Source of the DNA: Bacteroides intestinalis
GTDB lineage: Bacteria; Bacteroidota; Bacteroidia; Bacteroidales; Bacteroidaceae
DNA length: 64,000 bases
Direction of reading: 5' to 3'
Assembly (NCBI RefSeq): GCF_902364365.1
Contig: NZ_CABJDN010000002.1
Span: 372,155 to 436,154 of the forward strand
Shown: positions 1-64,000 of the stretch, one piece after another
How the letters are laid out: every line of letters starts with the position of its first letter
How positions within the stretch are numbered: the stretch's first letter is position 1
The notes under the pieces: model-generated
The model's database searches: none
What the model saw: the letters and a program-made list of their open reading frames with translations, nothing else
Told to the model about the DNA's origin: nothing
Position numbers and translations under genes: made by a program

Positions 1-1
1 A

Positions 2-70
2 GTCGAAGGAGTAGCTGCGGGAAAGGAAGAAATTTACGAGTTTTTTGTAAGTATAATTACTAACAGATGA
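2..70 (+). CDS. Possible 3' end of a CDS cut by the left window edge
   Basis: Frame 2 is open from the window edge to a TGA at 68-70 and reads VEGVAAGKEEIYEFF and then VSIITNR. The composition looks protein-like, but 22 codons is too short to recognise a family. It is followed by a long hairpin (121-210) that would suit a transcript end. It could be chance. Confidence 0.3.
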   Translation, partial: VEGVAAGKEEIYEFFVSIITNR

Positions 71-118
71 AATATACGATGAAGCATCATTTAACTCATA
101 TCGGTATGGTAATGAGTT

Positions 119-212
119 TTCACCACAGAGTAACACAGAGTCTCACGGAATTCTATTCTTTCGATTTCAAATCGATTAAATTCTGTGAGACTCTGTGTTA
201 CTCTGTGGTGAA
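119..212. repeat. Long perfect inverted repeat, probable bidirectional terminator or extragenic repeat
   Basis: Arms 121-146 and 185-210 are perfect 26-base reverse complements (arm begins CACCACAGAGTAACACAGAG); the pairing continues inward with one G-T wobble and then GAATT/AATTC. The loop is about 26 bases. It lies between the 3' ends of a rightward partial gene and the leftward esterase gene, where a bidirectional terminator would be expected. There is no strong T run, so it may instead be an extragenic palindromic repeat. Confidence 0.7.
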
Positions 213-294
213 TGAATTCATACCCGAAAAGGAATGAGCTAACTTTACATGAGCGCTTAATCCAGACTATTAATACACTTATAATGCCATTTAC

Positions 295-2223
295 TTACTT
301 CACTATTTCCATTTGAAACGGCGAAGCCGGAAGCCCTGCCTTATTCTTCAGGTTAGCCTCTTGGGGATTATCATCCCAAGCGTAACGAACCTTTACAGGC
401 TGAATAATGTCTTCGCCCCAAACCATCACCTTATTGCCTTCTACGGCAGCCTTTGCCCATTTAAAACGTCCGTCTGCTCCTGCCAGTGCAAAACCTTTCA
501 ATTGAGTTACAGGCATTAAATCATTCGTTCCTTCTTCAAAAGAGAGAATGATCTTTCCTTCTTCAACAGATACAGATGTACATAATGGACCGCTATGAAC
601 TATATCTTTATGACCATATACCTTCTTTTTAACCTGAAGTGCCACTCTTCTTGCCAGTTCTTTCTTATTTAATGGATGAATATCATTCCACTCTCCCAAG
701 TCTATTGCTACGACTAAAGAAGTATTAGGCAACTTCAAGGTCACTTGCCGTTGAGCCTCTCGCATACCCGCCCAACCACTCTCTACAGGCTGCAGATGCG
801 TCTGCATAAAATTGGGTAGCTGCATAATAAAGAACGGGAGATTTTCATCTGCAAACTTCACTCGCCAATCTTTTATCATAGCAGTCAATAAAGCCTCATA
901 TTCACTTGAACGCCCTGCATTCGTCTCGCCCTGATACCACAAAGCTCCTTTAAAATGCAAATTTCGTAAAGGAGAAATCATGGAATTATACATGCCGGTC
1001 GGAATATTCTGAAAAGACACCCCACCTCTTCCGGCAGGCATTTCACAACCTAATCTATATTTCCACTGTTCCGCCAAACGAACCGTGTCTCCATCTATCG
1101 CCATACAATAAGGCTTGTCTTTGACAAAGCTGGGGCGACCACCTGAATTGATAAGACGAACCGTCACCAGATTCTCACCTGCTTTCAATACCGATGCAGG
1201 AACTTTATAAATACGTGGCGGATATTGATACGAAGTGGTACCTACAAATACACCATTCACATACACAGAGTCCGCATTCACCATACAACCCAAACGCAAT
1301 ATGGCATCTTTATCAGCTTGATCAGCCGTAAGACGAATATCCTGACGGAACCAATGTGAGCCACTTACCGGATAGCCATTCTTAGTGCCCAATTGATAGG
1401 AAAACATATTCACTTCCTCCCAATCGGAATCATCCAATTCCGGTTCATACCACTTGACCGGAGCATGAAGTCCTTCATCCCCTTTATACAAAGAGAGATT
1501 CCAAAACCTCGACATCATACCACCTGCCTTATTCATCAAAACCTTATATTCGTCAGAGTTATAAATATCCCTTTCACGCAAATTCTTTGGGAATTCCTGT
1601 AGAGCATCCTCACTCATCCAAGCCTCAATAGAACTTCCGCCCCAACTTGAATTAATAATCCCGACAGGAACTTTCGTCTCATTATACATCTCTATAGCAA
1701 AAAAATAAGGTAGTGCGGCATAAGACTGAGCAACCTCCGGATCCAAGGATGTCCAGTCCATCCGGGAAATATCTTCTTTCGGACCATGCAAATCATTGCC
1801 ATAGGGAGTTTTAACGTAACGGATCATTGGATTTTCGTAAGCAGCCGTTTCCTTGCCAAACATATCCGCTACACGTGCCACGGTCAGTTCCATATTCGAT
1901 TGCCCTGAGCACAGCCACACATCCCCTACCAAGATATCCTTTACTATCACTTCATTCACCGTCATCTCATAAGGACCGCCAGCTTTCATAGCAGGGAGCA
2001 TGACCTGCCATCTGCCATTCTCATCAGCCTTTGCCGTGTATTTCTTCTTCTTAAAAGTTACCACTACATCCTCACCCGCTTCAGCTGTTCCCCATATCTT
2101 AATGGGTCTTTCACGTTGTAATACCATTCCATCCGAAAGAACGGAGGGGAGTTTAACCTTAGCTTCAGCCCATACAGAACATATACAGACCAATACTACC
2201 AATAAAGTAAATTTATATCTCAT
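295..2223 (-). CDS. Secreted SGNH carbohydrate esterase, sialate O-acetylesterase family
   Basis: A 642-aa exported esterase. Residues 1-19 form a signal peptide ending VWA. The SGNH block I motif SGQSNM is near residues 106-111, with the second Ser as likely nucleophile; the WYQGE block follows in the middle, and a late D-I-H pair near residue 511 supplies the Asp and His of the triad. A beta-sandwich insert around residues 285-360 (HWFRQDIRL...VNGVFVG) is usual for sialate O-acetylesterase-like proteins. The family removes O-acetyl groups from sugars. Only 22 bases separate it from the GH115 gene upstream, so they are probably one operon. In that setting I infer acetyl removal from xylan or glucuronoxylan rather than sialic acid, since no sialic acid genes are nearby. 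Confidence 0.88.
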   Translation of the reverse strand: MRYKFTLLVVLVCICSVWAEAKVKLPSVLSDGMVLQRERPIKIWGTAEAGEDVVVTFKKKKYTAKADENGRWQVMLPAMKAGGPYEMTVNEVIVKDILVGDVWLCSGQSNMELTVARVADMFGKETAAYENPMIRYVKTPYGNDLHGPKEDISRMDWTSLDPEVAQSYAALPYFFAIEMYNETKVPVGIINSSWGGSSIEAWMSEDALQEFPKNLRERDIYNSDEYKVLMNKAGGMMSRFWNLSLYKGDEGLHAPVKWYEPELDDSDWEEVNMFSYQLGTKNGYPVSGSHWFRQDIRLTADQADKDAILRLGCMVNADSVYVNGVFVGTTSYQYPPRIYKVPASVLKAGENLVTVRLINSGGRPSFVKDKPYCMAIDGDTVRLAEQWKYRLGCEMPAGRGGVSFQNIPTGMYNSMISPLRNLHFKGALWYQGETNAGRSSEYEALLTAMIKDWRVKFADENLPFFIMQLPNFMQTHLQPVESGWAGMREAQRQVTLKLPNTSLVVAIDLGEWNDIHPLNKKELARRVALQVKKKVYGHKDIVHSGPLCTSVSVEEGKIILSFEEGTNDLMPVTQLKGFALAGADGRFKWAKAAVEGNKVMVWGEDIIQPVKVRYAWDDNPQEANLKNKAGLPASPFQMEIVK

Positions 2224-2245
2224 AATATTGTAATTTTTAACATTC

Positions 2246-4744
2246 CTACTCCTTTATCAAACTTTCAGGTGCTCCCAGGAAAGAAGGTTTCAAACCTCCC
2301 AGGTCAATCATTATTTTCTGCATAACAAGTGCCGGATCAAGCGGACGGATACGCAAGGTATGCCTTCCTTTCTTATCAAGTAAGTGTCTGCTTTGAGTAG
2401 TAATTATGTGCTCTGCCTGCAACTTGCCAAGCTCACCTTTATAATCACTGTTGATATTGACTAATTGTTCTTCACCACCATCCAAACTGACCGCATAACG
2501 CAATCCTTTATAATCATTGAAATTCAAAGTTGAAGAAAAACGAACGATAACTGTAGCATCCCCACTTTTCTCCGTTTCAAAATCATATTCCAAACACATA
2601 TCTGCTCCCGGAACAGCTGTGGCAGGTGAAGTAGTGACAGCAGATAACGTACGCCCCAGGTTAGGAATTGTAATCCAATGAGCAGATGTACTGTTAGCTG
2701 AACGGGTATAATGTTCTGCTTCGATAGATACATACCCATCCGTTTCCACAAACACAGGTGGTGCGGGAGCGATACGAGGTTCGGGAACGAAAGTTACTTT
2801 AGGCATAATATTATGTTTCGGATCATTCCAGAAGCTATATCCGATATGTGTCTGATCCATGATATGATTCCATTTGCCACCGCTCATTACATGGTTATAT
2901 TGATAAGTCAATACGGAGTCACGTTCAAAACACGCACGTGCCTTATCAGCCCATTTATTGGCTTGCACATCGTTGCCCTCTGCCAGTTTACGATTCATCG
3001 CTACGGCATAATACATATCATATAGGTTGGAACATGCTTGTATCGGGAAAAGTACCAATTGATCAAAAGCATCCCGATACTCGGCAGGCATCAGATAATA
3101 GAGTTTCAAGGCATCCAGGCATAATGCGGCATATTCATCTCTTACACTTTGCCATTCATTATAGTTTTCCAGACTGTAAGTCCTGTCATCCAACATTTCC
3201 GGAGTCACCCTACGATTATATTTAGTATAAGTATCAATCAGACGGGCTGCTTCTTCGGCATAGTTTCCACCAAACTGCTGACGACAGAAATCTACTGTAT
3301 GCTGAAACAGATTATTTTCGTTGAAACGTTGCGGACCCCAGGCCATATCCAGGAAGAAGGTGATCGGATACTCCATTGGTTTCAGATCGCCCACATTCAC
3401 CACCCACAGTTCACGTACACCATAGTCATAAGTCAGAGTCATCTGCTCCCATGTACGCTGTATCTGGGTGATATTTATCCATTTAGAGTTGCGGGGAGCT
3501 CCTACATAATCGAAATGATAATACATACCATAACCACCCTTACGGGGCTTAGCTTTCAAATCGGGTAATTTACGTACATTCCCCCAGTTATCATCACAGA
3601 GCAGCAGTGTTACATCGTCAGGTACTCGCATACCTTTATCATAATAATCCTGTACTTCCTTATAAAGTGCCCACACCTGTGGAGTTTCTTTCGCCTTCTT
3701 ACCAGTAGCTTTTTCTATAATCTTCCGCTGATCTTTCACAATATTCTGTAACAGGGAAATATTTGCATCTTCACTCATTGGTTCATCACCATCACCACGC
3801 ATAGCAAGGGTTATCACTGCTTCCCAATCTTTACAGCGTTCCATACCTTTCTGCCAGAAGTCACGTAATACAGCAGCATTTGTGTTATAGTTCCATTCCC
3901 CTGTTCCACGACGTTTCCAGTCTTTCTGAGCCTGTCCCATCGGTTCATGGTGAGAGGTACTCATTACAATTCCCATTTCATTGGCCAACGGGCCATTCAT
4001 CGGATCATCATCATAGAAGGCACTGTTCCACATAGCAGGCCACATAAAGTTTCCTTTCAAGCGAAGCACCAATTCGAATACAGTTTCATAGAATTTACTG
4101 TTAAAACCACCGAAAGTAGCACTGGCCCATCCACCCAAAGAAGGCCATTCATCATTCAGGAAAATACCGCGATACTTCACAGCAGGCTCACCATCCGTAT
4201 AAATTCCTTCCTTGATAGATATAACATCATGTTTTTCTACCGGTACATCCGCCCAGAAATACCAGGGAGATACTCCCATCTGCCGGGCAAGTTCATAAAT
4301 GCCATAAATAGTACCACGTTTATCACTACCGGCAATCACCACTGCTTCTTCTACTCCGTCTATGGGATTTTTCACAGTCTGTAGAATATACTTCTCACGT
4401 TTGCCCTGCAAATCAGCCGCATTGATCTTCCCGGACTGCAACAGTTGTTTAATCCAAGAACTATTTTCTATAGAACCGACAATCAACATACGCTTCGCGG
4501 ATGCAGAGTAAATAATTTCAGGTGTAACACCCGTTACCTTACCCGCATCTGTCTGCAAATTTACTACGGCACGCACTACACCTTTATCTTCCTGCGGATC
4601 TATCAATATGGGATAAGCTTTTCCCTGCTGTATCCAGACAAAACCACTCCCCTCATTTGCTACAAACCGTTCTGTTGCAGATAATGGCTGTAATAGCACT
4701 AAACTCATCAAGCAATAGATAACCCAACTAATTTTTGTTTTCAT
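2246..4744 (-). CDS. GH115 xylan alpha-1,2-glucuronidase
   Basis: An 832-aa secreted enzyme from the ATG at 4744; an upstream in-frame ATG at 4825 would put a non-signal-like 27 residues before MKTKISW, so I choose 4744, which gives a clean signal peptide ending PLSA. The sequence is GH115-like along its length: FLNDEWPSLGGWA, FMWPAMWNSAFYDDDP, STSHHEPMGQAQKDW, MRGDGDEPMSEDAN and LLLCDDNWGN. The family removes (4-O-methyl)-glucuronic acid from xylan, and the length fits. A C-terminal beta domain follows the barrel (about residue 640 on). It is first gene of a two-gene operon with the acetylesterase. An upstream -7-like TATTTTTG (4779-4786, reverse strand) has no good -33 box, as expected for an activated promoter. 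Confidence 0.9.
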   Translation of the reverse strand: MKTKISWVIYCLMSLVLLQPLSATERFVANEGSGFVWIQQGKAYPILIDPQEDKGVVRAVVNLQTDAGKVTGVTPEIIYSASAKRMLIVGSIENSSWIKQLLQSGKINAADLQGKREKYILQTVKNPIDGVEEAVVIAGSDKRGTIYGIYELARQMGVSPWYFWADVPVEKHDVISIKEGIYTDGEPAVKYRGIFLNDEWPSLGGWASATFGGFNSKFYETVFELVLRLKGNFMWPAMWNSAFYDDDPMNGPLANEMGIVMSTSHHEPMGQAQKDWKRRGTGEWNYNTNAAVLRDFWQKGMERCKDWEAVITLAMRGDGDEPMSEDANISLLQNIVKDQRKIIEKATGKKAKETPQVWALYKEVQDYYDKGMRVPDDVTLLLCDDNWGNVRKLPDLKAKPRKGGYGMYYHFDYVGAPRNSKWINITQIQRTWEQMTLTYDYGVRELWVVNVGDLKPMEYPITFFLDMAWGPQRFNENNLFQHTVDFCRQQFGGNYAEEAARLIDTYTKYNRRVTPEMLDDRTYSLENYNEWQSVRDEYAALCLDALKLYYLMPAEYRDAFDQLVLFPIQACSNLYDMYYAVAMNRKLAEGNDVQANKWADKARACFERDSVLTYQYNHVMSGGKWNHIMDQTHIGYSFWNDPKHNIMPKVTFVPEPRIAPAPPVFVETDGYVSIEAEHYTRSANSTSAHWITIPNLGRTLSAVTTSPATAVPGADMCLEYDFETEKSGDATVIVRFSSTLNFNDYKGLRYAVSLDGGEEQLVNINSDYKGELGKLQAEHIITTQSRHLLDKKGRHTLRIRPLDPALVMQKIMIDLGGLKPSFLGAPESLIKE

Positions 4745-4837
4745 GGTATGATACTTTTTAATTAATTTCTGTCTTGTACAAAAATAGTCTATTACAATAT
4801 ATTTTCTTGTTCCGCATGTTCCCACTTACTATAGTCG

Positions 4838-4887
4838 ATGTTACATCCGGCATTTTCATGTTACATAAATTTCCATTCATGTAACAT
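4838..4887. promoter_or_regulatory. Repeated ATGTTACAT boxes upstream of the GH115 operon
   Basis: ATGTTACAT occurs at 4838-4846 and again at 4858-4866, a 20-base period, and its reverse complement ATGTAACAT is at 4879-4887. The direct pair is spaced like an AraC-type (for example hybrid two-component) activator site; the inverted copy could form a dyad with either. The boxes lie about 95 bases upstream of the GH115 start and about 105 upstream of the M16 start, so either gene could be the target. Confidence 0.5.
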
Positions 4888-4930
4888 CTGCCCTGCAAAC
4901 AACCATAATTACCAAAAAGAATCCGCATTT

Positions 4931-4956
4931 TGTGATTTTCCTCATTCTTCTCTGAC
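4931..4956 (+). promoter_or_regulatory. Shared TGTGATTT-N14-TGAC promoter-like motif (copy 1)
   Basis: TGTGATTT at 4931-4938, then 14 bases, then TGAC at 4953-4956 followed by AAATATAG. GAC ends 35 bases before the start codon at 4992. The same two-block motif with the same 14-base spacing lies before the genes at 16323 and 22194. It does not match the usual Bacteroides TTTG/TAnnTTTG promoter. Confidence 0.6.
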
Positions 4957-4991
4957 AAATATAGCAAGAAACAATTTTAATATTCATAAAC

Positions 4992-7811
4992 ATGAAACAT
5001 CTATTTCGTAATTTATTGCTTATAGCATTTATCGTATGCTGTAATTTTCAACAGGCTCTTGCACAACAGATGCCTCCTATTCCAATCGATTCCAATGTAC
5101 GCATTGGAAAACTGGATAACGGCCTAACTTACTATATCCGCAAAAACAATCTCCCCGCCGAACGGGCAGACTTTTATATCGCTCAGAAAGTAGGTTCCAT
5201 CCAGGAAGAAGAGAACCAACGCGGTCTGGCACATTTCCTCGAACACATGTGCTTTAACGGAACCACCCATTTCCCGGGTGATGCCCTGAAACAATATCTG
5301 GAACGCATCGGAGTTAAGTTCGGTGAAAACCTGAATGCCTACACTGCAGTAGATGAAACCGTATATAATATTTCGAATGTACCTGTCAATACTCCGGGAG
5401 CCATCGATTCTTGTTTATTAATTCTGCACGACTGGAGCAATGACCTGACTCTGGACCCTAAAGAGATTGATAAAGAACGCGGAGTCATCAACGAAGAATG
5501 GCGTACACGCATGAGTGCAGTGCAACGTTTCCAGGAAAAGTTGCTTCCTGCCATGTTTGCCGGTACCAAGTATGCTACTTGTTTCCCCATTGGAACCATG
5601 GATGTAGTGATGAACTTCAAGCCGCAGACACTAAGAGACTATTATGAAAAGTGGTATCGTCCCGATTTGCAAGGCATTATTGTGGTGGGAGACGTAGATG
5701 TAGATGCCATCGAAGCACAGATTAAGAAACTGTTCGCCGATGTCCCCGCACAGCCCAATGCCGCCAAACGCGAATATTATCCGGTAAACGACAATAAAGA
5801 ACCGATTGTGCTGATTGCCCGAGATAAAGAACAGCCCCATATCCAAGCTATCATCTTTAACAAACACGAAGCAACTCCCGACTCGGAGAAAGGCAATATG
5901 AATTATCTGATACAAGACTATGCCATCGACCTCATCAATAACATGCTGAATGCCCGACTGAACGAACTGCTTCAAGCTGCCAACCCTCCGTATATCTACG
6001 CAGGAACCTATGATGGAGATTTCTTCGTTGCAAAAACCAAACAAGCCTTTACCGGCATTGTTGTTTGCAAAGAAGATGCAGTGGAAAACGGTATCACCAC
6101 CCTGGTTCGCGAAATGGAACGTGCCCGTCAGTTTGGCTTCACCGAAAGCGAATACCAACGTGCCCGTGCCGAGTATCTGCGCAATATGGAATCTGACTAC
6201 AACGAACGTGATACACGTAGGAACGAGGTATTTATTGATGAATATGTACGCCACTTCCTTGACAACGAACCCATACCGGGTATTGAAAACGAATACGCCA
6301 TCATCAACCAAATAGCTCCGGCCATCCCCGTACAAGCATTGAATCAGATGATGCAGATGTTGATAACAGATACCAACCAGGTAGTCGCCATTTTCGGTCC
6401 CGAAAAAGAGGAACTGAAAATGCCGACAGAAGAAGCTATCAAGAAGATTCTGAAAGATGTAAAAGCCGAGAAGCTGACTCCGTATGTAGACAAAGTATCA
6501 GACGAGCCCTTGATGAAAGAAGCCCCGAAGGGTGGAAAAATCATCTCCGAACAAAAAGATGATGTATTCGGCACTACCATACTGACATTATCCAACGGAG
6601 TAAAAGTTATCATCAAGAAAACTGACTTCAAAGCTGATGAGATTACCATGAAGGGTGTAAGCCTGGGAGGAAGTTCACTGTTTCCCAACTCTGAAATCAT
6701 CAACATCAACGGTTTGGATGCCGTTTCTGCAGGCGGTTTAGGCAATTTCAGCGCTGTAGACCTTGAAAAAGTATTGGCAGGCAAAAGGGCTTCCGTAAGT
6801 TACGGTATCGGTGATAAGACCGAAACTGTCAATGGCTACTGTTCTCCGAAAGACTTTGAAACGATGATGCAACTCACCTATCTGACATTCACTGCTCCGC
6901 GCCGTGATGATGAAGCTTTTGCATCTTATAAGAACCGCAACAAAGCAGCATTACTGAACCAGGAAATGAACCCGAACGTTGCATTCAGCGACAGTATTAC
7001 CTTTGCATTGCAAATGGGACATCCCCGTACCATCCGCATGAAGGCCGATATGATTGACAAGATGGATTATGATAAAATCCTGGCAATGTACCAAGACCGT
7101 TACAAGGATGCCAGCGACTTCACCTTTATCTTCGTAGGCAATGTAGACGTTGAAGAAATGAAACCGCTTATTGCCGAATATCTTGGAGCATTGCCTGCCA
7201 TCAACCGTAAAGAATCATTTAAGGATAACAAGATAGAATACCGCAAAGGTGTATATAAAAATGAGTTCATCCGTGAACAAGAAACAGCTAAAGCCTCTAA
7301 CTTCGTCAGTTTCATCGGTACGTGCAAATATGATTTAAAGAATTCCATTCTGCAGGACATGACTTGCCAGATTATGGATTTAGTTTATACCGAGAAAGTA
7401 CGCGAAGATGAAGGCGGAACTTATGGGGTATATGTAGGTGGCAATCTCTCCAAATATCCAAAGGAAATAGCCGGAATACAAATTGTTTTCGATACAGCAC
7501 CTTCTAAGAGAGAGAAACTGATGAAAATCATCTTTGCCGAGATAGAGCACATATCCAAAGAGGGGCCGTCTCAAGCCAATCTTAATAAGGTGAAGGAGTT
7601 TATGCTGAAGAAGCATGCCGAAAACCTGAAAGAAAACAGCTACTGGATGGGAAGTATTGATGAATACTTGTTCACCGGAATGAATCCGATAAAAGACTAT
7701 GAACAAATAGTCAACAGTATTATGGCAAAAGATATTCAAAAGTTTGCCTCTGACCTGTTCAAACAGAAAAATGAGATAGAAGTCTCAATGATCAGTCCGG
7801 ATAAAAAATAA
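4992..7811 (+). CDS. Secreted M16 (pitrilysin/insulinase-type) zinc peptidase, paralog 1
   Basis: A 939-aa protein with a signal peptide ending ALA (about residue 24). The inverted zinc motif HxxEH is H81-F-L-E84-H85, and the third ligand E162 lies 76 residues later in KERGVINEEW, the standard M16 spacing. It has N-terminal M16 and two M16_C-like domains, and a second half-repeat starting near residue 520, as in pitrilysins; the second half lacks HxxEH. The R/Y pair typical of M16 C halves is suggested by EGGTYGVYVGG. It is expected in the periplasm or on the outer membrane and degrades peptides. It is paralogous to the gene at 16323 along its full length, including the 5' flank. A strong terminator follows at once, so it is monocistronic. 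Confidence 0.93.
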   Translation: MKHLFRNLLLIAFIVCCNFQQALAQQMPPIPIDSNVRIGKLDNGLTYYIRKNNLPAERADFYIAQKVGSIQEEENQRGLAHFLEHMCFNGTTHFPGDALKQYLERIGVKFGENLNAYTAVDETVYNISNVPVNTPGAIDSCLLILHDWSNDLTLDPKEIDKERGVINEEWRTRMSAVQRFQEKLLPAMFAGTKYATCFPIGTMDVVMNFKPQTLRDYYEKWYRPDLQGIIVVGDVDVDAIEAQIKKLFADVPAQPNAAKREYYPVNDNKEPIVLIARDKEQPHIQAIIFNKHEATPDSEKGNMNYLIQDYAIDLINNMLNARLNELLQAANPPYIYAGTYDGDFFVAKTKQAFTGIVVCKEDAVENGITTLVREMERARQFGFTESEYQRARAEYLRNMESDYNERDTRRNEVFIDEYVRHFLDNEPIPGIENEYAIINQIAPAIPVQALNQMMQMLITDTNQVVAIFGPEKEELKMPTEEAIKKILKDVKAEKLTPYVDKVSDEPLMKEAPKGGKIISEQKDDVFGTTILTLSNGVKVIIKKTDFKADEITMKGVSLGGSSLFPNSEIININGLDAVSAGGLGNFSAVDLEKVLAGKRASVSYGIGDKTETVNGYCSPKDFETMMQLTYLTFTAPRRDDEAFASYKNRNKAALLNQEMNPNVAFSDSITFALQMGHPRTIRMKADMIDKMDYDKILAMYQDRYKDASDFTFIFVGNVDVEEMKPLIAEYLGALPAINRKESFKDNKIEYRKGVYKNEFIREQETAKASNFVSFIGTCKYDLKNSILQDMTCQIMDLVYTEKVREDEGGTYGVYVGGNLSKYPKEIAGIQIVFDTAPSKREKLMKIIFAEIEHISKEGPSQANLNKVKEFMLKKHAENLKENSYWMGSIDEYLFTGMNPIKDYEQIVNSIMAKDIQKFASDLFKQKNEIEVSMISPDKK

Positions 7812-7828
7812 TAGTATATAATAATAAT

Positions 7829-7873
7829 AAAGAAAGGCTGCACTGTGTTTCAAGCACAGTGCAGCCTTTCTTT
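7829..7873 (+). terminator. Rho-independent terminator after M16 paralog 1
   Basis: Nineteen-base perfect arms (7829-7847 and 7855-7873) with a 7-base loop. The stem core is GGCTGCACTGTG, flanked by A-rich then T-rich ends, so it may work in both directions. Confidence 0.85.
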
Positions 7874-8264
7874 ATTAACTTCTTTCTGTAGGGTTATGAG
7901 TTAAGCCGCTGCATCGCCACTTTTATCTCTTTTCGCTGCGACGGTTAATGAAAATCATAGTAAATACTTATTCTTTCCACCATGGTAGAAAGAATAAACG
8001 TTCGGATGGAAAAGGCTAACCGCTGGAAGGGAAAAAGCATAGGAATGCCTAAGAAAGGAGTTAGCTATTGCATTTCGTCAAATCCATCCGCTTCTTGATT
8101 TGTTAGTAACGCGGAATCAGTAGTTGAAATTTGTTTGTTTTTGAACGGACTATAAATTATTAGATTCTAAATCCTGATACCCAAACAAACTGATTGTAAT
8201 CTGCCAGAATAAGTTTAACGGCATATTTGAAATAAGCCTCTGACATAATTGCAAAACAATATTA
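7874..8264. other. Intergenic stretch without a supported gene
   Basis: No convincing ORF on either strand. The one structure I see is a 10-base inverted repeat TTATTCTTTC / GAAAGAATAA at 7968-7977 and 7988-7997. The composition is mixed and could be a decayed gene or an unrecognised RNA. Confidence 0.4.
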
Positions 8265-8295
8265 TTTGGATTATAAATATTTATTGCTACTTTTG
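8265..8295 (+). promoter_or_regulatory. Bacteroides-type promoter for the structured RNA / 8591 gene
   Basis: -33 TTTG at 8265-8268, a 19-base spacer, and -7 TACTTTTG (TAnnTTTG) at 8288-8295. This is an exact match to the Bacteroides primary sigma consensus. Transcription should start near 8300. Confidence 0.7.
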
Positions 8296-8299
8296 TAAC

Positions 8300-8545
8300 A
8301 GCTTACTTCTATGTGTAGAAAGTGGCTTTGAAAATTTTGATTTGAGAACGGTTATTTATTGCATTCCCCTATAAATTCCGCTAAAATTTACAACGGATGA
8401 CAATAAGTGACAGGTCTCACGCACATTTGTATATACACCTTGTTATATACCCAATGGAGCGTGGGGCTATCACTTGTGTCGTTGTAAGGTCCTAGCGGAG
8501 CCTTTAGGGGACATGAGTAGATAGTTTCCCACGCTCTTCTTTTTA
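8300..8545 (+). ncRNA. Predicted structured RNA, long rod (6S-like) or long mRNA leader
   Basis: Nested arms pair in order from outside to inside: TCCCC 8365-8369 with GGGGA 8507-8511; TAAA 8372-8375 with TTTA 8503-8506; TCCGCTA 8377-8383 with TAGCGGA 8493-8499; TACAACG 8389-8395 with CGTTGTA 8480-8486. Further in, AAGTGA pairs with TCACTT, CTCACGC with GCGTGGG and GTATATA with TATATAC. Together they make one long irregular rod interrupted by internal loops, the shape of 6S RNA, and a size near 200 bases would suit. A perfect promoter lies upstream and a T-rich tract follows near 8538. I do not recognise a family by sequence. It could also be the 5' leader of the gene at 8591, which has its own hairpin (8553-8559/8568-8574) just before the ATG. 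Confidence 0.5.
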
Positions 8546-8590
8546 TAAACCACGCATCACAGGGAAATGATGCGGCAACCAAAATAAACC

Positions 8591-8926
8591 ATGTACGAGG
8601 ACTTCAAAGAATGTGTCATCCGGTTAATGCAACATCCCATCATGAGCAAACCTGTTTCTTTTTTAAGCGATTCCGAATGCCTGCAAGCCTATGATCTTAT
8701 CAAACAATTAATCGACCTATCCGTGAATGAAGAGTATACCCAACTGGATTATATCCAGATGGCACGCCTCAAATACCACCTCGGAGAATTAGCCTATCAA
8801 TTAAATACCGACAACGAAAACACAATCCTGCACTACAAATCCCTTCCCCACCTGTTAGAAAAAGGCGGTTTCGACCTCAGTCTCCGTAAATGGGCAGAAC
8901 TGGTCAGCCTGAGAACCAAAGAATAA
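8591..8926 (+). CDS. Hypothetical protein, 111 aa, all-helical
   Basis: Not recognised. A small acidic-neutral, soluble protein without signal or membrane segment; the sequence (QAYDLIKQLIDLSV, YHLGELAYQLNTD, LRKWAELVSL) predicts amphipathic helices. It starts 290 bases after a strong promoter and a structured RNA, with a 7-base hairpin directly before the ATG. The next gene (9074) starts 147 bases downstream on the same strand and could be co-transcribed. Confidence 0.7.
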   Translation: MYEDFKECVIRLMQHPIMSKPVSFLSDSECLQAYDLIKQLIDLSVNEEYTQLDYIQMARLKYHLGELAYQLNTDNENTILHYKSLPHLLEKGGFDLSLRKWAELVSLRTKE

Positions 8927-9073
8927 AAAGAGTTCAAAGAGTTGTCCGCATTTTTACTTCTGAATATTTTTACATGTTTTTTACGGATAACCTTTGCTAT
9001 TCAATAAAAAATATATAAATTGCCATATTTAAAAACACGAAGGCGGTATTGCCCGATAATAAAAAATAAAACT

Positions 9074-12000
9074 ATGCAGTATGAGAAGGATGTGATTTAC
9101 TCCCTGAAAGTAACCGGGACTATGATAACAAATGATTGTCATTATTATCTGATAGAAAATGAAGGAATCAAATACAAGGTAAAAATGCTGAAATTCCAGC
9201 ACAAACTACCGGTTCCCGATGAAGTGAAATGTATCGTTTATAGCTATGATGCCGACGACACTCCTCTCTTTGCACAACACAAAGGTGAAATATCACGCAA
9301 ACTTTATACAGTCGGCAGCACTTATCCTTTCGTTGTGCAACAAAAGCCAGGCTATCAATCCGGACACCGCAACATCTATTATGGATATGATATGAATGGT
9401 ATACGCGCCTTAATTCAGGTAGGAATAGGAAAAGAACTGACTATAGGAAGAAATGTCCGCTGCACGGTCAAGCATATCAATCCGGATGGAATCTTGGGCG
9501 TCGTTCCTGTCAACCAGGAAATGGACTGTGAAACCAATTTCATTACCTTCGAGCAATTGATGCATAACATCCATACCGAGCAACTGCCAGCCTGTATTCA
9601 ACTGGAAACATTACGCACCGACTCGACCGGAGATCCGAAAACACAGCAAGTATTGAAACAATATGACAGTCACGAAGGAGAATGGCTACTATCGTTCCAA
9701 AGTATACTGCTTGCCAAAAGAGAAGAAAAAATAGAAAAAAAAGATTGGGAAGGAGTATGCGAATTAATACACTACCAACTTCTTATCACCGAATGGATAC
9801 TCGAGGATTCCCTGTTCCTTACATTCTACTCGTCGTCCGTAGTCCAATCCCTGCGCGAAAAGGGAGAACGGGAAATATTTGTCTGCGAAGCAATACTGAA
9901 AGCCATAGAACTTATCCGGAGCAATGCTGTGGATAATTTTCTAAAACATATATTTACAAAAATACGAACTTCGGGATATTTGTCCGACCGGAGCCGAAAG
10001 GCCGAATTACTGACTGCCTTGTTCCGGCTGGACGACACATTGGCTGATAAAAACATGTTTACCCTCACAGAGTTCTGCCAATATATAGCCTGCAACACTT
10101 CAACTACGGAAACTTCCTCCCTGACATCCATTATAGAACTAATCAGGAGGATGATAGAGAAAAACAGAGCTGTGCATGACGTTTCCCCCACTAAAATCAT
10201 GCACTTACTGGCCATCTACCTGCTGCTTTGCTACAACCGCGAAGCACATACGGCAGTCTATCGCATCATGCTTTATCGTTATGCAGCTTTGGCAAGCCCT
10301 TCTTCCGCCGGGATTCTGACGGATAAGGCATTCGATGTATTGACACGGGCAAATCAATCTTACCGCACGGAGTTTAGTTGGGAAGATGTCGTCCACTTCA
10401 AGCCTGAGCCATTCATTACCAAATTACGCTCATTCATGACGGATACATCTGATGATAAAGACAAGCTGATAGCCCAGCATATCACACAGGGAGGACGGAT
10501 ATTGCTACGTAATGGAAAGTTCGGGCTCTATGCCGGTTGCAATCCGGGCGCACTGCTACCCGAACACCAGAAGGTAACAGAGATGGTGTCCGTATTCGAC
10601 GACAGAATTAGTGTATATGCAAAGAAAGACATCAAACCGAAAGCAAATGAAGCACAAAATATTTTTGTATTAAAGAATCTTTGGGGAGAGTTGTCAGGAC
10701 AGCTATCCGAACACATAACGGCATCTACCAAAAAGACACCGGAAAAGATTCTTCCTACGGAAGGAACGCGTGTCAGGATCACGCTGAAAGCATTCAATCC
10801 ACGTTTTCCACTGATGATGTTTGCAGAAGTAACAGAACCGGGATACGAAGGAACCGGCGCACTACTGGCCAATGAAGTAACCCGTAGCCATATCCACAGC
10901 ATGGACGGCATTTTTTATGAAGGAGATACCTTTGAAGCCACAGTATCGAAAGTCGGGCAGAATGGGCGTCTGACATTCAGCATCCTTCGGGAGTTGTTTG
11001 AATTTGTAACGGGAACAATCAAATACGGCCATCGTGTATATGCCAGGCTGATACGAATCTCCAAAGGAACAGGTGTATGGGTATGTGAGGAAGGATACAC
11101 ACTGTTCACACCGGGCGCAACACTCTATCCTGAAGTAGGCACGGTAGCCCTGCTGGAAGTGAGGGGCATCAATGATGCAGGATACATCAATGCCACCTGT
11201 ATAGAAAAATCCGATAAAGAGATAGAAGAAACTGAGGCTCTGGCTAAATTAGTCAGCGAATATATCAATTTCTGTTCTCCACAGGATGAAAAAGCCGAAG
11301 AGGAAGAGGGTAATTTCGGACCAGTCTTCACAGACGAGGACGCAATGCTGACCGGAGAGCAGTTATCGCTCCCCCTAATGTGCGAATTACCTTGGCTACT
11401 GGTAGTGACAGCATCCGCCGAAAAGTCGCTGGTGAAGCGTTACAACCTGCTGGGAACAGCTTATCTGCTGGCCGGAATGCTCAATGATTCAACCTTAAGC
11501 GAATATCTGGCGCTGCAAATGAATTATGAGGAAAACATCTACAGTTTTGCCACCCATAACGGCCAGGCACGATGGACGCATTTTTCGCGCATAGATGACG
11601 CGGCGGTTTCACGTTATCCCTCACTCCGTCCTAAAAAAGAAATGTTACAAATTCTCAGTTTGTTTTATACCCATAACTTCGCCCCGGAGCTTGCAGTAGG
11701 CATTGCAACCACCAAAGATGAAAACAAAGAGCGCATAGTCCGGTTGGTGCTGGCCCATACTCTTTTACTGAACTCCCTGCCGACGGCGACATTAATCCCT
11801 TTGCGCAATGAACTCCTGCAACGCATAGGCGCCGGAGAATTTGCATTGCCCGATGAACCGGCGGCAAAATCTCCATCTGCGGCAGAACACGAAGACATCC
11901 CCCACATGGGGAGAGAGAATGATAAAGTAGAATTTAAATCATCCGTGGTATATCCCGCCGGACGTACCGTACCTGACATGAAACGGCAGTCGGAAATTAT

Positions 12001-13111
12001 ACTGCACACCATTGCAGGCTTCCTTAATGCCGCCGGCGGCACACTCTATATCGGCGTATCCGATGCAGGGGCCATAATTGGGCTGAAGGAGGACTACACC
12101 TACATGGTATGCAATTCGGATGCCTACGAACGTTTCATCCGCCAACGCATCATAGCAACAATGGGAAAAGACATCAACAGCATCATTAAAATAGATTTTC
12201 CCCGATATGGCAACCGTGAAATATGCTGCGTTACAGTGCCTTGCTATGGTAAACTGATTGAACTGAAAGGAGTGATATGGCAAAGGCAAGGCAATTCGAC
12301 AGTGATGCTCGACGGCAATGCCCTGGCCAAGCAGAGAAAAAGGAAAAATGAGATGTTACAAGCAGAACTTAACCAGATTGCGGAAAAGGAAATAGAGCTA
12401 ATCAACGAAAGCCTGTTGCAAACCGGAGAAACACAGACAGCAGTTGCCGCCGCCTTTGCAGCCAGTCTGGAAAAGAAGAAAAAGAAAGTGGAAACCGTAT
12501 CGGAAAAGGCTATAATACAAACATCCCTGATACGCACCAATGCGTTGACGGAAAAAGAAGATGGTACACAGGTGGTGTCCTATCTGTCACTGCTCGATAA
12601 TGGCGGATATGTATTGAAAGACGAATACTCACATATAGACAATGCCATACTCACATTGGGAATCAGTAAAGAGGAAATCGACGGTGCACTGCTCCTCTGC
12701 TATGAAAACGGTTATGTCAACCGCGTTCCGTTGAAAATCTTATTGCAGAAAAAGCGTGATTATGTTTATAAGAATGGTGTGAACAAAGATTCACATTTGA
12801 TATTCGCTACCATTGAAAATGGTGAACCGCACGTCCTGGCACGTACCGCCAACCAAAAGAACGAATACCTGAAAATGTTTCCCGTTGCCAAAATAAAGCA
12901 GAATATGGATCTGGCTTTAAAAGGAACTCCGCTTTTCTCTTATGATTTCGGAAAGGTAATTGCCTGGGAAGTGATACCAGAAATGGAATCAGAAAAGCTA
13001 CAGAAACTGTATAATGACAATCCGGCACATCAGGGATACGCCATTACATCCGAAGCCGTATCTAAAGAAAGGGAACTATTACAAATAATGGGATGGAATA
13101 TTGAAAATTAA
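9074..13111 (+). CDS. Large OB-fold/S1-like and Schlafen AlbA_2 multidomain protein
   Basis: 1345 aa from the ATG at 9074; the frame is open to 9020 but the extra 18 residues are basic and unlike a start. No signal peptide or membrane segment, so probably cytoplasmic. Residues 1-140 contain two beta-rich OB-like segments (YSLKVTGTM..., RNVRCTVKHINPDG). A helical middle follows to about 500. Residues about 555-720 hold further S1/OB-like units (VRITLKAFNPRFP, DTFEATVSKVGQNGRL, YGHRVYARLIRI). Residues about 945-1080 match an AlbA_2 (Schlafen-type divergent AAA_4) domain: ENDKVEFKSS and GFLNAAGGTLYIGVSDAG. A Lys/Glu-rich coiled segment comes next (about 1090-1145), and the end looks winged-helix-like. 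The domain mix suggests nucleic-acid, perhaps RNA, binding. The AlbA_2 domain occurs in regulators and in some defence proteins; I cannot assign a function. Confidence 0.8.
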   Translation: MQYEKDVIYSLKVTGTMITNDCHYYLIENEGIKYKVKMLKFQHKLPVPDEVKCIVYSYDADDTPLFAQHKGEISRKLYTVGSTYPFVVQQKPGYQSGHRNIYYGYDMNGIRALIQVGIGKELTIGRNVRCTVKHINPDGILGVVPVNQEMDCETNFITFEQLMHNIHTEQLPACIQLETLRTDSTGDPKTQQVLKQYDSHEGEWLLSFQSILLAKREEKIEKKDWEGVCELIHYQLLITEWILEDSLFLTFYSSSVVQSLREKGEREIFVCEAILKAIELIRSNAVDNFLKHIFTKIRTSGYLSDRSRKAELLTALFRLDDTLADKNMFTLTEFCQYIACNTSTTETSSLTSIIELIRRMIEKNRAVHDVSPTKIMHLLAIYLLLCYNREAHTAVYRIMLYRYAALASPSSAGILTDKAFDVLTRANQSYRTEFSWEDVVHFKPEPFITKLRSFMTDTSDDKDKLIAQHITQGGRILLRNGKFGLYAGCNPGALLPEHQKVTEMVSVFDDRISVYAKKDIKPKANEAQNIFVLKNLWGELSGQLSEHITASTKKTPEKILPTEGTRVRITLKAFNPRFPLMMFAEVTEPGYEGTGALLANEVTRSHIHSMDGIFYEGDTFEATVSKVGQNGRLTFSILRELFEFVTGTIKYGHRVYARLIRISKGTGVWVCEEGYTLFTPGATLYPEVGTVALLEVRGINDAGYINATCIEKSDKEIEETEALAKLVSEYINFCSPQDEKAEEEEGNFGPVFTDEDAMLTGEQLSLPLMCELPWLLVVTASAEKSLVKRYNLLGTAYLLAGMLNDSTLSEYLALQMNYEENIYSFATHNGQARWTHFSRIDDAAVSRYPSLRPKKEMLQILSLFYTHNFAPELAVGIATTKDENKERIVRLVLAHTLLLNSLPTATLIPLRNELLQRIGAGEFALPDEPAAKSPSAAEHEDIPHMGRENDKVEFKSSVVYPAGRTVPDMKRQSEIILHTIAGFLNAAGGTLYIGVSDAGAIIGLKEDYTYMVCNSDAYERFIRQRIIATMGKDINSIIKIDFPRYGNREICCVTVPCYGKLIELKGVIWQRQGNSTVMLDGNALAKQRKRKNEMLQAELNQIAEKEIELINESLLQTGETQTAVAAAFAASLEKKKKKVETVSEKAIIQTSLIRTNALTEKEDGTQVVSYLSLLDNGGYVLKDEYSHIDNAILTLGISKEEIDGALLLCYENGYVNRVPLKILLQKKRDYVYKNGVNKDSHLIFATIENGEPHVLARTANQKNEYLKMFPVAKIKQNMDLALKGTPLFSYDFGKVIAWEVIPEMESEKLQKLYNDNPAHQGYAITSEAVSKERELLQIMGWNIEN

Positions 13112-13145
13112 TGATTTACCTGTATAGCACAGAAAGTATGGACAT

Positions 13146-13208
13146 AAAAAAAGGAGTACCGCTGTACTCCAACCTTTGTTAACCTTAAATCTAATACTAT
13201 GAAAAACA
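13146..13208 (-). ncRNA. Predicted small RNA (about 63 nt), divergent from miaA
   Basis: Reverse-strand promoter: CTTG box (complement of 13241-13244), 19-base spacer, and TACCTTTG (complement of 13214-13221). About 6 bases later a transcript would start near 13208 and run to a terminator with stem GGAGTAC/GTACTCC (13153-13159 and 13164-13170) and seven Ts (complement of 13146-13152). There is no ORF of useful size. Promoter, short body and terminator in this order make a compact sRNA gene. On the + strand the same bases contain an 11-codon ORF (ATG at 13199), which I think is coincidental. The body resembles a sequence I have the impression of seeing in other Bacteroides genomes; this needs a search. 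Confidence 0.6.
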
Positions 13209-13316
13209 CATTGCAAAGGTACGGACTTTTCTGAATTTCGCAAGCTCCGTGTGCGAAAACAGCACATTTATAACACCATTTAAGAGAAGTCACTCCGTTT
13301 TTCACTTCCTTTTTCA

Positions 13317-13324
13317 TATCTTTG
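13317..13324 (+). promoter_or_regulatory. -7 element of the miaA promoter
   Basis: TATCTTTG (TAnnTTTG) 22 bases before the miaA ATG, with a T-rich, imperfect -33 region about 20 bases upstream. It predicts a very short leader. Confidence 0.5.
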
Positions 13325-13346
13325 CCACAAACAATCAAAACGACTT

Positions 13347-14267
13347 ATGCCTGACTATGATTTGATAGCTATATTAGGTCCTACCGCTTCCGGAAAAACT
13401 CCTTTTGCCGCGGCACTGGCAAATGTTCTTGACACCGAAATCATCAGTGCGGATTCCCGGCAAATCTACCGTGGCATGGACCTTGGTACGGGTAAAGACC
13501 TCATTGACTACACCGTAAATGGTAAACAAATCCCTTATCATCTGATTGATATTGCCGATCCAGGGTACAAATACAATGTTTTCGAATATCAACGTGATTT
13601 TCTGACAGCTTACGAGACTATTAAACAAAAAGGGAAATTACCCGTTTTGTGTGGAGGTACAGGGTTATACTTGGAGTCCGTATTGAAAGGGTATAAGCTG
13701 ATCCCTGTTCCCGAAAATCCGGAACTGCGTGCACGGCTGGCTGATAAGTCTTTGGAAGAATTAACCGGGATACTGAAACAGTACAAGACCTTGCACAACA
13801 CAACGGATGTAGATACAGCCAAGCGTGCTATCCGTGCGATTGAAATAGAAGAATATTACGCACATACACCGGTAGACGAGCGTACATTCCCCCAACTGAA
13901 CAGCCTCATCATCGGTGTGGATATAGACCGGGAATTACGTCGCGAAAAGATATCCCGCCGACTGCGCCAACGTCTGGACGAAGGAATGGTGAATGAAGTG
14001 CGCCAGCTGATAGAGCAAGGCATACAACCGGATGACTTGATTTATTACGGCCTGGAGTACAAGTATCTGACGCTTTACGTCATCGGCAAGCTGACTTACG
14101 AAGAGATGTACCAGGAACTGGAAATCGCCATTCACCAGTTTGCCAAACGGCAGATGACCTGGTTCCGGGGGATGGAACGCCGAGGATTTACCATTCACTG
14201 GATGGATGCCGGGCTGCCAATGGAAGAAAAGATTGCTTTTGTACAAGCGAAACTCAAAGGGAATTAG
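13347..14267 (+). CDS. miaA: tRNA dimethylallyltransferase
   Basis: 306 aa, normal length. It transfers a dimethylallyl group to N6 of A37 in tRNAs reading UNN codons. The P-loop GPTASGKT is at residues 11-18, followed by the family motif SADSRQIYRGMDLGTGKD, the GGTGLYLESVLKG substrate loop, and the late GLEYKYL and FAKRQMTWFRG segments. The start codon follows a -7 box by 22 bases. Bacteroides genomes commonly carry two miaA copies; whether a second exists cannot be seen here. The lipid-kinase gene follows 75 bases later. Confidence 0.93.
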   Translation: MPDYDLIAILGPTASGKTPFAAALANVLDTEIISADSRQIYRGMDLGTGKDLIDYTVNGKQIPYHLIDIADPGYKYNVFEYQRDFLTAYETIKQKGKLPVLCGGTGLYLESVLKGYKLIPVPENPELRARLADKSLEELTGILKQYKTLHNTTDVDTAKRAIRAIEIEEYYAHTPVDERTFPQLNSLIIGVDIDRELRREKISRRLRQRLDEGMVNEVRQLIEQGIQPDDLIYYGLEYKYLTLYVIGKLTYEEMYQELEIAIHQFAKRQMTWFRGMERRGFTIHWMDAGLPMEEKIAFVQAKLKGN

Positions 14268-14342
14268 TATCTTTGGAGCAGCAAAGACGAAGCCTGGGAG
14301 GGTAACTAATGATTATGTAGGACTTTACTAAGAGATAACAAT

Positions 14343-15269
14343 ATGAGCGTAGAACCCGAAAAGTGGGGAGTGATATATAACCCCAAAGCCGGCACACGAA
14401 AAGTGCAAAAACGGTGGAAAGAAATAAAAGAATATATGGACAGCAAAGGCGTGTCTTATGATTACGTGCAGTCCGAGGGGTTCGGATCAGTGGAACGTTT
14501 GGCCGGTATTCTTGCCAATAATGGATACCGTACTATTGTCGTAGTAGGTGGTGACGGTGCACTGAATGATGCGATTAACGGCATCATGTTGTCCAATGCA
14601 GAAGATAAAAGAGAAATCGCCATAGGCATCATTCCGAACGGTATCGGGAATGACTTCGCCAAATACTGGGAAATGACCTCGGAATACAAAGATGCGGTGG
14701 ATTGTATTATCAATAACCGTCGCCGGAAAATCGATGTCGGCTTCTGTAATTATTACGACGGCGAGCAACACGTTACCCGTTATTTCCTCAATGCCATCAA
14801 TATCGGTTTAGGAGCCCGCATTGTGAAGATCAGCGACCAGACCAAACGTTTCTGGGGAGTAAAATTCTTATCTTACCTCATGGCACTCATTTCACTTTTC
14901 TTTGAACGCAAGCTTTACCGGATGCATCTTAAAATAAACGGAGAACATATCCGCGGACGTATCATGACGGTTTGTATCGGCAGTGCATGGGGATATGGAC
15001 AAGTTCCCAGTGCCGTTCCCTATAATGGTTGGCTCGATGTATCCGTGATCTACCGCCCGGAATTGCTACAACTTGTATCAGGCTTGTGGATGTTACTTCA
15101 AGGACGCATATTAAACCATAAAGTCGTAATGCCTTACAGGACACAGAAAGTGAAAGTACTGCGTGCACAAAATGCCTCTGTCGATCTGGATGGACGCCTC
15201 CTCGACAGACACTTCCCATTGGACATCGGCATCATGCATGAGGCAATCACCTTGATTATACCCAACTAA
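14343..15269 (+). CDS. Diacylglycerol kinase-family lipid kinase
   Basis: 308 aa, soluble or peripheral. The DAGK catalytic domain signature VVVGGDGALNDAINGI is at about residues 66-81 and the second motif IIPNGIGNDFAKYW follows, as in YegS/DgkB-type lipid kinases. It should phosphorylate diacylglycerol or a related lipid with ATP. The C-terminal half matches the YegS/DAGK C-terminal beta domain (VDLDGRLLDRHFPLDI). It sits between miaA and kdsA, so a role in membrane lipid recycling next to LPS core synthesis is plausible but inferred. Confidence 0.88.
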   Translation: MSVEPEKWGVIYNPKAGTRKVQKRWKEIKEYMDSKGVSYDYVQSEGFGSVERLAGILANNGYRTIVVVGGDGALNDAINGIMLSNAEDKREIAIGIIPNGIGNDFAKYWEMTSEYKDAVDCIINNRRRKIDVGFCNYYDGEQHVTRYFLNAINIGLGARIVKISDQTKRFWGVKFLSYLMALISLFFERKLYRMHLKINGEHIRGRIMTVCIGSAWGYGQVPSAVPYNGWLDVSVIYRPELLQLVSGLWMLLQGRILNHKVVMPYRTQKVKVLRAQNASVDLDGRLLDRHFPLDIGIMHEAITLIIPN

Positions 15270-15287
15270 AATAAACGATTAACGTTT

Positions 15288-15338
15288 AGTGATAAGTGAT
15301 TAGCAAGCTGTGTTATCACTTGCTAATCACTTATCACT
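15288..15338. repeat. Inverted repeat of the TTAGTGATAAGTGATTAG family, copy 1
   Basis: Arms 15288-15307 and 15319-15338 are perfect 20-base reverse complements (AGTGATAAGTGATTAGCAAG). More ACTAAACACTAAATACTAAA units follow up to the kdsA start. A related element is at 19171-19215. Confidence 0.75.
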
Positions 15339-15367
15339 AATCACTAAACACTAAATACTAAATACTT

Positions 15368-16171
15368 ATGATTGAATTAAAAAATAACCCTGCCGGAAAT
15401 TTCTTCTTATTGGCAGGTCCTTGTGTGATTGAAGGGGAAGAAATGGCAATGCGTATTGCCGAACGTGTGGTAAACATCACAGAGAAACTACAGATTCCCT
15501 ACGTCTTTAAAGGTTCTTACCGCAAAGCAAACCGTTCACGCCTGGACTCATTTATGGGAATAGGTGATGAAAAAGCACTGAAAGTATTGCAGAAAGTACA
15601 TGATACGTTTGGAGTGCCCACAGTTACAGATATTCATTCCGCCGAGGAGGCTGCCATGGCTGCCGAATACGTGGACGTACTACAGATTCCGGCATTTCTC
15701 TGCCGTCAGACGGACATTCTGATAGCTGCCGCAAAGACAGGAAAAGTCGTAAATATCAAAAAAGGGCAGTTCCTCTCCCCTCTTGCCATGCGCTTCGCTG
15801 CAGAAAAGGTAGTAGAAGCCGGCAATAAGGAGGTGATGATCACCGAACGTGGAACGACTTTCGGATACCAGGACCTCGTTGTAGACTATCGTGGAATACC
15901 GGAGATGCAAACTTTCGGTTATCCGGTTATTCTGGACGTCACCCACTCGCTGCAACAACCCAATCAGACAAGCGGAGTTACAGGCGGTATGCCACAGCTC
16001 ATTGAAACTGTAGCCAAAGCCGGTATTGCCGTAGGCGTCGACGGATTGTTTATTGAAACACATGAGCATCCCGAAATAGCCAAGAGCGATGGTGCCAACA
16101 TGCTGAAGCTGGATCTGCTGGAAGGATTGCTGACAAAGTTAGTACGGATAAGAGAGGCTATAAAAGAATAA
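15368..16171 (+). CDS. kdsA: 3-deoxy-8-phosphooctulonate synthase (Kdo-8-P synthase)
   Basis: 267 aa, standard length. Condenses phosphoenolpyruvate with arabinose 5-phosphate in the Kdo branch of lipid A-core synthesis. Motifs: LAGPCVIEGEE near the N-terminus, KGSYRKANRSR (PEP and phosphate binding), DIHSAEEAA, and DVTHSLQQP. Cys near residue 11-13 (GPC) is the position of the metal-ligand Cys in metal-dependent members. A hairpin terminator follows at 16199-16238. Confidence 0.95.
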   Translation: MIELKNNPAGNFFLLAGPCVIEGEEMAMRIAERVVNITEKLQIPYVFKGSYRKANRSRLDSFMGIGDEKALKVLQKVHDTFGVPTVTDIHSAEEAAMAAEYVDVLQIPAFLCRQTDILIAAAKTGKVVNIKKGQFLSPLAMRFAAEKVVEAGNKEVMITERGTTFGYQDLVVDYRGIPEMQTFGYPVILDVTHSLQQPNQTSGVTGGMPQLIETVAKAGIAVGVDGLFIETHEHPEIAKSDGANMLKLDLLEGLLTKLVRIREAIKE

Positions 16172-16198
16172 GTTCACTCTTGTAAAGTACACTGAGAT

Positions 16199-16238
16199 AA
16201 ATGGGAATTTAGCAAGTTTTGTCGCTAGATTCCCATTT
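16199..16238 (+). terminator. Terminator after kdsA
   Basis: AAATGGGAAT (16199-16208) pairs with ATTCCCATTT (16229-16238), extended inside by TAGC/GCTA (16210-16213, 16224-16227). It ends in T-rich sequence. Confidence 0.7.
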
Positions 16239-16261
16239 GTGTAAAAAAACAATCCTCCTCT

Positions 16262-16287
16262 TGTGATTTCTTTTTCCGTCCTTCGAC
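16262..16287 (+). promoter_or_regulatory. Shared TGTGATTT-N14-CGAC promoter-like motif (copy 2)
   Basis: TGTGATTT at 16262-16269, 14 bases, CGAC at 16284-16287, then AAATAGAG. The distance to the ATG at 16323 is 35 bases, the same as in copy 1. The bases after the motif (AAGAAACAATTTTAAT) are also identical to copy 1. Confidence 0.65.
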
Positions 16288-16322
16288 AAATAGAGTAAGA
16301 AACAATTTTAATCTTCATTAAT

Positions 16323-19160
16323 ATGAAACATTCATTTCGTAGTTTATTGGTGGTAGCATTCGTTTTATGCGCCAGTTTCCAGCAAGCGGTAGCACAGCAA
16401 ATGCAGTTTCCGCCTCTTCCCGTGGACAAGAATGTCCGTATCGGCCAATTAGACAATGGCTTGACGTATTACATCCGTCATAACAAATTACCCGAAAACC
16501 GGGCTGAATTTTATATTGCCCAGAAAGTAGGTTCCATCCTCGAAGAGCCGCAACAACGTGGTCTTGCTCACTTCTTGGAGCACATGGCCTTCAATGGTAC
16601 AAAGAATTTCCCCGGCGATGACAAAGGTCTCGGTGTTATCCCCTGGTGTGAAACCGTAGGTATTAAATTTGGAACAAACTTAAATGCCTATACCAGCATA
16701 GACGAAACCGTCTACAATATCAGCAATGCCCCGATAGACCGTGCCGGTGTATTGGACTCTTGTTTGCTGGTTCTGCACGACTGGTCTAACTACATCCTGC
16801 TTAAAGATGACGAGATAGACAAGGAACGTGGAGTGATCCGTGAAGAGTGGCGTAGCCGTAACAGTGGTATGTTGCGCGTTTATACCGACCTGCTTCCCAC
16901 CATATATCCGGGTGATAAATACGCAGATTGTATGCCTATCGGCTCTATCGATGTAATCAATAACTTCCCCTACAAAGATATCCGTGACTATTACCACAAA
17001 TGGTACCGTCCCGATTTGCAAGGTATCGTTATCGTAGGTGACATTGATGTTGACGCTGTAGAAGCTAAGCTGAAAGCAGTATTTGCCGATGTACAGAAAG
17101 CTGTAAATCCGGCAGAGCGTGTTTATTATCCTGTTGCCGATAATAAGGAACCTATCGTAGCCATCGGTACAGATAAAGAAGTAGACGATCCGTCTATCGA
17201 GGTTTACTTCAAGCAAGATGCAACCCCCGATTCAGAAAAGAATAACGTAGGTTATCTGGCTTCCCAGTATATGACAAGCATGATCACCAGTATGCTGAAC
17301 GCACGTCTGAGTGAACTGACCCAGAGCGCTAATCCGCCATTTAACCGTGCATATAGCAGTTACGGTAATTTCTTTGTAGCTAAAACCAAAGAGGCCCTCA
17401 ATCTTTCAGCATCAAGTAAAGCGAACGGTATTGAAGAAGCCCTGAAAGTCCTGTTACAGGAAGCAGAACGCGCCCGTCGTTTTGGTTTCACAGAGTCTGA
17501 ATACGCCCGTGCCCGCGCTAACTATCTGCAACGTCTGGAATCTGCATACAACGAGCGTGAGAAGACCAAACACGGTTCTTATGTACGTGAGTATGTACGT
17601 AACTTCCTGGATGCCGAACCTATCCCTGGTATTGAAACAGAATATGCCATGATGAACCAATTGGCTCCCAACATTCCGGTACAGGCTATAAACATGGCAA
17701 TCCAGCAACTCGTTCCGGACAGTAACCAGGTAGTTATCATTGCCGGTCCCGAAAAAGAAGGATTAAAATATCCGCAGAAAGAAGAAGTTATTGCTTTGCT
17801 GAAAGGTATGAAGAGCCTCGATCTGCAACCGTATGTTGACAAGGTGTCTGATGAACCTCTGATGAAAGAAGCACCGAAAGGCGGCAAAATCGTATCTGAG
17901 AAGGAAGGTGAAATCTATGGTAGTACGAAGCTTGTTCTTTCCAACGGTGTAACTGTTTACATCAAAAAAACCGATTTCAAAGCAGACGAGATCCGTATGA
18001 AAGCAACCAGCCTGGGTGGTAAATCTCTTTTCCCCGATAAGGATGCACTGAACTTTGCTGTTATGGACAATGTGGTTGCTGCAGGTGGTTTGGGTAACTT
18101 CAGCCAGGTAGACCTTACAAAGGTATTGGCCGGAAAGAAAGTTTCTGTTCGTGCCGGACTAGGTGCTACTACTGAAAATGTATTCGGAACTTGTTCTCCG
18201 AAGGACTTCGAGACCATGATGCAGTTGACCTATCTCACATTCACCGCTCCCCGCAAGGACATGGAAGCATTCGAGTCTTATAAGAACCGTACAAAGGCCG
18301 AACTGGAAAGTGCACAGGCTAATCCGCTTTCTTCCATCAACGACACATTGCAGAAAGCTATGTACAACAACCATCCGCGCGTGGTAATAATGAAACCGGA
18401 AATGGTAGATCAGATCAACTATGACCGTATTCTGGAAATGTACAATGACCGTTTCAAAGATGCCAGCGACTTTACATTCTATTTCGTTGGAAACATTGAC
18501 CTGGAAACAGCTAAACCGCTGATTGCAGAATATCTGGGTGCATTGCCTGCCATCAACCGTAAAGAGACTTTCAAAGATACCAAGATGGAGATCCGTAAAG
18601 GTACATACAAGAATGAATTTGCCAAAGAACAACAGACTCCAATGGCAACTATCGTATTCCTGTATACCGGAAAAACTCCTTATACATTGAAGAATGAAAT
18701 TCTGTTGAGCTATATGACCCAGGTGCTGAACATGGTTTATACTGAAGAAGTACGCGAAAAAGAAGGCGGTACATACGGTGTAAATTGCATGGGTAGCCTA
18801 CAGAAGTATCCGAAAGAACAATTGCTGATGCAGATTGTCTTCCAGACGGATCCTGAGAAGAAAGATAAACTGGCCGGTATCGTAGTAGACGAGCTGAAGA
18901 AACTGGCAGCAGAAGGACCGTCTGATGTACATTTGCAGAAGGTAAAAGAGTACATGTTGAAAAAGTATGCTGATAACCAAAAGGAAAATGCATACTGGCT
19001 GAACAACCTGAACGATTACTTCTACTATAATATGGATATGACGCAAGGATACACAGATATCGTAAACAGTATCACTGCCAAAGATATCCAGAAGTTTGCA
19101 GCAGACTTGCTGAAACAAGGTAATGAGATCGAAGTAACGATGACGGTACCTAAAAAGTGA
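16323..19160 (+). CDS. Secreted M16 (pitrilysin/insulinase-type) zinc peptidase, paralog 2
   Basis: A 945-aa paralog of the gene at 4992, with a signal peptide ending AVA. HxxEH is H83-F-L-E86-H87; the distal Glu is E168 in DKERGVIREEW, 80 residues on because of a four-residue-longer loop (DDKGLGVIPWCETVG where paralog 1 has DALKQYLERIG). That loop sits next to the active site and could change specificity. The second half-repeat has lost HxxEH, as usual, and keeps EGGTYGVNCMG. The conserved 5' flank suggests an old duplication of gene plus promoter. It is followed by an extragenic repeat and the DUF5687/ABC genes. Confidence 0.93.
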   Translation: MKHSFRSLLVVAFVLCASFQQAVAQQMQFPPLPVDKNVRIGQLDNGLTYYIRHNKLPENRAEFYIAQKVGSILEEPQQRGLAHFLEHMAFNGTKNFPGDDKGLGVIPWCETVGIKFGTNLNAYTSIDETVYNISNAPIDRAGVLDSCLLVLHDWSNYILLKDDEIDKERGVIREEWRSRNSGMLRVYTDLLPTIYPGDKYADCMPIGSIDVINNFPYKDIRDYYHKWYRPDLQGIVIVGDIDVDAVEAKLKAVFADVQKAVNPAERVYYPVADNKEPIVAIGTDKEVDDPSIEVYFKQDATPDSEKNNVGYLASQYMTSMITSMLNARLSELTQSANPPFNRAYSSYGNFFVAKTKEALNLSASSKANGIEEALKVLLQEAERARRFGFTESEYARARANYLQRLESAYNEREKTKHGSYVREYVRNFLDAEPIPGIETEYAMMNQLAPNIPVQAINMAIQQLVPDSNQVVIIAGPEKEGLKYPQKEEVIALLKGMKSLDLQPYVDKVSDEPLMKEAPKGGKIVSEKEGEIYGSTKLVLSNGVTVYIKKTDFKADEIRMKATSLGGKSLFPDKDALNFAVMDNVVAAGGLGNFSQVDLTKVLAGKKVSVRAGLGATTENVFGTCSPKDFETMMQLTYLTFTAPRKDMEAFESYKNRTKAELESAQANPLSSINDTLQKAMYNNHPRVVIMKPEMVDQINYDRILEMYNDRFKDASDFTFYFVGNIDLETAKPLIAEYLGALPAINRKETFKDTKMEIRKGTYKNEFAKEQQTPMATIVFLYTGKTPYTLKNEILLSYMTQVLNMVYTEEVREKEGGTYGVNCMGSLQKYPKEQLLMQIVFQTDPEKKDKLAGIVVDELKKLAAEGPSDVHLQKVKEYMLKKYADNQKENAYWLNNLNDYFYYNMDMTQGYTDIVNSITAKDIQKFAADLLKQGNEIEVTMTVPKK

Positions 19161-19170
19161 TTAAGGAAGT

Positions 19171-19215
19171 AGTGATTAGTGATAAGTGAAAATACAGTTC
19201 TTATCACTAATCACT
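19171..19215. repeat. Inverted repeat of the TTAGTGATAAGTGATTAG family, copy 2
   Basis: Arms 19171-19186 and 19200-19215 are perfect (AGTGATTAGTGATAAG). Two direct repeats AATCACTAACGACTAATCAC follow up to the ATG at 19261. It fills the whole gap between the M16 gene and the permease gene. Confidence 0.75.
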
Positions 19216-19260
19216 AACGACTAATCACAAATTAATCACTAACGACTAATCACTAAAAAC

Positions 19261-20754
19261 ATGAATCTATTTCTTGAGCTACGTAAACATGGAAAGTTAG
19301 CAGAAAAGCGGCATCCGATGTACGAAAAGAGTAAGTTCGGAAAGTTTTGGATGTACTTCATGAGTGTGTTCTGGGCAGCTTATCTCATATTCTTCGGAAC
19401 AACCTTCGCCTTTGCTTTCGATGGTGGAGCCAGAGAAGCCTACCATGTAATGAACAGCGGACTCATATTTGTGCTCGCCCTCGACTTTCTCATGCGCTTA
19501 CCCTTCCTGAAGACACCTACACAGGAAGTCAAACCCTACTTACTGCTTCCCGTAAAACGGAGTCGTCTGATTGACTTCCTTCTCCTGCGTTCCGGGCTTA
19601 ACAGCTTCAATCTGCTCTGGCTCTTCTTGTTTGTCCCATTTGCCATCATCACAGTTACTAAATTTTATGGAGTGGCAGGTGTGTTGACTTATTGTATTGG
19701 TATCTGGCTACTCATCATATTCAATAATTACTGGTATTTATTGTGCCGTACGCTGATGGACGAACGCATCTGGTGGTTCCTCCTACCGGTAGCCCTATAT
19801 GGTGGTATTGCTGCTGCACTTTTCATTCCGGACAACAGCCCGATATTTGCCTTTTCAGTCAATTTGGGTGAAGGATTCATCACCGGAAATATACTGACGT
19901 TTATCGGAGTTCTGCTGGCCATTTTTATCATGTGGTTCATCAACAGGAGCATCATGCAAAGATTAGTCTATAACGAACTAAACAAGGTAGAAGATACAAC
20001 CGTACAGGTAAAGACTGTATCCGAATACAAATTCCTGGATCGTTATGGTGAAATTGGTGAATATATCCGGTTAGAGTTGAAGCTGTTGCTTCGTAATAAA
20101 GTCTGCAAAAAATCACTCTATAACATCACTGCTGTAGTATTAGCTTTTAGCCTCATCATCAGTTTCTCTGATCTTTATGAGGGAGGTTCACGCGACTTCT
20201 TCGTACTTTACAACTATATCATCTTCGGTATTCTGTTCCTCTCTCCGCTAATGAGTTATGAAGGTAACTATATCGACGGACTGATGAGTCGTAAAGAATC
20301 CATCTATTCGTTACTACGTGCCAAATACATCTTATATAGCCTGGCTCTGATCATTCCGTTTATACTGATGATTCCCGGCATGGTGACAGGTAGGGTATCT
20401 GCCTTGCAATGCATCTCATGGCTTATATTTGTTCCAGGCTGCGTTTATTTCTGCATGTTCCAACTGGCAGTGTACAATAACAAGACCCTTAACCTGAACG
20501 CCAAGATGACCGGTCGTCAGAACGTGGGGACAGGATTGCAGAACCTTATTTCAGCTGGTGCATTTGGTGTGCCTCTGCTACTGATGTTCGGGTTAAAGGC
20601 AATGGTTGGCAAAGAGGTTACACCATGGATTCTTATAGGTATCGGACTTGCATTCATTATAACTTCAAGATGGTGGTTAAGAAATGTGTACCATCGTTTC
20701 ATGAAGCGCCGGTATAAGAATATGGAAGGATTTCACGATAGTAGACAAAAATAA
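19261..20754 (+). CDS. DUF5687 family membrane protein, ABC permease
   Basis: 497 aa with about 10-12 hydrophobic membrane segments, beginning near residue 30 (FWMYFMSVFWAAYLIFFG). It matches what I know of DUF5687, a Bacteroidetes family resembling ABC-2 permeases. The ATP-binding gene begins 8 bases after the stop, so the two form a transporter. The cargo is unknown. Cytoplasmic loops are basic and rich in RR/KR. Confidence 0.8.
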   Translation: MNLFLELRKHGKLAEKRHPMYEKSKFGKFWMYFMSVFWAAYLIFFGTTFAFAFDGGAREAYHVMNSGLIFVLALDFLMRLPFLKTPTQEVKPYLLLPVKRSRLIDFLLLRSGLNSFNLLWLFLFVPFAIITVTKFYGVAGVLTYCIGIWLLIIFNNYWYLLCRTLMDERIWWFLLPVALYGGIAAALFIPDNSPIFAFSVNLGEGFITGNILTFIGVLLAIFIMWFINRSIMQRLVYNELNKVEDTTVQVKTVSEYKFLDRYGEIGEYIRLELKLLLRNKVCKKSLYNITAVVLAFSLIISFSDLYEGGSRDFFVLYNYIIFGILFLSPLMSYEGNYIDGLMSRKESIYSLLRAKYILYSLALIIPFILMIPGMVTGRVSALQCISWLIFVPGCVYFCMFQLAVYNNKTLNLNAKMTGRQNVGTGLQNLISAGAFGVPLLLMFGLKAMVGKEVTPWILIGIGLAFIITSRWWLRNVYHRFMKRRYKNMEGFHDSRQK

Positions 20755-20762
20755 TTACGAAT

Positions 20763-21608
20763 ATGATAGAGATAAACAATCTTCAAAAAAACTTCGGCCA
20801 AAAGAAAGCCGTAGATATTGAGAAATATGTCATAGAACAAGGTGACATGCTGGGTTTGGTAGGCAACAACGGAGCTGGTAAAACAACCCTTTTCCGCCTG
20901 ATGCTGGACTTACTCCAGGCAGATCAAGGCAATGTAACCATTAATGATATCGATGTAGCCAAAAGCGAAGACTGGAAACAATTCACCGGCGCTTTCATCG
21001 ATGATGGCTTCCTGATCGATTACCTTACTCCCGAAGAGTACTTCTACTTTATCGGTAAGATGTACGATCTGAAGAAAGAAGAAGTAGATGAGCGCCTGCT
21101 TCCTTTCGAACGATTCATGAATAATGAGGTCATCGGACAAAAGAAGTTCATCCGTAACTTCTCTGCCGGAAACAAGCAGAAAATCGGTATCATATCTGCT
21201 ATGCTGCATCATCCGCAATTGCTGATCCTGGACGAACCGTTCAACTTCCTTGATCCGAGTTCACAATCCATCATCAAGCACTTGCTGAAGAAGTATAATG
21301 AAGATCATCATGCCACGGTCATCATTTCAAGCCACAACCTGAACCATACAGTAGACGTATGCCCTCGCATTGCTTTGCTGGAAAATGGTGTCATTATCCG
21401 TGACATACAAAACGAACATAACTCAGCAGAGAAAGAACTTGAAGATTACTTCAACATAAGAGTGGAAGAAGAAATTGAGGAAGAACTGGCAGAAACAGTG
21501 ATTGAAGAAACACCTCTTCAGGAAACAATCATTGAAGAAACTATTGCTGAGGAACCTATCACTGAAGAACCCTCCACTCAACCGGAAAAGAAAGAAGAAC
21601 AGGAATGA
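20763..21608 (+). CDS. ABC transporter ATP-binding protein
   Basis: 281 aa. Walker A GNNGAGKTT at residues 34-42, signature region RNFSAGNKQKIGI, Walker B LLILDEP, and the switch His in IISSHNLNH. It is partner to the DUF5687 permease just upstream. The last 50 or so residues are an acidic, repetitive Glu/Thr/Pro tail (units like ETIIEETIAEEP) not found in most ABC ATPases. The stop overlaps the next start (ATGA, 21605-21608), so it is translationally coupled to the NlpC/P60 gene. Confidence 0.9.
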   Translation: MIEINNLQKNFGQKKAVDIEKYVIEQGDMLGLVGNNGAGKTTLFRLMLDLLQADQGNVTINDIDVAKSEDWKQFTGAFIDDGFLIDYLTPEEYFYFIGKMYDLKKEEVDERLLPFERFMNNEVIGQKKFIRNFSAGNKQKIGIISAMLHHPQLLILDEPFNFLDPSSQSIIKHLLKKYNEDHHATVIISSHNLNHTVDVCPRIALLENGVIIRDIQNEHNSAEKELEDYFNIRVEEEIEEELAETVIEETPLQETIIEETIAEEPITEEPSTQPEKKEEQE

Positions 21609-22117
21609 AAAAATACTTCTTATATATAGTTGCCCTCATCGGATTGACATTCAGTTTAAGCTCATGCCATACATCAGCACCCCGGCTCAATTACAAGGCA
21701 CTGGCAAAAGCTTCTGTCCGCATGGGTGTTGACATAAATATGGAAGATAACCACAAGTTGTACATTGCCTCCGCGGAGTGGATGGGTGTCCGCTACCGCG
21801 CAGGCGGTGACAACAAGCACGGAGTAGATTGTTCCGGACTGGTATCGCAACTCTATAAAGAAGTATATAATATCCGTTTGGCCAGAAGCACCGATGGTTT
21901 ACTTAAAGAAAGCAACAAAGTCTCCCGCCGCAATTTGCGTGAGGGAGATTTGGTGTTTTTCACCAGCCGTACATCCAAGAAGAGGGTGGCACACGTGGGT
22001 ATCTATCTCAAAAACGGGAAGTTTATTCATGCAAGTACCAGCAAAGGAGTTATTGTCAGTAGCCTCAACGAACAATACTATACGCAATACTGGCTTTGCG
22101 GCGGCAGAGTAAAATAA
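21605..22117 (+). CDS. NlpC/P60 family cell-wall hydrolase, lipoprotein
   Basis: 170 aa. The lipobox is LSSC with Cys21, so it is probably a lipoprotein. The catalytic Cys76 is in HGVDCSGLV, His130 in KRVAHVGIY, and a polar third residue at His142 (FIHAST). The fold cleaves peptidoglycan stem peptides (gamma-D-Glu to diamino acid bonds). It overlaps the ABC ATPase gene by 4 bases, linking the transporter to the cell wall, as in FtsEX-hydrolase pairs; that link is inference. Confidence 0.9.
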   Translation: MKKYFLYIVALIGLTFSLSSCHTSAPRLNYKALAKASVRMGVDINMEDNHKLYIASAEWMGVRYRAGGDNKHGVDCSGLVSQLYKEVYNIRLARSTDGLLKESNKVSRRNLREGDLVFFTSRTSKKRVAHVGIYLKNGKFIHASTSKGVIVSSLNEQYYTQYWLCGGRVK

Positions 22118-22135
22118 GAATCTTTTTTCTTCCCC

Positions 22136-22161
22136 TGTGATTTTTCCTTTCCCTCCCCGAC
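22136..22161 (+). promoter_or_regulatory. Shared TGTGATTT-N14-CGAC promoter-like motif (copy 3)
   Basis: TGTGATTT at 22136-22143, 14 bases, CGAC at 22158-22161, then TTATAG. It ends 32 bases before the ATG at 22194. The coding sequences around are unrelated to the M16 genes, so the match is not due to gene duplication. Confidence 0.6.
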
Positions 22162-22193
22162 TTATAGTTCAAATAAAACTTTAAAAAGGAAAA

Positions 22194-23081
22194 ATGATGA
22201 AAAAGATTTTAGGTGTCCTTCTCTTTATCGGCCTTGCGCTGAACGCCAACGCACAATTACTTTGGAAAATCTCCGGTAACGGACAAGAAAAGCCCTCATA
22301 CATTTTAGGTACCCACCATCTGGCACCTCTCAGCATCAAAGATAGCATTGCCGGATTGCCACAAGCCATAGAAGGTACTACTCAGGTATACGGAGAAGTA
22401 GTTATGTCCGATATGATGTCACCCGAGTTCATGCAGATAATGCAGCAAAGAATGATGATGGCAGGCGACACCACTCTCCAGAAACTTTTTACCCCGGAAC
22501 AATATGAAGTAGTAGGCAAGGTAGTGAAAGAGAACCTGATGGCAGATATAGCTATGTTGGGCAAATTAAAACCCGCTGCCATAACCCAACAACTGACCCT
22601 GATATTGTGCATGAAGCATCTGGGTGGTTTTAATCCACAGGAGCAATTAGATACTTACTTCCAGCAACAAGCATTGCAAAGCGGTAAGAAAATAGGTGGT
22701 TTGGAAACTCCGCAGTCTCAGTTAGATATGCTCTTTAAAAGTCAGACTCTACAGCGTCAGGCAAACTTACTCTATTGCCTCGTAAGTGACATAGATAAAG
22801 CTATGGAACAAACTAAACGTCTCAACAACGCATACAAGGCTCAGAACCTGGATGAAATGCTGAAGCTGATAGAAGAACGTGATGGCAACTCGTGCGATCC
22901 GCAACCGGGCGAAATGGAAGCTATGCTGGATAACCGTAACAAAGCATGGATTGAGAAAATGCCTGCTCTCATGAAGGATGCTCCTACCCTTTTTGTTGTC
23001 GGTGCAGGCCACCTGCCAGGAACTAACGGAGTCCTGAATCTGCTGAAACAGCAGGGATATACTGTAGAACCTATGAAATAA
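22194..23081 (+). CDS. TraB/GumN family protein, exported
   Basis: 295 aa with a signal peptide ending ANA (about residue 20). The family motif GTHHLAPLS is at residues 39-47 and the second conserved GxGHLPG motif near the C-terminus (VVGAGHLPG). The TraB/Tiki/GumN fold is metal-dependent and some members are proteases; in Bacteroidetes the substrate is unknown. ATGATG leaves a one-codon choice of start. The terminator lies at 23139-23169. Its promoter motif is shared with the two M16 peptidases. Confidence 0.88.
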   Translation: MMKKILGVLLFIGLALNANAQLLWKISGNGQEKPSYILGTHHLAPLSIKDSIAGLPQAIEGTTQVYGEVVMSDMMSPEFMQIMQQRMMMAGDTTLQKLFTPEQYEVVGKVVKENLMADIAMLGKLKPAAITQQLTLILCMKHLGGFNPQEQLDTYFQQQALQSGKKIGGLETPQSQLDMLFKSQTLQRQANLLYCLVSDIDKAMEQTKRLNNAYKAQNLDEMLKLIEERDGNSCDPQPGEMEAMLDNRNKAWIEKMPALMKDAPTLFVVGAGHLPGTNGVLNLLKQQGYTVEPMK

Positions 23082-23138
23082 AAACTATAAATTCTCTCTT
23101 TACTGACATTTTCTGAAAACTAAGAAAATGCAAGATAC

Positions 23139-23176
23139 CGGGTGATTGCAAGTGATTTGTGGTCACCCGCTTTTAT
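23139..23176 (+). terminator. Terminator after the TraB-family gene (original copy)
   Basis: CGGGTGA (23139-23145) pairs with TCACCCG (23163-23169), followed by CTTTTATA. The same hairpin occurs again at 23902-23932. Confidence 0.7.
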
Positions 23177-23238
23177 ATATCAAGAAATATGCATATCTTT
23201 GGGCAAATTTAAAGTTCAACTTAAAATCCGCCACAGCA

Positions 23239-23847
23239 ATGAATAACAATTTGATATACAGAAATCTAACAGATGAAACCAAACGTCTTGTCTATCATTT
23301 TCCTGTTATAACGATAACTTAACGAAGCTCACCATTACCCAGAGCTATTTTCATCTATTCAGGTCTTGGCAGTTTCAAATCCGGAAAGGCCTATATGCTT
23401 CCACCCTACTTTGCCAATATCGGTAAACGCTTGGTAAAAGCAAATAAGATATATTTCTATGATACCGGCTTGGCAGCTTACCTGCTTGGGATAGAGAATG
23501 AAGAACAATTAGCTACTCACCCGGCTAAAGGAGCCTTATTTGAGAATCTTATCGTAAATGAGGCAATGAAAAACAGGCTCAACAGGGGAAAAGATCCCAA
23601 CTTATATTTCTACAGGGACAAAAGCCAAAAAGAAGTAGATCTTCTGTATACCCAGGCCAACAATATTCAGGCATACGAGATTAAATCAGCTCAAAGTTTC
23701 CACAAGGAATTCTTCAAAGGTATTGACTATCTGAACGGGATCTTTGGAGATCGCCTAACAAAAACAGCTGTTATATTCGACGGGCAAGAAGAGTTACATA
23801 CAGAGAAAAATGGAGTTTATAATTTCCGAAATTTCTATTTGAAATAA
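23239..23847 (+). pseudogene. Deleted AAA ATPase / DUF4143 protein
   Basis: The ATG at 23239 opens 27 codons (MNNNLIYRNLTDETKRLVY then HFPVITIT) that match the N-terminus of Bacteroides AAA/DUF4143 proteins up to the point where the Walker A loop should come, and then stops at 23320-23322. The reading continues in other phases into an intact C-terminal DUF4143 part, readable from ATG 23395: MLPPYFANIGKRLVKANKIYF, YDTGLAAYLLGI and a PD-(D/E)XK-like DKSQKEVDLLY...AYEIKSA. About 200-250 central residues, including the whole ATPase core, are missing. It is an internal-deletion pseudogene; a 150-aa product from 23395 is possible but has no ATPase. Confidence 0.75.
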
Positions 23848-23851
23848 AAAA

Positions 23852-23940
23852 GAGTTCTGAATCTGCTGAAACAGCAGGGATATACTGTCAATGCAAGATA
23901 CCGGGTGATTGCAAGTGATTTGTGGTCACCCGCTTTTATA
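23852..23940 (+). repeat. Second copy of the TraB-family gene 3' end and terminator
   Basis: 23857-23888 is identical to 23034-23065 (inside the last codons of the TraB gene) and 23891-23940 is identical to 23128-23177 (terminator). The bases that separate these blocks in the first copy (23066-23127) are missing. The copies bracket the DUF4143 pseudogene. Confidence 0.85.
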
Positions 23941-23944
23941 AAAA

Positions 23945-23977
23945 AGGGTACATCAGGAAATCCCCCCGACATACCCT
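23945..23977 (-). terminator. Terminator of the HU-like/smalltalk unit
   Basis: On the reverse strand AGGGTA (complement 23972-23977) pairs with TACCCT (complement 23945-23950) followed by Ts. It lies 24 bases after the smalltalk stop codon. Confidence 0.5.
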
Positions 23978-24000
23978 CTAATCTTAGTATATGTTCATCA

Positions 24001-24096
24001 TCACATATTCATCGTATTGGCTCCTAAAGCTCCCAACACCGCTGATGCTACAGCGATTACTATTTTTAAAATCTTATCCCAAATCGTCTTTTTCAT
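24001..24096 (-). CDS. Smalltalk family micro-protein, 31 aa
   Basis: ATG at 24096, TGA at 24003-24001. It reads MKKTIWDKILKIVIA followed by VASAVLGALGANTMNM, one amphipathic-to-hydrophobic helix with a small-residue (GxxxG-like) tail. This matches the short Bacteroides proteins annotated as smalltalk protein, which usually sit next to an HU-like DNA-binding gene, as here (93 bases downstream of it). Function unknown; it is probably membrane-inserted. Confidence 0.8.
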   Translation of the reverse strand: MKKTIWDKILKIVIAVASAVLGALGANTMNM

Positions 24097-24189
24097 ATCA
24101 ATTACTTTGCATTTCAATAATTCATAGACTGCGCAGCCTTTAATTCTTAATTTCTAATTCTTTAAATTCTAAAGCTTCAGCTTTAGACC

Positions 24190-24696
24190 CTATCCCAGAG
24201 GATCATCTTCAATACCTCCGTCTCCACCTGAACCACCTCCGTTACCATCATCCGGATCTTTACCATCATCGGAAGAAACATCCTTACCCGTCCACTTCTC
24301 AAATTCAACACCCTGCCACAAAGCCCGGGTAGTTCCCAGAGCAGCCGGACGTGTATATTCAGGAGTAAACATAAAATGTAATGACGTCACCTGATTCGGA
24401 CTCACATCCTTCTCTGCATCCACACCCTTTCCGCGTGTCCGTGCAATCACCGTAAATGTTCCCAAACCATCCAGACGAACCGAACGGCTGTTCAACAACT
24501 GTAAACGCATCACCGACATCAGGTTTCTGACCACATTATGTACATCACCCGGTGTTGCCGAACACTTTTCAGCCACCATTTCTCCCAACTGCTGCAGATT
24601 AACAGCTCTTCCCACTTTCTTCAATGCCAGATGCCACTGCTTAGCACCCTCTTTCGTTTTCAACTGCGATTGTCTCGCATAATACAATAAAGGCAT
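24190..24696 (-). CDS. HU-like DNA-binding protein
   Basis: 168 aa. It matches the HU-HIG type domain of Bacteroidetes HU-related proteins: a helical start (GAKQWHLALKKVGRAVNLQQLGEMVAE), then SVRLDGLGTFTVIARTRGKG and the basic beta arm. The last 30 residues are a low-complexity Gly/Asp tail (DDGNGGGSGGDGGIEDDP). The gene is followed by the smalltalk micro-protein and stands at the 3' border of the capsule locus, a common arrangement in Bacteroides. A promoter (24759-24790) reads into it. Confidence 0.85.
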   Translation of the reverse strand: MPLLYYARQSQLKTKEGAKQWHLALKKVGRAVNLQQLGEMVAEKCSATPGDVHNVVRNLMSVMRLQLLNSRSVRLDGLGTFTVIARTRGKGVDAEKDVSPNQVTSLHFMFTPEYTRPAALGTTRALWQGVEFEKWTGKDVSSDDGKDPDDGNGGGSGGDGGIEDDPLG

Positions 24697-24758
24697 AATC
24701 TTTCTCCTTTGCTTTTAAATTCAACTTCATTTTTATTAGCTTGTGTTGATCAACAGTG

Positions 24759-24790
24759 CAAAGGTGGGGATATTACCAGGTATAAACAAA
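24759..24790 (-). promoter_or_regulatory. Promoter of the HU-like gene
   Basis: Reverse strand TTTG (complement 24787-24790), 20 bases, CACCTTTG (complement 24759-24766), near the TAnnTTTG consensus. It overlaps the end of the capsule terminator. Confidence 0.55.
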
Positions 24791-24816
24791 AAAAACAGCC
24801 CACCAGGAGCTGTTTT
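24784..24816 (-). terminator. Terminator of the capsule operon
   Basis: Reverse strand AAAACAGC (complement 24809-24816) and GCTGTTTT (complement 24792-24799) around a 9-base loop, followed by a T run (complement 24784-24793). It lies 28 bases after the last capsule gene. Confidence 0.8.
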
Positions 24817-24843
24817 CTAATATTAATATATAATTAATTGATC

Positions 24844-25794
24844 TTAAGTATTTTGATGTAATCGGAAGAATTTCCTCATAAACCATATATATATAAAACT
24901 AAGTAATAGAACAGTGCATAGCAAAAATATATAGCCATGATCCAAACATTCTATATATCCTATTATTACAACTGCTTGTACTGCCATATAAATCAATGAT
25001 ACTACCACATGAGGTATTTTCAACTCGTTCGCCATCAACTGATACATGTGTTTGCGATGAGGTAAACCAATGTTTTCATGAAGCATCAAACGATGAATGA
25101 TAGTCAAAACACTATCGACGCCATAAACTACCAATAGGATTATCCAACTGAAATCTTCTGTCTGAATAATTAGCTTCCCAATCAGGAAAAGAAGAATAAA
25201 GGCGATACTCACAGAACCGACATCACCGGCAAAACACTTCGCCTTTTTACGGAAATTAAAGAAACAAAATACGAATACAGAGCAAAGGACAGTATAAATC
25301 AAAGCGGGTTCAACAAAAGTGATTATCTTAGAATTTATATAAGCTAATGTACCTAGAATAACCAATGAATAGCCACCGGTAATGCCGTTGATACCATCCA
25401 TGAAATTATAAGCATTAATAATACCTGTGCAAACTATCAATGCGATAATTATCCACCACCACGAAAGAGAAAACAGCCCCCATTGGTAAAACATCAAAGC
25501 CATAGCTGTAAAGTGAAACACTAACCGAAAGCCTTGAGAAGTGGAACGAATGTCATCCACAAAACTGATAAAGGTAATTAGGGTCAATGCCAACATGAAC
25601 CAGGGATAATCCCATTCATTACTCAAGAAATAAGCCAAAGCGCCAAAATAGAAAATGATTCCGCCACCACGCAAAGTAATCCGGGTATGGGAACTTCTCT
25701 CATTGGGTTTATCGATGATATTGTACTTATCAGCTATTCTAAAATAAAAAAGTTCTGCCAGAAATAGCAGAACCAATATAATCAGGTAATACAT
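24844..25794 (-). CDS. WecA/MraY-family initiating sugar-phosphate transferase
   Basis: 316 aa, about ten membrane segments. Polyprenyl-phosphate GlcNAc-1-P transferase motifs are all present: FVDDIRST, NAYNFMDGINGITGG, CFAGDVGS and the cytoplasmic LPHRKHMYQL. It should move a HexNAc-1-phosphate (or 6-deoxy-HexNAc-1-P) from a UDP-sugar to undecaprenyl phosphate, starting each capsule repeat unit in the inner membrane. It is the last gene, directly after the SDR gene, the same pairing as WbpV-WbpL, which suggests N-acetylquinovosamine-like sugar as first residue. Confidence 0.88.
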   Translation of the reverse strand: MYYLIILVLLFLAELFYFRIADKYNIIDKPNERSSHTRITLRGGGIIFYFGALAYFLSNEWDYPWFMLALTLITFISFVDDIRSTSQGFRLVFHFTAMALMFYQWGLFSLSWWWIIIALIVCTGIINAYNFMDGINGITGGYSLVILGTLAYINSKIITFVEPALIYTVLCSVFVFCFFNFRKKAKCFAGDVGSVSIAFILLFLIGKLIIQTEDFSWIILLVVYGVDSVLTIIHRLMLHENIGLPHRKHMYQLMANELKIPHVVVSLIYMAVQAVVIIGYIECLDHGYIFLLCTVLLLSFIYIWFMRKFFRLHQNT

Positions 25795-25831
25795 AACCGT
25801 ACTTGCCCCCTTAATTTTTAATTGTTAATTC

Positions 25832-26809
25832 TTAATTTGAAAACGATTTTATCGTTTTCATAATCCCATCAGCAGCACGAACTGGCATTTGTTCAATGCC
25901 AAGTGCTGCTTTAATCTTCTCATTACTCACCACATAATTCTCTGTCAGTTTCCGCAAACGTTCAGTATTCAGCGGCAGATGAAGTAAAGTTCCTAAACCA
26001 GCACAACCTTCCATCATCTTCCGGTTCATCTTCCAGATATGAGGTATTTTACCCATAGCCTCACACATGAGAACAATTAATTCATTTGTAGATAGGGGTT
26101 CGTCATCACCCATGTGATAAATGCCACTCGCAACATTCTTCGTCAGCAAACCTTCCACCACATAACATAAGTTATCAATCGAAGTGAACGAACGCTTGTT
26201 TTCAAAATCTCCCAAAGGCCAGGGAATACCTTTCTTTACCACATTATAAAGCAGATTCAGGTTTCCTTTATTGCCCGGTCCATGAATCATGCAAGGTCTC
26301 AATATATATACCTGCTTCCTATCATCATGCAGTTTTAATTTTTCATTTTTATTTTTTAATTTATCGAGAATATAATTCTCTGCCGCTATCTTACTCTCTC
26401 CATAAGGCCCTATTGGAGTAGGTATCACATCTTCCCTCAACGCATCCCCTACTACACTATCGGCAACAGCCTTCACTGAACTGAAGAATATGAACTTCTT
26501 AGCTGTAGATTCCAGAAAGAAATCAAAAATCCTCTGTGTTAGCCCTGTATTGATATCAAAATATGCCTGTGCTACAGATTGATTCTTTGTATCATGTGCT
26601 TTACCGGCCAGATGGATGATGGCATCAAATTGTGGCAAACGCTGCATTGGAAAAGAGGTCGTTTCAATATCTTTCCAAGCAAAAGTCTTCACGACTCCCT
26701 CCTTTGTTAGAAAAATGATATCGAGACCATAAAGGGTATGGTATTTGTGTAAAGGTGTAACAAGATTAGAGCCTACAAAGCCATGAACCCCTGTTATAAG
26801 TATATTCAT
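25832..26809 (-). CDS. NAD-dependent epimerase/dehydratase (SDR), WbpV-like 4-ketoreductase
   Basis: 325 aa extended SDR. The nucleotide loop is TGVHGFVGSNL (residues 6-16), the active site Ser-Ser then YxxxK in PYGESKIAAE. It is similar to reductases that form UDP-N-acetylquinovosamine from the 4-keto sugar and always sit beside a WecA-like transferase. A WbpM-type dehydratase that would make the 4-keto substrate is not in the window. Reduction of the Gmd product is the alternative role. Confidence 0.82.
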   Translation of the reverse strand: MNILITGVHGFVGSNLVTPLHKYHTLYGLDIIFLTKEGVVKTFAWKDIETTSFPMQRLPQFDAIIHLAGKAHDTKNQSVAQAYFDINTGLTQRIFDFFLESTAKKFIFFSSVKAVADSVVGDALREDVIPTPIGPYGESKIAAENYILDKLKNKNEKLKLHDDRKQVYILRPCMIHGPGNKGNLNLLYNVVKKGIPWPLGDFENKRSFTSIDNLCYVVEGLLTKNVASGIYHMGDDEPLSTNELIVLMCEAMGKIPHIWKMNRKMMEGCAGLGTLLHLPLNTERLRKLTENYVVSNEKIKAALGIEQMPVRAADGIMKTIKSFSN

Positions 26810-26824
26810 ATAAGAGCAGAATAA

Positions 26825-27907
26825 TTATCCCTTTATCTGTGATTTGAGATATAACTTCTTCACAAAATACATATCATGTTCAACCATGATTCTCACTAAC
26901 TCAGAGAAACTTGTTTTCGTTGGATTCCAGCCTAATAAAATCCTTGCCTTAGTTGGATCTCCTAATAATTGTTCTACCTCACAAGGACGAAAGTATTTGG
27001 GATCAACCTCTACCAGCACCTTGCCAGTTTTTGTATCAATACCTTTTTCGTCTACTCCTTTTCCTTCCCACCAAAGTTCAATTCCTACTTCTTTGAAGGC
27101 TAGTGCAGCAAATTCACGTACTGTATGCATTTCACCTGTGGCAATAACAAAATCTTCCGGTGTGTCATGCTGAAGAATCAACCACATACATTCTACATAA
27201 TCTTTAGCATATCCCCAATCACGCAAAGAATCAAGATTTCCCAAATATAGTGTATCTTGAAGTCCCTGTGCAATGCGTGCAGCAGCCAATGTTATTTTGC
27301 GGGTCACGAATGTCTCTCCCCGACGTTCACTCTCATGGTTAAAAAGAATACCGTTTACGGCAAACATACCATAACTCTCACGATAGTTTTTGGTTATCCA
27401 AAAACCATACTGCTTGGCTACCCCATATGGACTTCGCGGATAGAATGGAGTGGTTTCTTTTTGAGGAACTTCCTGCACTTTACCAAAGAGCTCTGAAGTA
27501 GAAGCCTGATAGATTCGTGTTTTATGCTCAAATCCCAAAATCCGTACGGCTTCCAGCATACGCAGTGTTCCCACAGCATCAGCTTCAGCTGTATATTCCG
27601 GCACGTCAAAACTCACTTTTACATGACTTTGCGCAGCAAGATTATAAATTTCATCTGGTTGTACTTGCTGTATAATGCGAATAAGCGAACTGCTATCTGT
27701 CATGTCTGCATAATGCAAATTTACCAGACGATCTTTCTTCATATCACGTACCCATTCATCAAGATACAGATGCTCTATACGCCCCGTATTGAAGGACGAT
27801 GAACGACGTAGAATACCATGAACTTCATAACCTTTCTCTATTAAAAACTCAGCAAGAAACGAGCCATCTTGACCTGTTATACCAGTAATCAATGCACTTT
27901 TTTTCAT
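26825..27907 (-). CDS. gmd: GDP-mannose 4,6-dehydratase
   Basis: 360 aa, standard length. It turns GDP-mannose into GDP-4-keto-6-deoxymannose, the entry to GDP-L-fucose and GDP-D-rhamnose. Motifs: [38 protein letters not shown] and [15 protein letters not shown]. The start overlaps the stop of the upstream glycosyltransferase by one base (TAATG). No GDP-fucose synthase (fcl) or rhamnose reductase lies next to it, so the next step uses another gene in the locus or genome. Confidence 0.94.
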
Positions 27908-28677
27908 TATTCTTTCGTTAAAAACAATTCAAATATTTTAATAAAATATTTCAGAAAAAGCAGAGGCATGCATGTCCATATACCATTTTCACTACATGCA
28001 CGAACTATTTCTTTATTTAATATTATATTGCTCTTTATAGAGGCAGTACTTATTCCACCAGTTCGCATTTTCATAAAATCTAATGGAATATACGCAGTCT
28101 TTAATTGATGAGTATGTAAAAAACGGACTAATAATTCATAATCAGCCGCAATACGATAATCTGTTTTATAATATCCAAATTCTTCAAAATATTTCCTATA
28201 AGTAAAGAATGTAGGATGTGCAGGCATAAAACCATATCTAAAACGCCTCAATGAAAAGCTTCCAGATGAGTAATAGCGCACAGTCTTACCAAGGTTATCT
28301 GGATTTACAAAACGCACATCTCCATAGGCCGCTTGTATTTTTTTATTTTGAAACGTCTCTACAATCTTTGAAATAATATCTCTCCGATGATAAAAATCAT
28401 CTGAATTAATTATACCTACTATATCACCTGTTGACATGGAAATACCTTTATTCATTGCATCATAAAGACCATTATCCTTTTCACTTTTCCACTTGAGACG
28501 TCCCTGAAATAGTGGTTCATATTCGCGGATAATATCAACCGTGCAATCTTTAGATAAACCATCAATAACAATATACTCTATATCAGAATAAGTTTGATTT
28601 AGTACTGATTGAATTGTATCACGAAGAGTTCTTTCACTATTATATGTGACTGTAATTAGTGATATCATCATCATCAA
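27907..28677 (-). CDS. Family 2 glycosyltransferase
   Basis: 256 aa, GT-A fold. N-terminal [20 protein letters not shown], the acidic [14 protein letters not shown] metal motif, and the late [16 protein letters not shown] segment typical of capsule GT2 enzymes. It is cytoplasmic or membrane-associated and adds one sugar to the lipid-linked repeat; donor and acceptor cannot be predicted. It overlaps the upstream gene by 4 bases. Confidence 0.88.
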
Positions 28678-29657
28678 TTCACATTTAAAAGGTATTTATC
28701 TATGTCTAGACTAATAAATTTACTACCTAAAATTTCTGCAGCAAAGGCAGGAAATCCTGATCGTCTTAAACCATGTCCATAAATATTATAGACTAAAGAA
28801 GCATTTCCTAATAAATAAAAATCCAAAAAAGATTTTTCATATACGCTAAGAGGCTCGTTATTAGAAAAATCCAGATGAACCACTCGCCCTGGAAAAACAT
28901 GAATTCTCTTCTGTTTAGACAACTTATTCAAGCAAGTAATACTATCAGATGTTACCAAAATATCTATATGTTTAGTCAATAATTTATTTATTGCTCTTTC
29001 GCATAGATCAAGTAACATATTTTTCTCCACATCATCCAATTCTTTATAATTTCTTTCAGAAAAATCTCCTAATAAATTCTGAAATCGAAAACACACCGCT
29101 ACATAATTATTTCCTAAAGAATTAGTAATGGCATCAATTTGCCTCTGCAATTGATTTGAAGGCTTAAATAATTCATTATACAACATACCATATGAATAAT
29201 TCGAACTATATATAGCATTCAGTTGCTTAAGGTTGTGACCATTACTATATATGTGAGTCTGACGTCGTAAATGAAAGCCTCTAAAAGCATACTCTTCACC
29301 TGTTCTAACTTTTAAGGAAGTATTAAACAAACTATATGACAATTTAAAGGACTTCCAATCATAAGAATTTGGCTGAAGTAATAGAGACAAATCAAATGGA
29401 CTACAAAATAACAACTTAAATACCAAATCATTTTTTTTACAATAGGCATAAGTGTTAAGAATACCATATAACCGATCAGCTAATCCACCGTGACGCAATT
29501 TCCCATCAATCATAAGAACCATACACTTATCTCCTTTAGGAGCAAACAGCTTATAATATTTGATTCTTAAACTAAAAGCCCTTAAAAAATTAATGATCCT
29601 TCGCAAAAAGGCATTATTACTCAAAAACAGATAAAACTTCGATGTTAAATAATCCAT
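28674..29657 (-). CDS. Fucosyltransferase-like (GT-B, O-FucT/NodZ-type) protein
   Basis: 327 aa. The motif GKLRHGGLADRLYGILNTYAY resembles the GGxxNR(L/Y) loop of O-fucosyltransferase-like and NodZ/FUT8-type enzymes; YVAVCFRFQNLLGDF and IDILVTSDSITCLNKL fit the donor-binding half. The family is a guess from these motifs; no clear transmembrane segment. With gmd two genes downstream a 6-deoxyhexose donor is plausible. Confidence 0.6.
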   Translation of the reverse strand: MDYLTSKFYLFLSNNAFLRRIINFLRAFSLRIKYYKLFAPKGDKCMVLMIDGKLRHGGLADRLYGILNTYAYCKKNDLVFKLLFCSPFDLSLLLQPNSYDWKSFKLSYSLFNTSLKVRTGEEYAFRGFHLRRQTHIYSNGHNLKQLNAIYSSNYSYGMLYNELFKPSNQLQRQIDAITNSLGNNYVAVCFRFQNLLGDFSERNYKELDDVEKNMLLDLCERAINKLLTKHIDILVTSDSITCLNKLSKQKRIHVFPGRVVHLDFSNNEPLSVYEKSFLDFYLLGNASLVYNIYGHGLRRSGFPAFAAEILGSKFISLDIDKYLLNVN

Positions 29658-29660
29658 CTT

Positions 29661-30470
29661 TCAATTATTTCTAAGTAAAACAATGAAGTTTTTAATAACT
29701 CCAGGAAATCTTGCTGCAAATAACTTAATACTATAATTATGAGGATTCGATATATAAACTTTAGCATATTCATAAAGTAAGAGAATGGTATTATGGCATA
29801 AATGCACAAAAGGTATTTTTTTTCTAGATGCAGATCCATCACGCATCCTCACATAATAAGAAGCTACTTTAGCACAGTATAGCCGATTTATATTAGCAGT
29901 ACAAGATGTCACAAATAATGCATCTTCCCCATTAGTGATTCCATTCTTAAATCTAGTTATACCTATTGCACTTCGTGGTATTAGCTTTGCCCATGGAACA
30001 GACAAAATTGATCTAAATCGAAATAAATCAACAACTATATTTTCTCGATATTTTTGCAAATAGTTGTTAAGAAAAAAAGAAGAAGATCTGTCCCCAAAAG
30101 CAACAACCTCACAAATAGCAATAGAATCACTATTTGCAATTTTATATAATTCAGATAAATAATTGGGCGAGATATAATCATCGTCATCAATAAATGCAAT
30201 ATAATTTCCCCTCGCATTATCTAATCCTATATTCCTAGCAATAGATACTCCTTTATGTACTGAATATATCAAGTTATAGTTAAACGAATATTCACGCAAT
30301 TTAGCGGACAGCTTCTCTCTATATGGATGCTCTTCTCCATTCAAAATTATTAAAACTTCGAAATCATTAAAGGAGAAATCTTGCTGATTAAGGGATTTTA
30401 AACAGTCAAAAATATAATCAGAAGGATTACTTGTTGGTAATATAACTGATATCAATGGAGTATTTGACAT
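29661..30470 (-). CDS. Family 2 glycosyltransferase
   Basis: 269 aa, GT-A. PLISVILPTSNPSDYIFDCL at the start and the DxD-type run YIAFIDDDDYISPNYL near residue 97. ITNGEDALFV is the later ED motif seen in many GT2s. It ends three bases before the next gene. A 176-base AT-rich gap upstream (30471-30646) holds no gene I can support. Confidence 0.87.
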   Translation of the reverse strand: MSNTPLISVILPTSNPSDYIFDCLKSLNQQDFSFNDFEVLIILNGEEHPYREKLSAKLREYSFNYNLIYSVHKGVSIARNIGLDNARGNYIAFIDDDDYISPNYLSELYKIANSDSIAICEVVAFGDRSSSFFLNNYLQKYRENIVVDLFRFRSILSVPWAKLIPRSAIGITRFKNGITNGEDALFVTSCTANINRLYCAKVASYYVRMRDGSASRKKIPFVHLCHNTILLLYEYAKVYISNPHNYSIKLFAARFPGVIKNFIVLLRNN

Positions 30471-30646
30471 AACCTACAACTATTCTATAAACATGATTAC
30501 AAAATCATACATATACAAATAAAGATAAAACACATTACTAGTATTATAAACATCTGCTATTTATAATTTTACAAACAACCTCATTAACAAAAAAGCACCA
30601 AATGGATTCATAATTCTAAAAAACAATGAGACACTCAATCTAGACT

Positions 30647-31837
30647 TTATCTTAATAATTCCAAAACCCTCCACCCTTGTTTTATATTATTTTTACTCTC
30701 CAAAACAAACTTACGAGCTTTAGCACCAAAACTCATAAGTTGTTCCTCTGTATGTGAAAGAGCTACTCTAATAGCTTCAGCATATCCTGCTACAGTCTCT
30801 TCCTCAAAAAGATACACATATGGATAATACTCTTGTGGCATTCCTGGAAGTTTTGTAGTTAGAAGTGGAGTGCCTGACACCATATATTCCATATTCTTTG
30901 AGGGAAAAGAATATTTTGTAAACTCCTCTGTAGAAAAACGAGGATTAATCAACAAAGATGCTCTCAATTCTTCTTCTACTACTTCTTCATTAGGAACAAC
31001 ACCACGATATTCTACACGAGAATACCGATGACATACTTCCTTCAACTCTTTTACGTATGAACCATTACCAAACAGAATGAGATGAGCGTCTACATCCGAT
31101 TCAATGAATCCTTCAACCAACATTTTGAGGCCATACTTCTCAAAAAGGCCACCAGCATAAAGCACAGTACGAGGAGAATGTTTTTCTCCCATTTCTATTT
31201 TTTTATCCTTTACAGATATATCACAAAGTGCTTCCATAACCATATATGGACGACACTTAGGATTGACAATCTTATTCATCTGCTCAGTAAGTAGTACATA
31301 TTTATTAAATGAGTTCACATAAAGATTATGGAACCTATAGGCACAAGAAGAAATAAAACTTACTACTTTACTTTTATCGTTATCCACCATCATTCCATAA
31401 ATATCAGTTACAACACCCACACTTTGAATTCTATTAATTTTAGTTGCCAATAAAGAACCCATACAAGCACTCACATTCAATACGTCACATATGATGGCTT
31501 TTTCTGTTCTATGACTCAATCCCCAAAAAAACACATAGCAAAAAGTATAAAACATCACACAAAAGTGTTTTATTATAGGTAAGTTAATGAATGGAATATA
31601 TTTATATAATATTCCATTTTCCTCCTCATGTCCCATACAAACTATAATCTTAGACGAAATGCCTCTAATAATAGGTGGATTGGTGAATGCAACTACATTA
31701 GCACCATTTGCATTTATTCCTTTTACTAATAATCGACTAAATTTCTGTACCGAATACCCTGGATTATTTCCTGTTTCTTTATAAATCTGATTAATTAACT
31801 TCTCTGAAGAAAGAGACGAAATATATAAAATTTGCAT
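30647..31837 (-). CDS. Family 4 glycosyltransferase
   Basis: 396 aa from the ATG at 31837, which overlaps the upstream stop as TAATG; an open extension to 31885 is not needed. GT-B fold: SPRTVLYAGGLFEKYGLKML is the start of the C-terminal domain, followed by LILFGNGSYVKEL and the E-x7-E region (SFPSKNMEYMVSGTPLLT). It transfers a sugar from a nucleotide donor with retention. Confidence 0.88.
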   Translation of the reverse strand: MQILYISSLSSEKLINQIYKETGNNPGYSVQKFSRLLVKGINANGANVVAFTNPPIIRGISSKIIVCMGHEEENGILYKYIPFINLPIIKHFCVMFYTFCYVFFWGLSHRTEKAIICDVLNVSACMGSLLATKINRIQSVGVVTDIYGMMVDNDKSKVVSFISSCAYRFHNLYVNSFNKYVLLTEQMNKIVNPKCRPYMVMEALCDISVKDKKIEMGEKHSPRTVLYAGGLFEKYGLKMLVEGFIESDVDAHLILFGNGSYVKELKEVCHRYSRVEYRGVVPNEEVVEEELRASLLINPRFSTEEFTKYSFPSKNMEYMVSGTPLLTTKLPGMPQEYYPYVYLFEEETVAGYAEAIRVALSHTEEQLMSFGAKARKFVLESKNNIKQGWRVLELLR

Positions 31838-32907
31838 TATATTGAAAAAATTAAGCGATATGACCAAAAATGAGCTAGTACACAAACAGTACCAATAGCA
31901 GACAGAATATAGAGCCTAATATATTCTTTCCTCCCTTCCTGCTGAAGTATGGCACAAATAGACCAGCCGATGAATAAAGGCATCTGCATAATAATGCGGT
32001 TTGTAAGCATCAGACTTGTAGATAGAGCAAAAGAGAGTCCGGCAGTTAACACAAATAATCCCCAATAGTAAAAATCATGCTTCTTATTTTTTAAGACCAG
32101 ATATAATGAAAAAAGATAAACATATACCATAGGAATCTTATCTCCATATCCAATAGATGTTGTAAACAAAGGAAGAGCATTCTCAATGCTAGCGTAAGCT
32201 GCATAATGATTGTCAGAATTTTCGGCAACTACTACCGTGAGATTTACCAAATATGATGGTGAAATATAACCTATTATCAATATAGCCAAAAAGAACAATA
32301 TGACAATCTTCCTATTCAGATTTACTTGTTGCATGAAAAAAGCTATCATATATAACAGAACAAAAATAACTAATGAGAAATGAGTGAATACTGCTCCAAT
32401 CACAAAAAGAACAGCGATTGTTTTATTATTTTTATTAAACTGAAAAAAAGAACAATACATGAAAGCAATGGCTGCAAGATTTCGTGAGATTTCTTGCACC
32501 CAAATAAATGGGGCAGACATTAATATATAAAAAAGAATAATACCTCGAATCCGTTTCAATCCATAATTTCTCCTCAATAACTCACATATCACTATATAAT
32601 AAATAGAAAGATAGAGAGTTGTTACTAAATTCAAAGGAATTCCTGCCCTATTAGCTAAATATAATGAAGAGGAATAAATAAAGTCTATATGTATAGAGAT
32701 CTGAGATTCAATATAATCTAATATGTTATGATAGTGTAGCACATCGTCCTTTACCGAATCGTAATATCTAGTGATATCCAATGCATCGGGAAACACATAA
32801 AAATGCATTGATGCATACAATAAAAGAACTAAAAAAAAATAAAACCGATATGGCGGTTTCTCTCTATATTCCAATGACAATGATTGATTCATGCTCAACA
32901 ATGGCAA
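31837..32907 (-). CDS. wzy: EpsG/Wzy-type polysaccharide polymerase
   Basis: 356 aa with about ten membrane segments, beginning near residue 20 (FYFFLVLLLYASMHFYVF). The early pattern DALDITRYY and the layout match EpsG-family polymerases. It should join lipid-linked repeat units on the periplasmic side. It is the only polymerase candidate of the locus, which has a single flippase. The start is uncertain between MPLLSMNQS and the Met six codons in. Low GC content, as usual for wzy. Confidence 0.78.
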   Translation of the reverse strand: MPLLSMNQSLSLEYREKPPYRFYFFLVLLLYASMHFYVFPDALDITRYYDSVKDDVLHYHNILDYIESQISIHIDFIYSSSLYLANRAGIPLNLVTTLYLSIYYIVICELLRRNYGLKRIRGIILFYILMSAPFIWVQEISRNLAAIAFMYCSFFQFNKNNKTIAVLFVIGAVFTHFSLVIFVLLYMIAFFMQQVNLNRKIVILFFLAILIIGYISPSYLVNLTVVVAENSDNHYAAYASIENALPLFTTSIGYGDKIPMVYVYLFSLYLVLKNKKHDFYYWGLFVLTAGLSFALSTSLMLTNRIIMQMPLFIGWSICAILQQEGRKEYIRLYILSAIGTVCVLAHFWSYRLIFSI

Positions 32908-32919
32908 TACTCAAATTTA

Positions 32920-33840
32920 TTAACGTATCTTCAAGTAATTTCCAAGTATCAAATCCCACTCTTTCGGAACAAACTTTCCATTCCCTGAATTCGGGTAAAA
33001 TGTTATTTCTCCAAAATAGATACTACCATTGATATTGTATAAATCAATCCTTGAAAATAATAAGTCAGCAGATAACTTTTCAGCGATTCCTATCATATCT
33101 GATAAATTAATTGGAATATCAAGTTTCTTATCGAAATCTGGCAAACATATTAATTCTCCAAATTCCTGAATATCTGCATTCCTATTATAATAATTTGCAC
33201 GATGCTTGGTATTTCTATCAAAATCTATCTTGAAAAATTTTACATTTCCATTAAAACAATAAAACTTATAGTCAATCAAGTCAACATTTTGTGGATGAGT
33301 ATTGTCCTCCATAAACGTCTCTGCCATAATACGAGGCTTGATACCCTTATAAGCCCATTCCCCCATATTTTTATAAATGTCATAAGCCATTGATTTATGA
33401 AGTTTCACCCTTGCATCCGCCTTATCAAATTCTCGTTTATTCCTACAAATAACAATTCCCGAATTTCCTCCTCCATTTGTGGTTTTTAGAACAAATTGAT
33501 CCGGCAAAGAGTCAAAATCAATTTCATCAAATGTATTCCATATACCCAACGTAGGAATAATATATTCCTTACCTATGACATTTGTGACATAATCCTTGAC
33601 AGCAAATTTATCCACCAAAATATGATATTTAGGATTATGATCATGCAATTTCAACCAATTGATTTTTTCATTAAATGTAGTAGGATTCTTCAAATTTGGT
33701 TTCTTACCTATCGACAGCCAATACATTCCATATACTAAAGCTTTTTGATCATTAAAAAGCCTAGCATATCGTAATACAACCCCAATCACTAATCTTGAAG
33801 GTCGGTCCAAGATTCTTCTCAATTTAATTAATATATTCAC
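32920..33840 (-). CDS. TupA-like ATP-grasp / glycosyltransferase protein
   Basis: 306 aa. Matches the ATP-grasp TupA family: FNEKINWLKLHDHNPKYHIL, DKFAVKDYV, ATP-loop-like FVLKTTNGGGNSGIVI, and the terminal EITFYPNSGNGKF. Such proteins are common in capsule loci; they may attach amino acids or sugars, and the reaction is mostly untested. It overlaps the next gene by 4 bases. Confidence 0.78.
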   Translation of the reverse strand: MNILIKLRRILDRPSRLVIGVVLRYARLFNDQKALVYGMYWLSIGKKPNLKNPTTFNEKINWLKLHDHNPKYHILVDKFAVKDYVTNVIGKEYIIPTLGIWNTFDEIDFDSLPDQFVLKTTNGGGNSGIVICRNKREFDKADARVKLHKSMAYDIYKNMGEWAYKGIKPRIMAETFMEDNTHPQNVDLIDYKFYCFNGNVKFFKIDFDRNTKHRANYYNRNADIQEFGELICLPDFDKKLDIPINLSDMIGIAEKLSADLLFSRIDLYNINGSIYFGEITFYPNSGNGKFVPKEWDLILGNYLKIR

Positions 33841-35084
33841 TGCTTATTCTCATGTTTTATGACATCCTTGTATATATTCAATAATGTATTTATGAGTATA
33901 TCAGGATCGTGTTTTTTACGATACTTCACTTTTGTTGTAGTAGAGAATTTTTGAGCCAATTCATCGGATTCAAATATTCTACTAATATACTCAGCAAGCA
34001 TATTTGGTTCATTGTAACAATAGAGAAAACCTTCGGTATTATGTTCCAACATGTCCATATTCCCTCCCACAAACGAAGCTATACAAGGAACACCTATGAT
34101 TGTAGCTTCAGCAAGAGAATTAGGTGCATTCTCAATAGAAGAAGGAATAATGACAACATTTACACTTGCCATTTTTATCGCCATCTCCTCAGCAGAGAGT
34201 GTCCCCGTAAAATGAACAAGGTCATCAATATCAAATTTTTTTATCAGATATTTTAGAAACCTCATATATCCGCTACTAGATAGTTTCTGTCTCAATTTGG
34301 TCGGATGTAAACGATCATATCCAGCAACATAGAGCTTTATATCGGGATATTTTTTCTTAAGTTTGGCAATAGCTTCAAATACGAAATGCAAACCTTTTAG
34401 GGGAGTTACAGCTTGACTCACAAACAGTGTATGCCTTTCCATTCTGTCAATGCTCCATTCTTGATTAAAGAAAGGCTCACGTATCATTCGAGGGCAAAAA
34501 TAGTATTTTAAATTTGGATTGATATTCATTGACGATACACGATCCCAAGTAGAACGCCCCTCCACATATTTTACATTGAGCAACTGCCTCTGTTCATTCT
34601 TGGATCTTTTGATAAAAGAATTTCTACCAGAGAAAAATCCCGTAGGCACAAATAAGTCCTGCAAAGCAGTGAAACGTAACATTGTAGAGAAATCAATGCC
34701 AGCGTAATAGTGATGCTGATATTCTGTCAAAATACCTTGCAAGGACACAATGATAGGCAAATCTGTATGATTAAACAATAATATATTGTGTTTACCTTCT
34801 GTACCATATGCATGGATAATATCAGGCTGAAAATCACTTATAATTTTCAGCCAATAATCTATCTTGTCACAATTCATAGGCAAGATATAATATCTTACCC
34901 CATCTAAATCGTATATTTTCATTTTATTTACATTGGCAATAGTAGCCATTGCAAGAGAAACGTTATCAAATTGGGTAATTTTTATGCTCATAGCGTCTAC
35001 CCATGAAATAGCATGTCCACTCTCAAAACCAAGTTTAGCAGCAACCTTAGGCATTAAACTATTTATTGTCCAAAGTATTCTCAT
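33837..35084 (-). CDS. Family 4 glycosyltransferase
   Basis: 415 aa from the ATG at 35084 (MRILWTINSLMP). The frame is open to 35210, but that would overlap the CapA-like gene by 74 bases and add a non-native 42 residues. GT-B: PDIIHAYGTEGKHN, VSQAVTPLKGLHFVFEAIAK, IKLYVAGYDRLHPT, and the donor site ENAPNSLAEATIIGVPCIAS, a full E-x7-E. Confidence 0.88.
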   Translation of the reverse strand: MRILWTINSLMPKVAAKLGFESGHAISWVDAMSIKITQFDNVSLAMATIANVNKMKIYDLDGVRYYILPMNCDKIDYWLKIISDFQPDIIHAYGTEGKHNILLFNHTDLPIIVSLQGILTEYQHHYYAGIDFSTMLRFTALQDLFVPTGFFSGRNSFIKRSKNEQRQLLNVKYVEGRSTWDRVSSMNINPNLKYYFCPRMIREPFFNQEWSIDRMERHTLFVSQAVTPLKGLHFVFEAIAKLKKKYPDIKLYVAGYDRLHPTKLRQKLSSSGYMRFLKYLIKKFDIDDLVHFTGTLSAEEMAIKMASVNVVIIPSSIENAPNSLAEATIIGVPCIASFVGGNMDMLEHNTEGFLYCYNEPNMLAEYISRIFESDELAQKFSTTTKVKYRKKHDPDILINTLLNIYKDVIKHENKQ

Positions 35085-35136
35085 ATTTTGATGTATTATA
35101 AAGGTAGAATCCTGTTTATCAAGTCGTATAAAATTA

Positions 35137-36279
35137 TTAGGGAATCGTTTTATTTTGAATACCCAACATATCTTCAAAATAATACAATAGTTTATCTCTG
35201 TGTGCTTCACAATTAATAAGATTAAATAATTGCATCAACCACTTTCTTGAAACTAATGAAGGCAACAGTTTTCTGCATTGAGCAGCACGTATCCATCGAT
35301 TTTGAATAGGTTCAAGATAAAACCCAACAATTTTCTTAGAACTTCCATAATACTTATCAGTACTCACCTTCAGCTTTGTAGCATCAGTAATAATTTCGTT
35401 TATCGATTTCAAAGATTGTTCAAAGGCATTTAAATCCAATAGTGTTACTGTTGGTTCTTCCTCGCATTGACTATACGGGATAATTCTAAAAGATATAGAT
35501 CGTTCAAATGAGATTTCAACCATATATCCATAATTCCACTTGTCATTTATACGAACAGGTTCTATATCAAAACAAAAATTCCCCAATCCATAGAAGATAG
35601 GTTTATCATGATATATCTCATAGCCACTGTAACAATGTTGATGATGATTTACCACTACATCCGCTCCAACATCGATAAAAAAACGATAGGTTTCTTGCAT
35701 ACGAGGGGAAGGCAACTGATAATGCTCATGACCACCATGTACAATTACTAACACATAGTCAGCTTTCTTACGAGCTTCCAGAATGCTATAATATTGCCTT
35801 ATAGGATTAAGCGGGTTAGCACCAGCTTTCATTTCTGTTGCAATAGAAAACTCATGTTCACAACAATTGATAATAGCAAGGAGCATACCTTTAATATTCT
35901 TATATAATATAGAGGATGATTCATTTATATCACTCCCAAACCCTACTGTATCTATCCCTGCTTGTTCAAGTAATAATTTCGTAACTTTACCATTGTAATC
36001 TTTTTGATCAAGAATATGATTATTTGCTAATGTAACACATTTAAATCCCGCATATTTAACTGCATCTATACTTTCTGGTTGCCCTTTTAAACAAGGTCCA
36101 TATTTATCAATTGGAGATTCATTTCCTTTTACTATAGGAAACTCAAAATTAACTATGCTATAATCTGCCGACTCTACTATAGGCTTTATATCATAAAACA
36201 ATCTATCAAATTCTTTCCTCTTTATACTTTCAGACACTCTATATCTATCACAAAAGTCGCCTGCTATTAATACTTTCAT
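35137..36279 (-). CDS. CapA family metallophosphatase-like capsule protein
   Basis: 380 aa, no signal peptide. PGA_cap/CapA motifs: IAGDFCDR, VNFEFPIV, LANNHILDQ, VIVHGGHEHYQLPSPRMQ and VVNHHQHCYSGYEIY followed by GLGNFCFD. CapA-like proteins work in poly-gamma-glutamate capsule assembly in Gram-positives; in Bacteroides loci they may modify or hydrolyse a phosphate group of the polymer. It overlaps its upstream gene by 4 bases. Confidence 0.83.
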   Translation of the reverse strand: MKVLIAGDFCDRYRVSESIKRKEFDRLFYDIKPIVESADYSIVNFEFPIVKGNESPIDKYGPCLKGQPESIDAVKYAGFKCVTLANNHILDQKDYNGKVTKLLLEQAGIDTVGFGSDINESSSILYKNIKGMLLAIINCCEHEFSIATEMKAGANPLNPIRQYYSILEARKKADYVLVIVHGGHEHYQLPSPRMQETYRFFIDVGADVVVNHHQHCYSGYEIYHDKPIFYGLGNFCFDIEPVRINDKWNYGYMVEISFERSISFRIIPYSQCEEEPTVTLLDLNAFEQSLKSINEIITDATKLKVSTDKYYGSSKKIVGFYLEPIQNRWIRAAQCRKLLPSLVSRKWLMQLFNLINCEAHRDKLLYYFEDMLGIQNKTIP

Positions 36280-37202
36280 TGGAATAATCTATTTATCAAA
36301 GACCTGAAATGCAAATATACTTTCATAGGAAAAGAAGGCCTTTGCCATGTTATTTTATACATCTTATTTTCAAACTTTATACTAGGCAAAGGAAAAGGAG
36401 GCTCATTTTTTATTGAATAGTATTCATCAGAATATATTGCTTTAGTATTAAATATACTAACTTCCTTTGATTTATTATGTGTACCGACTAAGCCTATATT
36501 ACTAACAAGTAACACTTTGGGATAAATGCACATCGCATTATTCATAAACATCATATAATGAAAAATGCCATCCCAGCATTTTGTTCTTCTCAAATTGTTC
36601 ACATTATCTTTTATGATTCTAATTCTGTCTTTACATTGTTTTTTTTCTGGGAATAAATACTTTATTTTATCAGATTTAAGAAAATCATCTATTTTAATCA
36701 AATCCCAATCAATCTTATTCCATCGATCTCTCCATGATGCCCATCCATAAATTTGAAACATATAAGAATATATATAATCATACCCTTCAGGATTGTAACT
36801 AATATAGTTATCTCCACTGATCATCCATACTTTTGTATCATCACGGAATTTTTCAATTAACTGATCACAAAAACTAAAAAAACCCATTGTAGGCACGCAA
36901 TCTTCTTCAAGTATAATACCTTGTTCTTCATTATCAAAAAGCCAAGTTATAGCTCCTCTTAACGAATCATAAACATTAACACATTCATCTCTAAACCAAA
37001 TATGTAATTCACAATTCCAATCAACTTCACTGATATAGGAGCGAATCTCTTCATTACGTTCTATTTCACCTTCTTTTTCAATTCTACCTTTATTGGAATA
37101 AAAATAAAGTTTGCTTGGTTGAGCTGCCCTTATGCTATCAAATGTCTTTCGAGCATAGTCTGGTCGTACAAAAGTTATGAATAAAACTGGAGTTTTTACC
37201 AC
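36276..37202 (-). CDS. GT-A glycosyltransferase, HlpA-like
   Basis: 308 aa if started at the GTG at 37202, five bases after the upstream stop; an ATG at 37259 would overlap the upstream gene by 53 bases and add a 19-residue tail. The body starts TPVLFITFVRPDYARKTFDS and carries GIILEEDCVPTMGFF, the metal-binding acidic motif, then QIYGWASWRDRW. It is like the nucleotide-diphospho-sugar transferases sometimes called hemolytic protein HlpA. Substrate unknown. Confidence 0.75.
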   Translation of the reverse strand: MVKTPVLFITFVRPDYARKTFDSIRAAQPSKLYFYSNKGRIEKEGEIERNEEIRSYISEVDWNCELHIWFRDECVNVYDSLRGAITWLFDNEEQGIILEEDCVPTMGFFSFCDQLIEKFRDDTKVWMISGDNYISYNPEGYDYIYSYMFQIYGWASWRDRWNKIDWDLIKIDDFLKSDKIKYLFPEKKQCKDRIRIIKDNVNNLRRTKCWDGIFHYMMFMNNAMCIYPKVLLVSNIGLVGTHNKSKEVSIFNTKAIYSDEYYSIKNEPPFPLPSIKFENKMYKITWQRPSFPMKVYLHFRSLINRLFQ

Positions 37203-37206
37203 TTCT

Positions 37207-38124
37207 CTAAATTTTAAAAATATCTTCAATTCTAGAATTAGGCAATTCTCCCAATTCATTTTTTATTTTATTCCCATCAATTCGCAAACTTTTTATATCG
37301 CCATCCCTACGAACTTCTTTGCCAAAATACTCATCTCGACATGGAACATGATATACAGCAAACAAACGTTCTATTAGATGTTTAATACTCAAAAATTCAC
37401 CACCTCCAATATTATAGATCCCTGATGGAATATTTTTATTAATTGCTTTATCTACCATCAGAATCATCTCTTCAAGAGTAATAAATTGACGAGTTTGCAA
37501 ACCTGCACTAAAACTCGGAGCTGATGGATTTTTACCTGCATTATAATCCTGAAGATATTGAAGAGTATAAGGAATAAGGCGCGTTCCTGGCTTCAAATCA
37601 TCTTCAGAAAACATATTAGGTAATATAAAGTGATAATAAACAAAATCTGATTTAAAATCATTCATATATCGCCCGTATAATCTTTTACTTAAACCATAGT
37701 CATTCGTAACCGAAAAAGCAGAACATACTACTTCTTTCTCAGTAAATGCTCTACCACATTCATTATTGAGACCTATCTCCATATATGACCCAAAAGAAAT
37801 ATACTTACCTTTATATCCTCTCTTTTTCAACTGCAAAGTTATCTCAATTGGAACATTCACATTTAGTGCATACATCAATGAGGAATCTGTTTTCAATGCA
37901 GCTTGTACTCCCGCTCCAGATGCATAAATAATAATGTCAGATAAAAGGAGGGCATCATACTTAAGTTCATCTGTTAGCAAATTTACTCGATAGAAGTTAT
38001 TATATGTATAGCCTTTAGGTACATCAAGTCCATAAACATCGACTTGACATCCTTTCTTAACAAAAAAGTATTTTGTAAGAGCAACAGATAACATTCCGTT
38101 AGTTCCTATAATTGAAATTATCAT
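37207..38124 (-). CDS. NAD-dependent epimerase/dehydratase (SDR), likely CDP-sugar reductase
   Basis: 305 aa extended SDR. Nucleotide loop IGTNGMLSVALTK (an unusual G-x-N-G-M), active site FGSYMEIGLN and then YGLSKRLYG (YxxxK). It resembles 4-ketoreductases of 6-deoxy sugar pathways. It lies just after the CDP-glucose cassette (rfbF, cupin, rfbG), so I infer that it reduces the CDP-4-keto-6-deoxy sugar. The next gene starts before or just at its stop. Confidence 0.8.
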   Translation of the reverse strand: MIISIIGTNGMLSVALTKYFFVKKGCQVDVYGLDVPKGYTYNNFYRVNLLTDELKYDALLLSDIIIYASGAGVQAALKTDSSLMYALNVNVPIEITLQLKKRGYKGKYISFGSYMEIGLNNECGRAFTEKEVVCSAFSVTNDYGLSKRLYGRYMNDFKSDFVYYHFILPNMFSEDDLKPGTRLIPYTLQYLQDYNAGKNPSAPSFSAGLQTRQFITLEEMILMVDKAINKNIPSGIYNIGGGEFLSIKHLIERLFAVYHVPCRDEYFGKEVRRDGDIKSLRIDGNKIKNELGELPNSRIEDIFKI

Positions 38125-38127
38125 ATT

Positions 38128-38415
38128 CTATTTATGTTCACCAATTAAAATTGAGTCAATTCTTTTTACGACAGGGATAAGCAAGCAGGAAATAAATAAA
38201 ACTATTGAACCATACAGTATCGCTTCTATTTCTGGATAATTCTGAATACTGAATGGTAATAGCTTAAATAACAGGGACGATGCAATTACTAAAGCAAAAG
38301 CATAAATAGACAATAGTGAATTATCAAGAATAATCGCTAGCATAAGCGTAGATACACAAAATACTAATGCAGTCATTATAAATAGTGAATAACTACCATA
38401 TTGAAATAATGACAT
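38128..38415 (-). CDS. Small integral membrane protein, 95 aa
   Basis: Three predicted membrane helices (residues about 10-30, 35-52, 67-84) and a basic end. Not recognised. The same frame stays open upstream almost to the rfbG stop (38519) without an ATG/GTG/TTG, so either the true start is atypical or the extension is chance; MSLFQYG at 38415 is the only standard start. It sits between rfbG and the SDR. Confidence 0.55.
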   Translation of the reverse strand: MSLFQYGSYSLFIMTALVFCVSTLMLAIILDNSLLSIYAFALVIASSLLFKLLPFSIQNYPEIEAILYGSIVLFISCLLIPVVKRIDSILIGEHK

Positions 38416-38518
38416 CGCAATAAGAGACTTATCGCCGCTATTTAAGTTGAATAAAATACACCCTAATAAATTGCAAAGAATTTTGCTGTATCTATAAACG
38501 TTATTCGCTTTTAAGTCA

Positions 38519-39598
38519 TTACCTACCTATAAATTTATCTATTTCTTCTACACAAAGGTTATAAACATCTTCTGTTTTATACCTCTTATACCAGTCTGCA
38601 ACAAGAGCAATACACTGCTGCATATTCAATCTTGGTTTCCATCCCAAACGAGTTTTAACTTTATTTATGTCAAGTGTCAACAAATTCGCCTCATGAACAG
38701 CATTCAAATCTGATGAATCTTTCAGCACACCAAATTCGAAATTTTTTACAAGCTCTGTAACAACTTCCCAAACAGTTGAAACTGAATCATTCTCCGGCCC
38801 AAAATTCCAACCTTCACAATACTCAGTAGGATAATTCCACATTTTTTGAGCAAGCATCATATAGCCAGAAAGAGGTTCCAATACATGTTCCCAAGGACGA
38901 ACAGCCTTTGGAGAACGAATATTAATTACCTTACCCGCTTCCAATGCACGAATGCAATCAGGAATAATGCGATCTTTTGCCCAATCACCACCACCGATAA
39001 CATTACCAGCTCTTACAGAGGCAATGCTAACAGCATGCTTTTTGCCATAATCAATTGGATTAAAAAAGCTACGGCGCCAAGATTGGATAGCGATCTCACA
39101 TGCTCCCTTTGATGAAGAGTACGGATCATATCCCCCAAATGGATCAGTCTCTTTATAGCCTTGTATTTGCTCCTTGTTGTCATAACACTTATCAGTGGTA
39201 ATCATCACACCTACTTTAACACTCTTTGTAACACGAATAGCTTCCATTATATGAATGGTCCCCATAACATTCACTTCGTAAGTGTCCACAGGCTGTTCAT
39301 AACTTAAACGAACCAAAGGTTGAGCTGCAAGGTGAAACACTATTTCCGGCTGATATTTAATAAAAATTTCTTTCATCCTTTGACCATCACGAATATCCGC
39401 CCTTATATCAGCTTTTATTCTACGACCTATACCTGAAAGGACAAAATTGTCTTTTTCTGAATAAGAGTCAAGTGAAAGCCCTACCACTTCTGCTCCCTGC
39501 TCATGAAGCCAAATAGAAAGCCACGACCCCTTAAAACCCGTATGACCAGTAACTAGGACTTTCTTACCTTTATAGAAATTATTGAAAATATCTATCAT
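38519..39598 (-). CDS. rfbG: CDP-glucose 4,6-dehydratase
   Basis: 359 aa, standard length. It forms CDP-4-keto-6-deoxyglucose. SDR motifs TGHTGFKGSWLSIWL, FHLAAQPLVRLSYEQPV, TTDKCYDNKEQ and the active-site region YDPYSSSKGACE, all typical of RfbG. It works right after RfbF (40012). No RfbH-type 3-dehydratase is present, so the product should keep its 3-hydroxyl. Confidence 0.94.
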   Translation of the reverse strand: MIDIFNNFYKGKKVLVTGHTGFKGSWLSIWLHEQGAEVVGLSLDSYSEKDNFVLSGIGRRIKADIRADIRDGQRMKEIFIKYQPEIVFHLAAQPLVRLSYEQPVDTYEVNVMGTIHIMEAIRVTKSVKVGVMITTDKCYDNKEQIQGYKETDPFGGYDPYSSSKGACEIAIQSWRRSFFNPIDYGKKHAVSIASVRAGNVIGGGDWAKDRIIPDCIRALEAGKVINIRSPKAVRPWEHVLEPLSGYMMLAQKMWNYPTEYCEGWNFGPENDSVSTVWEVVTELVKNFEFGVLKDSSDLNAVHEANLLTLDINKVKTRLGWKPRLNMQQCIALVADWYKRYKTEDVYNLCVEEIDKFIGR

Positions 39599-39600
39599 AA

Positions 39601-40008
39601 TTATTCTATTGTATAAGCTATTGTATCAGAAGGGTCATAAAGCTTGTCTGTATATGCAAGCAAAATAAAGTCTTCATCACTATTATTTAGCACTATATGA
39701 GCAACATTATTAGGAATAAAGACTGTGATAGCTTTTTCAAGAGACATTTCTATATCCAATTTTTCACCTGTGTTAATGTCTTCAAGTTTCAATATTGCAC
39801 GCCCTTCAATAATAGTAAACCATTCCACTGCCTCAGGATGATAGTGGCCTCCCCTCGCTTGTCCTGATTTAGCCATCGTCAGATAAATTTCACCAGTATG
39901 GGAAGGAATACCTTTTTCTGTACCAGTAATAGCCTTTAAGAACCACCCTCGATTATCTGTTATGAAACATCTATTAATAATTGTAACTCTTTCTACAAGT
40001 GATGCCAT
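39601..40008 (-). CDS. Cupin (WxcM/FdtA-like) sugar-nucleotide isomerase
   Basis: 135 aa single cupin. The metal-binding-like GGHYHPEAVEWFTIIEG is at about residues 53-69, and PNNVAHIVLN near residue 99 completes the second cupin block. The family includes 3,4-ketoisomerases and C3/C5 epimerases of dTDP sugars. Standing between rfbF and rfbG (3-base gaps) it should act on CDP-4-keto-6-deoxyglucose, an unusual substrate for this type. Confidence 0.8.
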   Translation of the reverse strand: MASLVERVTIINRCFITDNRGWFLKAITGTEKGIPSHTGEIYLTMAKSGQARGGHYHPEAVEWFTIIEGRAILKLEDINTGEKLDIEMSLEKAITVFIPNNVAHIVLNNSDEDFILLAYTDKLYDPSDTIAYTIE

Positions 40009-40011
40009 ATT

Positions 40012-40836
40012 CTATCCGATAATTAATTTATTCTTGTATTCTAGATTTGGCACCTGACGATCCCATTTTTTCCAAGGAGCTTTATCCTCAGCAAGGAGCT
40101 TCTCCAACATATTCTTTTCACGAATATTATCCATACATTGCCAGAAGCCAGTATGTACATATGACATCAACTCCCCCTTCTCTGCCAACTTAGCAAGTAC
40201 AGTCTTTTCAAAAACACAAGTATCATCTGTAAGATAATCAAAAATATCAGGCTGAAGAACCATATAACCTGCATTAATGGGGGTACCATCACTGATATTC
40301 TTCTCACGGAATGATCGAACTGCATTATCTCCATCAATATCAAGAACACCTTTCTCTTGGGACATTTTCACTGCTGTAAGAGTTGCCACTTTACCATGTA
40401 ATTTATGGAATTCAACAAGTTTAGTGATATCCACGTCACAAACACCATCTCCATAAGTCATCAAGAATGGTTCATCACCTACATATTTCTGAATACGTTT
40501 AATACGTCCTCCCGTCATGGTATTATAACCAGTATCTACAACTGTAACTTTCCAAGGCTCCAAACTGCTCTGAAGAACAGTTATTTCATTCTTACCATTT
40601 CGAAAATCAAAGCTAACATCTGAATTGTATAAAAAGTAGTTTCCAAACCATTCTTTAATATACTCTTGTTTATAACCTGCACAAATGATAAAATCAGTAT
40701 ATTCATAATGTGCATATTCTTTCATTATATGCCAAAGAATTGGCATTCCACCAATCTCAATCATTGGTTTAGGCTTAAATTGACTTTCTTCACTAATACG
40801 TGAGCCAAAGCCACCAGCTAAAAGAACTACTTTCAT
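40012..40836 (-). CDS. rfbF: Glucose-1-phosphate cytidylyltransferase
   Basis: 274 aa, standard length. Makes CDP-glucose from CTP and glucose 1-phosphate. N-terminal LLAGGFGSRISEESQFKPK is the nucleotidyltransferase signature, followed by PMIEIGGMPILWHIMK, and later GDGVCDVDI holds the metal Asp. The short CDP cassette is rfbF, cupin, rfbG, with an SDR two genes on. It overlaps the wzx gene by 4 bases. Confidence 0.94.
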   Translation of the reverse strand: MKVVLLAGGFGSRISEESQFKPKPMIEIGGMPILWHIMKEYAHYEYTDFIICAGYKQEYIKEWFGNYFLYNSDVSFDFRNGKNEITVLQSSLEPWKVTVVDTGYNTMTGGRIKRIQKYVGDEPFLMTYGDGVCDVDITKLVEFHKLHGKVATLTAVKMSQEKGVLDIDGDNAVRSFREKNISDGTPINAGYMVLQPDIFDYLTDDTCVFEKTVLAKLAEKGELMSYVHTGFWQCMDNIREKNMLEKLLAEDKAPWKKWDRQVPNLEYKNKLIIG

Positions 40837-42377
40837 AATCTACTTTTTACCTTATGGACCACTGTTTTATTTATTATATTTATCATTATCATTTTTTCAT
40901 CTTTTGTAACACCAAAAAAATAAATAGAAATACATGTCCACAAACTAGCAATAACCATGTAAAGAAATGTAGCTATGATAGCATGAGGGAACAGCATCTT
41001 TAATAAGAGAAGAGGTAAAAATGCAAATGCTGTTGAAAGAAAAGATGGTACCAAAGTACGTTTTACATATTCCTTCATCTTAAAAGAAGTAAGTTCTATC
41101 ATAATGTATAGTTGAAACACGAGCGTCACTACTGTGAGGAATAACATTACGACTACATTAATATATGGCGGTAATCCAAATTCATAAAGAATAAAGATAA
41201 TAGGGAGAAGAGCTAAATTAATCAAACTATAGCCTATTTGATTCTTTTTGACTTTACCCGTAGCCTGAATTGTAGCATCAAATCCAGCACCTAGATTAGA
41301 AAACATTCCATTTACTAACATGAAATTAATAAATATCATTGTAAATTCCGGTGGATCACCCAACCAAATAATCAACAAGTCATCCATACATAATAATAAT
41401 GGTATGGCTATTATATTCATACATAAATAAGAATAACGCGACATTGCATAAACTAATGTTAATGATCGACTTTCATCTCCCAAGCTTTGGCTCTTCATGA
41501 TTTGAGGTATGGCTGCTTGACGGAGAGTAGTTGTAAATTGACTCACCGCATTACTAACTTGGGAAGCTAATCCAAAAGCAGCATTTAGAATAGTGCCAAA
41601 AAAATAATTAATAATCATAGCTGCGCCCTGCAATTTACCCATTACAGCCACTGTTCCCAACGACATCCACCAAGCAAACCCAAGTACAGCTTTATAATCA
41701 TCAATATTTTTATTAAAGTTCCATTTAACCACAGCTGCATCCTTAATTCTACAATATATTTGATAGGCAATTGGTGACAACAACTGTATTAAAGCAAGAA
41801 TTATCGCATAAATACGGAGTCTATTTCCATCCATATACATCAGGAGTACTATAAGTAATAATTTTGTAATTGCACTCAAAGAGTCAACTACAGACATATA
41901 TAAAAATTTCTCCCTCGCAATAATCAATCCATTCATTGGAACTGTAATAACTACAAAAGCCGTTGTCAACAAACTTAAGTGAAGTACAAATAATGCATCA
42001 GGAATCTTAGAAGGATCTATATTTAAATAATTATTAACATAAAAAACGCCTAATGTCTCACCAATAATCAACAAGAAAACTGCCAAAATTAGGTGAATAA
42101 TGAATATTGTATTATAGACTCTATTAGGGGCGCCCTCTTCTTTTCCTAACTCTACAGTCATATAACGGTAAGATGTTGCTACCATAGTAGTGCTTAAGGT
42201 GTTTAACATAGCAACAACACCACCAACCACATTATAAAGCCCATAGTCACTGGCTCCTAATGCGTCCAATATGAGGCGTGATGTCACAAAACTGATGGCA
42301 ATATTAATAATCAGTTTTATATATAGAACTGTTGTATTTAAAACTATTTTTTTATTATTTAAGGAATTATCAGACAT
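40833..42377 (-). CDS. wzx: Wzx-type repeat-unit flippase (MATE/MVF-like)
   Basis: 514 aa from the ATG at 42377 (MSDNSLNNKK); the open frame to 42398 is an unneeded seven residues. About 12-14 membrane segments. The start IVLNTTVLYIKLIINIAISFVTSRL, LGASDYGLYNVVGGV and then alternating loops and helices match polysaccharide flippases of the oligosaccharidyl-lipid exporter family. It moves undecaprenyl-linked repeat units across the inner membrane. Confidence 0.88.
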   Translation of the reverse strand: MSDNSLNNKKIVLNTTVLYIKLIINIAISFVTSRLILDALGASDYGLYNVVGGVVAMLNTLSTTMVATSYRYMTVELGKEEGAPNRVYNTIFIIHLILAVFLLIIGETLGVFYVNNYLNIDPSKIPDALFVLHLSLLTTAFVVITVPMNGLIIAREKFLYMSVVDSLSAITKLLLIVLLMYMDGNRLRIYAIILALIQLLSPIAYQIYCRIKDAAVVKWNFNKNIDDYKAVLGFAWWMSLGTVAVMGKLQGAAMIINYFFGTILNAAFGLASQVSNAVSQFTTTLRQAAIPQIMKSQSLGDESRSLTLVYAMSRYSYLCMNIIAIPLLLCMDDLLIIWLGDPPEFTMIFINFMLVNGMFSNLGAGFDATIQATGKVKKNQIGYSLINLALLPIIFILYEFGLPPYINVVVMLFLTVVTLVFQLYIMIELTSFKMKEYVKRTLVPSFLSTAFAFLPLLLLKMLFPHAIIATFLYMVIASLWTCISIYFFGVTKDEKMIMINIINKTVVHKVKSRL

Positions 42378-42379
42378 TA

Positions 42380-42499
42380 TTACTTCCCATTTATGCACTG
42401 TTGTCGAAAGTAGCCAAATCCATCATCAACCTTATGCAGCCAAGAATCTTTATTTCGTAAAAATTTAAGTGTAGAATGAAAATTCTTTGGTTTGGCCAT
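42380..42499 (-). CDS. Possible 39-aa small protein or gene relic upstream of wzx
   Basis: ATG at 42499 and TAA at 42382-42380 on the reverse strand, reading MAKPKNFHSTLKFLR then NKDSWLHKVDDGFGYFRQQ. It fills most of the 110-base gap between fnlC and wzx and its stop is two bases before the wzx start. It could be the end of a deleted gene or a leader peptide. I do not recognise it. Confidence 0.3.
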   Translation of the reverse strand: MAKPKNFHSTLKFLRNKDSWLHKVDDGFGYFRQQCINGK

Positions 42500-42508
42500 T
42501 TTACCTCT

Positions 42509-43687
42509 CTAACTTTTAGTTGCCCACTGTTCCTTTCTCCAAACCATTTTATCCACCACTCCCGTATAACTCTGAATAAGCTTCACAATCTTAGTCGATA
42601 CATTCTCATCAGTGTAATTCGGTACCGGTAATCCATTATCACCATTCTTCACCATCTCAACAGCTGTACCCACTGCCTGCAAGAGATTGTATTCATCAAT
42701 ACCCGCAAGAATAAAACATCCCTTATCAAGCGCTTCAGGCCTCTCTGTAGAGGTACGGATACAAACCGCCGGAAAACTATGTCCTACAGAAGTAAAGAAA
42801 GAACTTTCCTCAGGCAATGTACCAGAATCGGACACTACTGCAAAAGCATGCATCTGGAGACAATTATAGTCATGAAAGCCAAGAGGCTCATGCTGAATAA
42901 CGCGAGGATCAAGCTTAAAGCCACTGGCAGCCAGTCTATTCCTTGAACGCGGATGACAGCTATAGAGGATTGGCATATCGTACTTCACTGCCATCCTGTT
43001 GATAGCCGTAAAAAGGGAGGTAAAGTTCTTCTCCGTGTCGATATTCTCTTCACGATGAGCGGAAAGAAGAATATATTTTCCTTTCTCCAATCCAAGTCTT
43101 TTATGGATATCAGATGTCTCAATCTCAACAAGATTTTCATGAAGCACTTCAGCCATGGGGGAACCACTGACATAAGTACGCTGGGGAGCTACACTACTCG
43201 CATTAAGATAACGTCTCGCATGTTCACTGTAACAGATATTGACATCAGAAATAATATCAACAATTTTTCTATTGGTTTCTTCAGGAAGGCATTCATCAAA
43301 ACAGCGATTACCGGCTTCCATATGAAAAATAGGAATATGGAGACGTTTGGCTCCAATCACAGAAAGACAACTGTTGGTGTCCCCCAAGACAAGAACCGCA
43401 TCAGGTTTGAGTTCGACCATGAGCTTATAGCTTTTGCCAATAATGTTGCCCATGGTAGCACCAAGGTCATCCCCCACGGCCTCCATATAAACGTCAGGAT
43501 CAGCAAGCTTGAGGTCTTTGAAAAAGACACCATTAAGATTATAGTCATAGTTCTGCCCCGTATGGGCAAGGATAACATCAAAATACTTTCTGCACTTATT
43601 GATGACGGCAGCCAAGCGGATTATTTCAGGACGTGTGCCTACAATGATGAGAAGCTTAAGCCTGCCATTATTCTTAAATGATACCAT
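42509..43687 (-). CDS. fnlC: UDP-N-acetyl-hexosamine 2-epimerase of the UDP-L-FucNAc pathway
   Basis: 392 aa, non-hydrolysing 2-epimerase type. LLIIVGTRPEIIRLAAVI at the N-terminus; GDTNSCLSVIGAKR, FHMEAGNRCFDECLPEETNR and LLSAHREENIDTEKN are family signatures. Third step in the FnlA-FnlB-FnlC set (CapE-F-G), giving UDP-N-acetyl-L-fucosamine. Its place directly after fnlA and fnlB separates it from the GlcNAc-to-ManNAc type (wecB). Confidence 0.9.
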   Translation of the reverse strand: MVSFKNNGRLKLLIIVGTRPEIIRLAAVINKCRKYFDVILAHTGQNYDYNLNGVFFKDLKLADPDVYMEAVGDDLGATMGNIIGKSYKLMVELKPDAVLVLGDTNSCLSVIGAKRLHIPIFHMEAGNRCFDECLPEETNRKIVDIISDVNICYSEHARRYLNASSVAPQRTYVSGSPMAEVLHENLVEIETSDIHKRLGLEKGKYILLSAHREENIDTEKNFTSLFTAINRMAVKYDMPILYSCHPRSRNRLAASGFKLDPRVIQHEPLGFHDYNCLQMHAFAVVSDSGTLPEESSFFTSVGHSFPAVCIRTSTERPEALDKGCFILAGIDEYNLLQAVGTAVEMVKNGDNGLPVPNYTDENVSTKIVKLIQSYTGVVDKMVWRKEQWATKS

Positions 43688-43693
43688 ATATTT

Positions 43694-44839
43694 TTATTCT
43701 ACAGGTTCAAAAAATGTGTCGGGATGGTTGGGGTCAAAGCACTCGTTACACCACATAAAGGTGACGAGATTTTCTGTTTCCGACAGGTTGATAATGTTAT
43801 GGGTATATCCGGGAATCATTTCCACCACTTCAATCTTATCTCCACTGACCTCGAAACTGATAACTTCGTCAGTATCAATCTTGCGGAGTTGAATCAGACC
43901 ATGACCGCTAACTACCACAAACTTCTCATTTTTTGTATGGTGCCAATGTTGACCTTTAGTGATTCCAGGCCTGGAAATATTGACTGAGAACTGGCCGCAA
44001 CCGACTGTACGGATAATTTCAGTAAAACTACCCCGATCATCGATATTCATCTTAACAGGATAAGTGAACTTATCCTTGGGCAAGTAACTGAGGTAAGTGC
44101 TATAGAGCTTCTTTACAAAGGCCTCTGACAGATCGGGAACTCCCAAGGTCTGCGGCATCTCCTTGAAAGAATAGAGCAGATCTACGATATCACCCAAGGT
44201 AATAGTGTATACTACAGGTACTACACAATAGTTGCCATCGTAATGTTCAGACTGGTTCAAGGCAGCTATAAGTTCTTCAACCACGTCATCGATATAAACC
44301 AGATTCATCATAACACTAGGGTCGTTGACCTGTATGGGGAAATCATTGGCTATGTTATTGCAAAAAGTAGCGACAGCACTGTTATAATTGGGACGGCACC
44401 ATTTACCGAATACATTTGGAAAGCGGTATACCAATACCTTGGAACCGGTTTCCCTAGAGTAGGTAAACATCAACCGTTCGCCTGCACGTTTGGATTCGCC
44501 ATAAGGATTATCTAAAGAAGCTTGGGTGGATGAAGAAATCATCACCGGACAAGTGTTATGGTGCTTCTTGAGAATATCCAACAAGGTGGAAGCAAAACCA
44601 AAATTACCTTTCATGAACTCTTCAGTATCCTTAGGACGGTTCACCCCAGCCAGATTGAAAACAAAGTCGGCTCGCCGACAAAATCCATTCAAGAGCATAG
44701 GGTCCGTATCAAGGTCATATTCCATCACCTCAGAAATAGTGACAGGATAGTTTTTGGCCTTACCGGACATAATATTCTTGAGTTGGGCACAAAGATTCTT
44801 ACCGACGAATCCATGCGCCCCTGTTACTAAGACCCTCAT
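43694..44839 (-). CDS. fnlB: Bifunctional UDP-sugar epimerase/reductase, FnlB/CapF
   Basis: 381 aa from the ATG at 44839 (MRVLVTGAHG); the open frame to 44899 would overlap fnlA by 56 bases. N-terminal SDR, with the NAD loop VTGAHGFVGKNL and YGESKRAGERLM (YxxxK), then a C-terminal cupin (residues about 255-375) with KGQHWHHTKNEKFVVVSG and GYTHNIINL. This two-domain layout is that of CapF/WbjC: C3 epimerase in the cupin and 4-ketoreductase in the SDR. Second step towards UDP-L-FucNAc. Confidence 0.93.
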   Translation of the reverse strand: MRVLVTGAHGFVGKNLCAQLKNIMSGKAKNYPVTISEVMEYDLDTDPMLLNGFCRRADFVFNLAGVNRPKDTEEFMKGNFGFASTLLDILKKHHNTCPVMISSSTQASLDNPYGESKRAGERLMFTYSRETGSKVLVYRFPNVFGKWCRPNYNSAVATFCNNIANDFPIQVNDPSVMMNLVYIDDVVEELIAALNQSEHYDGNYCVVPVVYTITLGDIVDLLYSFKEMPQTLGVPDLSEAFVKKLYSTYLSYLPKDKFTYPVKMNIDDRGSFTEIIRTVGCGQFSVNISRPGITKGQHWHHTKNEKFVVVSGHGLIQLRKIDTDEVISFEVSGDKIEVVEMIPGYTHNIINLSETENLVTFMWCNECFDPNHPDTFFEPVE

Positions 44840-44843
44840 AATT

Positions 44844-45917
44844 CTATTCGGAACGAATTTCTTTAGCCTTACTTCTTGGTTCGAGACCAAGATCTTCACG
44901 AATAAAACGGAGTTTGAGAAGAAGATTCTTCATACCTGTAATATCAAGACGGCGGGTATTATGGCTATGGTAATCTTCTATTTTACTGACTTCTTCACTA
45001 CCGCTAGTAAAAAACTTGTCATAGTTAAGATCACGGGTATCACAAGGTATCCGATAATAATCTCCCATATCAATGGCCTTGGCCATTTCCTCACGTGTGA
45101 CAAGGGTTTCATAAAGTTTTTCTCCGTGCCGGGTACCAATAACTCTAACTTCCGTCTCACCATACTTCGGGTCGACCTGTGCATAGGTCTGCTTAAGAGC
45201 CTCAGCAAGAACATCAAGAGTGGCAGCAGGGGCCTTCTGTACGAAAAGATCGCCATTCTCACCATGAGTAAAGGCATAAATAACCAAATCTACCGCATCA
45301 TCAAGAGTCATCATGAAACGGGTCATATCAGGATCGGTTATCGTAACAGGTTTGCCTTGTTCCATCTGTTCTACCCAGAGGGGAATCACAGAACCACGGC
45401 TGGCCATCACATTGCCGTAACGGGTACAGCAAATGGTAGTTTGCGCATTCTGTCCGAGTTCACGCCCCTTGGCAATGGCTACCTTTTCCATCAATGCCTT
45501 GGAAATACCCATGGCGTTGATGGGGTATGCTGCTTTATCAGTAGAAAGAACAACAACGTTCTTCACTCCATACTCTATGGCAGAAAGGAGAACATTATTG
45601 GTACCTACAACATTAGTCATGGTAGCTTCCATAGGAAAAAATTCACAGGAAGGTACTTGCTTAAGGGCAGCGGCTGAGAATACGTAGTCCACTCCCCTCA
45701 TAGCAATATCTACAGATTGTCTATTGCGTACATTACCAATATAGAACTTTACTTTAGGGTTCTGAAGGGCATGACGCATATCATCTTGTTTCTTTTCGTC
45801 GCGGGAAAAAATACGGATCTCTTTGATGTCGCTATCCAAAAAGCGACGGAGTACAGCATTACCGAAGGAGCCCGTACCACCTGTTATCAACAGGACTTTG
45901 TCTTTGAAAATGGACAT
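44844..45917 (-). CDS. fnlA: UDP-GlcNAc 4,6-dehydratase / 5-epimerase (inverting), FnlA/CapE
   Basis: 357 aa. NAD loop LLITGGTGSFGNAVLRRF, then FSRDEKKQDDMRHAL, and the catalytic region AAYPINAMGISKALMEK with Met in place of the usual Tyr (MxxxK), the mark of the CapE/FlaA1 type. Converts UDP-GlcNAc to the 4-keto-6-deoxy-L-talo/altro series. First step of the FnlABC set and four bases upstream of fnlB. Confidence 0.93.
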   Translation of the reverse strand: MSIFKDKVLLITGGTGSFGNAVLRRFLDSDIKEIRIFSRDEKKQDDMRHALQNPKVKFYIGNVRNRQSVDIAMRGVDYVFSAAALKQVPSCEFFPMEATMTNVVGTNNVLLSAIEYGVKNVVVLSTDKAAYPINAMGISKALMEKVAIAKGRELGQNAQTTICCTRYGNVMASRGSVIPLWVEQMEQGKPVTITDPDMTRFMMTLDDAVDLVIYAFTHGENGDLFVQKAPAATLDVLAEALKQTYAQVDPKYGETEVRVIGTRHGEKLYETLVTREEMAKAIDMGDYYRIPCDTRDLNYDKFFTSGSEEVSKIEDYHSHNTRRLDITGMKNLLLKLRFIREDLGLEPRSKAKEIRSE

Positions 45918-45935
45918 GATTATTTATTTCAGTAT

Positions 45936-47000
45936 TTATTTTTTCATATAAAATATTTTATACCATTCGGCAAATTTACGTAGACCATCACGAAGTGGAG
46001 TATGAGGCTTAAAGTTGAAATCACGCTCTAAAGCAGTGGTATCAGCATAAGTAATAGGAACATCACCTAGTTGCATAGGAACAAGCTGTTTATGGGACTC
46101 GAAATTATAGTCTTCAGGAAGAATTCCGGCACGAATAAGCTCTTCCTGAAGTATCTGCACAAAGTCAAGCAAGTTCTCAGGATTACTGTTACCTATATTG
46201 TAGACCTTGTACGGAGGTACAGGTAAACCATCTTCTCCGATTTTGCGTTGGGGAGCACCATGTATTATACGTTGTAAACCTTCAACTATGTCATCAATAT
46301 AAGTGAAGTCACGTTTACAGTTACCGTAGTTAAAGATCTGAATAGTATCTCCTTTTATTAGTTTATTTGTGAAACTAAAGTAAGCCATATCAGGTCTTCC
46401 CGCAGGTCCGTAAACAGTAAAGAAACGAAGACCTGTGGAGGGTATGTCATAGAGTTTACTATAGGCATGCGCCATCAGTTCATTACTCTTCTTAGTAGCG
46501 GCATAAAGACTGACAGGATTATCAACTTTGTCATCGGTACTATAAGGAACTTTTGTATTACTACCATAAACAGAACTGGAAGAGGCATACACAAGATGTT
46601 GTACCCCACTCTGCCCATTGTCGTAACTGTGACGGCAGGCCTCGAGGATATTGTAAAAACCGATAAGGTTACTTTCAATGTAAGCATCAGGATTAGTGAT
46701 ACTGTAGCGAACACCAGCTTGTGCAGCTAGATTAACCACCACATCGAAACGGTAGTCAGTAAAAAGCCTATTGACGAGAGCTTTGTCAGCAAGGTTACCC
46801 TTGATAAAAGTATAGGTACTCTCAGGATATTGAGCCGCAATCTGTTGTAAACGGTTGAGACGATACTCTTTAATAGTGATATCGTAGTAGTCGTTCACAC
46901 TATCGAGACCAACTATCCGAATAGGACTCTCAGCAATAAGGAGCCGCTCCACCAAGCTAGAACCGATGAAGCCGGCAGAGCCGGTAACTAATATGGTCAT
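45936..47000 (-). CDS. UDP-glucuronate 4-epimerase-like SDR
   Basis: 354 aa. NAD loop VTGSAGFIGSSLVERLL, VNLAAQAGVRYSITNPDAYI (the AQAGVRYS phrase typical of UDP-GlcA 4-epimerases), YASSSSVYGSN, and active-site VSLYAATKKSNELMAHAYSK. It would interconvert UDP-glucuronate and UDP-galacturonate; its neighbour upstream is the UDP-glucose dehydrogenase that makes the substrate. Confidence 0.9.
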   Translation of the reverse strand: MTILVTGSAGFIGSSLVERLLIAESPIRIVGLDSVNDYYDITIKEYRLNRLQQIAAQYPESTYTFIKGNLADKALVNRLFTDYRFDVVVNLAAQAGVRYSITNPDAYIESNLIGFYNILEACRHSYDNGQSGVQHLVYASSSSVYGSNTKVPYSTDDKVDNPVSLYAATKKSNELMAHAYSKLYDIPSTGLRFFTVYGPAGRPDMAYFSFTNKLIKGDTIQIFNYGNCKRDFTYIDDIVEGLQRIIHGAPQRKIGEDGLPVPPYKVYNIGNSNPENLLDFVQILQEELIRAGILPEDYNFESHKQLVPMQLGDVPITYADTTALERDFNFKPHTPLRDGLRKFAEWYKIFYMKK

Positions 47001-47009
47001 AAAAAAAGG

Positions 47010-48329
47010 TTAGTCCCTACGGAAAATATCACGGGTGAATACTTTATCTTTTACATCATCCAAACCTGTATCATAACGGTTAGCAATGATAGCATGGCTC
47101 ATCTGTTTGAATTTAGTAAGATCATTCACAACAGCACTACCAAAAAAAGAAGTACCGTCTTCAAGTGCAGGTTCGTAAATGATAACCTGTGCACCTTTGG
47201 CTTTGATGCGTTTCATGACCCCCTGTATGGATGATTGACGGAAATTATCAGAATGGGATTTCATGGTAAGGCGAAAGACTCCTACCACTATTTGTTGTTC
47301 TTTCTGCACATCCCACCGACTGGAAGCCGTATAGTATCCAGCTTTTCGGAGTACTTGATCTGCAATGAAATCCTTGCGGGTACGATTACTCTCCACAATG
47401 GCTGTCATCATATTTTGAGGTACATCTGTATAATTGGCAAGTAACTGCTTAGTATCCTTGGGCAGACAGTAACCACCATAACCGAAACTGGGATTATTGT
47501 AGTAGGTACCAATACGTGGGTCAAGTCCAACACCTTGGATAACGGCTTGTGCATCAAGTCCTTTTACTTCAGCATAGGTATCAAGCTCATTGAAGTAACT
47601 GACGCGTAAGGCCAGATAGGTATTAGCAAAAAGTTTCACAGCTTCAGCTTCCTTGATACCCATAAAAAGAGTTGGGATATCTTCCTTGATGGCTCCCTCT
47701 TGCAGCAGAGCAGCAAAGGTTTTAGCGGCCTGCTCAAGCATAGGTACATCGGTTATTGCTTTAATAGATTCGTTTTCAGCACCGAACCGATCGTCGTCCA
47801 TAATCTTGGGATAACCTACTATGATGCGACTGGGATAAAGATTGTCGTAAAGCGCCTTACTCTCTCGAAGGAACTCCGGTGAAAAGAGCAAATTAAACCG
47901 CTTAACTCCTTGCTGAGCATACTTGACATAAAGACTACGACAGTAGCCCACAGGTATGGTAGATTTGATGACCATAACAGCATCAGGGTTAACACTCAAC
48001 ACAAGATCAATGACATCTTCAATATGGTGGGTGTCGAAGTAGTTCTTCACCGGATCATAGTTAGTGGGAGCGGCAATAACTACAAAGTCAGCATCTTTAT
48101 ATGCTGCAGCCCCATCAAGGGTGGCTGATAAACACAATGGCTTTTCTGCCAAATATTGTTCAATATAATCATCCTGAATAGGAGATATCTTATGATTGAT
48201 CTTATCAACCTTTTCGGACAGTACATCGACTGCCACTACTTCATGATGCTGTGCCAGTAAAGTGGCAATGCTCATCCCGACGTAACCAGTTCCGGCTACA
48301 GCTATTTTTATCTCGTTAAATTCGCGCAT
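47010..48329 (-). CDS. ugd: UDP-glucose 6-dehydrogenase
   Basis: 439 aa. NAD motif [17 protein letters not shown] near residue 11, [22 protein letters not shown], substrate loop [14 protein letters not shown], and the active-site Cys in [15 protein letters not shown]. Oxidises UDP-glucose to UDP-glucuronate with two NAD. It is about 45 residues longer than the shortest Ugd; insertions lie near [12 protein letters not shown]. First biosynthetic gene after upxZ. Confidence 0.93.
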
Positions 48330-48359
48330 GAAAAGAACTTAGATTAGATAATAATCTTA

Positions 48360-48839
48360 TTATATTACTTCAAAAGGATAAGGATTTTCTTCAATATTCT
48401 TCAACTCTTCTATTGCCTCTGTTTGCTCAGTTATCAAAGCCGACTTATTCCAATTGTCTATAATGCTATGAGCTTCTTGAAGCATAGACTCCTCATAAAC
48501 TTCACCATAAGTATAAGTCAACAGACGAACCTTAAGCAAAGAATCGGGAAGTTTCTCCAAAATATTATAGATTCGATCTAAAACAGCTTGTTTTTTCTGC
48601 CCTTTATCCCCATAATCATAAATGGTAGCATTATAGCCCATCAGAAGAGCCAGACACAAATTGGCTTCTTCCTCAATATTGGAACTCTGAGAGGAAAAAA
48701 GGGAATCGGCCTTGACGAGAAGTTCCTTATTTAACCGACAAAAAGTATCGGAATAGATAGGTTCACCGTCCATACCAAGATACATCAACTCATGAGCAGC
48801 ATGTTGAAGCTCAAGAGCACGAGAAAGTAAAGAATTCAT
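48360..48839 (-). CDS. upxZ: UpxZ-family capsule regulator
   Basis: 159 aa, no membrane or signal segment, all-helical. It matches the UpxZ proteins of Bacteroides capsule operons: QHAAHELMYLGMDGEPIYSD near the N-terminus and EEANLCLALLMGYNATIYD. UpxZ proteins inhibit UpxY antitermination at other capsule loci so that one capsule dominates. Second gene of the operon, as always. Confidence 0.9.
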   Translation of the reverse strand: MNSLLSRALELQHAAHELMYLGMDGEPIYSDTFCRLNKELLVKADSLFSSQSSNIEEEANLCLALLMGYNATIYDYGDKGQKKQAVLDRIYNILEKLPDSLLKVRLLTYTYGEVYEESMLQEAHSIIDNWNKSALITEQTEAIEELKNIEENPYPFEVI

Positions 48840-48882
48840 TTGGTATATGATTAAAATATGATTAATCTCAATTAAGATAAGA

Positions 48883-49416
48883 CTACTTTATCATTTTCAG
48901 ATAAGATTTGGGCACTTTGACACTGGCAACTAAAACACCTTTGATACGAATAACGACATAAGTTTTATTGGATTCCGTAGCTATTTCACCTTCAATGCCA
49001 CAAAAATCTCCTTTCACGACTTTCACTTTGTTTCCTATAGCGAAAGGTTCAGTATCAAAACTAACCCCATCAGGATTCAAGTCCATGACAAACATGAAGT
49101 CTTCCATTTGCTTATTGGGAACAATCAGCATAGAATGGGTGGAAAGATCCTTCATATAAAAAAGCTGGGCACTATAAACATTAGAAATATCACAAGCAAC
49201 TTGTTTGGTGGCACAAATGAAGATCAAATTTCGAATAACAGGAACTTCACTACGCTTACGACGGTATTTCAGTTGTGATATAACAATTCGTGTGGGAAGA
49301 TAGTAATCAATATCCAAATTTTCCTCAGATTTAAGTTTATCTAAGAATCTTCGGACTGCAAATTCTTGCTTATCACGAGTACGAGCCGCAAACCAATATT
49401 TTTGATTTTCAACCAC
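48883..49416 (-). CDS. upxY: UpxY-family NusG-like transcription antiterminator
   Basis: 177 aa. An N-terminal NGN domain (KYWFAARTRDKQEFAVRRF, YYLPTRIVISQL) and a C-terminal KOW-like domain (FAIGNKVKVVKGDFCGIEGEI). It lets RNA polymerase pass early terminators in its own operon, acting on the leader. The leader here (49417-49564) is about 150 bases. Confidence 0.93.
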   Translation of the reverse strand: MVENQKYWFAARTRDKQEFAVRRFLDKLKSEENLDIDYYLPTRIVISQLKYRRKRSEVPVIRNLIFICATKQVACDISNVYSAQLFYMKDLSTHSMLIVPNKQMEDFMFVMDLNPDGVSFDTEPFAIGNKVKVVKGDFCGIEGEIATESNKTYVVIRIKGVLVASVKVPKSYLKMIK

Positions 49417-49564
49417 TTATATAAAGAAAAAGGAGAATTTCACGATTGTTTCGGGTGCGCTTCGCGGTTTGAATGAGACATATTCTCTTCCAAACCGTAC
49501 AAACAGGTATTCCAGCTTAATATACTGTAAACGAATCTATTAAAACAGAAAAATGACTTTTAAT
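49417..49564 (-). promoter_or_regulatory. Transcribed leader of the capsule operon (predicted UpxY target)
   Basis: Between the invertible promoter and upxY. No ORF. UpxY proteins recruit to such leaders. Short inverted pieces are present (AACCGCGAAGCGC region) but I see no classic terminator. Confidence 0.45.
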
Positions 49565-49771
49565 CGTTCGTTTAATGGGCACAAAGGTAATGGGTATTTT
49601 TTGAACTTGCAAGGTGTTTAATAAAAATATTCCTAAATGAATATTTTATCACAGTTAAATATTTTATAATCAACATTATACTGCTAATAATAAAGGAATT
49701 TAATATCCTTTCATTTTTGTGCTTTCTAACCTTTTTCTTTTTTGTAAATCTTTACGTATATTAAACGAACG
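49565..49771. promoter_or_regulatory. Invertible capsule promoter flanked by inverted repeats
   Basis: CGTTCGTTTAAT at 49565-49576 and its exact reverse complement ATTAAACGAACG at 49760-49771 enclose 183 bases. Read in the same direction the right repeat is AAACGTTCGT, matching the B. fragilis Mpi-type capsule repeat ARACGTWCGT; the left has one difference. Inside, on the reverse strand, TTG (complement 49610-49612), 20 bases and TACCTTTG (complement 49582-49589) form a promoter pointing into upxY. The orientation in this sequence is therefore ON. No recombinase gene is near, so a distant Mpi-like invertase would act. Confidence 0.8.
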
Positions 49772-49952
49772 TTTTTTAAACACCCCCTTTTCTCCACACC
49801 ATCCACCTATATATCAACTACATACACCACATTCAAAAACTTTCAGAATCATTTTTTCTGTCAAACCTATCTATTTTCAAAAATAACATAGTACTTTTGT
49901 CATTTTTTTACATTTTATACGTATTTAAATATTTAACTAAAAAACAAGAAAA

Positions 49953-50329
49953 ATGAAAAAAGAAATGAAGGCTGAAAACCTTGAAAAAAAGAGCCGGAAC
50001 AGGCACAGAAATTAACTTCAAAGAACAATGTATCAGAGACTAAGAGAAAACCCGGACGCCCTAAAAGTAAAGCAGTAAGAGGCATCCTCCATAAAGATCG
50101 GAAAAAGGGAATGAAACTCTTACTCAATTTAAGAGAAGAAGGATGCTTTGGTAATAAAAACGAAGTATCTATAAAAGAATTCGCAGAATGGGCAGCAAAA
50201 GGTAAGTTCTTTCTATCCGCTCAAGATAATCATTTAGTTTCAAAGACAATAGAAGAGGAAATGGGAGAAATATTAAGAAGCGAATTTCCTCGTAAAATAA
50301 ATAAAAGAGGAAAAACATCAAAAGAATAA
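49953..50329 (+). pseudogene. AT-hook protein with a poly-A frameshift
   Basis: ATG 49953 reads MKKEMKAENLEKK and then, in a tract of seven As (about 49984-49990), the frame shifts to a short end (stop 50013-50015). One base more in the tract joins it to EPEQAQKLTSKNNVSETK, KRKPGRPKSKAVRG (an AT-hook GRP core) and RKKGMKLLLNLREEGCFGN up to SKE at 50329. The joined product is 125 aa. Without the change only the 72 aa from ATG 50111 could be made. It may be a sequencing error, slippage or true decay. Divergent from the capsule promoter. Confidence 0.6.
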
Positions 50330-50384
50330 TCTACAAAATAATCGGACAATAATTAAATAGTTATATCCTATCTACAATTCGCTA

Positions 50385-50470
50385 TATCTTTGCCCCCGCT
50401 TTAGCAAAGATTAAGCCCCGCAAATGAGAAGATGCCGCTTTTTCAAAAAGTGACATCTTCTCTCTTTTTA
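50385..50470 (+). promoter_or_regulatory. -7 box and attenuator-like hairpin before the 50530 gene
   Basis: TATCTTTG (TAnnTTTG) at 50385-50392 without a clear -33, then a hairpin GAGAAGATG (50426-50434) with CATCTTCTC (50454-50462), inner arms CTTTTT/AAAAAG, and a T run (TCTTTTTAT). A start near 50398 would give a 65-base RNA ending here: either a small RNA or a leader with an attenuator for the genes at 50530 and 50907. It may also end the preceding gene. Confidence 0.55.
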
Positions 50471-50529
50471 TGCCTGACATAAACACCTACTAAACAATTT
50501 AAAATTCAAGAATTTAAAATTAAAATGCA

Positions 50530-50880
50530 ATGAAAAAGCGAAAGAAGAACGCTTCACTTCACGAAGCACTCAGAAAGAAATGGGCAATACGTATTATGCT
50601 TGAAAAAGAATATACGAAAAGCGCAGCACAGTGGATGACGGACAGACTGGAAAACCTTATTGACTACATGCTCTATGGATATGCTCTCATAGCATATTAC
50701 AAGCAAGACGGAACATTCAAGTTTGTAAAAGCAACCCTACTACCCTATGAAAGCCACTTTCATCAAGGATACGATATACAGCGTATCGAAGGACACGTTG
50801 TGTATTGGGACGTAGATATACAAGCATGGAGAAGCTTCCAACTGGAGAACTTTCTGGAATGGAGACCGGTAGTAAATTAA
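50530..50880 (+). CDS. Small SH3-like beta-barrel (DUF2693-type) protein
   Basis: 116 aa. Basic start (MKKRKKNASLHEALRKKWA), then KQDGTFKFVKATLLPYE and VVYWDVDIQAWRSFQLENF, which resemble DUF2693-type SH3-like barrel proteins of Bacteroides, in which a WYDxxxxxWRSF-like end is typical. The assignment is by pattern only. Function unknown. The next gene starts 27 bases later. Confidence 0.7.
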   Translation: MKKRKKNASLHEALRKKWAIRIMLEKEYTKSAAQWMTDRLENLIDYMLYGYALIAYYKQDGTFKFVKATLLPYESHFHQGYDIQRIEGHVVYWDVDIQAWRSFQLENFLEWRPVVN

Positions 50881-50906
50881 GAATTAAAAGTTTTAAATTA
50901 AAAGTT

Positions 50907-51755
50907 ATGGCAATGACGTATGGAGGGATACAATATTATCCCATATCAGTGGTACTCTTTGATGAAGTACCCATGGAACTGACCGAGGCAAAGTTCGGCA
51001 TGAAAGGAACGGCAGCAGTAATGAAACTGTTGAGTAAAATATATAAAGAAAGCGGATATTACCTGCTTTGGGGAAAGGAGCAATGTACCCTCTTCACTAA
51101 TAAGGCCGGCAGAGAACTTACAGAAGATGAGATGCAGGGAATTGTAGATATCCTGGTAGAAAAAGCATTCTTTGATAAAGAGACTTATGAGAAATATGGC
51201 ATATTGACATCCGTGGAGATTCAGAAAGTATGGCTTGAAGCAACCAAACGTAGGAAAAGGGACTTAGCGTCCCTACCCTACATGCTGGTAAAAACGGAAG
51301 AAGAGACGAAGGAAGATAAAACCAGAAAGGGAGAAAAAGATACAGACTGTATGCAAAATCCACAAAATAGCATGCAGCATGTAGACAATTCACCCGAAAA
51401 TGCAGACAATTCCGGACAAAGTATAGCAGAGCATAGTATAGGAGAAGAAAATAAAGAACTTCCCCCTCTAACTCCCCTTGGGGAGAACGGAGGAGGAACG
51501 ACGGATATTTCCTTCTATGAAATCCCCGGATATGCATATAACAAAAAGACGCATAATTTAGAATGCTTATTACTCAGACTGGACCAACTGTGTATCATTG
51601 ACCCGAAAGAGATCAAAAGCATACTGAAACTCTCGAACTACGGAAAATTAGGAGGGTATGTATGGAAGGTGATCAGCAATGCACGATGGAGCACAGTAGA
51701 TTCGAAAGGAGCATACCTGATTTCATCCCTGAGAAAAGAGAGAAATAACCAGTAG
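50907..51755 (+). CDS. DUF4373-containing protein
   Basis: 282 aa from the ATG at 50907 (MAMTYGGIQYYP); a longer open frame to 50805 overlaps the preceding gene by 76 bases. The first 100 or so residues (YYPISVVLFDEVPMELTEAKFGMKG, MKLLSKIYKESGYYLLWG) match the DUF4373 (Lin1244/Lin1753-like) domain, a winged-helix-type fold seen in phage and mobile-element replication proteins. The centre is a Gln/Asn-rich low-complexity linker (residues about 150-200), followed by a helical end. It often lies next to capsule loci in Bacteroides; its role there is unknown. Confidence 0.78.
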   Translation: MAMTYGGIQYYPISVVLFDEVPMELTEAKFGMKGTAAVMKLLSKIYKESGYYLLWGKEQCTLFTNKAGRELTEDEMQGIVDILVEKAFFDKETYEKYGILTSVEIQKVWLEATKRRKRDLASLPYMLVKTEEETKEDKTRKGEKDTDCMQNPQNSMQHVDNSPENADNSGQSIAEHSIGEENKELPPLTPLGENGGGTTDISFYEIPGYAYNKKTHNLECLLLRLDQLCIIDPKEIKSILKLSNYGKLGGYVWKVISNARWSTVDSKGAYLISSLRKERNNQ

Positions 51756-51783
51756 AAAATACATACTGATTATCAAAGCATTA

Positions 51784-51823
51784 CAAGAAGTTAAATTCCT
51801 GTCAACAGGAATTTAACTTCTTG
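51784..51823. terminator. Long palindrome, bidirectional terminator
   Basis: Nineteen-base arms CAAGAAGTTAAATTCCTGT (51784-51802) and its complement (51805-51823) with a 2-base centre, between two converging genes. Confidence 0.75.
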
Positions 51824-51858
51824 TTGACAAACTCTTAACTTCTTGCAAACAGGAAATT

Positions 51859-54117
51859 CTAACGAAGTATGAACTTCAGCGTTCCACCTTTTACCAGTTC
51901 TTCATGACTGATACGGTAACGGGATAATTTCTTCCCGCCTAACTCCATCTCACGGATGTATAAGGATTCCGCCGAAGGACGTTCAGTTTCTATCACCAGC
52001 TTATCGCTTCCCCAAGTATCAGGGTCAAGGCGAATCACTACCTTATCGAATACAGGTGTAGTAAGAGTATAATACGGAGCACCGGGACAGTCGGGGTAGA
52101 ATCCTATCATGTTAAAGATGGCCCATGTAGACATCGTACCGGTGTCATCATTACCGGGGATACCGTCGGGAGCATTCTTAAAATATTTCTGCAAAAGCCG
52201 CTGGGTCTCCTTTTGCGTACGCCATTCTTCACCCTTGAAATAAGAAAAGAGATGAGCATAAGCAATATCGGGTTCATTGGCAGGATCATAGAGTCCATCG
52301 TCAAAGACACGCTGAAGCTTTTCAATAAAAGGTTTCTGTCCACCCATGAGACGGGCAAGTCCTTTCACATCGTGAGGAACATAGAAACTGTAGTTCCAAG
52401 CACAACCTTCATGAAAACCGGGATTCGGTTCAAAATTTTCTCCCTGTCTCGGATTGAAAGGTGAATAGAACTGACCATCAGGCAAAATGGGACGGAAAGT
52501 ACCAAATTCCTTACTATAATAGTGTCTATATCCCAGTGAACGGTTATAAAAAAGACGGGCATCAGCCTTCTTACCCAAAGCATCCGCCAGCAGGGAAAGA
52601 GAATAATCCGCAATGTAATACTCCAATGCATGAGAGACCGAATTATCATACTGTTCACGCAAAGGTACATATCCCAATGACATATAATCATCATTATCCG
52701 GCCTCAGCAAATTCTCGGCACCGGGCAAGGTGGCAGATTTATACATAGCTTCATAAGCCAGATCGATATCAAAATCGCGTAGGCCTTTCAACCAAGTATC
52801 AACGATAACAGGAATAGACGGGTCGCCCTCCATAGTTAACGTTTCACGTCCGTAGAGTTCCCATTTGGGGAGCCAACCATGTTCACGATACATATCGAGC
52901 ATGGAACGCACCATTTGTAACTGACGTTCGGGGTAAACCAACGTAAGGAGTTGGTGAACGTTACGGTACGTATCCCAAAGCGAGAAAACAGTGTAACGGT
53001 CTCCATCTGTAGTCAGTATTTCATTACTCTCCATAGCAGGATATTGCCCATTGACATCTTGCAAGATATTGGGATGTATCAATGTATGATAAAGGGCAGT
53101 ATAAAAAACAGTTTTCTGTTCTTCCGTTCCGCCCTCGACAAGGATACGCGAAAGGTCCTCATTCCAACGCATACGGGCATCTGTCAATACCTGACTGAAA
53201 TTCTTTCCACTTTGTTCTGTATCCAGATTCAGGCGGGCATTTTCGATGCTGACAAAAGAAACTCCCATTTGCACTTCGATCTGTTCACCTTCCGTTGTGT
53301 TGAAAGTAAGAAAAGCACCTATATCATCTCCGGCAATTTCCTTACGATAACGGGTATAAAGTTTATAGTGTCCGTTATCGGGATCCCATTCAGCTTCAAC
53401 TCCGGTCATGGGACGTTGTTTTTTCCAATAACCGCTGGATACCGGTTGCTTGTTGACACGCATTACAAAATAAATGGGAAATACTGCCTGGGGGTTATAG
53501 CAGAAAGTTCCCAATAATTTCATACCTTCAAATTCGGTGTCATTCACCTGTTTCAAGAAAGCACCGGTTTCATTCGTCAGTCCTTCACCTAAATTCAGTA
53601 ATACATGGCTTTGTCCGGCAGGAAACGTGAAACGTGAAACACCCGTGCGGGGAGTGGCAGACACCTCGGTCTTTACATTATAGCGAGTGAGAAAATTACT
53701 GTAATAACCCGGAGAAGCCTGTTCATCTTTATAACGACTTCCATACTCCTTGTAATCTACGGACAATTCACCCGTAGTAGGCATCAGCAATAAAGATCCC
53801 AGTTCGGGACACCCCACACCACTCAGATTGACATGCGAATATCCGGTAAAAAAGCAATTGTGATACTCGTAAGGAGTAGACCACCAACGGGCATCTTTAT
53901 CATACTTATTATCTTCCGATCCCATCACATTGAAAGGAACCACGGACATCATTCCATTGGGACAGACCGCTCCCGGATTAGTAGTTCCGAAGTTGGTAGT
54001 ACCAATGAAAGGATTGACATAGCTTATAGGTAAAGCCCCATCTCCACCTCCGGCAAATGCCGGAAGCAGACAAAGGGCAGAAAGTGTGTAAGCCAATAAA
54101 ATACGTTTCATAGTCAA
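51859..54117 (-). CDS. GH92 alpha-mannosidase (first in the window)
   Basis: 752 aa, with a signal peptide ending PAFAG. The start could also be the Met two codons in. GH92 fold: N-terminal beta domain with YVNPFIGTTNFGTTNPGAVCPNG, GYSHVNLSGVGCPELG, then the (alpha/alpha) barrel with YTVFSLWDTYRNVHQLLTL, the acid-bearing HEGCAWNYSFYVPHD, and the base region GNDDTGTMSTWAIFNMIGFYP. It removes alpha-mannose from N-glycans with inversion, calcium-dependent. It is last gene of the GH97-to-GH92 unit. Confidence 0.93.
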   Translation of the reverse strand: MTMKRILLAYTLSALCLLPAFAGGGDGALPISYVNPFIGTTNFGTTNPGAVCPNGMMSVVPFNVMGSEDNKYDKDARWWSTPYEYHNCFFTGYSHVNLSGVGCPELGSLLLMPTTGELSVDYKEYGSRYKDEQASPGYYSNFLTRYNVKTEVSATPRTGVSRFTFPAGQSHVLLNLGEGLTNETGAFLKQVNDTEFEGMKLLGTFCYNPQAVFPIYFVMRVNKQPVSSGYWKKQRPMTGVEAEWDPDNGHYKLYTRYRKEIAGDDIGAFLTFNTTEGEQIEVQMGVSFVSIENARLNLDTEQSGKNFSQVLTDARMRWNEDLSRILVEGGTEEQKTVFYTALYHTLIHPNILQDVNGQYPAMESNEILTTDGDRYTVFSLWDTYRNVHQLLTLVYPERQLQMVRSMLDMYREHGWLPKWELYGRETLTMEGDPSIPVIVDTWLKGLRDFDIDLAYEAMYKSATLPGAENLLRPDNDDYMSLGYVPLREQYDNSVSHALEYYIADYSLSLLADALGKKADARLFYNRSLGYRHYYSKEFGTFRPILPDGQFYSPFNPRQGENFEPNPGFHEGCAWNYSFYVPHDVKGLARLMGGQKPFIEKLQRVFDDGLYDPANEPDIAYAHLFSYFKGEEWRTQKETQRLLQKYFKNAPDGIPGNDDTGTMSTWAIFNMIGFYPDCPGAPYYTLTTPVFDKVVIRLDPDTWGSDKLVIETERPSAESLYIREMELGGKKLSRYRISHEELVKGGTLKFILR

Positions 54118-54137
54118 CTGATTCTTTAAGGGATTAA

Positions 54138-55109
54138 CTACACAATGCTGTTTTTCTTCGTAAATTCTATGATTTCCGAAATATAACCAAAGGCCATACC
54201 TACAACTGTATCGGCAGCGCCATAATATACTGCCACTTTATCTCCATCCTGCAAAGAAGCACAAGGGAATACTACATTGGGCACATCTCCCTGCAATTCA
54301 TAAGGAGCAGCAGGAGCAAGCAAGTACGGACGTGTGCGATACAATACCTTTGCCGGATTTTCTTTATCAAGAATAGCCGCTCCCATAGAATAACGGAAAC
54401 CGTTGCAGGTAGTAATAACCCCATGATAGAATATCAACCACCCCTCTTCAGTAAGGAACGGTACAGAACCGGCACCTATCTTCGTACACTGCCATGCACT
54501 TTCAGGGAAAGGAGTAACTTTCATCACACAACGGTGTTCTCCCCAATATTTCATGTCCGGACTGTAACTGATGTAAATATCTCCAAACGGTGTATGACCA
54601 TTATCGCTCGGACGACTCAGCATAGCATATTTACCATCTATCTTCTGCGGAAAAAGTACCCCGTTACGGTTAAAAGGCAAAAAGGCATTTTCGCACTGGA
54701 AGAATTCTTTGAAGTCGAATGTATAGGCGATACCGATAGTAGGTCCATGGTAACCATTACACCAGGTTATCCAGTAACGGTCTTCAATCCAGGTGACACG
54801 CGGATCGTATTTATACTCAGACTCTATCATCTCCGTATTCCCCGCCTTGAAACAGATAGGCTCATGGTTTATTTCCCAATTGATTCCGTCTTTACTAAAG
54901 CCCGCAAAGATATTCATCTGCACTGCCTTATTGTCACAACGGAACACACCGGCAAATCCATCTCCGAACGGAACTACCGCACTGTTGAAAATACTGTTGG
55001 AAGTCGGAATGTGATAGCGTCCGATAACCGGGTTTTTAGAGTAACGCCACATTACATCTGAGCAACCTTCCGGGCGTTCTTCCCAAGGCATATTCATCAT
55101 CTGTTTCAT
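54138..55109 (-). CDS. GH130 beta-1,4-mannoside phosphorylase
   Basis: 323 aa, no signal peptide, so cytoplasmic. GH130 five-bladed propeller with [19 protein letters not shown], the catalytic Asp in [34 protein letters not shown], and [20 protein letters not shown]. Near members (BT1033-like) phosphorolyse Man-beta-1,4-GlcNAc to mannose-1-phosphate and GlcNAc. Its neighbour MFS gene would bring in that disaccharide. Exact clade needs a tree. Confidence 0.92.
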
Positions 55110-55136
55110 AATTCTTCTATTTATTAGTTATATATT

Positions 55137-56447
55137 TCATTGATTCTTCTTTTCATCCGGATAGGTGAATGGTACAAAATAAGTGATCAGAAATGCCGGA
55201 ATAGTAGCAAACATCGTAAAAATAAAAAATGCCTTATATCCCAACGCATCACTGACAAAACCACTGATAGATCCCGGAAGCATCACTCCCAGATTCATGA
55301 TACCCGAAGCAAAGGCATAATGGGCCATCTGATGTTTGCCGGGAGCCACTTGCTGCATCATAAACAATGTCAAACCTACAAATCCGAAACCATATCCGAA
55401 GTATTCAAGCACGATGGCACCGCCTATCAGCATACCATTCTCCGGCTGATAAATGGCCAGCAATGTATAAGCCAAAAACGGCAGGTTGAAGACACAACAC
55501 AACGAAAACAATGTCCGGCTCAGTCCTCTGTGAGAGATGTAATAACCTGCCAACAGGGATCCCAATACAAAAGCAGCTGCCCCGTAAGTACCATAATACA
55601 GACCTATCTCCTGTTCTCCCAGTCCCAAGCCTCCAACAGAGCGTTCCGCCTTTAAAAACAACGGAACAATCTTCATGACAAAGCCCTCGGCCAGACGATA
55701 AAGAATGATAAATGCCACATAATACCAGATATGCTTCTTCTGAAAGAAAGCACGGATAACTTCCACCAACCGGTTCCAGGTTTCCCTGCCGGACGCTGCG
55801 CCTGTGGCTGCAGTTCCTCCCGAAGGCAACATACGCATATGGTATACTCCCAGAAATACCATTACAGCAGCCAGAATCAACATAACCATCATCCATGCCT
55901 GCACAGTCGCTTCATGGCGAACAGCTTCTTCAGCTCCCTGAACTCCTCCGAAGTATTTCAGCAACCAGCCTGCCAACCAAACCAGTCCGCCGGATGCAAC
56001 AATCTTAGCAATATTATAGAAAGCACCTTGCCAACCGATATACTTGGCCTGATCCTGCTTATTCAGTTCCGACATATAAACGCCATCTGTTGCAACATCA
56101 TGTGTCGCCCCGCTGAAAGCAATAACCGCCAACAAAGCAATACACACGGCAAAGAAAGCCGGAAGATGCAACGCCAATGCTACCAGGGCAAAACCTGCCC
56201 CGGTAATCAATTGTGTCAGCACCACAAAGAACTTCTTTGTCTTGAACATTTCCAAGAACGGACTCCAAAGGAATTTCAGTGTCCAAGGCAACATAATCAG
56301 TGATGTCCACAAAGCAATCTGTGCATCACCAATCCCCAATCCCTTGAACATCAGCACAGACACCATATTCAGTACAACAAAGGGAAGCCCCATGGCAAAG
56401 TAGACGGTGGGTACCCAGGAAATCGGATTACGACTATTTTGATTCAT
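55137..56447 (-). CDS. MFS sugar transporter (AmpG-like)
   Basis: 436 aa with 12 membrane helices; VPTVYFAMGLPFVVLNMVS at the N-terminus and FSGATHDVATDGVYMSELNK in the first cytoplasmic loop are AmpG-type MFS features. Between GH130 and GH92, so I infer import of Man-GlcNAc or mannose products into the cytoplasm. GH130-MFS pairs are common in N-glycan PULs. Confidence 0.9.
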   Translation of the reverse strand: MNQNSRNPISWVPTVYFAMGLPFVVLNMVSVLMFKGLGIGDAQIALWTSLIMLPWTLKFLWSPFLEMFKTKKFFVVLTQLITGAGFALVALALHLPAFFAVCIALLAVIAFSGATHDVATDGVYMSELNKQDQAKYIGWQGAFYNIAKIVASGGLVWLAGWLLKYFGGVQGAEEAVRHEATVQAWMMVMLILAAVMVFLGVYHMRMLPSGGTAATGAASGRETWNRLVEVIRAFFQKKHIWYYVAFIILYRLAEGFVMKIVPLFLKAERSVGGLGLGEQEIGLYYGTYGAAAFVLGSLLAGYYISHRGLSRTLFSLCCVFNLPFLAYTLLAIYQPENGMLIGGAIVLEYFGYGFGFVGLTLFMMQQVAPGKHQMAHYAFASGIMNLGVMLPGSISGFVSDALGYKAFFIFTMFATIPAFLITYFVPFTYPDEKKNQ

Positions 56448-56471
56448 ACCTATTGACTAAATCATTCTGCT

Positions 56472-58739
56472 TCACTTCAGAGGAACATTCCCCATCGTCA
56501 GTTCCAACGTACCACCATCTACTATATCCTGATGCGCAAAGAAAGGCTTATCCAACTTCTTTCCATTCAGTACCATACTCTGCACATACTTGTTCTCGCG
56601 ACTGTTATTATGTGCTATGACAGTGAATGTCTTGCCATCTTTCAACTGAATGGTAGATTTTTCGAATAATGGGCGACCGATAGAATAAACCGGCTTACCC
56701 GGACATACCTGATAGAAACCCATAGAATTGAGAATGAACCACGCGGACATCTGCCCGCAATCCTCATTGCCCGACAATCCGTCCGGATCATTGAAATAAA
56801 GGGTATGTAATACTTGATCCACCAGTTCTTGTGTCCGCCAGGGTTGATCCACATAGTTATACAGATGAGTAATATGATGGCTTGGTTCATTGCCATGTGC
56901 ATATTGTCCTATCAAACCGGAGATATCAGCAGAAACCATATCACCCTCCAAAGCAGAATCGGCAATAAACAAAGAATCCAGTTTACCGATAAAGGCATCG
57001 CGTCCTCCCATCAGTTCCACTAATCCATCTATATCATGAGGCACAAACCAAGTCCATTGCCAGGCTGTACCTTCGCAATAGTCGTCACTACGGTGATTGG
57101 ATGAACGGGGATTGAAAGGAGTACGCCAGTTACCTTCACTGTCCAGTCCGCGCATAAAACGGGTAGAGGCATCAAAATAAACCTGGTATCCCTTAGCAAA
57201 GGCTGCATATTTTTCCTCATTCGGTTCATCTCCCATAGCATCTGCCAGCACAGAAATACACCAGTCGTCATAAGCATATTCCAACGCCTTTGCTACCGAT
57301 TCATTATCCTTGTCGCAAGGTACATAGCCTATTTTATTCTTCCAGTATTTAGCTTGAGGCATCAGGTGGGGCAATACTAACGGCGGACATAATATACCGG
57401 TCGTATCATATTCCGCAGCGCGGATGCAAGCCTTGTATGCATCTTCCACATCGAAATTACGATAACCTTTTGTGTAAGCATCAGCTATAATAGATGCAGC
57501 ATGATAACCTATCATTGTTCCCGTATAGTTTCCGGCCAGTTCCCACATAGGATATACACCACCCTCATGCTGCTTCCGGATCAATGAACGGATAAAGGCT
57601 TCATTTAAATCAGGATCGATAATTGTCATTAACGGATGATATGCCCTGAATGTGTCCCATAAAGAGAATATGGTATAGACAGGCTCTTCCACACTGCCCT
57701 GATGAGGTTTCAAATCCATACCCAGATAGCGTCCATCGGCATCTGTAAACAGATTAGGTTGCACACCGGTATGATAGAGTGCAGTATAAAACATTACCCG
57801 CTGATCCTTGTCAGAGGTTTCAATATCTATCTTGGCAAGATAATTATTCCATGATTCACGGGCAGCACTACGCACACCGTTAAAGTCCCATTCAGGTATT
57901 TCAGCTTCCACATTCTTTCGTGCCCCATCCATATCTACAGCAGAAACACCGACTTTCACAAGAACTTCCTCATTATTCTCTGTCTGGAACTGTAACAAAG
58001 CCTTAGCTGTCGGAAAAAGTGGCCCCCCTTCATCCAATGCCATAGAATCGGTTACCAATGTATAGGTAAAAGGTTTGGAGAACTTCGCATAAAAATTGAT
58101 ATACTGGTCAAATGCCCAATATACTGTTTTCTTACGTCCTCGTATCTCTGTATCACTGATTACCTCCAACTCCATCTCTTCATTCTTCTGACGCTGCAGA
58201 CTGTAATCCAAGTCCAGTATAAATCCGGCATCTTCCGCCTTCGGAAAAGTATAGCGGTGAATAGCTGCACGTTTAGTAGCTGTCAATTCGGCTTTTACCT
58301 GATAACGATCCAAAAAGACTGAATAGTAACCCGGTTGTGCCACTTCATTGTCATGAGAGAAAGCAGAAGCATAAGCCATCTGTTGGCTCTCTTCTCCCAT
58401 TGCATGATAATCCTGTTTGCCTACGGTAGGCATCAGCAATACATCACCATAGTCTCCACAACCTGTACCGCTGAGATGGGTATGCGAAAATCCATTAATA
58501 GTAGAATCTGCATAATAATATCCGGAACAGGCATCCCACTGATAAATGCGTGTGTCGGGACTGGGCTGTATCATTCCGTTCGGAACTACAGCCCCAGGGT
58601 AAGTATGTCCATGCCCTCCCGTACCGATAAACGGATTAACGTATGATGAATAATCCTGTGCTCCCGGGGTACAACTGTACATTCCGAATAACAGCACTCC
58701 ACTCATCAACATAAAATTCAGTTTCATGTTTTTCTTCAT
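56472..58739 (-). CDS. GH92 alpha-mannosidase (second), lipoprotein
   Basis: 755 aa with a lipobox GMYSC (Cys23), so membrane-anchored and possibly surface-exposed; MKLNFML five codons in could be the start. YVNPFIGTGGHGHTYPGAVVPNG, FSHTHLSGTGCGDYGD, FSLWDTFRAYHPLMTI, CEGTAWQWTWFVPHD and GNEDCGQMSAWFILNSMGFYQ are GH92 marks. Compared with the other GH92 the residue before the EG motif is Cys rather than His, so the two may differ in linkage preference. Confidence 0.93.
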   Translation of the reverse strand: MKKNMKLNFMLMSGVLLFGMYSCTPGAQDYSSYVNPFIGTGGHGHTYPGAVVPNGMIQPSPDTRIYQWDACSGYYYADSTINGFSHTHLSGTGCGDYGDVLLMPTVGKQDYHAMGEESQQMAYASAFSHDNEVAQPGYYSVFLDRYQVKAELTATKRAAIHRYTFPKAEDAGFILDLDYSLQRQKNEEMELEVISDTEIRGRKKTVYWAFDQYINFYAKFSKPFTYTLVTDSMALDEGGPLFPTAKALLQFQTENNEEVLVKVGVSAVDMDGARKNVEAEIPEWDFNGVRSAARESWNNYLAKIDIETSDKDQRVMFYTALYHTGVQPNLFTDADGRYLGMDLKPHQGSVEEPVYTIFSLWDTFRAYHPLMTIIDPDLNEAFIRSLIRKQHEGGVYPMWELAGNYTGTMIGYHAASIIADAYTKGYRNFDVEDAYKACIRAAEYDTTGILCPPLVLPHLMPQAKYWKNKIGYVPCDKDNESVAKALEYAYDDWCISVLADAMGDEPNEEKYAAFAKGYQVYFDASTRFMRGLDSEGNWRTPFNPRSSNHRSDDYCEGTAWQWTWFVPHDIDGLVELMGGRDAFIGKLDSLFIADSALEGDMVSADISGLIGQYAHGNEPSHHITHLYNYVDQPWRTQELVDQVLHTLYFNDPDGLSGNEDCGQMSAWFILNSMGFYQVCPGKPVYSIGRPLFEKSTIQLKDGKTFTVIAHNNSRENKYVQSMVLNGKKLDKPFFAHQDIVDGGTLELTMGNVPLK

Positions 58740-58765
58740 ATTCTTAATAGTATTACATATTCATA

Positions 58766-60772
58766 TCAAAGTGGCATAAAGGTAATGGCTTGTCCTCCAC
58801 CTCTTGCCATGTCCACAGACAAAGTGTCTTCAGCAGTTACCTGCTTCTCTATAATCTCATAAGCCGTAGGATTCGTTATCCAGTCAGCCTCTTTACCATC
58901 AGCATAAATGACAGCCCTGTAAGTCTTGTCTTTTTCCAGAAAATCCAATTTGACTGTAAACTCACGTGCGTCTTCATTAGTAGCTGCACCCAGGAAATAT
59001 TTTTCTCCTGCACGGCGCACGATGACTACATATTCTCCCGGCTCACCTGCCAGCGCTTCCGACCAGTCACAATCAGCATCAAAATCACGGAAGAATTGAA
59101 AAGCAGGATGTCCTTCGTAATTCTCAATCATGTCGGCAGCCATTTGTAAAGGAGAATAAAGTATCACCCAGTTAGCAATCTGCTTTGCCAGCGTAGAATT
59201 GATCCGGCAATCCTTACTATCCCTCATGTTCCACTTCTTGCGATAAGGAGACTTTTTGGCACGCTCATACAGTATGTCGAAGATTCCCGGAGTATAGTCC
59301 ATTGGTCCTGACAACAGGCGGGTAAATGGCAAAAGTACGTGATGTTCGGGTGGATTGCCCTCGCTCCAAGCATTCCATTCCATGCCACGGGCACCCTCAC
59401 GAGTCATCATATTGGGGTATGTACGACGGATACCAGTGTCTTTGATCGGTTCGTGTACATCAAGAGTGGTATGATATTTTGCAGCGGTCTCTACCACTTT
59501 ACGGTAATGACGTACATTGTATTGTCCATGATGGTTGTGCCCATTGGGAAGTCCGCCGGCATAACCTGTCTTCACACTATGAATACCCAGGTCAGCATAC
59601 CATTTATAAGACTTATCCAGTTGTTTCTCATAATTGATTATGTTACCCCCCGTTTCATGGTGTCCGATAATCTCAATTCCTTTTTCCTTAGCATAACGGG
59701 CTATTTCCTTTATATCAAAGTCGGCATACGGACGCGTATAATCAAAGTCTTGAGAGCCTCCCCAATTTTCCCAACCGGCGTTCCAGCCTTCAAACATCAC
59801 TCCTTCAATGTTGTTGGCTGCTGCAAAGTCAATATACCTTTTAGCATTCTCCGTTGTGGCACCGTGGCGGTCATTTATCACCCAGCTTTCTACACCCAGA
59901 TGCATTCCCCACCAGATACCTACATATTTCATTGGACGTATCCAATCCGTAGTTTCCAGTACACAAGGCTCATTCAGATTCAGTATAAGCCCGGAGTTAA
60001 TTAAACCGACAGCTTTCGGAGCAATCTGTATGGTACGCCAAGGCGACTTGAAAACACCACCGTTTACCCGCACTTTAATGCCATCAGGCCAAGGAGCCAG
60101 TTCCGACTTGAGATTGCAACCACCTGTATTTTTCAATGTCATCTCGGGGAAGTCCGTCAATGCTGCTTCGTGAATGCTGGCATATACATTGCCTGCCTTA
60201 AATGTCATGGGAGTATTGGCATTGTCTATCCGGCTGACAGGCTGCGTACGATATAGCAATTCATAAGTATCATAATTGGCAGGTATGGACCATGAAGTAC
60301 CATCCTGTGCTATATTGAACTCAGTCAGCTCATCCGTGATAAGAAGACTATCTGCTCCGGACACTTCATACTCGTAACGGAAGCCTACCCCATCATCGAA
60401 TACACGAAACCGTAAAATCAGTTTGGTAGCAGCTGCATCAGACAAGTGAACAGCCATTTCATTATAGTGGTTGCGAATGGTTTTATTTTCTCCCCAAGGT
60501 TGCGTCCAGGTTTCATCCTGGGTAGTGAAATCAATATCTACAATGCGGAATTCTTTATGAAGATTAATCCCGTTCTCTGCTTCGAATCCCAAACAGGAAG
60601 AAGCTACAAAAGGAATACTGTCAACTTCAATTTGGTAGGTCATACGGTTACTGTCATTCAGAGAAAACTGTAACCTGATACGACTATCAGGTGAAAAGAC
60701 CTCTTTTTGTTTAGAAGAGCAACTACTTGCCAGACAAACAATTACAATAAAATAAATAAAATGTATTCTCAT
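58766..60772 (-). CDS. GH97 alpha-glycosidase, inverting SusB-type, lipoprotein
   Basis: 668 aa with lipobox LASSC (Cys18). N-terminal beta-supersandwich (ETWTQPWGENKTIRNHYNEM, calcium-site region), a TIM barrel beginning KYVGIWWGMHLG, and the Glu motifs IIGHHETGGNI and MTREGARGMEW that correspond to the two Glu of inverting GH97 enzymes such as SusB (alpha-glucosidase). The retaining alpha-galactosidase branch uses an Asp instead. Presence in an N-glycan-like PUL is unusual. It heads the unit GH97-GH92-MFS-GH130-GH92. Confidence 0.9.
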   Translation of the reverse strand: MRIHFIYFIVIVCLASSCSSKQKEVFSPDSRIRLQFSLNDSNRMTYQIEVDSIPFVASSCLGFEAENGINLHKEFRIVDIDFTTQDETWTQPWGENKTIRNHYNEMAVHLSDAAATKLILRFRVFDDGVGFRYEYEVSGADSLLITDELTEFNIAQDGTSWSIPANYDTYELLYRTQPVSRIDNANTPMTFKAGNVYASIHEAALTDFPEMTLKNTGGCNLKSELAPWPDGIKVRVNGGVFKSPWRTIQIAPKAVGLINSGLILNLNEPCVLETTDWIRPMKYVGIWWGMHLGVESWVINDRHGATTENAKRYIDFAAANNIEGVMFEGWNAGWENWGGSQDFDYTRPYADFDIKEIARYAKEKGIEIIGHHETGGNIINYEKQLDKSYKWYADLGIHSVKTGYAGGLPNGHNHHGQYNVRHYRKVVETAAKYHTTLDVHEPIKDTGIRRTYPNMMTREGARGMEWNAWSEGNPPEHHVLLPFTRLLSGPMDYTPGIFDILYERAKKSPYRKKWNMRDSKDCRINSTLAKQIANWVILYSPLQMAADMIENYEGHPAFQFFRDFDADCDWSEALAGEPGEYVVIVRRAGEKYFLGAATNEDAREFTVKLDFLEKDKTYRAVIYADGKEADWITNPTAYEIIEKQVTAEDTLSVDMARGGGQAITFMPL

Positions 60773-60851
60773 ATTCGATTCATTATTTTGTTATCGGAAA
60801 TATGTTTCACCAGAACTCATGTGTCCGAAGTTATCGGTCAGCAAGATAGTT

Positions 60852-60905
60852 AAGAGAATGTCTCAAAGATACATAAAATAGCATGATTATTTGAGACATT
60901 CTCTT
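60852..60905. terminator. Terminator between the GH18 and GH97 genes
   Basis: AAGAGAATGTCTCAAA (60852-60867) and its complement at 60890-60905, 16 base pairs, T/A-rich ends. It lies just after the GH18 stop, so the PUL is at least two transcripts or has attenuation at this point. Confidence 0.8.
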
Positions 60906-60921
60906 TTAAAAAGCCAAAAGC

Positions 60922-62904
60922 TTACTTTTTAGTCAGATTATAATTATCACCAGGATGGTAATAAGCATCATAATATGCCTCCGGCAATTCTGCCGTACCA
61001 TCTACTATACGACAAAGAGAAATACCATAACGACGTGCTCTACCATTCAATGTCAAATTTCCAAGCGGGTCAAGTGTTCCTTTTGTAGCAGTCGTATTTG
61101 TATCATATTTCCATGTATTTTTACTACCGCTAGCATAAGTTCCCCATCTCATTTCCCATGTTTCGGGATCCTCTATATCACCTTCATGAATAACCTGAGG
61201 CATGGAAATAGTAAAGTTACCATTATTGGAATCAAATTCAGCTACCAAAGGATATTTATTGGTTATTTCAGGATATTCTCCCCAACCATAGATATAGTAA
61301 GTCTTACCATCCTCTTTAGCCTCAATACGAATATCAAATGTCTGATCTCCATTATAATCCCACCAGCCATTTCCACCTTCGGGAGGCGTAAAGAAGAATA
61401 AAGAACTGGTAGAAGCTACTTGCCATTCACCCAGATAAGCTTCATAGTTAGACTTAACCCCTGTTGAAGCCGTGAAGTCTGTCCTTCCATAATACTTGCC
61501 ACTCCATTCTACCTCATCATTGAACAGAATCTTACTTACAGCTGTGAAATAATAATCATAAGAATACAATTGTGGCTTCGGGTTATAGAATACCTGTAAA
61601 CCATATCCGGCATCTTTCAGGTCCTGAATCGTTTCTTCTTTAAAACTTGTCCAGCCACCTTTATATTCTTCATTAATCTTCAATGAATAAGGGCCATACT
61701 TTGATTTGGGAAGTCCGGTGAAATTAGATTCACGTCCTTTGACGTATCTCTGATAAGTTCCGTAACACATATAATCGACCAACTCGCCAATAGACTTACC
61801 GTCGACAGTTCCGCTTGGAGAATCCTCAAAATTACTTTTATATTCATAAATACCCAGCAATTTATCAGGCATCACCTTGCGACATTCGCTGATTAAGCGA
61901 CAGTAATTCTCACGGGAACGTTGCTCGAAGCCCGGACTCGGATTCTCTTTGTAGTCTGTATACTCGTCATCAAAATCAATACCGTCCAAACCATAAATAT
62001 CGACAAATGCTTTCAATTCTTTGGCTAAATCAGCCGCAGCAGCCTGCGATAAGTTACCCATACCGGCTTCATCATGATTACCCAAGATACTCATATTGAC
62101 TTTGATACCTTTAGCCTGCAAAGGACGGATGAATTTATCTGCATTTTTCAACAGGAAAGATACCTGATCGTTACAATGAATATGCACACGACCGCTTTCA
62201 CTATCCACATTGATATTGGCAGCAAAGATACTGACTACATCAAAGAACGGTTTTCCACTTTCCTTCATTACGTATTCACCACAATTCAGGATATTTTCAT
62301 CATTCACTTCCACAAAACAGAGAGTACGTACATCTCCCTTTTTAGAATCAGGCACAGCCGCCAATGGCTTTACCAGATAAATATAAGTCTGATTATTAGC
62401 TGAAACAGCCACTCCATCATTTGCAGTAGCTGAAACCGCTACTGCATAGGTTGAACCGATTGAACCTCCGGCATTAATAGTTAACTCTACTGCACCGGAC
62501 TTTTTCTCTCCGGTTTTAACAGTTGCCGTACCACCATTTGCCAAGCTCAATTTATCAGCAGGATACATAGCATAAGATGTACCATGAGCAGCATTATAAG
62601 CTTCAAGCGCTGTTGCATCTACTTTGAAAGTAACCGTTATGTCTTTTTCAGCAGCTTTACTCAATTCAAAATAAAGATGTCCTGCACCGGATTTATCCCC
62701 GAAGAGAGAAATCGAAGTAAGTTCGCGTGCCCCGGCAGCTGATCTGACATAACCGTATACGCCGTCCACTGTATCCAGCTTTTCTGTATTAACGGCATTG
62801 ATTGTAATGTCATCTTCACAACTTGTGAAAACAGTTCCTGCACAGGCAAAGGTAACTGCCAACAAGCCTAATTTTATGTGATTCATATATTTCATAATAT
62901 ACAT
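60922..62904 (-). CDS. GH18 endo-beta-N-acetylglucosaminidase with DUF1735 domain, lipoprotein
   Basis: 660 aa; lipobox VFTSC (Cys29; MNHIKL is a possible later start). DUF1735-type beta domain about residues 35-175 (THDI-like ending YIYLVKPLA), then GH18 with GLDGIDFDDEYTDY holding the catalytic DxxDxDxE at about residue 310, and a C-terminal beta domain from about residue 510 (EWQVASTSSLFFFTPPEGG). The layout is that of BT3987-type ENGases, which cut the chitobiose core of high-mannose N-glycans at the cell surface. First gene to the left of the LamG protein. Confidence 0.9.
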   Translation of the reverse strand: MYIMKYMNHIKLGLLAVTFACAGTVFTSCEDDITINAVNTEKLDTVDGVYGYVRSAAGARELTSISLFGDKSGAGHLYFELSKAAEKDITVTFKVDATALEAYNAAHGTSYAMYPADKLSLANGGTATVKTGEKKSGAVELTINAGGSIGSTYAVAVSATANDGVAVSANNQTYIYLVKPLAAVPDSKKGDVRTLCFVEVNDENILNCGEYVMKESGKPFFDVVSIFAANINVDSESGRVHIHCNDQVSFLLKNADKFIRPLQAKGIKVNMSILGNHDEAGMGNLSQAAAADLAKELKAFVDIYGLDGIDFDDEYTDYKENPSPGFEQRSRENYCRLISECRKVMPDKLLGIYEYKSNFEDSPSGTVDGKSIGELVDYMCYGTYQRYVKGRESNFTGLPKSKYGPYSLKINEEYKGGWTSFKEETIQDLKDAGYGLQVFYNPKPQLYSYDYYFTAVSKILFNDEVEWSGKYYGRTDFTASTGVKSNYEAYLGEWQVASTSSLFFFTPPEGGNGWWDYNGDQTFDIRIEAKEDGKTYYIYGWGEYPEITNKYPLVAEFDSNNGNFTISMPQVIHEGDIEDPETWEMRWGTYASGSKNTWKYDTNTTATKGTLDPLGNLTLNGRARRYGISLCRIVDGTAELPEAYYDAYYHPGDNYNLTKK

Positions 62905-62925
62905 CTATTTAAAATATAACTTAAT

Positions 62926-64000
62926 TTATTTCGCAGGCAATTCTACTGCAGTCCAAGTAAGCGATTCCACCGCTGTAGCATGATTCTCATTCCCGCTATA
63001 ATCGGCTATTGAAGTACCTACACCTTCATCAAATTTCCAATAGGCAACCAGTCCTTCCGCACCCGGTTCTACCTGGTAGAAATGATTCTTTGCATTAATC
63101 TCCTCCTGAGTTAAAACTTTATTCCAAATACGGCATTCGGACATTTCACCATCAAACCAACGATCACGGTTATAAGAGTGACCAATCCAGAAACCATTAC
63201 CCTCATCAGTTTTGGTCTTTCCCAAATCCAATGCTCCCCAATTCGCTGTCGCTTCCAATTTATTCACGCCATTGAAATAGGCTATCACTTTTTGAGCATC
63301 AGCATCATAAGTCACTGCAATATGTGTCCATTCACCGGTAGCCACAGTCAGATCTTCTGAATTTATCTTCTTATCTCCAGGACCTACAATCTGCAAACAA
63401 TTCTTTGCCGGCGCAGTATCTCCGAAACGGAGCAGGAAATATCCTTCAATACCCAAAACTGTACTAATAGCTTTATCGAGCTTGCTGGGATTCACTAATA
63501 CTTCCACAGTCATCTTCCGTAAACCATTTGCCTTTTCAGGTGTACCCCAATTTACGTATACAAGATTCTTAGTAAGATCAGCTACTACATTGATAAGTGC
63601 AGCACCTTTAAATACGTAATACATGGTACGGGCACTTTGCAGAATACCTACGTTAGCCTGATCGATGGTTACAGGTAATACATATACCTTTTCAGCATCC
63701 AGCTCTGTCAGATTACCAAATTTCAATGTGACTTTTTCTGAAAGAACGGATCCGGCAGGAATCACGGTCTGTGGAGTTTCCAATGTATAGTGCTTACTCG
63801 GCAAAGCCTCAGCATTGTCATAAAATGCAGCATTATAAGTATCAACCAACGCAGGTTCAGCTTTCAAGGAAATAGTTACATCTGTATTTTCCGGCTTAGC
63901 CATAGCAACCCTGAATTCACCTTCCGCAGAAGGAACCGTATTCTTCAGTAAAACATTACTAGTTTTCACCGAAGCATCTACATACACTTGGTTATCAAAC
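62926..64000 (-). CDS. DUF1735 and LamG-like (Concanavalin A-type) surface glycan-binding protein, partial
   Basis: Runs off the right edge; the frame stays open (FDNQ before VYVDASVK), so the GTG at 63987 is not the start. DUF1735-like beta unit (TSNVLLKNTVPSAEGEFRVA ... YVLPVTIDQANVGIL) followed by a LamG/ConA-type domain (about the last 200 residues; EWTHIAVTYDADAQKVIAYF and MSECRIWNKVLTQEEI). It resembles BT3986-type proteins, which pair with GH18 ENGases next to SusC/SusD. Binds glycan, not catalytic, by inference. Confidence 0.85.
   Translation of the reverse strand, partial: FDNQVYVDASVKTSNVLLKNTVPSAEGEFRVAMAKPENTDVTISLKAEPALVDTYNAAFYDNAEALPSKHYTLETPQTVIPAGSVLSEKVTLKFGNLTELDAEKVYVLPVTIDQANVGILQSARTMYYVFKGAALINVVADLTKNLVYVNWGTPEKANGLRKMTVEVLVNPSKLDKAISTVLGIEGYFLLRFGDTAPAKNCLQIVGPGDKKINSEDLTVATGEWTHIAVTYDADAQKVIAYFNGVNKLEATANWGALDLGKTKTDEGNGFWIGHSYNRDRWFDGEMSECRIWNKVLTQEEINAKNHFYQVEPGAEGLVAYWKFDEGVGTSIADYSGNENHATAVESLTWTAVELPAK

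Follow-up and report, generated by a model that had tools for sequence, protein, structure and literature searches.

A two-box motif before M16 peptidase genes of Bacteroides as the probable promoter of an autoregulated ECF sigma factor

Three copies of a two-box motif lie in a 64,000-nucleotide stretch of Bacteroides intestinalis DNA (hereinafter, the window). Comparison of related genomes makes it very likely that this motif is the −35/−10 promoter of one autoregulated ECF sigma factor, with M16 peptidases at the core of its regulon. The sigma gene is known here from related Bacteroides genomes, not from the window's own genome. Judged from sequence, many Bacteroides genomes very probably carry this factor and a previously undescribed regulon linked to envelope peptidases.

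Exactly three stretches of the window match the motif TGTGATTT-N14-YGAC-WWATA perfectly, all on the + strand; a first-order Markov estimate predicts about 1.4e-4 for both strands together. When up to three mismatches are allowed, the window contains eight matches, whereas 100 dinucleotide shuffles average 2.25 and not one of them has as many as eight. The original prediction, which placed the motif at 4931, 16262 and 22136 with an identical 14-base spacer, thus describes three exact matches that are beyond chance. The distances that it gave to the ATG, 35, 35 and 32 nt, are reproduced when counted from the last base of YGAC, and are 5 nt shorter if the count begins after the A/T tail. Its gene identities also agree with Pfam, which finds Peptidase_M16 and M16_C in each of two proteins and TraB_PrgY_gumN in the third. 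Both M16 proteins contain the HxxEH motif, consistent with their description as secreted zinc peptidases, and a signal-peptide-like N-terminal stretch can be read by eye in all three proteins. A TAnnTTTG box near −7 is found at none of the three window sites, as expected for a promoter distinct from the TTTG/TAnnTTTG type. The features of the region are collected in Table 1.

Table 1. Predicted promoters, genes and hairpins around the three motif copies of the window
Feature	Position	Strand	Basis
Predicted ECF-type promoter, M16a: −35 TGTGATTT, 14-nt spacer, −10 TGAC + AAATA	4931..4961	+	exact match
Predicted start from M16a promoter	near 4966	+	
M16a, probably exported M16 zinc peptidase, 939 aa, HFLEH at 81	4992..7811	+	PF00675, PF05193, zinc motif
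Hairpin, probable terminator of upstream DAHP-synthase gene	16197..16240	+	folding energy
Predicted ECF-type promoter, M16b operon; predicted start near 16297	16262..16292	+	exact match
M16b, probably exported M16 zinc peptidase, 945 aa, HFLEH at 83	16323..19160	+	Pfam, zinc motif
DUF5687 protein, probable operon gene 2	19261..20754	+	PF18940; order kept in loci L001-L009
ABC transporter ATPase	20763..21608	+	PF00005; order kept in loci L001-L009
NlpC/P60 peptidase	21605..22117	+	PF00877; present in 7 of 9 loci L001-L009
Predicted internal ECF-type promoter, 76-nt gap before TraB; predicted start near 22171	22136..22166	+	exact match
TraB/PrgY/GumN-family protein, 295 aa, signal-peptide-like start, GTHH at 39	22194..23081	+	PF01963; short motif
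Terminator-like hairpin, may close M16b-TraB operon	23139..23169	+	14-pair stem then T-rich tail

An 86-nt stretch with the hairpin that precedes the M16b promoter has a folding energy of −25.9 kcal/mol and a z-score of −6.3 relative to 200 shuffles. The hairpin downstream of the TraB gene has the longest stem in a terminator-like scan that returned 9 sites in the region and 6.8 in shuffles. The orthologous M16a site of B. oleiciplenus (L128) reads TGTGATTT-N14-AGACAAATA, with one mismatch.

A scan of Bacteroides genomes of the kind first proposed shows that the motif recurs. In 119 related genomes, TGTGATTT-N14-YGAC-NNAYA yields 82 sites, compared with 2 for the reversed pattern. Spacers of N11 to N17 give 1, 7, 4, 82, 12, 3 and 2 sites, respectively, while the reversed control gives 14 across all spacers; the spacer scan and the logo bear out the two boxes with fixed spacing. 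The window counts, the reversed control and the spacer scan rule out a chance origin of the motif. Specifically, 76 of 85 distinct sites are located upstream of three kinds of gene, namely M16 peptidases (45), an ECF sigma factor (27) and TraB (4), the sigma factor being an addition to the original prediction. Scripted placement puts 66 of the 76 sites at 20–60 nt before the start codon, and two of the remaining ten are mis-framed sigma sites that actually lie at 32 and 33 nt. The motif in these 76 sites is also wider than the two blocks noted earlier, with an A-rich tract 13–17 nt upstream, a pyrimidine-rich spacer, a tail, and C-A at positions 34-35 (first T = 0; C 71%, A 91%); the tail NNAYA and the box YGAC are fixed by the search pattern. 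Among the nine other sites, one (L052) is 86 nt from a gene that we take to be SppA-like, two (L034 and L071) precede a presumably Cas9-like gene, three (L094, L107 and L110) are antisense to the start of what we take to be a glutamate-synthase gene, one (L062) is inside an ORF, and two (L064 and L105) are each alone of their kind.

The sigma factor (L037) is a protein of 161 aa that scores above cut-off for PF04542, PF08281 and TIGR02937 (sigma70-ECF) and below the NCBIfam cut-offs for SigX, SigW and SigY. It has sigma70 regions 2 and 4 and lacks region 3, which, at a length below about 200 aa, defines it as an ECF factor. The factor was found in 90 of the 119 sampled genomes of the genus. 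Sites were scored over 15 positions with spacers of 13–16 allowed, a score devised after the sites had been seen and applied identically to controls. In a search starting from the sigma genes, a score of 12 or more out of 15 is reached upstream of 81 of the 88 orthologues, and a score of 13 or more upstream of 78; among 1848 control sequences (for each upstream sequence, its reversal and 20 mononucleotide shuffles), 46 and 6, respectively, reach these scores. The two sigma genes omitted from scoring (G012 and G104) both carry the exact motif. Seven sigma genes score below 12, and ARAGORN finds an upstream tRNA at only one of these exceptions (L198). The sigma gene therefore appears to bear the promoter of its own regulon, indicating probable autoregulation at 81 of 88 loci.

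The sigma gene is followed by a gene for a putative multi-helix inner-membrane anti-sigma factor and then usually by a metallophosphatase gene. The membrane protein, of 187–217 aa, adjoins the sigma gene at 87 of 88 loci, and its predicted model is all-helix without strand, with a mean pLDDT of 72. At E 0.001, it matches no Pfam family and its model matches no solved structure. Its N-terminus bears a weak likeness (E 0.12) to DUF5345, which we take to be the YxlC/anti-SigY family. The 120 proteins listed, out of 976, carry either no name or one of the kind 'RNA polymerase sigma factor', and no B. thetaiotaomicron locus tag for the sigma factor was found among them.

The M16 promoters track the presence of the sigma gene. 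The exact motif is found in 52 of 90 sigma-bearing genomes, compared with 2 of 29 without the sigma gene. In a search starting from the M16 genes, 52 of 55 score at least 13 in sigma-bearing genomes, compared with 4 of 21 in genomes without a sigma orthologue, some of which may be incomplete assemblies; 8 of 1400 controls (20 mononucleotide shuffles per sequence) reach 13. The 55 loci comprise 29 of the 30 best-scoring and 26 picked from loci without the exact motif, and this second choice works against the claim. The 21 loci comprise 20 that were picked and L281; three or four others were left out (G069, G112 at 45% identity, G107, which is partial, and G075, with a known exact motif), and inclusion of G075 gives 5 of 22. 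Fisher's exact test on the first 49 and 21 M16 genes gives p 1.3e-11, uncorrected for kinship. With kinship removed there are four supported independent pairs, one to three of which point in the same direction (mean 2.3), and the sign test, underpowered, is not significant; 1 of 200 kinship-free pairings shows the opposite direction. Of the four exceptions that score at least 13 without the sigma gene (L294, L298, L307 and L310), L294 and L307 may reflect missing parts of assemblies because sigma-bearing genomes are their near neighbours, and L310 has a TGTA...CGTC promoter, the type found with sibling sigma factors. The recurrence before the same kinds of gene, the preferred spacer and the tracking of sigma presence together uphold the original reading of the motif as an ECF promoter, and we infer that this sigma factor reads it.

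The strongest alternative is that several sibling ECF factors jointly read the promoter and that the motif reflects what their specificities have in common, with the orthologue possibly as chief reader. Sibling sigma genes of about 38–50% identity have similar upstream boxes with other letters, TGTA...CGTC or CGAC at 14 of 14 loci by uncontrolled inspection, and some have the same −10 (TGTAATC...CGAC in G077 and L336). Shared reading has also been suggested for the SM6 motif in the accessible text on Flavobacterium psychrophilum (PMC9723704). However, in the three inspected genomes that have both sigma factors (G077, G008 and G055) the −35 boxes differ, TGTG versus TGTA, and the M16 promoter carries GTGATTT. 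The division of M16 promoters by sigma presence likewise favours the orthologue as reader. Joint reading is rather unlikely.

It is improbable that the motif is a transcription-factor binding site beside housekeeping promoters. TAnnTTTG does occur inside the spacer of 8 of the 76 sites, compared with 1.3 expected from shuffles, but these are five sigma promoters and three promoters of a third M16 type; in the remaining 68, an exact TAnnTTTG is lacking between motif and gene. Two boxes with ECF-like spacing near the gene, and an ECF gene as a target, fit a promoter better. It is most improbable that the three window copies arose by duplication and local sequence transfer with no regulon. M16a and M16b are paralogous and their leaders resemble each other, but across the window and four close relatives all 17 columns of the M16b boxes are invariant, compared with 4 of the 14 spacer columns, and mere M16 duplication is rejected because the motif also precedes, across the genus, a sigma operon at another place in the genome.

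The original prediction also proposed a periplasmic proteolysis regulon. M16 peptidases form its probable core, TraB is not a constant member, and the proteolytic role is presumed from the gene families. At TraB loci outside the window, located by protein search, the motif is in front of the gene at 3 of 10. It is kept in L005, L009 and L111, has one mismatch in L006, and is absent in L001-L004, L007, L008 and L010; the four closest relatives lack it. TraB is best read as a lineage-restricted member of the regulon.

A search of eight genomes for a wider regulon, with at most one mismatch, gave 31 sites (11 exact and 20 with one mismatch), compared with 3 in the reversed control. Inspection of 16 of them singly added four M16 sites, L232, L249 and the third-type L252 and L253; the four long M16 proteins of this third type share 65–74% identity with L253. 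The other 12, before, inside or beside genes, show no recurrence, which excludes a wider regulon at the level of this search. The remaining 15 are 14 known sigma, M16 or TraB sites and one in G012 without a locus. Beyond the genus, the exact motif with N14 or N15 gives 14 sites in 12 of 393 genomes, hardly above the 9 of the reversed control; two of these 12 genomes are already in the genus count.

In the reading that we prefer, one sigma factor would recognize −35 TGTGATTT and, after a spacer of 14 (sometimes 15) nt, −10 YGAC followed by NNAYA, with transcription predicted to begin some 10 nt downstream of the C in YGAC. Its targets would be its own operon and the genes of one or two large, exported zinc peptidases of the M16 family. 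M16b of the window's clade would be the first gene of an operon that also has DUF5687, ABC ATPase, NlpC/P60 and TraB genes; some lineages would add a third M16 gene and a separate promoter for TraB. An envelope signal may cause the membrane protein to let the sigma factor go, and the freed factor would then make more of itself and of peptidases that clear faulty peptides or proteins from the envelope, a presumed envelope-stress function.

We tentatively extend this to a scheme, somewhat doubtful as a whole, in which the system is a Bacteroides counterpart of the sigma-E response, with a conserved M16 output and promoter and sigma specificity switched together. In lineages without the orthologue, M16 would have been handed to a sibling sigma factor, with TGTA...CGTC replacing TGTGATTT...CGAC; by uncontrolled inspection, the M16 promoters of four sigma-lacking genomes (G118, G121, G032 and G062) read TGTA...CGTC. 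In some lineages, a housekeeping −7 box inside the spacer would superimpose basal and stress promoters.

According to the accessible text of PMC12596196, B. thetaiotaomicron alone encodes 50 ECF sigma factors, and for many of them neither function nor regulon is known. In the present case, sequence by itself links a promoter motif to a probable reader, a candidate anti-sigma factor and a small set of targets, so that direct tests become possible of the signal, of how the anti-sigma factor works and of what the large exported M16 peptidases do. If specificity has indeed been switched jointly, these lineages would be a natural series showing how ECF sigma factors choose their boxes.

Bacillus subtilis promoters of the SigX/SigW/SigY type have the form TGTAAC-N16/17-CGTC or CGAC. 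TGTGAT-N16-CGAC has the same layout, and both systems combine a bipartite promoter with an autoregulated ECF gene and, downstream of it, the gene for a membrane anti-sigma factor (autoregulation probable and anti-sigma role putative here). The −35 TGTGATTT, the pyrimidine-rich spacer and the M16 and TraB targets differ from the B. subtilis systems.

Our search of literature titles and abstract openings found no account of M16 or TraB genes as an ECF regulon in Bacteroidota. EcfO-Reo and Das-Dma (ECF21) of Bacteroides and Phocaeicola are likewise Bacteroidales ECF factors with an adjoining anti-sigma factor (putative here). In the portions available, they are induced with their own operons, are linked to envelope stress or vesiculation, and have targets that include NigD genes (PMC13114119, PMC13088901, PMC9308784); 'M16' is absent from the main text of PMC13114119 and PMC9308784. 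The ECF21 anti-sigma factor spans both membranes with a C-terminal barrel, whereas the protein here is short and its model has no outer-membrane barrel, an architecture that rules out identity with EcfO/Das. CirY-CirZ of Phocaeicola vulgatus is an ECF sigma/anti-sigma pair strongly induced in colitis and, as described in the available text, co-transcribed with a Spy-like chaperone and peptidoglycan/carbohydrate-binding genes, not with a metallophosphatase (PMC13114119). The B. thetaiotaomicron PM2, SigH-1 and SigW-1 promoters are non-canonical two-box promoters ascribed to ECF factors; by their description in the available text rather than by logos, they are near-palindromic with TGTT near −10, compared with the search-fixed YGAC here (PMC7366714, PMC12596196). 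SM6 of F. psychrophilum, an ECF-type motif with a conserved CGT at −10, precedes an ECF/anti-sigma pair among others, and the targets listed in the available text include type IX secretion genes (PMC9723704). Its CGT is closer to the CGTC of the sibling promoters than to CGAC.

The motif TGTGATTT-N14-YGAC was originally predicted to precede two M16 peptidase genes (M16a and M16b) and the gene of a TraB/PrgY/GumN protein, and both the positions and the gene identities are confirmed. Three exact plus-strand copies are present in the window, compared with about 1.4e-4 expected, and no further exact copy was found elsewhere in the 64 kb.

Coordinates of motif sites and associated features (L, loci in related genomes; G, genomes of the 119-genome genus sample; C, contig)
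Sequence	Position	Strand	Feature
Window	4931	+	Motif before M16a (4992..7811)
Window	16262	+	Motif before M16b (16323..19160)
Window	22136	+	Motif before TraB (22194..23081)
Window	16262-23169		Predicted M16b-DUF5687-ABC-NlpC-TraB unit
Window	19261-22117		Conserved DUF5687-ABC ATPase-NlpC/P60 unit between M16b and TraB
L037	5401-5431		Sigma promoter, TAnnTTTG in spacer
L198	287-359		tRNA-Cys gene
L052	1501		Exact site before signal-peptide-peptidase-type gene
L034, L071	1501		Motif match before a gene
L094; L107; L110	496; 506; 490		Motif match antisense to conserved gene start
G088 C24	164295; 170096		N15 motifs, 5.8 kb apart

Scanning nine of the genomes that contain related loci with TGTGATTT-N14-YGAC gave 26 sites, compared with 4 for the reversed pattern. 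The flanks of these sites revealed a third kind of target gene, absent from the window, which encodes an ECF sigma factor of 161 aa with sigma-70 regions 2 and 4. The scan of Bacteroides genomes proposed with the original prediction was then run with a fuller pattern, giving 82 sites in 54 of 119 genomes (reversed control, 2). Pooled with the window's three and made non-redundant by flank, the sites number 85: 45 before M16 genes, 25 before sigma genes plus two more (L040 and L075, mis-framed by the script and settled via L150 and L142), 4 before TraB genes and 9 others. Four of the 45 M16 sites belong to a third M16 type of 967 aa, which shares 22-26% identity with M16a over part of the length, and 65-74% with L253, an M16 protein by Pfam.

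Very probably, the motif is a promoter read by this ECF sigma factor; the sigma factor would be autoregulated and restrained by a membrane partner until an envelope signal arrives. Specifically, the partner would hold the sigma factor until the signal, and the freed sigma factor would read the motif, including its own promoter. The regulon may be tied to envelope proteolysis, because its target families are M16 (with HxxEH), NlpC/P60 and TraB; the M16 peptidases are probably exported.

To avoid a motif-based choice of loci, the 119 genomes were also searched gene first. With an alignment of sigma proteins as query, the sigma orthologue was found at 276 bits or more in 90 genomes, the next group beginning at 209. 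Upstream sequences of 88 of the 90 (160 nt each, one with 105 nt) were scored over 15 positions: 81 reach at least 12 and 78 at least 13, with a spacer of 14 in 70 and 15 in 11. Among 1848 reversed or shuffled controls, 46 reach 12 and 6 reach 13. Seven sigma upstreams fall below 12. Three of these loci (L185, L196, L197) have an open frame whose end lies 38-47 nt short of the sigma match, so transcription of the sigma gene may come from a promoter further upstream. L198 has a tRNA-Cys gene shortly before its motif-less sigma gene; L200 retains a similar leader in which no tRNA is called, and this may mark a site of insertion or rearrangement. No recognisable box was found upstream of sigma in L200 or L213 (the latter with little upstream sequence), and L209 has TGTGATTT without the −10. 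In L150 (genome G006) the sigma gene has one in-frame stop, by decay or assembly error, behind an intact motif.

M16 genes were searched with the M16b protein. In sigma-bearing genomes 52/55 M16 upstreams score at least 13 and 54/55 at least 12; in genomes without the orthologue 4/21 score at least 13 (Fisher p 1.3e-11 for the first 49 against the 21, kinship ignored). The exact motif occurs in 52/90 sigma-bearing genomes and 2/29 others, namely G070, where it precedes no target gene, and G075, where it precedes M16. A tree built from 70 M16 fragments (121 columns) has few well-supported forks; along it, sigma presence changes 10 times and motif presence 7. Well-supported branches give only four independent pairs, of which 1-3 (mean 2.3) are concordant, with an opposite pair in 1 of 200 pairings; the direction agrees with a sigma-motif link, in a test without power.

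The sigma gene adjoins a putative anti-sigma gene in 87/88 loci. Its product has 187-217 aa where complete and is modelled as five helices (mean pLDDT 72, middling), four with hydrophobic stretches by eye; the N-terminal ~50 residues look soluble. No Pfam family is hit by the L037 protein at 0.001, and a match to DUF5345 in four of four members (E 0.12 at best) is only a hint of likeness. The third gene of the L037 operon is a metallophosphatase. In 17 of 25 sigma loci there is a 13-nt overlap with the next gene, whose start resembles that of the metallophosphatase where length allows judging.

The spacing is narrowly defined: spacers of N11 to N17 give 1, 7, 4, 82, 12, 3 and 2 sites (reversed control, 14 in total). 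In the logo, position 35 counted from the first T is a conserved A; if this were the start, TGTGATTT would begin at −35 and CGAC span −13 to −10. In five M16b promoters found through TraB and the window rather than by motif (the window and four orthologues), 8/8 and 9/9 box columns are invariant, compared with 4/14 spacer and 5/30 upstream columns. A housekeeping TAnnTTTG box lies within the spacer, immediately 5' of YGAC, at 8/76 sites (1.3 expected). Five of these are sigma promoters from near relatives of the window and three are third-type M16 promoters (L037 and similar sites; L080, L083, L125). These may be overlapping basal and stress promoters.

A strong hairpin follows the gene upstream of M16b, the M16b motif comes next, and a terminator-like hairpin lies 3' of TraB, from which M16b to TraB can be read as one predicted transcription unit, with an extra internal motif copy directly before TraB. 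Six genes, from DAHP synthase to TraB, were looked for in nine related loci (L001-L009), and the full set was found in 6/9; the DUF5687-ABC pair occurs in 9/9 and NlpC in 7/9 (not found in L007, L008), and the DAHP gene was not found in L005 or L008. The distant tenth locus, L010, has TraB alone. The predicted membership of TraB holds in part: its motif is exact in the window, L005 and L009, has one mismatch in L006, occurs also in G083 (L111), and is absent from L001-L004, L007, L008 and L010. In L001-L004 TraB starts ~30-40 nt after NlpC, so the M16b promoter may be its only one. The fold of TraB has been likened to that of Tiki metalloproteases.

Among other sites, the first G088 motif (164295) lies 58 nt before an M16 match, and spacing suggests that the second precedes TraB. 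The L052 site, a single case in the genome of L008, lies 86 nt before a gene we take to be SppA-like. The L034 and L071 matches, ~80 nt before a presumably Cas9-like gene and perhaps part of a CRISPR repeat or tracrRNA region, are probably chance. Those in L094, L107 and L110, antisense to what looks like glutamate synthase, are explained by codons and are not promoters.

Fourteen sibling sigma factors (L331-L344; 38-50% identity; 11 in orthologue-less genomes, 3 beside the orthologue) all have, by eye, TGTAA/TGTAG followed 14-18 nt on by CGTC/CGAC upstream of the gene, and in 8/14 the start of the next protein closely resembles that of the putative anti-sigma factor. Four genomes lacking the orthologue (G118, G121, G032, G062) have an M16 promoter with TGTAG/TGTAA and CGTCTAA (by eye). 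With one sibling compared per genome, the sibling promoter resembles it in G118 and G121 (TGTAAT...CGTCTAATA) and matches partially in G032 and G062 (TGTAAC...CGAC). Most remaining M16 genes of sigma-lacking genomes have neither promoter type. These patterns suggest that the box letters are sigma-specific; for the same reason the motif may have more than one reader. The siblings form a subfamily for studying promoter choice.

The motif resembles Bacillus SigX/SigW promoters. Our literature search found no publication describing this regulon; the motif may be among the promoters predicted in ECF classification resources. In the parts of the sources consulted, the anti-sigma factor of EcfO-Reo and Das-Dma bears a barrel (PMC13114119, PMC13088901, PMC9308784), CirYZ is located with a Spy-like gene (PMC13114119), the PM2 and SigH-1/SigW-1 promoters have, by text description, boxes other than those of the motif (PMC7366714, PMC12596196), and SM6, a motif of Flavobacterium, is an ECF promoter whose −10 region contains CGT (PMC9723704).
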